DNA from: a virus
DNA: 32,241 nucleotides
Strand: one strand, 5' to 3'
Virus record (IMG/VR): IMGVR_UViG_3300023116_004433
Coordinates: 1-32,241 of that record
Below, one piece after another: positions 1 through 32,241 of this stretch. The translations under genes and the position numbers were made by a program. The first letter of the stretch is position 1. Every line of letters begins with the position of its first letter. A model generated the notes under the pieces. The model searched no databases and was not told where the DNA came from. It saw only the letters and a program-made list of their open reading frames with translations.

Positions 1-188
1 GCAGTGTTATAGTGATCATCTGGCAAATTAGCAACCCAAACGTGACTGCTATCTAAATCCATCAAACTGTTCACGCTGCCCATTTTGGTATTGCGTGTGT
101 AAAACTGTGTGACGTAATCATTGGCGCCAGCAACACGATCAATGATTCTTGCCCAACGTCCTCCACCTACTATACCGAGGGTACGCAC
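1..188 (-). CDS. Rossmann-fold NAD(P) oxidoreductase, Gfo/Idh/MocA-like (partial)
   Basis: The reading frame is open from a GTG at 186-188 to the window edge, giving 62 codons of an N-terminus. The first residues read RTLGIVGGGRWARII, a Gly-rich dinucleotide-binding turn after a beta strand, as at the start of Gfo/Idh/MocA sugar dehydrogenases. A later stretch with VWVANLPDDHYNT resembles the following strand-loop of that fold. The GTG is chosen because GGAG lies 7 bases upstream (196-199) and no ATG is available in frame. It overlaps the 3' end of the carbamoyltransferase gene by 19 bases, so it belongs to the same transcription unit. Family membership is inferred from the N-terminal motif only, and the catalytic half is outside the window. 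Such enzymes usually oxidise, reduce or epimerise sugars or cyclitols, which would fit the cassette. Another NAD-dependent dehydrogenase is possible. Confidence 0.6.
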   Translation of the reverse strand, partial: MRTLGIVGGGRWARIIDRVAGANDYVTQFYTRNTKMGSVNSLMDLDSSHVWVANLPDDHYNT

Positions 189-1675
189 ACATCTACTCCG
201 TATTTTTTAGTCCAACGAATTGCATCCTCTCTAGTGTTTACTAGAGGTTCGCCTTTGATATTGAGACTGGTGTTAAGCAACATAGGACAACCTGTATCCT
301 CATACCAACGTTCTAACAAACGTCTAATGCCATGTTCACTGCCAGCTGGCACAGTTTGTACTCTGCTGCTATTGTCATAGTGTATGATAGCAGGAAACTG
401 TTCTGGGTGTTTGCACTTTGCCACATACTGCATAAAGTCTCCTACTCTGCCCTCAAAGTATTCTTCTGCATGTTCTGCCAGTATCACAGGAGCAAACGGT
501 CTGAATGCTTCTCTGTGTTTGATTGTGTTTACAAGGTCCTTAACATCAGCTCCACGGGGATCAGCAAGAATACTACGGTTGCCAAGAGCCCTAGGGCCAA
601 ACTCAGCCCTACCAGATGCCACGGCTGTAATTTTTCTAGTGTGTAATTGTTCAAGTACTTTTTCAACGGGGTACTCTCCTTCTATGTTATGTCCAAGGAA
701 AGCGTGATCCATGTACATAAATTCTTTACGGTGTGCTAATACACAACCTATTGCACTGCCAGCATCGCCTGGATTAGCTGGTACATGTACATTTTTAAAA
801 AACAAACCTGCTAGTCGGTTTGCTACACAATTTAGTGCGCAACCTCCCACTAGTATAATGTTTTCATACTTGCCATCTGTCATATGATATGCACTGCGGC
901 ACAGTTCTACGAATATCTCTTCATAAATGCGCTGTACTGCCGCAGCGATGTCTGCATAGTCTTGAGGAGTGTTTAGATCAAGTCTCCAATCTAAGCAACC
1001 TCTGTGACAGTTCTTTTTAAATGTAGTAAATGGGTGATAACTTGTAGGTGTTTGTTCAATAAAGTCACGTTTTATAAGATCATAATATTTGTCAGGGTCG
1101 CCTATTGCAGCCATTCCCATGAGAATATATTCATGTTCTTGTGGCTTGAGTCCTATACGCTGTGTCATAGCACTGTACCATATACCCAAACTGTGAGGAT
1201 AGTTTTGACTCCACAGTTTCTTGAGCTTGCCCGAATCTCCGCTCCATATGCTCACAGTTTCCCATTCGCCTATGCTGTCAATTACCAATATCAATGCACT
1301 GTGCCAAGGACCTGTATAGTATCCATATGCTGCATGACTCAAATGATGACTAGTTGTAGTGCATTTAGGAGCGTTATTGATGAATTTGCGTATATATGTA
1401 GTAGGTGATTCTTTGCCGAGTAGTGCGTATTGCCCAGCACTAAACTGACGTGTCTTTTTAAGCAAAGGTTTTTCGTAAAAATATATTTTGTCGGGTTTTC
1501 CGTACAAATTCACAGCTTCTTCTATCAACAGTGGATCTAAGTTTTTGTCATTCTTGATTCTACTGTAGCGTTCGCTGTGTGCAGCAAACTCTAATCCCGT
1601 TTCACTAAACACAGCTAAACTAGCATCATGACTCATACCAGTCCAGCCCCAAGTTATTTTATTCAAGTTCGCCAT
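170..1675 (-). CDS. NodU/CmcH-type O-carbamoyltransferase
   Basis: This family transfers a carbamoyl group from carbamoyl phosphate, through carbamoyl-AMP, to a hydroxyl of a sugar or natural product in the cytoplasm. The 501-aa protein shows the expected order. There is an N-terminal HDAS (16-19) and HSERYSR (33-39) region, the metal-binding HHLSHA (110-115), the nucleotide-binding GGCALN (277-282) and NPGDAGSAIG (301-310), and a C-terminal domain with GRAEFGPRALGNRS (355-368), RPFAPV (392-397) and a LNTSLN motif near the end. All key motifs look intact, so it is probably active. It is somewhat shorter than the roughly 550-600 aa typical of bacterial members. The ATG start overlaps the nucleotidyltransferase gene by 17 bases, and the next gene starts inside its end. 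The family is clear, but the acceptor is unknown. The neighbouring glycosyl-, sulfo- and methyltransferases suggest a sugar or glycan hydroxyl. Confidence 0.93.
   Translation of the reverse strand: MANLNKITWGWTGMSHDASLAVFSETGLEFAAHSERYSRIKNDKNLDPLLIEEAVNLYGKPDKIYFYEKPLLKKTRQFSAGQYALLGKESPTTYIRKFINNAPKCTTTSHHLSHAAYGYYTGPWHSALILVIDSIGEWETVSIWSGDSGKLKKLWSQNYPHSLGIWYSAMTQRIGLKPQEHEYILMGMAAIGDPDKYYDLIKRDFIEQTPTSYHPFTTFKKNCHRGCLDWRLDLNTPQDYADIAAAVQRIYEEIFVELCRSAYHMTDGKYENIILVGGCALNCVANRLAGLFFKNVHVPANPGDAGSAIGCVLAHRKEFMYMDHAFLGHNIEGEYPVEKVLEQLHTRKITAVASGRAEFGPRALGNRSILADPRGADVKDLVNTIKHREAFRPFAPVILAEHAEEYFEGRVGDFMQYVAKCKHPEQFPAIIHYDNSSRVQTVPAGSEHGIRRLLERWYEDTGCPMLLNTSLNIKGEPLVNTREDAIRWTKKYGVDVCVPSV
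196..199 (-). promoter_or_regulatory. Ribosome binding site deciding a GTG start
   Basis: GGAG on the minus strand lies 7 bases before the GTG at 186-188. It supports the GTG as the start of the partial oxidoreductase gene, inside the end of the carbamoyltransferase gene. Confidence 0.5.
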
Positions 1676-2072
1676 CTTGTCTCATTTTTGCTCTAATTTT
1701 TGTAGCACTGATATCATGTATCTCTTTACCTAAATCATGTTGCGTAAATGTGTACCCAACACCACGACCATAACTGATATCTACAATGTTTGGGACTAGC
1801 ATGATTTCATATTCTTCGCCCAAGGTATAACCGTGTTCTTTTAATCCTTGTTCAATATTTCTTGCAACAGTTCTGTAATCAAAAGGGTTATCATCTTGTG
1901 TCACTGTGCGTCCTGCGCCAGCATCAGTACCTACAATACCACCTACGTCTCTTATCATTATACATACTTGTCCGGTTTCCGCTAATGCACGTTTGAATAG
2001 TTCTGTGTGTCCATCGTGCCATGGTTGCCAACGTCCTAGCATTTGTGCTGTAGGTTTTTTCCAATCAAACAT
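1659..2072 (-). CDS. Small HxGH-type nucleotidyltransferase (cytidylyl-/adenylyltransferase-like)
   Basis: The 137-aa protein carries GRWQPWHDGH at 13-22, the (T/H)xGH nucleotide-binding signature in the GRFQPxHxGH form of the NMN adenylyltransferase branch. It also has ISATKIR at 121-127, the matching C-terminal ISxTxxR motif. Such enzymes transfer AMP or CMP from the NTP to a phosphate acceptor and release pyrophosphate. I chose the ATG at 2070-2072. A longer TTG start at 2097-2099 is possible but lies deeper inside the upstream gene, whereas the ATG overlaps its stop by 8 bases (ATGTTTGA) with a purine-rich GGAAAG just before it. It sits directly after a P-loop kinase gene, so the pair may phosphorylate and then nucleotide-activate one building block. 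NMN adenylyltransferase for NAD salvage is the main alternative. Confidence 0.85.
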   Translation of the reverse strand: MFDWKKPTAQMLGRWQPWHDGHTELFKRALAETGQVCIMIRDVGGIVGTDAGAGRTVTQDDNPFDYRTVARNIEQGLKEHGYTLGEEYEIMLVPNIVDISYGRGVGYTFTQHDLGKEIHDISATKIRAKMRQDGELE

Positions 2073-2490
2073 TATTTCTTTCCATCCAACGTTGTACAAT
2101 TTTTAATAGCACTTCATGTGTATCACTAAACCAGCCTTCTACATGATAATCACAATGTGGTGGTTCTACAAACATAGCATTTGTATCTTCAAATCTACCT
2201 TCTTTGATTGTGTCCATCCAAACAGTAAAGTCTGGATTGAACTCCATACGTGCTTGTTCTGTAGGACACACAAAATCTGCTACTGCTACCTTACCTGCAC
2301 GTACAACACCATCAGCTAGATAGCGCATACGTGCTGCTTGACGCATACGTCCTTCGGGTGTAAAATCCCAATCGTTGTAATGACTGCGTATTTCGTCTGC
2401 ATTAATATGTACACCTCTTATTAAGTCAGCAAAAGGTTTTGCTAGTGTAGTTTTTCCGCTACCCGGTAATCCGAATATCAAAATTTTCAT
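2065..2490 (-). CDS. APS-kinase-like P-loop kinase
   Basis: The 141-aa protein opens with a Walker A motif, GLPGSGKTT (7-15). It continues with the block HINADEIRSHYND, then a segment with RMRQAARMRYLADGVVRAG, then VADFVCPTEQARMEF. This order matches adenylylsulfate (APS) kinases of the CysC type: the D(G/A)D/E-x-R substrate loop, the helix after it, and the strand ending in xSP-xxxxR. CysC makes PAPS, the donor for sulfotransferases, and three sulfotransferase-like genes lie in the same unit. No ATP sulfurylase is visible, and the protein is shorter than bacterial CysC (about 200 aa), so it could instead phosphorylate another small alcohol. It overlaps the preceding gene by 32 bases and the following nucleotidyltransferase by 8. 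The P-loop kinase call is firm, and the substrate is inferred. Confidence 0.82.
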   Translation of the reverse strand: MKILIFGLPGSGKTTLAKPFADLIRGVHINADEIRSHYNDWDFTPEGRMRQAARMRYLADGVVRAGKVAVADFVCPTEQARMEFNPDFTVWMDTIKEGRFEDTNAMFVEPPHCDYHVEGWFSDTHEVLLKIVQRWMERNNV

Positions 2491-2998
2491 TGTTTACATC
2501 CTCGATCAATGTATAGCTGATTGACTCTTTTTGTAAAAGGTTTAGTAATCTTATTTCACTGCCCTTCATTACTGCGTCAATTTCACCATTGTTTATAAGT
2601 CTTTCTAAATAATCTTTTTGTGGTCTTGTAAAATTAGTATTGAATCTTTTTTGTATTTTATCTCCAACAGGTGTATCAAAAATTCCTTTGCTCCACACTA
2701 ATTGATTGTTACTAGCACCATAAAATTTAAAATTATCTCTGGGACTATCCCATTCAGCAAAATAATTTTTCCATACTCTGTTATAAAAACACAAGTTAGG
2801 TTCATTGGCATTTTGAATTATCACATGGTCATATTGTTTAATTGTACTATCTTCGATGTGTGTTGTCAATAGATCATAAATGTTTATGTAGTTTCCTGTT
2901 GGTATAACATACACCGTGTATTCATGTTCTTGAGGTAAACGATCGAACCAGGTTTTTGTTGGGTTACTATTTTTATCGCCGTATATTAGTATTTTCAT
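2459..2998 (-). CDS. Degenerate SGNH-hydrolase-like protein (third paralogue)
   Basis: The 179-aa product is not recognisable by itself but aligns by eye with the two proteins encoded just upstream. It has an opening beta strand ILIYG (3-7), then YTVYVIPTGNYI (against YTVYACPGGGIV in its neighbour), then DHVIIQNANEPNLCFYNR (against DYVLYQTTFEPRLCF). The block I serine motif GCSFS of the paralogues is replaced by GDKNS, and the C-terminal block V histidine motif is absent. It is therefore likely a shortened, catalytically dead or repurposed copy. The ATG start overlaps the upstream gene by 4 bases (ATGA), and the gene runs 32 bases into the kinase gene. The function is unknown. A structural or partner role with its two paralogues is a guess. 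Confidence 0.75.
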   Translation of the reverse strand: MKILIYGDKNSNPTKTWFDRLPQEHEYTVYVIPTGNYINIYDLLTTHIEDSTIKQYDHVIIQNANEPNLCFYNRVWKNYFAEWDSPRDNFKFYGASNNQLVWSKGIFDTPVGDKIQKRFNTNFTRPQKDYLERLINNGEIDAVMKGSEIRLLNLLQKESISYTLIEDVNNENFDIRITG

Positions 2999-3879
2999 TG
3001 ATATTTCCTCAATGCTTTGCGAACATGATTTCCAATTATTTTGTTTCCTGATTCCTTGTAGTGACCCACAAACAAGTCACTTCCATCTCTACTCACCTCT
3101 GGATCAATCCATCCTAGTACTTGATATCGTTTCTTCATCCAAATTCCCATAGTGTCGGCACCTTCTCCCCAAGCATAAGGAACATCCAACACTATACCAT
3201 CATCAAATTGTGGTGTGTTTTCTTCTAAAAACTTTCCATATTTAAAAATATACAATGGTATATTGAGTTGTTTAAGTCTAAAATTTAACAATGCTGCACA
3301 GCTATTCATAACGTGTCTATTTGTCATACCAGAAAATAAACGACGAACCCATTCTCCATCTTCAGATTTTATTGCAAAGTTTCCTCCTAAATTTGCATTA
3401 TTGCCATAAGAATTAAGAAAATTTATTATTCTTCCTTTTTCGCTTCCTTGTGTGATATACATGTCAATGTTGTCAGGCCCGGGTTCACTGCCACGAAGTC
3501 CGTCCATTGGATTTTCATATATTTGATGTCTATTGCTGCCTGGATCTGTAAAACACAGTCTAGGTTCAAAAGTGGTTTGATACAGCACATAGTCGTATTG
3601 TTCTAGCAGTCCTTCTTGATACAATTCTTCTACCACTCGACTGTGTTGAACTATGCCTCCACCTGGACACGCATAAACTGTGTAGTGATATTGTGGATCT
3701 AACCACTTGATCCAAGGTGTTTGCCAAACTATCTGTTCTCTTCCGACTCCGCTGTCAATTTTTTTAGTAGTGCCGTCTGGCTGTTTTACATAATGATATA
3801 AAACATTCGAGTCATCCCATATATAGCTGCCTGCACTAAAGCTGCATCCTAAGACTAATATACGTTTACGATAATTCAC
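2995..3879 (-). CDS. SGNH/GDSL-hydrolase-like protein
   Basis: The 294-aa protein begins with RILVLGCSFSAGSY. The GCSFS (11-15) after a hydrophobic strand is the block I position of SGNH esterases and acyltransferases, where GDS is usual. A Gly-rich segment (YACPGGGIV) and a strand with VLYQTTFEPRLCF follow. Near the C-terminus VGHYKESGNKIIG looks like block V, with the catalytic His and no clear preceding Asp. SGNH proteins hydrolyse or transfer acyl esters on sugars and lipids. The start is a GTG at 3877-3879 with GAGG 8 bases upstream, overlapping the preceding paralogue by 14 bases. It is the middle gene of a three-gene paralogous run. The fold assignment is by motif pattern. The activity and substrate are inferred and could be O-acetyl addition or removal on the product of this cassette. 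Confidence 0.75.
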   Translation of the reverse strand: MNYRKRILVLGCSFSAGSYIWDDSNVLYHYVKQPDGTTKKIDSGVGREQIVWQTPWIKWLDPQYHYTVYACPGGGIVQHSRVVEELYQEGLLEQYDYVLYQTTFEPRLCFTDPGSNRHQIYENPMDGLRGSEPGPDNIDMYITQGSEKGRIINFLNSYGNNANLGGNFAIKSEDGEWVRRLFSGMTNRHVMNSCAALLNFRLKQLNIPLYIFKYGKFLEENTPQFDDGIVLDVPYAWGEGADTMGIWMKKRYQVLGWIDPEVSRDGSDLFVGHYKESGNKIIGNHVRKALRKYQ

Positions 3880-4603
3880 TATTCAATCCTCGTTTAAGCA
3901 TCAGACCTAATTCTCGATTTCCTTGACGAGTAAAATGATAAGGAGCGTCATTGACAAAGTTATGGTATTTCTTTTTATACCACAATGTGTCATATGCTGA
4001 TTTCACTTTTAAATACTTTATATATTTATGTGGGTATTTAATGCCTGTCAGTGACCAACTGTATGTGGGTATTCCTGTGTCTTGTGCTAGTCTATCCAAA
4101 TGACTAGCACTGGCTTGATTCAAATATTCCCATGCTGAATCATTATGATTCATGTGATTCAACCAATTATTAATGCCTGGTTGCCAATCAAAGCCAAAGT
4201 GTTCACTGATACGTTTTTGGGTTACTAACATACTACCCAACTTGGTATGAAACACAGGGTCTATAACCCACCCCCAGATGTTCTTTCTGTGTTCCATATA
4301 ATCAAAATCAAATTGTATTGTTATTCTTGGACGAAATCCTTCTTGTATGAATATAGCACTGTAATCACTTAAACGGTTGTTTTGTGTTAACCATTGTAAA
4401 CACTGACCATATGCCATCATACCGCCACCTGGGTGTGCATAAACAGTGTAGTCTCTCTCCCATTCATCATAGTAACAATATTCAAAATCAATGTCTTCTG
4501 CTGCATAGTCTCCGCCATCTTTTGCATTATCAGTTAAACTGTAATCACGCAGTGTGTAACTGGCAATACTAAAACTACAACCCAAGACTAATATTTTATC
4601 CAT
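3866..4603 (-). CDS. SGNH/GDSL-hydrolase-like protein
   Basis: The 245-aa product starts KILVLGCSFSIASY, with the candidate nucleophile in GCSFS (8-12). It then has YTVYAHPGGGMM and a strand IFIQEGFRPRIT that matches the EPRL segment of its neighbour. It ends with DAPYHFTRQGNRELG, which fits the block V D-x-x-H arrangement better than either paralogue, so this is the copy most likely to be active. The ATG overlaps the upstream radical SAM gene by 8 bases (ATGGATAA), and the next paralogue starts 14 bases before its end. There is no signal peptide, so the protein should act in the cytoplasm. The family call is by motif. An acyl-ester or acyltransfer role in decorating a sugar is inferred from context. 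Confidence 0.78.
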   Translation of the reverse strand: MDKILVLGCSFSIASYTLRDYSLTDNAKDGGDYAAEDIDFEYCYYDEWERDYTVYAHPGGGMMAYGQCLQWLTQNNRLSDYSAIFIQEGFRPRITIQFDFDYMEHRKNIWGWVIDPVFHTKLGSMLVTQKRISEHFGFDWQPGINNWLNHMNHNDSAWEYLNQASASHLDRLAQDTGIPTYSWSLTGIKYPHKYIKYLKVKSAYDTLWYKKKYHNFVNDAPYHFTRQGNRELGLMLKRGLNSELS

Positions 4604-5831
4604 TTGCTTGCTCCCAAAATGTTGTCATGTTTCCATAATCTGCCCATTCTTTGAACTCAGTCAGTCTAGGATCTTTGAGTACTTGTAAAAAGTTTTCGTG
4701 TTCAGGATGATTCTTTTTCCAAACTGCACGTTCGTCATGATCATCCATGTGACCCCAATCTAGTATTAGACTAAAAGTAGCTCTGCTATCTTTACGACCA
4801 GGATCAACCCAATTGTTAACAACTAATTCAAGGTAGTCAGGTATCTCACGGTAGTTAGAAGTTTGTACTACAAAACTAAAATTCATAAAAAAGTCTCTGT
4901 AACTATCATACTGATCATACACAAAGTTGATATTTTTTATTAATTGATCCCAGTCACCTCCTAATCGTGTTGAGTTTTCGTATGTGTATTTTGTAGCTGC
5001 ATCCATACTGAATATTATACTTCGAATATTGCTGTGTATTTTACTCATACTGTTCCATATCTTAGGAGTAAGCATTACTCCGTTGGTTTGCATATGAATC
5101 CATATATTGGGTCTATCTGTCAGATCTAATGTTTGTAATTTTTCTCTGAATATTTTACTGCCGAAAGGATCGCCACCGCCTGTGATCCACCATTCATAAT
5201 TGTGATCTTTGCGGGCATTTAGTAATTCGTCAAACAGTTTGTCGTTTAATTTTTTTCTTTGTTCATATACTTCTCCACTGGTGTGCATAATCTTTTTAAC
5301 ACGACAACTAGGGCAATAAAGATTGCAACTTTCGTCTGTGCCTATCTGAACTTGATTAGGCATCTTATCAGCCACTGTGCTTTTATTTTTCACAGCGTCG
5401 ATTTCCCAATCTGTTAGTCTGTGATACATTCCAGTGAGATTTGGATTATCCAAATCTTCAGTATTACGCATTTGTTCCATTTTTGATATTTCCATCAAGT
5501 CTCCACGCTGTATACGTGGACAGGTTTCATGCTTGCACAAAGGCCAATTTTTATTTTCATAAATTTGTGCTCTGACTTTTTGAGCTCTAGGTCCGTTCCA
5601 TATTTCTTCCATTGATTGAAAATTTAAATCACCAATAATAACCGGTAACCAGTTAGGACAACACATAAAAACACGACCTGCTTGTGTTATTTCTGCTCTC
5701 TGGAAAAAATGTTCACAGTAATATCCATTGAGGTCTTTAGGTTTACTAGCAATCTCGCTGTTGTCAACATCTTTTCTTTGAGAAAATTTAATTAAAGACG
5801 GCGTTGCATCTGCTGCAGAGTTCGATGTCAC
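4596..5831 (-). CDS. Radical SAM enzyme with N-terminal twitch/SPASM-like domain
   Basis: The 411-aa protein has an N-terminal cysteine domain (C39, C57, C58, C99, C104) with the phrase NFQSMEEIWNG, typical of SPASM/twitch auxiliary iron-sulfur domains. The radical SAM core follows, with CNLYCPSC (C169, C173, C176). The SAM-binding GGE motif reads GGGDP (218-222), with Asp in place of Glu. Such enzymes cleave SAM to a 5'-deoxyadenosyl radical and act on peptides, sugars or small molecules. The GTG start is well supported: a full AGGAGG lies 9 bases upstream (5841-5846) and no ATG occurs before the auxiliary domain. It overlaps the preceding radical SAM gene by 44 bases and the following SGNH-like gene by 8. 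The substrate is unknown. Confidence 0.9.
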   Translation of the reverse strand: MTSNSAADATPSLIKFSQRKDVDNSEIASKPKDLNGYYCEHFFQRAEITQAGRVFMCCPNWLPVIIGDLNFQSMEEIWNGPRAQKVRAQIYENKNWPLCKHETCPRIQRGDLMEISKMEQMRNTEDLDNPNLTGMYHRLTDWEIDAVKNKSTVADKMPNQVQIGTDESCNLYCPSCRVKKIMHTSGEVYEQRKKLNDKLFDELLNARKDHNYEWWITGGGDPFGSKIFREKLQTLDLTDRPNIWIHMQTNGVMLTPKIWNSMSKIHSNIRSIIFSMDAATKYTYENSTRLGGDWDQLIKNINFVYDQYDSYRDFFMNFSFVVQTSNYREIPDYLELVVNNWVDPGRKDSRATFSLILDWGHMDDHDERAVWKKNHPEHENFLQVLKDPRLTEFKEWADYGNMTTFWEQANG

Positions 5832-6579
5832 AGCGTCTACCCTCCTCTAGTATTTTTTTGTATTCAGAATATTTGTGATTGTTCCAAACATCTACAGGAC
5901 TTGTTAGCATGTCAACTTTGCCCACAGGATTGCGTTTACCAAAATCCCAAGGACACAAATACATAGTGCCGTCTACGTAAACAAATGCTTCATCTACTAC
6001 TTTTTTACAAGGCAATGCTAGACTTGTAGTTTGACTTTCCCAAGGATGCTCGTACAATTCTGTAATAACGGCACAACCTGGTCTAATGTTGTTCCAGTAG
6101 TCTTGAAAATCTTGTTGTTCTTGTTCAGTATTTGGCAAGTTAATCATACGCACTTGTATATCTATCTCAGGATGATTTTTTACAAATCGTGTAACGTTTT
6201 CATATGTTCTATCAAAACTCACGCCTCTGGTTTCGTCAAATGTTTCTCTAGTAAACCCATCAATACTAAAACGTATAGTATCAATATAAGGTGCAATTGC
6301 TAGTTCTGTTTTAGGAGTCATAGGCTCGCCGTTACTGTGTAATTCAACTGTGGCAGTAGGGTCTTGTTTAATATATCTACATATGTCTGGCATGCGTACA
6401 TCTACCAATGGATCACCCAATCCAAATGGTCTGTAAGTTATACCCATGCCTCTGGTGTCATTGACGATCTTGTGTATAAGATCAATGTCCATGTGTTCTT
6501 TGGGAATTAAATGAGTTGGACAAAACCAACACTTGGCATTACAAAAAGTTGTTGTTTCTATTTGTAAGTATTTGAACAT
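5788..6579 (-). CDS. Radical SAM enzyme with C-terminal SPASM domain
   Basis: The 263-aa enzyme has the cluster motif CNAKCWFC (C13, C17, C20) right at the N-terminus. The GGE-type motif is GLGDPL (53-58), with Asp where Glu is usual, and a LHSNGE segment follows near 80-85. The C-terminal SPASM domain contains C191, C209 in YLCPWDFG, GKVDM, VWNNHKYSEYKK, and a final C250/C255/C258 group. This layout is that of SPASM enzymes that modify peptides or act as sugar or small-molecule dehydrogenases and epimerases. It starts with ATG, overlaps the aminotransferase gene by 22 bases, and overlaps the next radical SAM gene by 44. It is about 80-100 aa shorter than peptide-modifying members, without an obvious peptide-recognition (RRE) region. 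The substrate is unknown. Confidence 0.92.
   Translation of the reverse strand: MFKYLQIETTTFCNAKCWFCPTHLIPKEHMDIDLIHKIVNDTRGMGITYRPFGLGDPLVDVRMPDICRYIKQDPTATVELHSNGEPMTPKTELAIAPYIDTIRFSIDGFTRETFDETRGVSFDRTYENVTRFVKNHPEIDIQVRMINLPNTEQEQQDFQDYWNNIRPGCAVITELYEHPWESQTTSLALPCKKVVDEAFVYVDGTMYLCPWDFGKRNPVGKVDMLTSPVDVWNNHKYSEYKKILEEGRRCDIELCSRCNAVFN
5841..5846 (-). promoter_or_regulatory. Consensus ribosome binding site for a GTG start
   Basis: AGGAGG on the minus strand is 9 bases before the GTG at 5829-5831. It lies inside the end of the upstream radical SAM gene and fixes the start of the downstream one. Confidence 0.75.
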
Positions 6580-7586
6580 ATAAGAGCCTCAAACTGATCC
6601 TTGGGCAATGTAGTTAACCTAATTGCATTAGGGCCAAATTCACTTGCTCTGCCATACAGTATACGTTTACTGTCCAGCTGTTGTAGATGTTCCTCAGTTG
6701 GATCAAACACAATATGATTGATAGTTGGCTCGCTATAGATTTTACAATTGCTGTAATATTTATGTGCGTATTTTATGCCCTCTAAATTGCGTTCAATACT
6801 TTTGTCAATTATATAATGATTATCATGCAAGTATTTTGCAAGTCTCAGTGTCACACTGCTAACACTCATGATAGGCCTAATTTTACTAATAGCACGAATA
6901 GTGTCAGCATGTCCTTGTAGTATCCCAAGTCTTGCACCAGCCAGACCCCAACTTTTGCTGTAACTGAATCCTATTACACAGTTTGGATATTTTTTGCACA
7001 AATGCAAGTAATGATAATCGCAAAAATGTCTATATGTATTGTCAATAAACACTGTTGTATCAGGATAAGTTTTTAAAATTTCTTCTAAAAAAGTAACAGT
7101 GTATGTTCTGCCTGTGGGGTTATTTGGTGTACAAATATAAAACACACGAGGTTGATGGGTTGCTAGAGAAAACAATATGTCTGTTTCATCTTCACTGCAT
7201 TCAACGATGTTATCACACAAGTCCGCAGCATTGGTTACACTGCCTCTGTATGTTGGTGCAATGGTTAAAAATGTATCTTCTGGACTTAGACATGCTTCAA
7301 ATGTCAAACGTATTGCTTCGTCGCATCCTGCTGTTATAAGCAAGTTATCGATTGTAGTGTGATAATACTTGGCAAACAATTCATAATATCTATAGTAGTC
7401 TTCGTATTTGGTTACACTGTCTAAATCAATATAGTGTTTGACCGCATTGCGTATGTGTTCTGTCAATACTATGTCTTGATTTTCATTTCTATCAAGATTT
7501 ACATATCCCATCTCTACTTTTTCTACACGACTTTTAAGTCCACTCCAATGTGGTCTATCAAGACTTTGCACTCGTTGTTTAATCAC
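6558..7586 (-). CDS. PLP aminotransferase, class I/II (HisC-like)
   Basis: The 342-aa protein is a fold-type I PLP enzyme. It shows LDRNEN near the N-terminus, a TAGCDEAIR cofactor segment (85-93), TPNNPTG (153-159), FIDNTYRHF with D182 and Y185, and the Schiff-base lysine K211 in SYSKSWGLAGARLG. This pattern is that of histidinol-phosphate aminotransferases and related threonine-phosphate decarboxylases. Histidine synthesis is unlikely here. Amino transfer to or from a phosphorylated small molecule of the cassette is more plausible. I use a GTG start at 7584-7586, because AGAGG lies 9 bases upstream and the overlap with the preceding stop is a tidy 8 bases. A TTG at 7629-7631 would add a lysine-rich tail encoded within the upstream gene and is less likely. 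Confidence 0.88.
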   Translation of the reverse strand: MIKQRVQSLDRPHWSGLKSRVEKVEMGYVNLDRNENQDIVLTEHIRNAVKHYIDLDSVTKYEDYYRYYELFAKYYHTTIDNLLITAGCDEAIRLTFEACLSPEDTFLTIAPTYRGSVTNAADLCDNIVECSEDETDILFSLATHQPRVFYICTPNNPTGRTYTVTFLEEILKTYPDTTVFIDNTYRHFCDYHYLHLCKKYPNCVIGFSYSKSWGLAGARLGILQGHADTIRAISKIRPIMSVSSVTLRLAKYLHDNHYIIDKSIERNLEGIKYAHKYYSNCKIYSEPTINHIVFDPTEEHLQQLDSKRILYGRASEFGPNAIRLTTLPKDQFEALICSNTYK

Positions 7587-8925
7587 TGAATTGTACCTCT
7601 GCTTTTTCTTTTTCTTCTTCACTCTTATCAAAGTAAAACTTGTGTTCTAAATCTCTGCCATAAATTGGATAGTAAAAAATATCTTTGTCAGCTGGAATAA
7701 TAGCCTGTACTTTTTCAGCAAACGGAGTGTCTTCAAAACTCATGCACTTGACTGTGATAATATCAGGCTTGTAGTCTGGTACTAGATTTGCCACACGTTG
7801 TATAACTTTGTCAATTGTAAATTCAACATGAAAGCTGAATTCTAAATATGCACCTAGTTCAAGTAATTCTCTGTATTTCTTTTCACTGGCTGTGCCATTG
7901 GTGCTGATTCTAGTTTCGTAACCCATTTCAATGCTGGTTTGTACAAAGTTTTTGATGTCAGGATTAAGTGTAGGTTCACCGCCTGTGATATAAATTCTTC
8001 TATAAGGACTAGGAGGTATATGCGGTTCAATCAAGTTTAATCCGTGTTTGAAATCTGTTGGACTAAGATGAGGACTGAAGTTGTCGTGAACACCACTAAC
8101 CATTCCGCCACTCTCGTCAAGGATGGTAGCAGGACAATAACTGCAATCATAGTTACAGCGTGGACCAATATGAAAATGCACTTCACTAGTAACATCTTGA
8201 TTGCCTCTGCCCACAGCAATAAATTCTTCATCTGGTTGTAACAGTGGCAATTCATCTAATTGCCAAGGTTGAAACTTTTTGTTTTCTTGAAAGTAATCAA
8301 AAGTTTCTTTGTCGATGGCTTTGGGTTGCAGTATGTCAGCATCACAAAAACATGCTTCTGTTTTACAAATGTTATTTTCTCTGAGTTTGAGTTCTTTGAG
8401 AGATTTCCAATGTCCTTCTTTTTGTAAACGATTGTGTCTAATATTAGCACACACACCGCTACAAATTTCACCTACCGGATTGATACTCCAGTTTGTTTTC
8501 CAAATTGGGCAATACCATTTTCTGTAATCAGGATTGCGCATTTTTAAATCAACCATGCTGATGCGTTTGTACTTGTAGTCTTTGGTTAATACATATGCAG
8601 GATTTTCAACATACACAGGTTTAGTAGTTCCTGTGGTTCCGTTCTTTCTAATAAGTATGCCAACTTCGTCATTGCCAATCCACTTGTTACCGTTTACATA
8701 TGTTGTTACAAGTTGTTCAGCAATCTTACCATCTTCGTAGCGTTGAACGTTCCTAGTAATTTTATTAATACTGTATCCGTTTAGTTTATCGTCACTGTAT
8801 TCTGCTGCACGATTCCAATCTACGCCAATGCCTTCACGTTTGCCATTATGGTACTCTACTACACTGTCTTCCATTTCACCCGGACCAGTGTATCCGTTTT
8901 TAATCATTTTCTTTGTAATTTTCAT
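7579..8925 (-). CDS. Radical SAM enzyme with N-terminal MORN_2-like repeats and auxiliary cysteine module
   Basis: The 448-aa protein has three parts. Residues about 20-90 carry short aromatic/Gly repeats such as YHNGKREGIGVDWN and YVNGNKWIG, which resemble MORN_2 repeats. Residues about 139-196 hold a cysteine module (C139, C155, C159, C187, C192, C194) ending in ICKTEACFCDAD. The radical SAM core begins at CNYDCSYC (C257, C261, C264) and has TGGEPTLNPD at 314-323. The auxiliary module closely matches the C-terminal tail of the radical SAM enzyme at 13117-14142, so it lies on the opposite side of the core here. The ATG start overlaps the FkbM gene by 4 bases (ATGA). The radical SAM call is certain and the substrate unknown. 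The repeats may be a docking or membrane-proximal surface. Confidence 0.9.
   Translation of the reverse strand: MKITKKMIKNGYTGPGEMEDSVVEYHNGKREGIGVDWNRAAEYSDDKLNGYSINKITRNVQRYEDGKIAEQLVTTYVNGNKWIGNDEVGILIRKNGTTGTTKPVYVENPAYVLTKDYKYKRISMVDLKMRNPDYRKWYCPIWKTNWSINPVGEICSGVCANIRHNRLQKEGHWKSLKELKLRENNICKTEACFCDADILQPKAIDKETFDYFQENKKFQPWQLDELPLLQPDEEFIAVGRGNQDVTSEVHFHIGPRCNYDCSYCPATILDESGGMVSGVHDNFSPHLSPTDFKHGLNLIEPHIPPSPYRRIYITGGEPTLNPDIKNFVQTSIEMGYETRISTNGTASEKKYRELLELGAYLEFSFHVEFTIDKVIQRVANLVPDYKPDIITVKCMSFEDTPFAEKVQAIIPADKDIFYYPIYGRDLEHKFYFDKSEEEKEKAEVQFSD
7596..7600 (-). promoter_or_regulatory. Ribosome binding site deciding the aminotransferase start
   Basis: AGAGG on the minus strand lies 9 bases before the GTG at 7584-7586. 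It favours this start over the upstream TTG at 7629-7631. Confidence 0.5.
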
Positions 8926-9590
8926 GGCGTTACCAAACCTTGTCTATAGTACTGCGAAGCCAAGTAACCCTGTGGTTGTTGTCCTTCGTTTTGTATTCTA
9001 TTGTGCTTGAACACTAGATCAACTTGATTCATGTGTCCGCTGTTGTAATCTAAATTTGCAATGTCCCACAAATAAAATTCGTTGTCAACACAATCGATTA
9101 TGTGTTTGATATTACACAGTTTAGCTTCTATTACTAAAATGTCAAACTTCGAAATTGTGTTTTGAGCACCTTGTATAATATCCAGTTCATATCCGTCTGT
9201 GTCGATTTTTAACAAACTGTATTTTTGCGGCTGTAGATTTAAATTGTCAAGTGTAGTTATCTCACAAGTGTAATCGTAAACTTCGTGTCCAATGTGTACA
9301 CCCTGAGTGTCGACAAAATCTCTTACCAAATTCAACGTTGTGGTTCCCGTTGAGTTGCCCAATGCAGTATTGATTATCTCATAACTGTGATCACGATAGT
9401 TGTGTTCGATTTGCGTATTGTGAATTGGATCAGGTTCAATTAAAACATAGTGTGCATTGTTAAAGTGTTTTTGTAACCAAGGTGTCCCTACACTTACACC
9501 AATGTCTACTATGTAGCTGATGTCAAAACCAGACTTTTTTAGAAAACCCATGCTGTCTTTTAATCTAGGAACACGATGCAATACTGTCAT
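8922..9590 (-). CDS. FkbM-family SAM methyltransferase
   Basis: The 222-aa protein contains VDIGVSVG (28-35) as the SAM-binding glycine loop, then VLIEPDP (49-55). The FkbM hallmark KIDTDGYELDIIQGA (128-142) and a strand ILVIEAKL follow. FkbM-type (Methyltransf_21) enzymes O-methylate hydroxyls of sugars, polyketides and similar compounds. The length is normal for the family and the motifs are intact. The start codon overlaps the stop of the MORN-methyltransferase fusion by one base (TAATG), which implies reinitiation by the same ribosomes, and its own stop overlaps the next gene as ATGA. In this cassette an O-methyl decoration of a sugar is the simplest reading. Confidence 0.92.
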   Translation of the reverse strand: MTVLHRVPRLKDSMGFLKKSGFDISYIVDIGVSVGTPWLQKHFNNAHYVLIEPDPIHNTQIEHNYRDHSYEIINTALGNSTGTTTLNLVRDFVDTQGVHIGHEVYDYTCEITTLDNLNLQPQKYSLLKIDTDGYELDIIQGAQNTISKFDILVIEAKLCNIKHIIDCVDNEFYLWDIANLDYNSGHMNQVDLVFKHNRIQNEGQQPQGYLASQYYRQGLVTP

Positions 9591-11014
9591 TATACCTCAT
9601 ACAAACTCAATTGATCTGCTTCAAATTTGCGTGATGTTTGTATTCCTATTAAGCTGTTGGTATGACTGTGATAATTTAAAGGGCGCAAATCCCATATTCT
9701 CCAACCTTTTTGTTTGGCTAGTTTTACCTGTCTCCAATCTACACTTTTTTCATCTCGATGATCTGGTGTACTGCACATTTCTTCGCTTATTAATATTCCT
9801 CTGTGAGGATCTAAACATTCTCTTACAGTTTCCAATTGATCCCAAACTTGTGTACCATGTGTAGCATCATGTATTGCTAGATCAATTTTTCCGTGTCTAC
9901 TGACAATGTCGTATATGGCTTGCTGATCATAACAATCTTTGCCCAATTCATATCTAACAGTGTCGTTTTGTACAGCTACCCTAAGATCACTCAACTGTTG
10001 TTGTTCTAACTCATTTTTAGCAACATGATCCAATGTTAACAAATCAACACCAATAATTTTTGCTTTGGGAAATACTTTTTGTAAATGCTTTAAGTGATCA
10101 CCTCTGCCTACACCGAATTCAACAATTACCAATGGTTTGTTAACGTAGTGCGGGTGTTTACTTTTTTCAATAAGATGTTGAACTGCTAGATCATAAATTG
10201 CACAGTACTTTCTAGTCATCCTACGTTCTACAGCTCTACTAACTTCGTGTGGTTGTAGTTCAAAAGCATGACTACTGTATGTGTCGAATTCTACAGGACT
10301 TCCTAGTATCCAATTTACATCATAATCAGGAGCTCCTAGCTGTTGTACATGTGCTTTGCCATGATAGCGACCACTTAAAAAATGACCATAGTAAGTTCTT
10401 ATCCAATCACCATAATGTGTTGTATCACGTTTGCCAACATGAAAATTAAACGGAGGTACAATTCTATGTTCAGTTACTATGTTTTTTTCTTCGTGTCTTG
10501 TAACCCATTCACCATCTTCATTTTGATACTTTTTAATACGTTCTCCCACAGCGTTGATCACTGTGCCATCTTCCAATGTTAAACAACCAGCACCGTCAAT
10601 TTCTAACTCTTCTAAGGTTACAGGCTTGTCATCTTTATACCATTGTCCCATTTGTGGTGTGGCGATCATTCCACTGACTTTACCTACAAACTTGATGCCT
10701 TTGTGTACAGTTTCTAAAACTCCATACCCCTCAGGCATATTACGATCAAACTGTCCGTAGTACCTAGCACCGCTGGGCCATACATGAACTCCTACACCTT
10801 GCTTTTTATCTAAGCTGTATTCTCCGATATACTTTTCACCATGTTGCCAGGTTTTAACAGCTACACCACTTACTGTTCCGTGATCAAACTGAGCTGCACA
10901 TTTGCCTGTTAGTGGAACATCATAATACCCAAGCCCGTGTTCAAAATAAGTGTTGTGTTCATCAAATTTATAATGTCCCACATATGTACGTCGTGGTGAA
11001 TAATAATCTCTCAT
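9590..11014 (-). CDS. MORN-repeat protein fused to a class I SAM methyltransferase
   Basis: The N-terminal 110 residues contain MORN-type repeats. Examples are KYIGEYSLDKKQGVGVHVWP (61-80) and ARYYGQFDRNMPEGYGVL (83-100), plus a weaker copy near 14-33. A linker of about 180 residues follows. A C-terminal methyltransferase-like domain then shows VEFGVGRGDHL (298-308), IIGVDL (320-325) and IDLAIHDATH (377-386), with a late strand GILISEEM. The acidic residues and HD-containing strand recall cephalosporin-hydroxylase-like or sugar methyltransferase families rather than FkbM. At 474 aa it is a true fusion, because the frame is continuous and no internal start has a better context. It overlaps the flanking genes by 4 and 1 bases. 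MORN repeats often bind membranes or proteins, so this may tether the enzyme. That is inference. Confidence 0.85.
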   Translation of the reverse strand: MRDYYSPRRTYVGHYKFDEHNTYFEHGLGYYDVPLTGKCAAQFDHGTVSGVAVKTWQHGEKYIGEYSLDKKQGVGVHVWPSGARYYGQFDRNMPEGYGVLETVHKGIKFVGKVSGMIATPQMGQWYKDDKPVTLEELEIDGAGCLTLEDGTVINAVGERIKKYQNEDGEWVTRHEEKNIVTEHRIVPPFNFHVGKRDTTHYGDWIRTYYGHFLSGRYHGKAHVQQLGAPDYDVNWILGSPVEFDTYSSHAFELQPHEVSRAVERRMTRKYCAIYDLAVQHLIEKSKHPHYVNKPLVIVEFGVGRGDHLKHLQKVFPKAKIIGVDLLTLDHVAKNELEQQQLSDLRVAVQNDTVRYELGKDCYDQQAIYDIVSRHGKIDLAIHDATHGTQVWDQLETVRECLDPHRGILISEEMCSTPDHRDEKSVDWRQVKLAKQKGWRIWDLRPLNYHSHTNSLIGIQTSRKFEADQLSLYEV

Positions 11015-11766
11015 GCAAATTTTCCTTTACAATGTTCATAGAATTCTTGATCTTTAGCAGTAAATTCTAACAACATCATTTGTTCTTGTGAATTCAAATC
11101 ATCATATGTGTAGTATTTTCTTTTATTTCTTTCCAAATAAGTTTTTGTTACATGCTGATGTTTGATTTTGGTGTTGGGTTTAACTCCGTATTTTTTAGCT
11201 ACTTTGTCGAACTGTTTAATGTAGTTATCTTCTACAAAAAACACATAATCCAATCTATCTACATTCTCTATTGCTGTTTCATAGCTTTGATATTGTTTGG
11301 TATAATCAAAACTTTTTCCATAGTCAGTTCTCAAACATTCTTGAGTGCTAAACTGTTGATACTGATGAAACACAGGTGTAGGTAACAAACGACTACAATT
11401 TATCAACCAAGTAACAAAATCTATTTCCGTTCGATGATTATGAATATTAAACATCTCCAAACGAAAATAATTATAAGCACTCATGATTCTAGTTCGAGGA
11501 TCTCTAAGTATAGTAGCATACTTTACAGGATTTTGCAAGAGATGATCCCAGTCAAATGTAACACCATGTCCAAAAACTATGCTGGGTACAAGTTGACAAG
11601 TGTGTGTATAGTAAGTTATTTGATCAGGCTGTTGATAATTATACACAATATCTCCAGGTATTCGCTGATAAGCAAATCCCTGATTGTGCTTGTATCTATC
11701 AATCAGTGTTGTGCCACCGTTTTTAAGTATATGAAATACTGCTAGTGTTTCCATTGCTCTTTGCAT
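11011..11766 (-). CDS. Sulfotransferase-like P-loop protein
   Basis: The 251-aa protein has HILKNGGTTL at 12-21, the 5'-phosphosulfate-binding loop of the HxPKxGGTTL type used by carbohydrate sulfotransferases. It also has ILRDPRTRIMSAYNYF (86-101), the 3'-phosphate-binding motif. These enzymes move sulfate from PAPS to hydroxyls or amines of glycans and small molecules. The loop has Leu-Lys-Asn in place of Pro-Lys-Thr but keeps the lysine. Two ATG starts exist. The listed one overlaps the upstream gene by 25 bases; a second at 11754 would shorten the protein by four residues and give the same N-terminal length as its paralogue. Neither has a strong ribosome site. It is the second of two well-preserved sulfotransferases in a row. 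The acceptor is unknown. Confidence 0.85.
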   Translation of the reverse strand: MQRAMETLAVFHILKNGGTTLIDRYKHNQGFAYQRIPGDIVYNYQQPDQITYYTHTCQLVPSIVFGHGVTFDWDHLLQNPVKYATILRDPRTRIMSAYNYFRLEMFNIHNHRTEIDFVTWLINCSRLLPTPVFHQYQQFSTQECLRTDYGKSFDYTKQYQSYETAIENVDRLDYVFFVEDNYIKQFDKVAKKYGVKPNTKIKHQHVTKTYLERNKRKYYTYDDLNSQEQMMLLEFTAKDQEFYEHCKGKFA

Positions 11767-12572
11767 CTATTATAAAAGTCTATATCAGCTTTCAAATCAA
11801 GCCTCATTAGGTATTGCAAATCATTGTCCAAGTCACTAAATTTTGTATACTGTAACTTATGTCTATACAAATCATATTTGGTTTCATTTGTAACAGTCAT
11901 TTCATGCCATGGTGTTAAATTCATTTCATGACTTTCTAATAACTGGTCAAACTTTTTTACAATGTTTGTGTCTTGAAAAAGAACATAGGTAAAATTACTA
12001 ACAATTCGATCCCATGTTGTGTTCATGTTGTGTTCTTGAACATCTTGTTTGTGTGCAATGCACTTCTCTAATTTTTCCATGTCCACGTAACTGGTATCAG
12101 CATCAACATCCCATGTTAACACAGTATTGAGATACATATCATTGACATGCACAGTAGATTTTAGTGTTCCGTCCTCAAACCATTTCAAATGATCAATGTG
12201 CTGATACAAATAATATTCGTACTGTTTGGTTATGCTCATAGGACGAATAATATCTTTGTTTATAAACCAAGTGTAAAAGTCAACATCTTTGACATCTGGA
12301 TTCATGTACGCTAACTGTGTTTTATAAAAGTTATACATGCTCATCATGCGTTCGATTGGATCTCTAACACAAGTGCAGTATACAATATTTTTATCAAACA
12401 AGGATTCGTACTTGCCTATTTGAGCCATGTGACCAAATACAACCCGTGTATCTTCAGTTACTGGATCACCTAAATCTACTACACTAAAGTTATCATTATG
12501 ATTTCTATAACGCTCTTTTAGTGTTGTACCTCCTGTTTTAGGACAGTGCGGAAAGACAATCATATCTTTCAT
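11742..12572 (-). CDS. Sulfotransferase-like P-loop protein
   Basis: The 276-aa product has the clearest sulfotransferase signature in the window. It shows HCPKTGGTTL (9-18) for the PAPS 5'-phosphosulfate loop, FGHMAQIGKYE (46-56), and CVRDPIERMMSMYNFY (68-83) for the 3'-phosphate site. This matches the Sulfotransfer_2 group that acts on carbohydrates. There is no signal peptide or membrane anchor, so it should work in the cytoplasm with host or phage-made PAPS. The APS-kinase-like gene at 2065-2490 may supply it. The start codon overlaps the stop of the preceding gene by one base (TAATG), and the next sulfotransferase starts inside its last codons. Confidence 0.92.
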   Translation of the reverse strand: MKDMIVFPHCPKTGGTTLKERYRNHNDNFSVVDLGDPVTEDTRVVFGHMAQIGKYESLFDKNIVYCTCVRDPIERMMSMYNFYKTQLAYMNPDVKDVDFYTWFINKDIIRPMSITKQYEYYLYQHIDHLKWFEDGTLKSTVHVNDMYLNTVLTWDVDADTSYVDMEKLEKCIAHKQDVQEHNMNTTWDRIVSNFTYVLFQDTNIVKKFDQLLESHEMNLTPWHEMTVTNETKYDLYRHKLQYTKFSDLDNDLQYLMRLDLKADIDFYNRCKEQWKH

Positions 12573-13120
12573 TACATGTTCCTTCCTTGCAATCTCATCT
12601 TTATATGATTGATAAGATCATAGTCCAAGCTGTTCCAACTTGCAAAGTCAGCACGTAAACTGGTGTCCAGCATGTTGCTTTCAAATCTCGTGTTTACACT
12701 AATATTTCTATCTTCTACATCTAAAAACTCAGAAAGTTTTTGATTAACCGTTTTCATATTATACGATTCATGATTAACAGTTTGTTCTTTTGGATACAAG
12801 TCTAATGCACTGATTTTAGGCCAAGTAATATAACTGCTGAACCAAACAAAATCTCTAGTTTTAACAAATTCTCTGATATCTCTGATTCGTTCCAGACCCA
12901 ATTGTTTAGTCATGTTGTTCTTTTCAATGAACAAATGTTCTTCAATAGTTAGATTCTCTGGATTTCCTTTTTCGTCGAGACGATCAACCAACTGTTCAAA
13001 CGCAGCATCAAACGGATCTCTAACTATTAAAATATTACCATCATCTTTTACCAATTCAAGATCATATGCATTGGCGATTGTTTCGTGATAATTGTAAGGA
13101 AAATGTATCAGTTTGTTCAT
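12572..13120 (-). CDS. Degenerate sulfotransferase-like protein
   Basis: This 182-aa protein looks like a shortened relative of the two sulfotransferases that follow it. It has the same opening (LIHFPYNYHETI at the P-loop position, 4-15) and the 3'-phosphate motif LIVRDPFDAAFEQL (31-44). The P-loop lysine and the GGTT of the active copies are missing, so PAPS binding is doubtful. It may be an inactive partner, a regulator, or a divergent nucleotide-binding enzyme. The gene overlaps the upstream radical SAM gene by 4 bases (ATGA) and the next one by 1, and it is intact with no frameshift, which argues that it is kept for a function. The relation is inferred by eye from short motifs and from position. 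Confidence 0.65.
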   Translation of the reverse strand: MNKLIHFPYNYHETIANAYDLELVKDDGNILIVRDPFDAAFEQLVDRLDEKGNPENLTIEEHLFIEKNNMTKQLGLERIRDIREFVKTRDFVWFSSYITWPKISALDLYPKEQTVNHESYNMKTVNQKLSEFLDVEDRNISVNTRFESNMLDTSLRADFASWNSLDYDLINHIKMRLQGRNM

Positions 13121-14142
13121 ATTTTTAACTTACTCAATATTAGATCTGTGTTACAGAAACAACTTTCTTTTTGACAAATGTACGGTTCTGTAGGCATTGT
13201 AAAATTCTCTGATTGATCAATTCTGCCAAGCCACCAAATACGTCCATGTTCATCTCTTTCCTCAGGAAGGCATGCTGCACCCGCAATCAATCCACGTTCA
13301 TTTACAAATAGTCCGTCAATTCCTGCATTGCATTGCCAGCCTTTAAATTGATTTTTTTGACTTGCGTACAATCCGTTTGTGTCAAAGATACTTTCTTCTT
13401 TGTATCTACCATCCAGTAACTGGTAGATAGCTGTAGCATCAATAGGCATTGTGTACTGTTCATAACTCACATCAGGGTTGGCAGTTTTACGTTTGAAAGC
13501 AATTTTTTCATCTATCAAGGCTTGCTGCTCTGGAGTGTAAACATGTGGTTTTTCATTTTCAGTTAGCCAATCTGAGACAATAGGAACTTTTTCAACAAAA
13601 AACTGTCCCATCCTAGGCTCTGTTTTAAGTACATTAAAAAACTCAATACACTTGTCAAAATATTCTTGTTTTGGATGCATCATAATACGTACACCCAATA
13701 GTGTGTAAGGCCATAGTGTATCGATCACTTTAACACAGTGAGGAATACTTGTTTTTTCACTGTGAAAACTAAAACTTACCCAACGAAAACTTTTTTTGTG
13801 CTTTTCCCAGAACTTGATACTCTTACTACCGTTTGTAGTAAGTCCTACTTGCACACCTTGCTCAACTAGCCATGTTAAGAAGTCATCAAATATAGGCAGT
13901 GCAGTAGGTTCGCCACCAGTAAAGCTAATAATAAGTTCTTCGTCATCATTGAGATAACTTTTAACTTTGGACACAAAATCAATATAGTGTTGTAATTCAA
14001 ATTGAGGACTTGTTCCTGCATAATTGTATGGATGACAATACTCACAACTAAAGTTACACTTGTTGGTCAAGTTCCAATTGATGTGAAAGTAATTGTTATA
14101 CTTTTGTTTGATTTCTACTAGTTCTGCACTATCCGATAACAT
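13117..14142 (-). CDS. Radical SAM enzyme with C-terminal auxiliary cysteine module
   Basis: The 341-aa protein has CNFSCEYC (C29, C33, C36), FTGGEPTALP (74-83) and TTNGS, which are the core motifs of radical SAM enzymes. Its C-terminal region (about 268-341) carries C271, C291, C323, C328 and C330. It ends in the phrase ICQKESCFCNTDLIL, nearly the same as the ICKTEACFCDADIL placed before the core in the enzyme at 7579-8925. This module probably holds a further iron-sulfur cluster of the twitch/SPASM kind. The ATG start overlaps the gene of the unknown 329-aa protein by 14 bases. The reaction and substrate cannot be read from the sequence. Confidence 0.92.
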   Translation of the reverse strand: MLSDSAELVEIKQKYNNYFHINWNLTNKCNFSCEYCHPYNYAGTSPQFELQHYIDFVSKVKSYLNDDEELIISFTGGEPTALPIFDDFLTWLVEQGVQVGLTTNGSKSIKFWEKHKKSFRWVSFSFHSEKTSIPHCVKVIDTLWPYTLLGVRIMMHPKQEYFDKCIEFFNVLKTEPRMGQFFVEKVPIVSDWLTENEKPHVYTPEQQALIDEKIAFKRKTANPDVSYEQYTMPIDATAIYQLLDGRYKEESIFDTNGLYASQKNQFKGWQCNAGIDGLFVNERGLIAGAACLPEERDEHGRIWWLGRIDQSENFTMPTEPYICQKESCFCNTDLILSKLKI

Positions 14143-15118
14143 TGTAATCTACTACCTTGTTGTATCCTGGCTTTGGCACAACATCAAATGATCCTATTTT
14201 CATCATGCCCCAGGTTAGCATGTTGTATCTATTTCTAATGTCTGTTTTTTTAATTTTGTAGCCTCCCCAATAATTGTTGAGACTGTACTCTAAATGCTCC
14301 CATGTAGTATCATGATATCTAGAATCTCCACACCAAAACAATAACTCTCCTGTATAACAACACTGTTGTTCTATCAAGTCAAAACTGTTACTGGTCATTT
14401 TTACAGCATTAAATTCTTCGTTATCATATATGTCTACCATAATGCTGTCATAGTCATATCCTATCTGTGTAGGATATAAAAATATCTCTCCAGGATGACG
14501 TTCAAAACTAAATCTATCAACCCACTCGTCGTCTAGCAAGTGAAAGTTGTCGTGAAACTTTAAACCAAAGTTTTGTAAATTTTGATCCTGTGTTAATGAA
14601 CTAGCAATCTCTCTCAGTAACTTCAGTGTATAAAATATATCAACCAATTGATCGATGTGTTCTATTAAATGTTGATCATTGAGAACACGATAAATTGTAA
14701 TGATCTGTGTTTGCATAGGATTGAGTATTTCTTGATGCACATGAAATCCCCAAGCACTGCTCATTGTTCCACTAAAAAGATTTAAATCTTCCATTCTAGG
14801 AATCAAGTTATCAATAGTACAGTAAGCGTTGCCGCTTGCCATCACAGTGTAACCTAATATATCACTGAGTTTAAAATTACCAACATCGTACTTTTTGGCT
14901 ACTTTATTCCATTGATTGACTTTTTGATCTAGTTCTTTACTAACAAGGATAAACTTATTAAACGCTTCATTTTTGCTGTACACATTGTATTTGGTAACTT
15001 GAGGCAGTTCAAACATTTTCAGTTTGTCAATACCCAAGTCGAACCAATCAGTCCAAACATCGCATGTAACTTTTACTTGTTCATCTAATAGATTAGCCAG
15101 TGTTACTTCAAACTTCAT
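14129..15118 (-). CDS. Protein of unknown function between radical SAM genes
   Basis: I do not recognise this 329-aa protein. It is soluble-looking, acidic and rich in Tyr, Trp, Asp and Asn, with no signal peptide or clear membrane span. Visible features are a histidine-containing stretch WGFHVHQEIL near the middle, a helical region around EHIDQLVDIFYTLKLLREI, a CC pair in QQCCYTGELLFWCGDS, and an aromatic-rich C-terminal third. It overlaps the twitch radical SAM gene upstream by 4 bases (ATGA), and the next radical SAM gene starts 14 bases before its end. This strict coupling suggests a partner, carrier or substrate-binding role for those enzymes, which is inference only. The gene call itself is secure from frame length and overlap geometry. 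Confidence 0.8.
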   Translation of the reverse strand: MKFEVTLANLLDEQVKVTCDVWTDWFDLGIDKLKMFELPQVTKYNVYSKNEAFNKFILVSKELDQKVNQWNKVAKKYDVGNFKLSDILGYTVMASGNAYCTIDNLIPRMEDLNLFSGTMSSAWGFHVHQEILNPMQTQIITIYRVLNDQHLIEHIDQLVDIFYTLKLLREIASSLTQDQNLQNFGLKFHDNFHLLDDEWVDRFSFERHPGEIFLYPTQIGYDYDSIMVDIYDNEEFNAVKMTSNSFDLIEQQCCYTGELLFWCGDSRYHDTTWEHLEYSLNNYWGGYKIKKTDIRNRYNMLTWGMMKIGSFDVVPKPGYNKVVDYNVIG

Positions 15119-16404
15119 TCATAGTGTCTCCACAATTGATAAAGTTCTGGAAAACTGTCAACAAAGCTGGTTTTTCTCATACGATCAATACTGCCAATAT
15201 ATCTATTGAGAGCATCCCACTTGTCGCTCCAATCCTCGCTGTTCATAAAGTCTACTACACTTCGCAATTCTTGTACTTTGTTTTTATCAGGATACTTTTC
15301 AATAAACTTGAGTAGTTTAACTGTGACTTGTTCTTTGATTTCTTTGGGCAATACTTTGCTGCACAGATACTGCGGAAAGTGTAGTATGCCTGGATGGAAC
15401 ATGCCTTGATGATCATGTATGCCAATCTTTTTATAGTCTTTGGCAAATAACCATTCTGCAAAGTCTGGCAAATACCAAATATTAAGTGCGCTCACTGTAC
15501 ACAAGACTTTGCCAACAATGTGTGGGGGAGCATTTTCTACTTTGTCTAATGTTTTTTCAACTGTTGACCAATCTGTAGGATAACGTAGCCAATGGTTTTG
15601 ATCACCCATGCCATCAATACTCAGCATAAGTTCTACAAATTTAAAGTTACTCCACAGCTCGATAATATCATCTGGCATGATAGTACCGTTGGTGTGATAA
15701 CGCAATTCAATATTTTGTGCGTGTCCACTTTCTACACACTTTTTCAAAAAGCGTTTGTGATTTTTTAGATACAGTGGCTCGCCGCCTGCAAAAATAAAGT
15801 GACGCATGTTAGGCAACAATGGTTCGATTTCGTCAATCCAAAACTCATCATCAGCTGCCCACTCAAAACTGTTTTGTTTGTGATCTTGAATTTTCCATTC
15901 CCAATCGTGCTTGACTTCGCCTTCGCTATCAGCAGCAATTGTTTCAGCAGCCTTGACCCATTTGCTTGAATCTGTAGGTCTACACATCACACACTGTACA
16001 TTACAGGTATTACCCAAACGCAAATCCAATGTGATAACTCCTTGGTCTAAGTGTCCATCTTCTCGAGTACTGGCAATGAGATTGTCAATGTATTCTCTGC
16101 CTAGTTTTTTACTCCAGAGATTGTTTTCATTCATTCTATGACTGCGAATACCACTGGCTTCTTCTTTCCAACAATGTCTACAAGCAGGAAGTGCTTTGCC
16201 TGCTATCATGTCTTTGCGAGCGTTTTTAAAATAGTAACTGTTCCAAACAGCGTCAATGGTAGCATTGTTTAGATTGAGTCTGTCATCGTCTGTTGGCTGC
16301 GCTAAACAACACAACAAACTTTTACCATTGGTATATGTTGCCATGTGTATCCACGGAAGTATACAAAATTTACTTCCGTGATCTTCTAGAAAATCTTGAG
16401 CCAT
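15115..16404 (-). CDS. Twitch-domain radical SAM enzyme
   Basis: The 429-aa protein starts with a twitch-type auxiliary cluster domain. FCILPWIHMATYTNG is followed by C32 and C33, an AVWNS segment, and CRHCWKEE (C75, C78). The radical SAM core follows, with LDLRLGNTCNVQCVMC (C134, C138, C141) and FAGGEPLYLKN (205-215). SIDGMG appears later in the barrel. The N-terminal placement of the twitch domain and the LDLRLGNxCN phrase identify the 'twitch domain-containing radical SAM' family, seen in phages and bacteria and of unknown function. It is a close paralogue of the next gene upstream (16404-17744), and their stop and start codons overlap by one base (TAATG). A heteromeric pair or sequential steps on one substrate is plausible. 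Confidence 0.93.
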   Translation of the reverse strand: MAQDFLEDHGSKFCILPWIHMATYTNGKSLLCCLAQPTDDDRLNLNNATIDAVWNSYYFKNARKDMIAGKALPACRHCWKEEASGIRSHRMNENNLWSKKLGREYIDNLIASTREDGHLDQGVITLDLRLGNTCNVQCVMCRPTDSSKWVKAAETIAADSEGEVKHDWEWKIQDHKQNSFEWAADDEFWIDEIEPLLPNMRHFIFAGGEPLYLKNHKRFLKKCVESGHAQNIELRYHTNGTIMPDDIIELWSNFKFVELMLSIDGMGDQNHWLRYPTDWSTVEKTLDKVENAPPHIVGKVLCTVSALNIWYLPDFAEWLFAKDYKKIGIHDHQGMFHPGILHFPQYLCSKVLPKEIKEQVTVKLLKFIEKYPDKNKVQELRSVVDFMNSEDWSDKWDALNRYIGSIDRMRKTSFVDSFPELYQLWRHYE

Positions 16405-17744
16405 TAAATCATCTTTCTTATTGCTTGATATAAGTCATCGTCAACAATACTAAAATTAGTATTGCGCTGTCTGTCCCATACTTCAGTCATCTTAACAAAG
16501 TCTGTTAGATTTTCTTTCCAGTTGTCCAACTGTTCTTGGTCCAAATAACCAATGATACCATCTACACTGTTTTTGATAAGCCAACTCTTTTCATATAACA
16601 TACTACATTCGTTTTTGAATTCAATCAATCTATTTTTAGCATCTTGTCTCATTTCAACAGGCAAGTTTCTAACATCTAAATAGTTAGGATGTGTGTTAAT
16701 CAGTATGTCAACTCCTATGTGTTTCCAGTCGCTATCTGAATAGTATTCGTTTGTAAGATCATTTGCTAGATACAATATCTCGTGTATACGATTTAGATTA
16801 TAGATTTGCAGTACAGGAGTAATATTACTGTTTACATTTGGCAAATCCAGCATACTGCGATAGTTACGTTGAATAATATCCCAACTCTTTGTGCCTCTGA
16901 TGAATTCATTTACAACACCAACACCATCTAAACTTGCATTGAGATCAACACTTTCAAATTTGCTGATACTGTCCAAAAACTTTTGATTTGCGTTTGTGCA
17001 GTTTGTGTTCATAAACACATTGATGTGACTACTGTGTCCTTGTTCTGCTGCTAGATTCAAAAACTCCATGTTGTTTTTGATCATAGTAGGCTCACCACCA
17101 GTCATGTAAACTTTTCTTAGATTAGGCATCCATTCGTAAATGTTATCCCAAAAATCATCAGCATCAAACTTTTCTCTATACTCAGTACTGTTGATCCAGT
17201 CTGGGCGTTTGCCATATGTTTTTTCTTGGATGCGAGTATAATCTTCTTCTACATCTGTTAGTTTGGAATCTTCTTTGGCAATAGTACTACTGTTAAAACT
17301 GTTGCACATTCTACAACTGAGGTTACACAAGTTGCCTAATCGCAAATCCAAGTACAACGGATCGTGTTCTTCCAATGCAAAATCATTAGCATAGCTAGCT
17401 TCTATACGTTCATGAATAGCTTCTTCACCAATTCGGCGTTCCCACTCGTCATTGTGCATTTGCCTAAAACTTTTTTTGCCGACTTCTTCTTGCAAGTAAC
17501 AGTGCTTACAACTTTCAACACGCTCACCTTGCAACATTGCCATGCGAATGTCACGCATGTCTTTGCCGTTCCATGCTTCTTTTAGTGTTGTTTTGCTGAT
17601 GTCTAATATTTTACCGTCGTCGCCTCTGAGCACACTGGGTTTTGCGATACAGCAAAAATCAATGCTACCGCTGGTATTAACCATCATACTTAACCAAGGG
17701 TAAACACAAAATGTTTCCCCGTAAATTTCATCCCATTCAGCCAA
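16404..17744 (-). CDS. Twitch-domain radical SAM enzyme (paralogue)
   Basis: The 446-aa protein has the same layout as its downstream neighbour. FCVYPWLSMMVNTSG, C31/C32, EAWNG and CKHCYLQEE (C79, C82) form the auxiliary cluster domain. LDLRLGNLCNLSCRMC (C140, C144, C147) is the SAM cluster site, and YMTGGEPTMIKN (213-224) is the SAM amino-group motif. The start is a TTG at 17742-17744, overlapping the glycosyltransferase stop by 8 bases, with a GGA-type ribosome site about 8 bases before it. No in-frame ATG occurs before the essential N-terminal cysteine, so the TTG is needed. Compared with its paralogue it carries a longer insert between the cluster motif and GGEP. The substrate is unknown. 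Confidence 0.92.
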   Translation of the reverse strand: MAEWDEIYGETFCVYPWLSMMVNTSGSIDFCCIAKPSVLRGDDGKILDISKTTLKEAWNGKDMRDIRMAMLQGERVESCKHCYLQEEVGKKSFRQMHNDEWERRIGEEAIHERIEASYANDFALEEHDPLYLDLRLGNLCNLSCRMCNSFNSSTIAKEDSKLTDVEEDYTRIQEKTYGKRPDWINSTEYREKFDADDFWDNIYEWMPNLRKVYMTGGEPTMIKNNMEFLNLAAEQGHSSHINVFMNTNCTNANQKFLDSISKFESVDLNASLDGVGVVNEFIRGTKSWDIIQRNYRSMLDLPNVNSNITPVLQIYNLNRIHEILYLANDLTNEYYSDSDWKHIGVDILINTHPNYLDVRNLPVEMRQDAKNRLIEFKNECSMLYEKSWLIKNSVDGIIGYLDQEQLDNWKENLTDFVKMTEVWDRQRNTNFSIVDDDLYQAIRKMI

Positions 17745-18717
17745 TTGAATCTTCCACTTGGTCTTCTCTTACCATTGCACCCAGTCTTGCTGGATTTTTG
17801 TAAACTCTTTTAAAGAACTTACTACCGCTTTTTCCCAAGTCACTGATTTCTAAGTCTAGTATACCTTTGATCTCTTCTCCAAGTTCAACTGTTTTAGCTT
17901 TGAGTTTATCGTAGTCCCACATCATTCCAGTGTTGACACACATTTCAGTACCGCCTTCGAACTCAGGAAACAGTTCTTCTTTGAAGTAATTGCTGAGCCA
18001 ATCAAAGTCACGTACATTTTTCCAATCCCAACTGTGACGATCAATATTTGTCATTTTAGCACCAAGTCTAGCACCATAAACTGCCCAAAGACCATTGGTA
18101 ACATCTTCGCCTACACTCATCCAAACCAACAAACGTTTGTAGTTTTCATGATGAATTTTTTTAAGTTCTTTTGGATCAACTACATCACCGCCTTCTAATC
18201 CCATCTTAACGCCTTCACGGAACCCAGCCCGCCATGCTTGTAGAGGCGAACCATTGTTCATCACATCACAGTATACATTGTTCATTTGTACATAGTGAAT
18301 GTTCCAGCAAAAATCTACTTGAGCACGTTTATCACTTTCAGGTGCTGCTTCATGTGTACGCATACGCTCAACAACATGTTTAGGCCAACATTTGATACCA
18401 CCATTGCCATACACCAATCCGTTGATTGTGTTTTTACCTGCCCAACTTATAACATCGTCTTGTCTTATACGATCCATATCAACTTCAATATTGAAAAAAT
18501 CTTCTCTGACAATATTGTCTGCATCAATGGTCACAAATCTGTCAGTTTCACTGAGTTCTGCAGCGGCCTTGTGTGCTGCATCACTGCCCCATACTCCGTG
18601 ACTGCGTTTAGCCCAAGGGCATTTTTCTAATAGATCATTGTAATTGTGTTCAGCATTAGGCTCGTCATAACTGATAAAAACAATGTCAAATTCATTTATT
18701 GGTACTAGGTTAGACAT
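17737..18717 (-). CDS. Glycosyltransferase-like protein with DxD motif
   Basis: The 326-aa protein opens with FDIVFISYDEPNAEHNYNDL, then CPWAKRSHGVWGSDAAHKAA, then RFVTIDADNIV (60-70). The last has the acidic DAD triplet (65-67) used by GT-A glycosyltransferases to hold the metal and nucleotide sugar. This family resembles glycosyltransferase-like proteins that I recall from marine T4-like phages. The C-terminal half contains many Trp and Asp residues and no membrane segment. It overlaps the upstream duplicated-domain gene by 8 bases and the downstream radical SAM gene by 8. A nucleotide-sugar-dependent transfer is likely. The acceptor could be a host glycan, a lipid carrier, a virion protein or modified DNA. 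Confidence 0.8.
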   Translation of the reverse strand: MSNLVPINEFDIVFISYDEPNAEHNYNDLLEKCPWAKRSHGVWGSDAAHKAAAELSETDRFVTIDADNIVREDFFNIEVDMDRIRQDDVISWAGKNTINGLVYGNGGIKCWPKHVVERMRTHEAAPESDKRAQVDFCWNIHYVQMNNVYCDVMNNGSPLQAWRAGFREGVKMGLEGGDVVDPKELKKIHHENYKRLLVWMSVGEDVTNGLWAVYGARLGAKMTNIDRHSWDWKNVRDFDWLSNYFKEELFPEFEGGTEMCVNTGMMWDYDKLKAKTVELGEEIKGILDLEISDLGKSGSKFFKRVYKNPARLGAMVREDQVEDSIG

Positions 18718-19720
18718 TTAATAAGTCCTCTTCGATTATGTCAAATGTGATATTTCTATTATCACCAACTGCTATAAAGTTACAGTTTTCTAAGTTACTA
18801 TTTGTTGTAAGATAGAATTCATTGTTAAACCCTACATCAGTTATTGGGATATGCAATGGTTCCATCAATTGATTTGGATTGTTTTTCTTAACCACATACA
18901 GTTTTAAGTTTGTGTAAATTCTATGTTCATGCGGATTTAAGAAATTGCTTTTTAACCAGTAGTGTTCATCACGTTTGATAATAGTAAACGTAGTGTTCAC
19001 TTCTTGTTGTTTTTTACTTATCACAAGTTCATTTCTGCGTTTATCGCCTCGACTTGTAAAGTCAGCATTTACAAAATGACTTTTACGTTTTATACCATAG
19101 TTTTTGAAAATCTTTTTAGTTAGTATGTTTACTTCGCCTAGTCCGCAAACATTGCGCACATCACTTAGATCATACATAACAAAACCTTTTACGATCAGTT
19201 CTGCTGGATCAAGTTCTACAGTGTCTATCAGAAAGTTAGGATCGTTTTCTTTAATGAGATACAGTACAATCTTATCGTACTTTCCACCTTTTTCAGGGTT
19301 AATACTAACATCTCTAAACTGCCTTTTACCTGTCATTTTGTACAGTGTTTCTTGGCTAAAGTTTACTTCCATCTTCCAACTGTTGATGTAAAAAACAATG
19401 TTAACATCACTTTGTTTATCTGTAACAGGAACACTTGTTAAAAAGTTTTCACTGTCTCTGATACGCAGTACATCACCTCTTTTAATAAGTTTGTATCCTT
19501 CACTCAGTTCAACAACTGAATACTTTTTAGGATCTACAACACCCATTAAAATTTGTCTAGCATCTTCATCTTCTGTTTTAAGATAAGGATGACGTATACG
19601 TTCCTTGGGCTTATTGGTTACAGTAATAATGTCGCCTGTTTCTTCATCGAAGTACACGCACCATTTTACTTTACGTTTAGCCTCTTTCTTGTCTTTCAGT
19701 AAGACGGGTTCTAAAGACAT
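18710..19720 (-). CDS. Unknown protein with an internal duplication
   Basis: I cannot name this 336-aa protein. It contains two related segments about 121 residues apart: LYLIKENDPNFLIDTVEL (153-170) and LYVVKKNNPNQLMEPLHI (274-291). Each is preceded by a beta-rich stretch and followed by a strand with an aromatic residue, so the protein probably has two copies of a small beta domain. The N-terminus (KVKWCVYFDEETGDIITVTN) looks like an additional beta hairpin. Such beta-rich proteins are common among virion proteins, and it may be a virion protein lodged among glycosyltransferase genes or an acceptor for them. Its ATG lies 44 bases inside the end of the upstream glycosyltransferase gene, an unusually long overlap. 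No catalytic motif is visible. Confidence 0.78.
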   Translation of the reverse strand: MSLEPVLLKDKKEAKRKVKWCVYFDEETGDIITVTNKPKERIRHPYLKTEDEDARQILMGVVDPKKYSVVELSEGYKLIKRGDVLRIRDSENFLTSVPVTDKQSDVNIVFYINSWKMEVNFSQETLYKMTGKRQFRDVSINPEKGGKYDKIVLYLIKENDPNFLIDTVELDPAELIVKGFVMYDLSDVRNVCGLGEVNILTKKIFKNYGIKRKSHFVNADFTSRGDKRRNELVISKKQQEVNTTFTIIKRDEHYWLKSNFLNPHEHRIYTNLKLYVVKKNNPNQLMEPLHIPITDVGFNNEFYLTTNSNLENCNFIAVGDNRNITFDIIEEDLLNV

Positions 19721-20546
19721 CTATTACTCTTTGATTTAAAAAATTTTCATCGCTGTAATGGATAATTCCATTATTCATCACGCTGTTTTCAATTTGTATT
19801 TTACCGTTATCACTGATCCAGACGTTCAATAGATCAGTCCAGCCTTCTGGCATTTCTTCGTGCCACACTCCTTGATTCTGTGTGTTAATATCATAATGAT
19901 TTCCTAGAAAATACTTAACTTCGTCTTCCATGTCAACACAATGCGTTATCAAGTTACACAGTATATTTTTGTTAAATGATTCTGGCTTTTTTTCTGTAAA
20001 AAATTTGTTATAAACACTGCGCCAATTTTGCATCACAGGGTCTGCCATTTTAAACCATTCTGCTGCTTCTTTTGTTTCACTGCGCCAATAAATCATGTTG
20101 TTGTAATTTTTAGGCAATTTATATGCATCTTCGAAATCAAACTTAGGCCAAGGAGCAGCTGGTAAATTTCTAAATGTAAACGCATTACCGGGCATAGCAA
20201 TATCGTAACTTTCTAAACTTTCCCAAAGATCGTCAACGTCAACGTTGTGTAATATTGTATCAGCATCTAAATAAATTGTGCGCTCAAAAGGAGTACAATG
20301 ATACAACTGCCAAAGATTCATGCCATGAAAGCCATCTTTGTATGCTGTATTACCGTATGGTAGTTCAACAATATAATCAAATGCATGATGGTATTCTTCA
20401 GGAACAGTGTCGCTTTTTTCTTGGTCAACTACAAGGCAAAATTCTGCTTCAGGATCTGACAATTTCAAACTTAGTGCAAGTCCGTAACAGTATTTGATTC
20501 TATCTTTTTCAGTGTTGATCCCTAGTGAAATAAATCCTCTATTCAT
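19677..20546 (-). CDS. Glycosyltransferase, GT-A/GT8-like with DxD motif
   Basis: The 289-aa protein has an N-terminal strand GFISLGINTEKDRIKYCYGLA and then FCLVVDQ. It also has TPFERTIYLDADTILH (85-100), with the metal-binding DAD triplet at 94-96, and later DIAMPG. This order is that of GT8-like nucleotide-sugar transferases. It is paralogous to the gene just upstream, which has the matching TPFERTLLIDTDFLV phrase. The ATG overlaps the upstream stop by 4 bases. It has no signal peptide or membrane span, so it should act in the infected cell's cytoplasm. The sugar donor and acceptor are unknown. It runs 44 bases into the gene of the duplicated-domain protein. Confidence 0.85.
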   Translation of the reverse strand: MNRGFISLGINTEKDRIKYCYGLALSLKLSDPEAEFCLVVDQEKSDTVPEEYHHAFDYIVELPYGNTAYKDGFHGMNLWQLYHCTPFERTIYLDADTILHNVDVDDLWESLESYDIAMPGNAFTFRNLPAAPWPKFDFEDAYKLPKNYNNMIYWRSETKEAAEWFKMADPVMQNWRSVYNKFFTEKKPESFNKNILCNLITHCVDMEDEVKYFLGNHYDINTQNQGVWHEEMPEGWTDLLNVWISDNGKIQIENSVMNNGIIHYSDENFLNQRVIDVFRTRLTERQERG

Positions 20547-21460
20547 GAAGTTGCTCCTTCAAAACTCTGTCTGATAAAATCAATTTGTCTATCAAATGCA
20601 CGTTTATTCATAAGATGTAAATTATCTCCACTGTACTTCATAAGTATGTTTTTCCATGGTTCTTGTCTATTGTGTTTTAAAAATATAACGTCATCTAAAT
20701 TGTTAAACTTAACAATGTCATCTTTTTGATCCATGTTCAATAAAGGTGTACCTAAAAAGTCATGTACAAAATCGTCGTTGTTTAATCCATTGAACAAGTG
20801 TGCAGCGATACTTACACAAAAGTCTGTTCTAAACAGTGCTGGTGGGAATTGATACAACAAACTGTAGTATTCCCAATTGTCTTTTACATGTGCCCATATA
20901 TCAAAGAACAATTTACTAAGAGGACTTTGATCAAAATAAACCACTGTACTCCACCAATGATTGATTCCACTGGTGTTCAGTGTTACTTCACTTTGATAAG
21001 GTATTTCGCCACCCAAGTATTCTGCATATCTATGCAATCCAACTTCGAAATCACTATCAAACACATAGTCATAAAAATCATTCATAACTAAGAAATCTGT
21101 ATCGATCAATAGTGTGCGTTCAAACGGTGTGTTATTAAATACTCGGTGTTTATTAGTGTTTGTAAATTTTGCATTAAAATCAGTCCACGGACTATCGTGA
21201 TGATTTCGTATGTTTCTATCTGCTTCACTACCTGGATCGTCGATAACAACATAATCAAATACAGCATCAACATTTTTTTCGCCAATGCTTTGTTTCATCC
21301 AGCCATACGAACCATCGTCAGTTATTAAAGCTACTTGATTGTTTTTCATATTTCGTTTAACAAACTGAGCACATACATAAGCAAACTTTACATAATCCAA
21401 CTGTTCGTTGTTGTAGGCAAACATACATATACCATTGCCTTTTTTAAGTGTCTTTGCCAT
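20543..21460 (-). CDS. Glycosyltransferase, GT-A-like with DxD motif (paralogue)
   Basis: The 305-aa protein has an opening strand ICMFAYNNEQLDYVKFAYVC, then ALITDDGS (44-51), then TPFERTLLIDTDFLV (111-125), with the DTD triplet at 120-122. It is recognisably related to the protein of the next gene, which shares the TPFERT-x-x-x-D-x-D phrase. The pair likely arose by duplication and may add two sugars in sequence. The ATG overlaps the stop of the small upstream gene by one base (TAATG). The family is firm at the level of GT-A fold glycosyltransferases, and the specificity is unknown. It is the first enzyme gene of the long coupled cassette after the promoter at about 21.85 kb. Confidence 0.82.
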   Translation of the reverse strand: MAKTLKKGNGICMFAYNNEQLDYVKFAYVCAQFVKRNMKNNQVALITDDGSYGWMKQSIGEKNVDAVFDYVVIDDPGSEADRNIRNHHDSPWTDFNAKFTNTNKHRVFNNTPFERTLLIDTDFLVMNDFYDYVFDSDFEVGLHRYAEYLGGEIPYQSEVTLNTSGINHWWSTVVYFDQSPLSKLFFDIWAHVKDNWEYYSLLYQFPPALFRTDFCVSIAAHLFNGLNNDDFVHDFLGTPLLNMDQKDDIVKFNNLDDVIFLKHNRQEPWKNILMKYSGDNLHLMNKRAFDRQIDFIRQSFEGATS

Positions 21461-21807
21461 TACCAGTCCATTAAACTTTTAATATTTCTTGCTTTTTTAA
21501 TTTTATCCAACTGAACTTTGTATTCATTAGCTGCTTCTGTATAAGAACTCAACAGTGTATCTAACAAATCATTCAAATCTTCAATTTCAATGGGGTTTTC
21601 TTTAGTATCTAAAATAATACTAGATTCTTTACCACTATCTATTAATGCCTTAACAAAAGAAATAGTTTGTGGATTTGCGTGGAATACTCCGCTTTTATAG
21701 TGTATTGTGGTTAGTACTGACATACGTTGTCGTACTGTTCTCTTCTGGTTACTCAAAGTAATTCGATAGTTTGCGAATTCTAGAGCACGTTCGAGTCTCT
21801 CATCCAT
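21460..21807 (-). CDS. Small conserved-type phage protein, unknown function
   Basis: This 115-aa protein is not recognised by function. It is charged and mostly helical by eye: an N-terminal helix MDERLERALEFANYR, a polar middle with a short strand segment, and a C-terminal amphipathic helix ending in a basic cluster (KIKKARN) and LMDW. It is the first gene after the promoter in the 59-base gap, with AGGAG (21816-21820) 8 bases before its ATG. It is transcribed with the glycosyltransferases, and its stop overlaps the next start. The opening resembles small proteins I recall near tail genes of marine T4-like phages, which suggests a virion or assembly role, but this is weak. It could also be a regulator of the cassette. 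Confidence 0.75.
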   Translation of the reverse strand: MDERLERALEFANYRITLSNQKRTVRQRMSVLTTIHYKSGVFHANPQTISFVKALIDSGKESSIILDTKENPIEIEDLNDLLDTLLSSYTEAANEYKVQLDKIKKARNIKSLMDW

Positions 21808-21815
21808 ACGAGTTT

Positions 21816-21820
21816 CTCCT
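21816..21820 (-). promoter_or_regulatory. Ribosome binding site of the first cassette gene
   Basis: AGGAG on the minus strand lies 8 bases before the ATG at 21805-21807. It is one of the strongest ribosome sites seen in the window. Confidence 0.7.
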
Positions 21821-21833
21821 ATAATTATATGCT

Positions 21834-21863
21834 ACTATAACTTATTTATGTAGGGTTTGTCAA
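21834..21863 (-). promoter_or_regulatory. Sigma70-like promoter for the biosynthetic cassette
   Basis: On the minus strand a perfect TTGACA (21858-21863) is followed after 18 bases by TATAGT (21834-21839), a good -35/-10 pair in the only gap upstream of the 25-gene run. Transcription would start about 10 bases before the ribosome site of the 115-aa gene. A T4-late-like CATAAATA (within 21842-21850) lies in the spacer, so the site could serve both host sigma70 (early) and the phage late sigma factor. Which is used cannot be told from sequence. Confidence 0.6.
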
Positions 21864-21878
21864 CGATTAAAAATCGTT
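21862..21878. repeat. Perfect 7-base palindrome overlapping a stop codon and a -35 box
   Basis: AACGATT-AAA-AATCGTT (plus strand) can form a 7-pair hairpin with a 3-base loop in RNA of either strand. It covers the stop codon of the 393-aa structural gene (21867-21869) and touches the TTGACA -35 box. No run of U follows, so it is not a clear intrinsic terminator. It could be a weak terminator, an RNA-end protector, or an operator at the promoter. Confidence 0.5.
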
Positions 21879-23048
21879 TGGACTTGTTAAATTATCGAGA
21901 ATTGTTAACACAGGATCTGGACTAACATCAAATGTTGCTCCGCCTTGTGTGATTACATCTGGCATCAAATAGCTGCATGATGCAGCAATGCTACCGTCGA
22001 TAAAATTGTAGTGTTGACTATCATCAAGTATAAACTTCAGATGCACATCAGCACCGTTGTTAGCATACTTTCCATAAATTCTAAACTTCAATTGCTGATA
22101 GCTGCTATAAATGCTGTATGCACTAGCATATACACTGTTGCTGTATGTACCGCCTATTATAGCAGGATCTGCCCATTGATACCAAGTGCCCGGACCTTGT
22201 ATGTATCCGTATGCTGTACCGTATCCGTATCCATATCCATATCCATATGATCCTACTTGTCTACTCAGTGTAACACCACTACTAGTAAACAACAAACCTT
22301 CATCTGGCGTTCCGGCATCACTACCATCGCCAAAATATTCTGTTAGATCGTAGAAACCTTTACCTTCACTAGTGCCAAGTGTAATTGAATTACTCTGAAA
22401 GAAGTTATCCCATGTCATGTTTAGCACACCCATTTCATTGATAACATCTGCCCAGTTGTAATATCCAGCAGTTGAACCGTTAGTCATCTCTAACGCAAGG
22501 CGTACTTGTCCACCGCCGTTAAAGAAATATCTCGCATCGTTATAACTGTTCCAACTCCACACATGTTCGCCTATTAGTCTGTTATCCCAAAGTGCGCTTC
22601 TAGTATATGGTCCGCCACTAGTTGGTGTCGCAGGCAATGCACTAGCATCAGCTGGATCAACTGTAGCGTGATTATTGTTTACAAGTATTGTGTTTGTAAA
22701 TTTGTTTTCAATTAAATTTAAATCTTCTGCACGTATCGGTGTTTGTGCTGTTACGTCTGTTCTATTAACAGGTGTTGCAAATACCAATACACTGTCAGTT
22801 ACATCAATGTGATTAATACTTACATTTGTACGTTCTACTAGGTCTTGTAATCTTTCCGCAGTAATTAGTGTGCCAGGACTTAAATTATCAGTGACATTGA
22901 TTGCACCCCACCCGTACTTGTGAGTGTCTTTTCTATTAACATCCGTCACAGCCGCAGAAGGATATTTGTCACCGAAGACTAAATTTACATCTTCCGCTAC
23001 TGTGTTATAATGTGTGGCTTCTGCTAACTGGCCCACGTTCTGCGGCAT
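21867..23048 (-). CDS. Virion structural-type protein with a Gly-Tyr run
   Basis: The 393-aa protein has an N-terminal region rich in short helices and strands (VGQLAEATHYNTVAEDVNLV and LSPGTLITAERLQDLVERTN). A Ser/Thr/Gly/Asn-rich beta-type body follows, and a striking run GSYGYGYGYGYGTAYGY sits at 266-282. The composition, the absence of catalytic motifs and the location directly after a tail-type gene indicate a virion protein, possibly at the neck or tail tip or a fibre. The Gly-Tyr run is encoded by five 6-base repeats and may be flexible or adhesive. The start overlaps the previous stop by one base (TAATG) with GGAG upstream. It is the last gene before the cassette promoter. The exact virion part is not identified. 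Confidence 0.78.
   Translation of the reverse strand: MPQNVGQLAEATHYNTVAEDVNLVFGDKYPSAAVTDVNRKDTHKYGWGAINVTDNLSPGTLITAERLQDLVERTNVSINHIDVTDSVLVFATPVNRTDVTAQTPIRAEDLNLIENKFTNTILVNNNHATVDPADASALPATPTSGGPYTRSALWDNRLIGEHVWSWNSYNDARYFFNGGGQVRLALEMTNGSTAGYYNWADVINEMGVLNMTWDNFFQSNSITLGTSEGKGFYDLTEYFGDGSDAGTPDEGLLFTSSGVTLSRQVGSYGYGYGYGYGTAYGYIQGPGTWYQWADPAIIGGTYSNSVYASAYSIYSSYQQLKFRIYGKYANNGADVHLKFILDDSQHYNFIDGSIAASCSYLMPDVITQGGATFDVSPDPVLTILDNLTSPNDF
22219..22248. repeat. Five tandem 6-base repeats inside a structural gene
   Basis: The plus strand reads ccgtat twice and then ccatat three times, 30 bases in all. On the coding strand this is (ATAYGG)5, encoding alternating Gly-Tyr. Such short in-frame repeats can gain or lose units by slippage without breaking the frame. 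Confidence 0.8.
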
Positions 23049-23965
23049 TACTTCGCTCCTACTACTACTTCAATTATACCTTGATCATCGGTATCTTTTG
23101 ATTCAAGAGCTCTACCAATTATCTTTCTGTAATCATCTAATTCTGAGGGATCAGCTCGTCTAGCTGTTCCTGCATATGCACTAGAAACTAGTCTATCCCC
23201 TTTTGTAATTTGTCCTACAACTTTGCAAGGAACACGCCCTGCTAGTGCTACAAATGGATGTGTAGCATCAGTACCTGCGCCTGCATTCATTTCAAAACCT
23301 GGTGCTGTACTAACAATACCAAATACATCTGGATCTCCTGTTTGTAGAGTTTGTGTAATTTCATGTGTGCCGCCTAAGCGCACAACTGTACCTGCTTCGT
23401 ATGCTTCATCAGCTTCGTAACGTTCTGCAAGGTCAGCATATTCAGCACTAGTAGCAGTACCTCTAAATTTGTAATCAGTTGTGGTATTCATATTGATGCC
23501 TGCTTGAATAGTTGGAAACTGAGTACTTAGAGCTGTAACACCATCTTCTAAAAATTCTGTTGGTGCTGGTATCCAGGCTGTTGTGTCATCTACAATAATA
23601 CTAACAATGTTATCATCCACAATAGTTTCAATTGTCCAGTGATATACTCCAAGTGTATCTAATCTTTGTCTATACTCGATACGTGTAGTTCCAGCTGGCG
23701 CACCAATTGGATACCATTGCCCATTATCATAAAGCATTAAACGACTTGTACTTGTGTCGTACCAAAGTTGTCCTTCAGTTGGATTGTTTGGTGCTGTGCC
23801 GTCAGCAAAATTTTCTAACAGTGACAGCAGGTTTTCGTTTAGGATTTCACCAAATCTTGTGTAGTTTTTACCTATCAGAGAAAGACTAGTACTAGTATCT
23901 ACTGTACCATCATTTACTACTATTGGTGATTTTCCTGGATCATTATAATCTATTGTATATGGCAT
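23048..23965 (-). CDS. Tail/fibre-type virion protein with C-terminal AEYADLAERY domain
   Basis: The 305-aa protein has PTEGQLWYD at 62-70, then a Tyr/Asn segment RLMLYDNGQWYPIG. This signature is frequent in tail and fibre proteins of marine T4-like phages. The C-terminal third contains AEYADLAERYEADEAYEAGT (174-193), VVRLGGTHEIT, then FGIVSTAPGFEMN and KVVGQITKGDRLVSS, and ends near IIGRALESK. This is the domain at the end of many phage fibre-like proteins that resembles peptidase_G2 or intramolecular-chaperone regions. The start has AGGA upstream, 12 bases after the previous stop. The virion nature is well supported by composition and context. The exact part (fibre, collar or baseplate) is not. 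Confidence 0.82.
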   Translation of the reverse strand: MPYTIDYNDPGKSPIVVNDGTVDTSTSLSLIGKNYTRFGEILNENLLSLLENFADGTAPNNPTEGQLWYDTSTSRLMLYDNGQWYPIGAPAGTTRIEYRQRLDTLGVYHWTIETIVDDNIVSIIVDDTTAWIPAPTEFLEDGVTALSTQFPTIQAGINMNTTTDYKFRGTATSAEYADLAERYEADEAYEAGTVVRLGGTHEITQTLQTGDPDVFGIVSTAPGFEMNAGAGTDATHPFVALAGRVPCKVVGQITKGDRLVSSAYAGTARRADPSELDDYRKIIGRALESKDTDDQGIIEVVVGAK

Positions 23966-23977
23966 CTTATTTTCCTA

Positions 23978-24577
23978 TTATAAGTCCGAGAACGAACTTC
24001 TTATCCTTAGTGTGTATACTACTTGAATTTTTCTGTTTGCGCTTTTTTGCACTGGGTGAAAAATCACATGAGTCAACAAATCGTTGTTGGCTGTATAGAG
24101 AGCTAGTTCATCAAAGACGTATGTGTCATCCATGTTAGTTGCAGTGTCTGTTAAATCTTGACCTGCTGGAATACTATAGTCTAGTGTACACGTAGTTGTA
24201 ACATCGCTATAGTTACTTGGGCTAGAATGACTAGCTAAAACTTGGTTGTCACTAGAAGCTGTAATAGCATCGTCTACTACTTGAGTGTGTGTTTCGTTAT
24301 AAAGTGCTCCACTTGCACTGTTAGTGTTGGTTGCTTTGTATGTGACTGCGCCTAAGCCGTCAATACTAGTTCCGCCGTTGCCAAAACGCATAGTACTAAT
24401 TTCGTAAGTACCGGTACTGCCACTGCTATTGGCTAACAAATTAGCAATAGCAATGCTCATGTTTTCAAAGTTCACAGCATTACGTCTGCGAACCAGCACC
24501 TCACCTGAATCAGGATCCCAAATTTTGATATGCCCTTCAATTTCAACTAGTGGTGTTTCAATTTTGTTTAAACTCAT
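23978..24577 (-). CDS. Conserved virion structural-type protein
   Basis: The 199-aa protein begins MSLNKIETPLVEIEGHIKIW, with DPDSGEVLVRRRNAVNFENM after it. It is then rich in Ser, Thr, Asn and Gly with beta-type alternation and ends in LRIRSSFSDL. The ISTMRFGNGG and YVFDELALYT segments look like those of tail proteins from marine myoviruses, but I cannot give a T4 counterpart. The ATG at 24575-24577 is preferred to an in-frame start 31 codons upstream. It follows the late promoter at 24597-24604 and an AAGAG-type ribosome site, while the upstream region is inside the giant gene. It is separated by 12 bases from the next structural gene. Confidence 0.78.
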   Translation of the reverse strand: MSLNKIETPLVEIEGHIKIWDPDSGEVLVRRRNAVNFENMSIAIANLLANSSGSTGTYEISTMRFGNGGTSIDGLGAVTYKATNTNSASGALYNETHTQVVDDAITASSDNQVLASHSSPSNYSDVTTTCTLDYSIPAGQDLTDTATNMDDTYVFDELALYTANNDLLTHVIFHPVQKSANRKIQVVYTLRIRSSFSDL

Positions 24578-24596
24578 AGCTCTTTTCCATTTGTAG

Positions 24597-24604
24597 TATT
24601 TATA
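24597..24604 (-). promoter_or_regulatory. T4-type late promoter (TATAAATA)
   Basis: The minus strand reads TATAAATA, the exact -10 octamer of T4 late promoters read by the phage sigma factor gp55 with gp33/gp45. It overlaps the stop codon of the giant gene (24600-24602) and lies about 20 bases upstream of the ATG at 24575-24577, the usual distance. AT-richness makes chance matches possible, but the position at a gene boundary supports it. Confidence 0.7.
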
Positions 24605-27600
24605 TCGATCCTTGCCCTGCATTTCTAATGAAAGCATGTTCTGGGGTAATCCCCCCAGCTGGATCAGCAAGGCTTACACCACTATCATTGTAAGCCAGTC
24701 TTAAATTATCTTCGTAGTGTGCAAATCTGTCTAATGTTGGAATACGACTGTTAGCTTCTGCTACTACACTACCTGAATCATGGTCTTGTGCAGGTGTTCC
24801 TAGTGTTCCTCTTTGTACAAACAACAAATTATCAGAATCTTTAGCATTGTATTCGATACGTTCACTTCCTATCCATGCTACACCATAATCAGCAAAGTTT
24901 GCTAAGTTAACTGCATCAACTGGAACAGTTGTATCTGTTGCTAGAATATTCGCAGTAGTGGTAGTTTTCTTATTGTCTTCAATTACTGTGCTTCTTTGAA
25001 TATTCTGTGGCATATACATATTAATTCTAAATGATCTCGTGTTTGGATTTTCGATTAAGCTAACGTTGTTAGTCTGTACAAGAATACTAATATTTTCTGT
25101 ATAGTCAACTGGATAAAGCTCGTCACCCCAGCCTTCTTCATGGGGTTGATCAAAATTATTACCATTATATATGTATTCTATATCATTGTCAATAGTTGTG
25201 AATTCCATACTATCAGTATTGCCAACGCCTAGGCTTATCGAACTGAAGTCTCCACCTAGCAATACTATATCACCTTCCCATTCTCTAAAGCTATGATCAT
25301 TGTATCGCATTTCGATATATGTATTGCGTTCTGTTTCTTCTACTTCTATTAAATTAGCTTCAGTATGATCTACACTTCTAACACTGGTGTGTAATTTTGT
25401 ATGGAAAGGTTTAATATCGCTGAAGAAATCTTCTACAGGCGTAATGTCATAACTTTCATACGTATCTCTGTTCAATAGCATAGGATGACTTACTTTTAAT
25501 TTAACGTAAGTAGTTTTGAATGCAAAGTCATCTGTTGTATTTTGTACCACTGCTTGATGTAAACAACTGAACCAAAGTTTATTGTATTTGTACAGTAGAT
25601 CTCCTACAAATACTTTTGTTCTCAACAAGTCAAACAGTTTACTGATAATATTGCTGCTTCCTGTGTCCCAAGGCATAATATCAAAGCCTGTTGCATCAAA
25701 GCCGTGTCCAAACTTGCTTTGATTCCACATTTCTTCACTTAGTTTTACAGTTGCTTTGGCTTTCCAAACCAATGTTGGCGTTCCATTTTCGTAGTAGTAC
25801 ATTTCTGGTCTGTTGATACCGTCGCTGTGTACTATGTTTCTTACATACACATAAGTTCCGTCAGGTTCGCTTTGTATCTCTAGCAATTCTGTCATGTCGT
25901 TCAGTGTTTTATCAGCTACAGTTCCTTTTTGATAAGTTGGAACACTCCAGTCTACCCAACTCCAATATGGCTTCATACTATAAGTTACTGTGCCTTCTAC
26001 GAAAGTATAGTTAAACACACTATCCCAATTGATAACTTCATTGACTACAGCAATATCTGCTAGCAGTCTGTTCACTGTGTCAACCCAGTTTTGTCTTGCT
26101 TGTTCTAGATCTCTATACAAACTCTGTCTTGGTCTTACTAAATGACCGTATCTGTTGTATGGATGTAAATCTAAATCCGGAACCATTTGTCCTCTCCACA
26201 CATCAATGTCATCTTGTTGTGTTTCGGGAGGCAATGTGTAGTTGTAAATTTTACTCCAATAGCTTTGTGCAGTGTCAAGGCTTGGTTGATTGCCTTGATT
26301 GTTACTTGTCAAACTAATGTAATAATCTGCGCCTTCTTGTACAACTGCATCTTTACTGTAAGCAGTAACGGTTGCCCAAGTAGTGTAACTATATCTTTGT
26401 CTATAGTTGTCAAATCCAGCTAGACTATCACGCATCTTAATGTGCATGTATTCTGGAATAACATCATCCGGATCGTTTTCAGAAATCAATGTCCATTCGT
26501 TAAGAGGATTACTGTTGCTTTCGTATATACGATTTATTTGAACCACACTGTCTGTAGTAATGTATTTGTTTACGTTACCTAACAACAACAAATCCTTACC
26601 ACTGGCAGCTGCCCAACTTACATCAAACGCAGTTGGATCTTCAATTAACACAGCCAGTTGTTTGGTGTTGTAAACACGTTGCCCAGCAAAAGATTCTTTG
26701 TTCTTAACCCAGAAGTAGTAGTATGTTTCTGTGCGTTTAGTACTGTTGTTGTAATAAGTTTCTTCGCACCAGCTGTAGAATGCTTCTCCATCGATCAATT
26801 CGTAATACACTTCGCCAGAAGCAGCTACACCGTCAACTATTGTTTTACTGTTGATTGCTTCTTGCCATTGTTCAGGCAGTACTGGACTGCGAGTCCATTC
26901 ATAAACATCAATACTACTACCATCAAACAATCTTCCCCAGTTGTTTTGCTGATAGTCATCACTGCCTTGTTCGTAGTCTAGCCAAATACTGGTGTTGAGA
27001 TTCCACCAACGCTTGCCAACTTGTGCAGCACCCCAGGCATGAGTAGTAGTTGATTCTCCGTCTATGGTGTTGTAATTGTAAGTTGCAACGTCAGCAGTAA
27101 CAATGAAATCTATTTCATCTTTGATAATTCCTAGTACAACACCTTTAGCAGGATCCCATGTTTCCAATTGAGCAATAGTGCTTTTGCGTTTTGCATCATA
27201 AACTTTAATATTTTCTATCAATCTAGTTTTAGCTTGTCTAATGCCATTGCGTTTCAGAACCCATTGTCCTCCGGTGTGTCCTGTTGCATCATTCCAAGTA
27301 CCTGACCAATAGTAAACTCCAGGAACTCCAGTACCGTCATTATCAACAAATGCGTATATTGGTGAGTGTGTCTGGTTTTGCCTAATTCCTGAAAAGTTGT
27401 AATAGTACATGCCAGTATCAGAATCTTGAAGAGTTGCTGCGTTGAGCAATGCACTGTAACTTGGGAATCTAACATTTCTCATAGGATAAATGTTTCCTGT
27501 ACCGCCTTCTTGCTCAATAAATTCATCAATATAAATGTGAGATGAGTCTGTGTCTACAACTTTGTGAATACCGTCTATATTAGGAACAGTGGTACTTCCT

Positions 27601-30600
27601 CTGATAAACACATAATCTCCAACTTGAAGATTGTGTGCTTGTATATCACCGTCTTGTCTTGCAATAGTAATCTGCGCATTGTCAGTTGATGTAATACCTG
27701 CACATGCATTGGTAATGTGCATGCCAAAGTCCATGGTTTGGAAAACAGCATACCCTTGGTTAAAATTATTTTGTTCACTGTTGTCTGCTACCCAAATACT
27801 AAAGATGTTAGGATCATTATCCATTTTGATAAAGCTAGGATTGCCTTGTGCATCTACCAGTGCATCAAACACGTTTCTAATAGTTGTTTGTGTAGCACTG
27901 TATGTTTGAGCAGTTAAACCAACAGTACTATTAGCTGTTCCTGCACCAATTACCATTGTTGGCTGTGTGCTGGTCAACTGCAATTTGTTATTACTGTTGT
28001 TGGCTGTTACACCAGTAATACCAGCAGCGTTGATTTGTGTAATAATATCTGTAATAGTTAGTACCACAGCTACTTGACTGGTTGTTGTACCAGCAAGTGT
28101 GATACCTGTTGTTAAACCTATTGTACTGTTTGCAGTACCTGTTCCTACATACAATTGATCTAAATTACAGTTAATTTGTAATAGTGTTGTGTTTAAAGCA
28201 TTGACTTGCGCAGTAATACCAGTAATACCAGCAGCGTTGATTTGATTAACAACTTCAACAATAGTCAAGTTTGGTGTAGTAATTGTGCTTTGTGGATTAC
28301 TGTTGATAGTTTCAGTTGTTGCTCCAAAGCCAACATCACTGTTGTTTACCGCAGCACTGATTGTTAAACTAAACGGATTGCTAGGCGTTGTAGTTGTTTT
28401 AGTAATCTTTAGTCTATTAGCATCTGCACTAGCTGTGATGTTTGGTATACCAGCACTTGTAATTTTGTTAACGATATCAGTAAGGGTATACTGTTGGAAT
28501 GTAGTGCCGCTTTGTGTTGCAACAATAGTGTTGATAGTAAACGGAATACCAGGATTGTTAACAAGCCAATTTTTAATATCTGTTATAAACGTTCCGTTAG
28601 CCAAGCTGCTTTGCGCACTTGAAATTTGTGCAGGTGTAATTGTTTGTGTTCCAGCAATAACTTGTGCAGCATCAAAATTAGTTCCCAATATGTTATTGAT
28701 AATAGTAACATCATTTGTGATGACACCTTCTAACTGTGCAGCATAACTTGGACTTGTATTGTATTCAGTTAGCAGTACACTTATTTCTAATCCACTGTCA
28801 CTGTTGCTAAAGTAGTTGTTTAAGAAAGATACCCATTGTGCGCTTGTTTGTACACCTAAGAATCCAAGTCTCAAACTTTCCCAGGCAGCAATTCTATTAA
28901 CTGCTTCTGCACTTATGTTAGCAGTGTTTTGTATCCAACTAGCATTAAACGCATTTTCAAATGCTGCTTGGGCTGTGATATTTTGAGTAGTTCCCACAGT
29001 ATCATTGAATACCACTGTAGTGCCATCAATTGTGAGTTCAGCACTGTTACTACCTTGTATGGTTGGATTAACCACAGTACCAATTTTATCAATGTCAGGA
29101 TATGTAATAGTTGTGACAACATTATCAAATGTAACGGTTTGAGCTGAACTTTGACTTTCGCCTAGTATCAGTGTTGTTCCGTGTGCCACTACATTTGTAC
29201 TAGCGATATCGTTTGTAGCAACCAAATTGATCACATTCAAGTTTGTTGATGTTGATGTTTTGGTTAAATTAACTGTAGTACCGTCAATAATAATTGTTTC
29301 ACCTGAACTTGGCACTGTCGGTAGTGTAACTGTTCCTGTTACAACAATAGGATCATTAGGTCTAGTAAGTCCTGTTGTTCCATCAGGATCTAACATAGCC
29401 CATGCACGACCTTTGTGTAGAACTTTATCATTGTACTTGTAGGCTGTTCTATTGTCCCAATTAGTGATGTTTTGCCATTCTCCAGCAAAGTTATAATCTT
29501 CTTTAGCTGGCTCTGGGAAAACAAACAGATCCTGTCTGTTGATAACTCTATAATCAGTTTCGCTAGTTAGCGGTAGTCCTGCTGTAATAAAGTCATCTGC
29601 AAACTCTTTTTCTTCGTCAATATTGAGCAGTGTACTAGAATATGTTTTAGGATTTCTAGTATCAAACACATCTACTGTGCTGCCCGTTACTAGTAAATTA
29701 CTGTTGCTGTCAATGTCTACAGTGATATCAGTTAAAACATCGTTTACTTCTTCTTCGTGGAATCTAACAAGTTGTGGACTTGTAATTAACAAATCTTTAG
29801 TCAACTCAAATTCAACTGTGTCTCTACTGCGAATATCACCGTAGTCTGCTGTTCTAACAGCCCATTGTTCGTAAAGTTCCGCTGTACTAGAAGCACCAAA
29901 CAGTTGGTTATTTCTCATAAAGGCTTCTAGTGCAAAACGTGTGCCTCTGTATTTTTTAGTGCCTTTAACAAATTCAAAAGCAGTATCGTCGTCTAGTTTA
30001 AGATCAGTTGCCCAGTCTGGTTTATTGTACCCGCTGTTAAATCTTGCAACATTTACAATGCTTTGATTGCCCAATGCATTTGCAGATCCGTAATATTGAT
30101 CCAGTTCTCTAGCTGTAGTGTCAAAGTTTTGTACAATTGTATTGTCTGTAATCAAGTATCCTGGAGAATATAATTTACCATTCCAATCTTTTGTTCTACT
30201 ACCTTTCCACTTGATTCTTGTGTGTAGTTGTCCCAACTCTGGTTTGTAAATTACATCGTCAAAGTTTGTGCTGTTATCAAAAACAACAGCATGCTCGATT
30301 TCAACTTTGTACAATCTTAGTCCGTACAAGCTGTCTTCACTGTCAGTGATTTGTACACTGGTTTTAGGATTATCTGTGTTCATTAATTCTCTGTTGATAA
30401 GAACACGATTAGGAAGTATTTGTTTTCCGTTGGCTCCGACAATGTTATAAACTCCATCATAACGATTGTTCAGTGTATCGTAATAACCTCTGTCACCGTC
30501 TGCAATTTCAATTTTTTGTGTGTCTGGCATCAGTGTAATTTCTGTACCAGTGCCGTCGACAGCAGCCCAGTAAACAAATTGGCTAGCTACGCTTCTCCAA

Positions 30601-32241
30601 TCAGTCTGCCATCCTTGAGTTTGAAGATAGTTACTGTAACCATGAATGAAATCATAAACATCTTGTTCGGTGTTTAGTGTACTTCTATAACTTAAAACTG
30701 TTTCTGTTGTTTCAAAAGTTTTATATCTGATCATAGGAATTTCTTCACTAACAGTTACACTTGGACCGCTCTTAATTGGCTTGTTGTACTTGAAATACTG
30801 ATTGCTGTTGTCAAAGCCTTCAACAACAAAGCGTCCGCTATCTTTGGTAATTTTTACCCCACCAAAGAACACTTCTAAATTAGGTTTACTTGTGTAAAGA
30901 ATACTGCTATAGTTTTCTTCTGGTATAACAGTGGAGCCTTTGTCTTGACTGCTCTCTAGTACAAATTTTTGATTATTAATATTGATAAAGCCGCCAGCTT
31001 TAATCATCGGATTGTAATCTAAATTTTCAAATCTTTCTTTCAGTTGATCAATGGTAGTATTATTGTACTGAGCAAACTCTACTATAGCGTTACTCAAACC
31101 AATAAAATACTTTTTAGCATCATTGCCTAATATTGCTTCAAGAACAGGAGTTCCAGTATTAGCTATTAAGCTAGGTTTATTATAGTATTCTTTACCCGGA
31201 TTATTAACACTTACACCTGTAATTGTTCCGTTATTAATAAAAGCAGTTACTTCAGCTCCTGAGCCAAAGTTATCATACACAGTAATATTAGGAGCACTGG
31301 TGTATCCGCTGCCGCCATCTACTACTCTGACACTTTCTAAAATACTGTCTTCATATTTTGTAGAACTTAGTCTTGGCTGTGTGTGATCTCCTAAGAACTG
31401 TGTATTTGTATAAATCCACTGTGTGTCATCGTATCCTACTTCGCTCAGCAAAGCACGTTTATTGCTTGTGAAGAAAGTGTTTATAGTCCATAATGGTCTG
31501 GTTCTCATCAATGCAACAAACTGTGTAATTTTATATTCACTGCTTCTACGCCATTCTGCTTCTACAGGACCCCAATCTCCAAATTCAAAATCTTTTGCAG
31601 CAAAAGTAACATTTGGTGCAGGCACTAGATCCGCTGTAACTGGATCATTTAGTACACCAGTAGTTGTTACCAATATGTTGTTGCCGCCGTCATCAAAATC
31701 GTAAATCAGTCTAGTAATTGCCAAGTCTCTACTGTACTTGGGAACAGCATCTGCTGGATCGTTGTAGTGACCTTCTCTGAGTGCTTGAATAAGTGCTGTA
31801 CGTTCAGCAGGCACTGTCCAGCTGTAGTTTGCATCCCACCAACCTGGCTTAGTGTTGTGTCCTAGCATCTCCCAAGGATGTGTGTGAGGCCTGTCTGTGT
31901 TAAAATAATAAGTGTAAAGACCTCTCCAGCCTCCAATTTGCGGGCCTACAGTTTTATAATTGTAAGTGAAATAGTCAGCAACATCAAAGTATGTTGAACT
32001 TTGGAAATCTAATTTGTTGTTGCGAACTTTCCATTTATTATATTCTGGTAACAGAGCTTGTGTCATGTCATCCCAACTGTTAGGCGACTTTCTACTTGCA
32101 TTTGGCATAGCACTTTGATATGTCCAGATGTTGTTAAACTCGCTTAATAAGTTGTTGTAAATTCTAAGTTCTAAATCCCACAGGGCAGCATCCACAGCAT
32201 CAAAACCTGCTGCGGCTCTATTGTATAGCTCTGTACCTCTG
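24600..32241 (-). CDS. Giant virion structural protein (baseplate/tail type), N-terminus outside the window
   Basis: The frame stays open to the window edge. At least 2546 residues are visible and the start is missing, since the codon at 32195 is only an internal GTG. The N-terminal third contains VVDGGSGYTSAPNITVYDN and a matching NPGKEYYNKPS segment (about 31165-31335), a two-part motif common in marine phage structural proteins. A central low-complexity Ser/Thr/Asn-rich region holds three related repeats (about 27895-28500). The C-terminal part contains DYGVAWIGSERIEYN and LLFVQRGTLGT, also typical of such proteins. Trp- and Tyr-rich segments throughout suggest many beta domains. Cyanophage and pelagiphage genomes carry very large virion genes of this sort near baseplate genes. 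No T4 homologue can be assigned from sequence alone. It is followed by its own late promoter for the next gene. Confidence 0.85.
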   Translation of the reverse strand, partial: RGTELYNRAAAGFDAVDAALWDLELRIYNNLLSEFNNIWTYQSAMPNASRKSPNSWDDMTQALLPEYNKWKVRNNKLDFQSSTYFDVADYFTYNYKTVGPQIGGWRGLYTYYFNTDRPHTHPWEMLGHNTKPGWWDANYSWTVPAERTALIQALREGHYNDPADAVPKYSRDLAITRLIYDFDDGGNNILVTTTGVLNDPVTADLVPAPNVTFAAKDFEFGDWGPVEAEWRRSSEYKITQFVALMRTRPLWTINTFFTSNKRALLSEVGYDDTQWIYTNTQFLGDHTQPRLSSTKYEDSILESVRVVDGGSGYTSAPNITVYDNFGSGAEVTAFINNGTITGVSVNNPGKEYYNKPSLIANTGTPVLEAILGNDAKKYFIGLSNAIVEFAQYNNTTIDQLKERFENLDYNPMIKAGGFININNQKFVLESSQDKGSTVIPEENYSSILYTSKPNLEVFFGGVKITKDSGRFVVEGFDNSNQYFKYNKPIKSGPSVTVSEEIPMIRYKTFETTETVLSYRSTLNTEQDVYDFIHGYSNYLQTQGWQTDWRSVASQFVYWAAVDGTGTEITLMPDTQKIEIADGDRGYYDTLNNRYDGVYNIVGANGKQILPNRVLINRELMNTDNPKTSVQITDSEDSLYGLRLYKVEIEHAVVFDNSTNFDDVIYKPELGQLHTRIKWKGSRTKDWNGKLYSPGYLITDNTIVQNFDTTARELDQYYGSANALGNQSIVNVARFNSGYNKPDWATDLKLDDDTAFEFVKGTKKYRGTRFALEAFMRNNQLFGASSTAELYEQWAVRTADYGDIRSRDTVEFELTKDLLITSPQLVRFHEEEVNDVLTDITVDIDSNSNLLVTGSTVDVFDTRNPKTYSSTLLNIDEEKEFADDFITAGLPLTSETDYRVINRQDLFVFPEPAKEDYNFAGEWQNITNWDNRTAYKYNDKVLHKGRAWAMLDPDGTTGLTRPNDPIVVTGTVTLPTVPSSGETIIIDGTTVNLTKTSTSTNLNVINLVATNDIASTNVVAHGTTLILGESQSSAQTVTFDNVVTTITYPDIDKIGTVVNPTIQGSNSAELTIDGTTVVFNDTVGTTQNITAQAAFENAFNASWIQNTANISAEAVNRIAAWESLRLGFLGVQTSAQWVSFLNNYFSNSDSGLEISVLLTEYNTSPSYAAQLEGVITNDVTIINNILGTNFDAAQVIAGTQTITPAQISSAQSSLANGTFITDIKNWLVNNPGIPFTINTIVATQSGTTFQQYTLTDIVNKITSAGIPNITASADANRLKITKTTTTPSNPFSLTISAAVNNSDVGFGATTETINSNPQSTITTPNLTIVEVVNQINAAGITGITAQVNALNTTLLQINCNLDQLYVGTGTANSTIGLTTGITLAGTTTSQVAVVLTITDIITQINAAGITGVTANNSNNKLQLTSTQPTMVIGAGTANSTVGLTAQTYSATQTTIRNVFDALVDAQGNPSFIKMDNDPNIFSIWVADNSEQNNFNQGYAVFQTMDFGMHITNACAGITSTDNAQITIARQDGDIQAHNLQVGDYVFIRGSTTVPNIDGIHKVVDTDSSHIYIDEFIEQEGGTGNIYPMRNVRFPSYSALLNAATLQDSDTGMYYYNFSGIRQNQTHSPIYAFVDNDGTGVPGVYYWSGTWNDATGHTGGQWVLKRNGIRQAKTRLIENIKVYDAKRKSTIAQLETWDPAKGVVLGIIKDEIDFIVTADVATYNYNTIDGESTTTHAWGAAQVGKRWWNLNTSIWLDYEQGSDDYQQNNWGRLFDGSSIDVYEWTRSPVLPEQWQEAINSKTIVDGVAASGEVYYELIDGEAFYSWCEETYYNNSTKRTETYYYFWVKNKESFAGQRVYNTKQLAVLIEDPTAFDVSWAAASGKDLLLLGNVNKYITTDSVVQINRIYESNSNPLNEWTLISENDPDDVIPEYMHIKMRDSLAGFDNYRQRYSYTTWATVTAYSKDAVVQEGADYYISLTSNNQGNQPSLDTAQSYWSKIYNYTLPPETQQDDIDVWRGQMVPDLDLHPYNRYGHLVRPRQSLYRDLEQARQNWVDTVNRLLADIAVVNEVINWDSVFNYTFVEGTVTYSMKPYWSWVDWSVPTYQKGTVADKTLNDMTELLEIQSEPDGTYVYVRNIVHSDGINRPEMYYYENGTPTLVWKAKATVKLSEEMWNQSKFGHGFDATGFDIMPWDTGSSNIISKLFDLLRTKVFVGDLLYKYNKLWFSCLHQAVVQNTTDDFAFKTTYVKLKVSHPMLLNRDTYESYDITPVEDFFSDIKPFHTKLHTSVRSVDHTEANLIEVEETERNTYIEMRYNDHSFREWEGDIVLLGGDFSSISLGVGNTDSMEFTTIDNDIEYIYNGNNFDQPHEEGWGDELYPVDYTENISILVQTNNVSLIENPNTRSFRINMYMPQNIQRSTVIEDNKKTTTTANILATDTTVPVDAVNLANFADYGVAWIGSERIEYNAKDSDNLLFVQRGTLGTPAQDHDSGSVVAEANSRIPTLDRFAHYEDNLRLAYNDSGVSLADPAGGITPEHAFIRNAGQGSI
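27895..28500 (-). repeat. Three tandem related domains in the giant virion protein
   Basis: Three copies of a unit of about 60-70 residues follow each other. They are headed by LTDIVNKITSAGIPNITAS, LTIVEVVNQINAAGITGIT and LTITDIITQINAAGITGVT, and the last two also share GTGTANSTIGLT / GAGTANSTVGLT. Copies two and three contain an identical 27-base stretch (28011-28037 and 28218-28244), so they arose by recent duplication or are homogenised by recombination. The pattern resembles bacterial flagellar-cap and phage tail repeats of the 'xxIxxAxIxGVTAxxxxxxLxIT' type. Confidence 0.75.

Follow-up and report, generated by a model that had tools for sequence, protein, structure and literature searches.

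We tentatively propose that the window, the whole 32,241-nucleotide stretch of viral DNA analyzed here, carries one allele of a biosynthesis locus, exchangeable and serotype-like, found in uncultured jumbo phages, with a virion protein as the likeliest acceptor. The cassette sits right beside the tail-fiber genes of a giant water-borne phage. By sequence comparison its fixed core is limited to the first five genes, g5-g9, because everything behind g9 is replaced in many close relatives.

Organization and gene content of the cassette

The cassette comprises 25 ORFs on the minus strand, spanning positions 1-21807 down to the left edge of the window. The first-pass annotation described it as gap-free, and all 24 junctions do overlap, leaving no intergenic base; the overlaps measure 1-53 bases if the longest start is taken for each ORF (1-44 in the earlier description). 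The 53-base overlap results from a TTG start of g20, and starting instead at an internal GTG, which has a Shine-Dalgarno-like site, reduces the overlap to 8, so that the gap-free layout still holds. In the 108-kb phage contig NZGL01000008.1 (termed C3), 20 of the 24 equivalent junctions overlap, compared to 10 of 36 in its structural part (tallied by eye, strand switches counted in); gene overlap in the cassette thus exceeds chance. The left end of the window is the end of the viral record, and in C3 the cassette continues past that point. A tRNA search of the window and an Rfam search gave no match, and promoter- or terminator-like sites across the window showed no excess over shuffled sequences. 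The features are:

24600..32240, minus: g1, large virion structural protein continuing beyond the right edge (phrog_10938, 605 bits)
24597..24604, minus: T4-late-promoter-like TATAAATA ahead of g2 (consensus match)
23978..24670, minus: g2, structural/tail-region protein, inner ATG the likely start (phrog_11259, unknown function)
23048..23965, minus: g3, tail-fiber-like protein (phrog_6427, unknown; phrog_19602, tail fiber; others)
21867..23048, minus: g4, fiber-region protein with Tyr-Gly loop of variable length, resembling PA5oct gp360
21834..21863, minus: sigma70-like promoter of the cassette, TTGACA-18-TATAGT (consensus match; same in C3)
21460..21807, minus: g5, conserved 115-aa protein, first gene of the cassette, kept across loci
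20543..21460, minus: g6, glycogenin-like (GT8-type) glycosyltransferase (family profile A2 against glycogenin, E 1e-5)
19677..20546, minus: g7, glycogenin-like (GT8-type) glycosyltransferase (family profile)
18710..19720, minus: g8, protein at conserved position
17737..18717, minus: g9, GT-A-fold hallmark protein, last gene of the conserved core (predicted fold)
16404..17744, minus: g10, N-terminal-twitch radical SAM enzyme (NF033640, 359 bits)
15115..16404, minus: g11, N-terminal-twitch radical SAM enzyme (NF033640, 393 bits)
14129..15118, minus: g12, conserved in C3 (57%)
13117..14142, minus: g13, radical SAM enzyme (PF04055; C3 79%)
12572..13120, minus: g14, homologue in C3 (44%)
11742..12572, minus: g15, weakly sulfotransferase-like (PF03567, 21.5 bits, cut-off 22; E 0.00029)
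11011..11766, minus: g16, weakly sulfotransferase-like homologue of g15 (PF00685, E 0.0097, below cut-off)
9590..11014, minus: g17, MORN repeats and unclassified C-terminal part (Pfam)
8922..9590, minus: g18, FkbM methyltransferase (PF05050; TIGR01444 above cut-off)
7579..8925, minus: g19, radical SAM enzyme with N-terminal extension (PF04055)
6558..7631, minus: g20, PLP aminotransferase of HisC-like type, start probably 45 bases further in (PF00155)
5788..6579, minus: g21, radical SAM/SPASM enzyme (Pfam; C3 77%)
4596..5831, minus: g22, SPASM/radical SAM enzyme (Pfam)
3866..4603, minus: g23, member of a trio of mutual homologues, SGNH-like by motif only
2995..3879, minus: g24, member of the same trio, SGNH-like by motif only
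2459..2998, minus: g25, third member of the trio
2065..2490, minus: g26, APS-kinase-like P-loop kinase (PF01583, 30.0 bits, cut-off 21.1)
1659..2099, minus: g27, small nucleotidyltransferase-like protein (PF01467, 17.8 bits, cut-off 21)
170..1675, minus: g28, NodU/TobZ-type O-carbamoyltransferase (PF16861, PF02543; C3 75%)
3..188, minus: g29, start of a MocA-like oxidoreductase, truncated by the window edge (longer C3 homologue)

Several enzyme assignments made earlier from motifs were confirmed by family profiles. All six candidate radical SAM ORFs score above the Pfam cut-off; g10 and g11 also pass the curated 170-bit cut-off of NF033640 (N_Twi_rSAM), under which g22 falls (70.5 bits). Alignment of 19 twitch proteins shows the CxxxCxxC cysteines and GGEP in every one. 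The carbamoyltransferase g28 (E 2.2e-46 against PDB), the class I aminotransferase g20 (below the TIGR01141 cut-off) and the APS-kinase-like g26 (E 9.3e-8 against PDB 2yvu) each match a Pfam family, and g29 is recognized as an oxidoreductase through its longer C3 homologue, which is fused to a radical SAM domain. Other assignments were retained in part. One of two proposed methyltransferases, g18, stands, while g17 matches Pfam by its MORN part only. Among three proposed sulfotransferase-like proteins, g15 and g16 are weak candidates, both below cut-off, and the label finds no support for g14, which at E 0.01 matches neither a Pfam nor a PHROG family. The nucleotidyltransferase label of g27 is likewise weak by its sub-threshold score; g27 weakly matches nicotinamide-nucleotide adenylyltransferases, and successive parts of phrog_10255 are matched by g26 and then g27, a pair for which a PAPS or phosphoramidate-type activation route was considered as a candidate function. 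The SGNH label of g23-g25, three mutual homologues with no Pfam match, is tentative. A prokaryotic viperin or defense identity was rejected for g13 and g19, which score 54.9 and 45.3 bits against NF038283 (cut-off 180); matches to PADLOC pVip were partial only.

Of the three glycosyltransferases proposed at first, g6 and g7 appear glycogenin-like by profile (E 1e-5, positions 5-108 of 272), whereas g9 is GT-A-like by fold. The g9 profile had no match among PDB sequences, hence its assignment rests on the fold. The structure model (pLDDT 86; that of g8 is poor, pLDDT 57) aligned over residues 4-171 with Z up to 11.1 for glycosyltransferases, 10.2 for IspDF and 9.1 for MobA, rows less than 1 apart in Z being tied, and D65/D67 are invariant across 25 sequences. 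We consider g9 probably a glycosyltransferase by this model, although it need not transfer sugars, since the GT-A fold also aligns with nucleotidyltransferases such as the latter two.

Conservation of the core and exchange of the cargo

All 25 cassette genes occur in C3 in the same order, at amino acid identities of 39-85% (34% for a C-terminal fragment of g8, the only interrupted gene of the 25 in C3, which adjoins ambiguous bases), with ~22 kb of further genes of similar kind beyond them. This comparison strongly supports one linked locus in a T4-like phage, rather than genes scattered and unlinked in relatives. Matches to g9 were found in at least 599 IMG/VR stretches. Among the best 80 of these matches, 64 loci extend 3.6 kb or more upstream, and 61 of the 64 keep the order tail genes-g5-g6-g9; a radical SAM match lies behind g9 in 46 of the 80 loci, many of them short. 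No match was obtained by tblastn of three g9 homologues and one g5 against 50,697 phage records, or by blastn of window bases 1-8000 against phages, and scans of viral contigs with g23 or g17 alone gave no relatives.

The cargo behind g9 is often exchanged, its content being hypervariable between relatives. The window shares 8 of 8 downstream genes with C3 and 0 of 8 with locus L098, whose g9 is 82% identical. In a hand-picked set of 32 loci, 62 pairs with g9 identity of at least 70% have 0.76 of 7 upstream genes in common versus 0.17 of 8 downstream genes, and 40 of these pairs have at most one downstream gene in common; L094 ends after two cargo genes, so that shared genes are undercounted in its pairs. 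Some close pairs do have cargo in common (L154-L139, 8/8; L113-L123, 7/8; L098-L100, 5/7). Radical SAM proteins account for 67 of 141 cargo proteins across 19 other loci, a count covering 141 of 149 downstream ORFs (nine leading ORFs per locus, on the same strand and no shorter than 100 aa; locus L174 omitted), some of which may lie outside the cassette. Radical SAM cargo is missing from some relatives: NF033640 above cut-off is absent from 4 of 14 long records.

The phage affiliation comes from related records, as the window holds no terminase: the terminases of two long related records, of nine compared, are closest to jumbo phage PA5oct, at 58.2% and 54.5%, which makes Arenbergviridae a candidate family for these phages. 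By tblastn g1 matches structural proteins of PA5oct, SCTP-2 and CBB at 24-29%, and in PA5oct and SCTP-2 homologues of g1 and g2 lie close together. No cassette genes were found within the 15-20 kb flanks examined in these three phages. Radical SAM genes also occur in Vibrio phages QD01 and K566, but the cassette arrangement is absent from the 21 kb examined, and g9-like genes in Ruegeria, Tateyamaria, Cribrihabitans and other records had no clear polysaccharide context by eye.

Candidate products of the locus

The locus perhaps serves cytoplasmic glycoconjugate tailoring, and may decorate the virion. By sequence, a sigma70-type promoter match leads the core g5-g6-g7-g8-g9 downstream of the tail-fiber genes. 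In the scheme that we favor, the core transferases would assemble a short glycan on some acceptor while still in the cytoplasm, with basic NDP-sugars supplied by the host. The cargo would make and tailor sugars by radical SAM oxidation or epimerization and by adding amino, methyl, carbamoyl and perhaps sulfo groups, giving each phage its own decoration. The acceptor would be a virion protein, by position a tail-fiber protein, and diversifying selection from receptors or defenses would account for cargo swapping. The variable length of the (YG)n loop of g4 in close relatives and the scarcity of membrane segments (counts below) fit this scheme. Against it, fiber sequence does not visibly track cargo: g4 shows 59% identity to C3, which has the same cargo, and also to L098, which has a different one. 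Of the earlier claim of one pathway making a decorated sugar or small molecule, the linked locus stands through C3. Glycosyltransferases and sugar-type decorations agree with a decorated glycan, yet the sugar product is something we infer, since few sugar genes occur among the listed cargo families elsewhere (one NeuB and one UDPG_MGDP_dh in the 141 proteins, 25 of 31 families listed), where cargo is largely radical SAM.

Timing of expression bears on this scheme. Sigma70-type matches precede g5 in 39 of 59 non-redundant loci (by ungapped identity of upstream DNA), versus 1.8 expected from mononucleotide shuffles, g6 in 0 of 53 and g7 in 2 of 59. Threshold and filter had been tightened after a first, looser count (g5 43/63, g6 0/64, g7 2/63, g9 12/81; tail genes g4 2/35, g3 3/41, g2 1/15; shuffles 14/315). 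All are consensus matches; the window alone shows no excess over shuffles, and a 12/12 match also lies inside g1. In 27 of 31 loci the region ahead of g2 holds the late-type motif TAAATA (4.1 expected from shuffles). The sigma70-type match suggests that expression of the cassette is separate from that of the late tail genes, a point that does not favor virion decoration; this is tempered by TAAATA in 21 of 59 g5 upstream regions.

Pre-late expression would suit remodeling of the host surface against superinfection. Such a role has been proposed for pelagimyophages, with phage glycosyltransferases altering the O-chain in the course of infection; PMC7029224 argues it for genes of GT8 type, many of which occupy a similar region. 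We regard this as unlikely, since no flippase- or polymerase-like protein was seen and host export machinery would be required; an autonomous form of the host-surface remodeling offered earlier is disfavored accordingly. A hydropathy heuristic, which in the control, the E. coli O-antigen locus, picked up wbbH and rfbX, scored membrane segments in 0 of 25 window cassette proteins. Across 29 loci, 4 of 281 cargo ORFs had at least two, and by position or listing two of the four match a family of desaturases or of vitamin transporters; in the C3 cassette stretch 1 of 51 ORFs scored, an edge ORF.

Lack of export genes and of obvious acceptor genes would suit a soluble small molecule, aminoglycoside- or peptide-like, acting on the host, defense systems or competitors. 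Tailored natural products typically involve carbamoyl-, amino- and methyltransferases together with twitch enzymes of the radical SAM type, and cargo elsewhere is largely radical SAM, with single matches to ACPS (phosphopantetheinyl transferase) and SnoaL. We nevertheless rate such a product as rather unlikely: core genes adjoin tail genes in 61 of 64 loci, and the families listed include no NRPS/PKS or RiPP-precursor family, although small unannotated precursors would escape.

Genes for glycosyltransferases, kinases, PLP and radical SAM enzymes, all cytosolic, and early-type expression are features that occur in known DNA hypermodification pathways. Placement of sugars and radical-SAM-tailored groups on phage bases against restriction seems improbable, however, as no DNA-binding or base-hydroxymethylating enzyme was recognized in the window cassette, which adjoins fiber genes. 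As a weak hint, a thymidylate-synthase family occurs in 4 of 9 records, possibly fragments (three phage records, two with identical terminases, and another contig of a MAG), and in neither the 250-kb nor the 345-kb phage record.

A specific form of virion decoration, in which g6/g7 put a sugar on the (Tyr-Gly)n tyrosines of g4, g9 extends it and the radical-SAM cargo diversifies the tail glycan into virion serotypes, is very improbable. The (YG)n loop length differs between close relatives; runs of at least three YG-type units occur in 9 of 10 close g4 relatives and 0 of 15 more distant matches, hence another acceptor would be needed in those phages. The g4-like PA5oct gp360 carries the annotation ESI-MS/MS.

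Least probable is a hypervariable landing site where horizontally acquired genes accumulate that are unrelated and share no pathway: cargo differs widely among many close relatives, but 25/25 genes are collinear in two phages with g8 alone interrupted, starts overlap at 24/24 (window) and 20/24 (C3) junctions, and the sampled cargo is dominated by a single class of genes.

One class of uncultured giant phages, often encountered in virus metagenomes, devotes as much as about 46 kb of genome to a single biosynthesis locus; nearly half of its sampled cargo proteins are radical SAM. The locus supplies many N-terminal-twitch radical SAM enzymes with a common genomic context, g9 and g5 serve as markers for locating such loci fast in metagenomes, and the fixed core with exchangeable cargo yields a testable prediction of phage chemotypes. 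If decoration does define virion serotypes, each phage would have a chemically distinct tail glycan, a viral enzymatic counterpart of bacterial O-serotypes.

Comparison with known systems

O-antigen and capsule serotype loci of bacteria combine a conserved flank with exchangeable sugar-tailoring genes. The phage locus resembles them in both respects, and differs from the E. coli K-12 rfb/wbb locus in lacking a flippase- or polymerase-like membrane protein by hydropathy. N_Twi_rSAM clusters of Bdellovibrionota MAGs hold many NF033640 proteins per stretch, which elsewhere in such genomes lie beside g9 homologues; in stretches L201, L212, L230 and L231 no g5-g6-g7 core or tail gene was matched. 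Moraphages are likewise jumbo phages from aquatic metagenomes, and four of their core orthogroups are putative glycosyltransferases; they are described as distant relatives of marine-sediment huge phages with mostly Bacteroidota hosts (PMC12619734). A term search of that text lists 'radical SAM' 0 times, unlike the radical-SAM-rich cassette described here.

The closest known system is the host recognition cluster (HRC) of pelagimyophages, T4-like marine phages. PMC7029224 describes it as a hypervariable island (mean 44.6 kb) of tail-fiber genes and glycosyltransferases, GT8 being the commonest glycosyltransferase type in pelagimyophages, and reports added radical SAM cassettes between two similar genomes. 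As in the HRC of pelagimyophages and cyanomyophages, the cassette in the window and in C3 lies with tail fibers downstream of a large virion protein. The HRC is positioned from VrlC to the neck gene gp14, and inspection by eye of the first 9 kb of C3 revealed no neck gene. Unlike the HRC, the island belongs to phages near PA5oct, is headed by the g5-g9 core with its own sigma70-type match, and carries sampled cargo dominated by radical SAM. It also undergoes replacement of the whole cargo in addition to gradual change, whereas gradual divergence is favored for the pair compared in PMC7029224.

Cassette layout and protein families

The cassette is organized as 25 ORFs on the minus strand (g5-g29, numbered from the right), running from position 21807 to the left edge of the window. 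All 24 junctions overlap, by 1-53 bases when the longest starts are taken; the 53-base overlap is reduced to 8 with an alternative start that has a Shine-Dalgarno-like site. The gap-free 25-gene layout described in the first-pass annotation was thus confirmed. Since the window is the entire IMG/VR record of 32,241 bases, both of its ends are record ends.

Features of the window (all genes on the minus strand)
about 22218-22247, Tyr-Gly repeat loop of g4
21863-21834, minus strand, sigma70-like promoter match
21807-1, cassette, g5-g29
g1-g4, structural or tail-region genes
g18, FkbM methyltransferase
g20, HisC-like aminotransferase
g26, APS-kinase-like P-loop protein
g28, NodU/TobZ-type carbamoyltransferase

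Six proteins scored above the Pfam radical SAM cut-off (g10, g11, g13, g19, g21 and g22), as many as had been proposed. Both g10 and g11 belong to the N-terminal-twitch radical SAM family NF033640 (359 and 393 bits, respectively; cut-off 170), and an alignment of 19 twitch proteins shows no variation at the radical SAM site cysteines. The protein g22 is not a member of NF033640. Family matches also agree with the proposed carbamoyltransferase, aminotransferase and APS-kinase-like kinase (g28, g20 and g26) and, of two proposed methyltransferases, with g18; for the sulfotransferase, nucleotidyltransferase and SGNH labels, the matches are weak or the assignment is by motif. One PHROG family is matched in successive parts by g26 and g27; g23, g24 and g25 are mutual homologues, and g15 and g16 are homologous to each other. 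The profile of the g6/g7 family, compared with the PDB, retrieved only glycogenins below an E-value of 0.001 (best 1e-5, at positions 5-108 of 272).

A good predicted model was obtained for the hallmark protein g9 (pLDDT 86, pTM 0.87). Its residues 4-171 align with the GT-A enzymes B4GALNT1 (Z 11.1; 3.1 Å over 140 residues), WrtF (Z 9.9), ThuS (9.8) and SunS (9.3). Nucleotidyltransferases, whose fold is related, align as well (IspDF, Z 10.2; MobA, 9.1). The Foldseek scores of the model are weak (best E 3.8e-4). Very long ORFs of 1301-1447 residues with g9-family matches were observed in three other loci (L052:5280-9623, L037:5520-9659 and L039:2799-6704), each of which may contain several g9-type domains.

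Related copies and the extent of the locus

Two IMG/VR contigs repeat parts of the window at approximately 100% identity, one spanning g1 into g15 and the other g1 into g10; another contig carries g1-g11 in the window order (g2-g11 at 62-84% identity, g1 at 51%). A g9-alignment scan of bacterial and archaeal genomes identified the phage contig C3 (NZGL01000008.1; 108 kb), which had been binned with a gammaproteobacterial MAG. C3 holds all 25 cassette genes in the same order at 39-85% identity, including g21 detected by tblastn (77%), with g8 in two pieces beside ambiguous bases (the second at 34%); this bears out the earlier view of one linked locus. Overlaps occur at 20 of the 24 corresponding junctions, compared with 10 of 36 junctions, counted by eye, in the structural part of C3.

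The g29 homologue of C3 is a 785-residue MocA oxidoreductase/radical SAM fusion, of which the window g29 is the start, with more genes behind it; by this comparison, the cassette is cut by the window edge. The C3 genes beyond g29 encode a nucleotide-diphospho-sugar transferase, an NAD-dependent epimerase, a g9 paralogue and a 2OG oxygenase, followed later in the same stretch by more radical SAM ORFs, a B12-binding/radical SAM ORF and a TauD-type ORF. Cassette-type genes thus reach down to about 10 kb in C3, giving a whole of about 46 kb. Phage-like contigs within bacterial MAGs of the genome collection, namely NZGL01000008.1 and NZGL01000017.1 (L187, L188) and PBPT01000016.1 (L189), are contamination worth flagging.

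Conserved core, predicted promoters and exchangeable cargo

We compared the 80 loci nearest to g9 (the best 80 of at least 599 matching IMG/VR stretches), 64 of which had at least 3.6 kb upstream. The order tail gene, g5, g6, g9 was found in 61 of these 64 (exceptions L143, L151 and L162), with g5 present in 62, g6 in 63 and g7 in 56. In L125, L126, L135, L158 and L169, the g4-g5 gap also contains an inverted repeat with T residues behind it, which by eye resembles a terminator.

Sigma70-like promoters (score at least 9.7 of 12) were counted in non-redundant loci, with expectations from mononucleotide shuffles. Upstream of g5 they occurred in 39 of 59 loci, compared to 1.8 expected; the counts were 0/53 for g6, 2/59 for g7, 8/73 for g9 (3.1 expected), 3/31 for g2, 2/40 for g3 and 0/29 for g4. 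The window match is repeated in C3. The T4-late-like TAAATA motif was found upstream of g2 in 27/31 loci (4.1 expected), of g3 in 21/40 (3.4 expected) and of g5 in 21/59 (6.1 expected), nine of the last having both elements. The sigma70-like matches upstream of g5 suggest, at the level of consensus, that the cassette is transcribed separately and is not simply a tail of the late fibre operon.

The cargo downstream of g9 was compared among 32 hand-picked loci, giving 62 pairs with g9 at least 70% identical. On average, 0.76 of seven upstream genes were common to a pair, whereas the value for eight downstream genes was 0.17, and 40 of the 62 pairs had at most one downstream gene in common. The window and C3 share 8/8 downstream genes, and neither shares any of eight with L098 (g9 82% and 86% identical, respectively). 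Cargo was also kept in L154-L139 (8/8), L113-L123 (7/8) and L104-L127 (6/7 at 76% g9 identity), and L103-L104 share 2/8 at 87%. Cargo types thus seem to be transferred from one backbone to another, much as happens at bacterial serotype loci.

Nineteen other loci supplied 141 downstream proteins, of which 67 have a Radical_SAM match, 24 a SPASM match and 71 a match to NF033640 at E 0.001; sugar genes are few. In four of the 14 long records no NF033640 match scores above the cut-off, which argues against the generality of twitch radical SAM cargo.

Several related arrangements were also observed. L139, L140, L136 and similar loci combine the g5-g9 core with a second g9, and radical SAM matches are few or absent in their vicinity. 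Two Bdellovibrionota MAGs (G029 and G030) contain 22 and 33 twitch radical SAM family matches; 13 that exceed the cut-off are packed into 30 kb of a single contig (L230, L231; G030:C1 742001-779000) and adjoin, by eye, an amidinotransferase-like ORF, a similar-looking ORF being present in the phage locus L011. Alphaproteobacterial records, those of the Roseobacter group among them, also have g9 homologues on long contigs, at 34-37% identity (L198, L199, L204, L205, L209, L211, L214, L223); several of these records come from isolates, and L198, L199 and L204 have a neighbouring ORF of unassigned family in common.

Possible product destination, phage affiliation and known systems

A hydropathy test detected no membrane segment in any of the 25 window cassette proteins. 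Among 281 cargo ORFs of 29 loci, 10 had at least one segment and four at least two; in the E. coli K-12 O-antigen control, the polymerase had six and the flippase nine. The scarcity of membrane segments makes a free-standing surface polysaccharide, one form of the host-surface output first proposed, unlikely. What remains is a product on a cytosolic acceptor (virion protein or DNA) or a soluble one, and the initial interpretation is overall supported in part. The Tyr-Gly loop of g4 varies in length among close relatives, with the rest conserved (L100, L104, L105); the run is present in 9 of 10 close relatives (not in L094) and in none of 15 more distant hits, L113 having a Gly-Gly-Tyr repeat instead. 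Since glycogenin-like transferases adjoin, the loop is a possible glycosylation acceptor. An equally possible role is receptor binding, as with the glycine-rich loops of T4-type adhesins.

From 20 long records chosen by g9 or a g19-type radical SAM gene, nine terminases were obtained, 52-100% identical among themselves; the two compared with phages were nearest to PA5oct (58.2% and 54.5% identity). The locus-bearing phages therefore probably belong among the jumbo phages, close to Arenbergviridae; no terminase gene lies in the window. PA5oct, SCTP-2 and CBB have g1 homologues, with no cassette in the flanks read. No match to three g9 homologues or to one g5 was found by tblastn against 50,697 phage records. 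The cultured Vibrio phages QD01 (L233) and K566 (L234) contain several radical SAM genes and may offer a convenient system in which to study phage radical SAM chemistry.

In the literature collection searched, there was no paper joining radical SAM, jumbo phage and glycosyltransferase, or radical SAM, tail fiber, sulfotransferase and phage, and nothing closer than the pelagimyophage cluster among the titles listed. A virome study (PMC7150976) singles out radical SAM genes, together with those for glycosyltransferases, as prominent among Tasman Sea phages. The closest system described in the literature searched is the pelagimyophage host-recognition cluster, a hypervariable island that averages 44.6 kb and contains tail fibres and glycosyltransferases, within which radical SAM cassettes were noted between two genomes, and which was interpreted as changing the host surface (PMC7029224). 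Compared to that cluster, the features that appear new here are the fixed core, the predicted promoter, the exchange of whole cargo and the lack of a match among the isolates searched; the locus is a phage island with a testable serotype-like logic.
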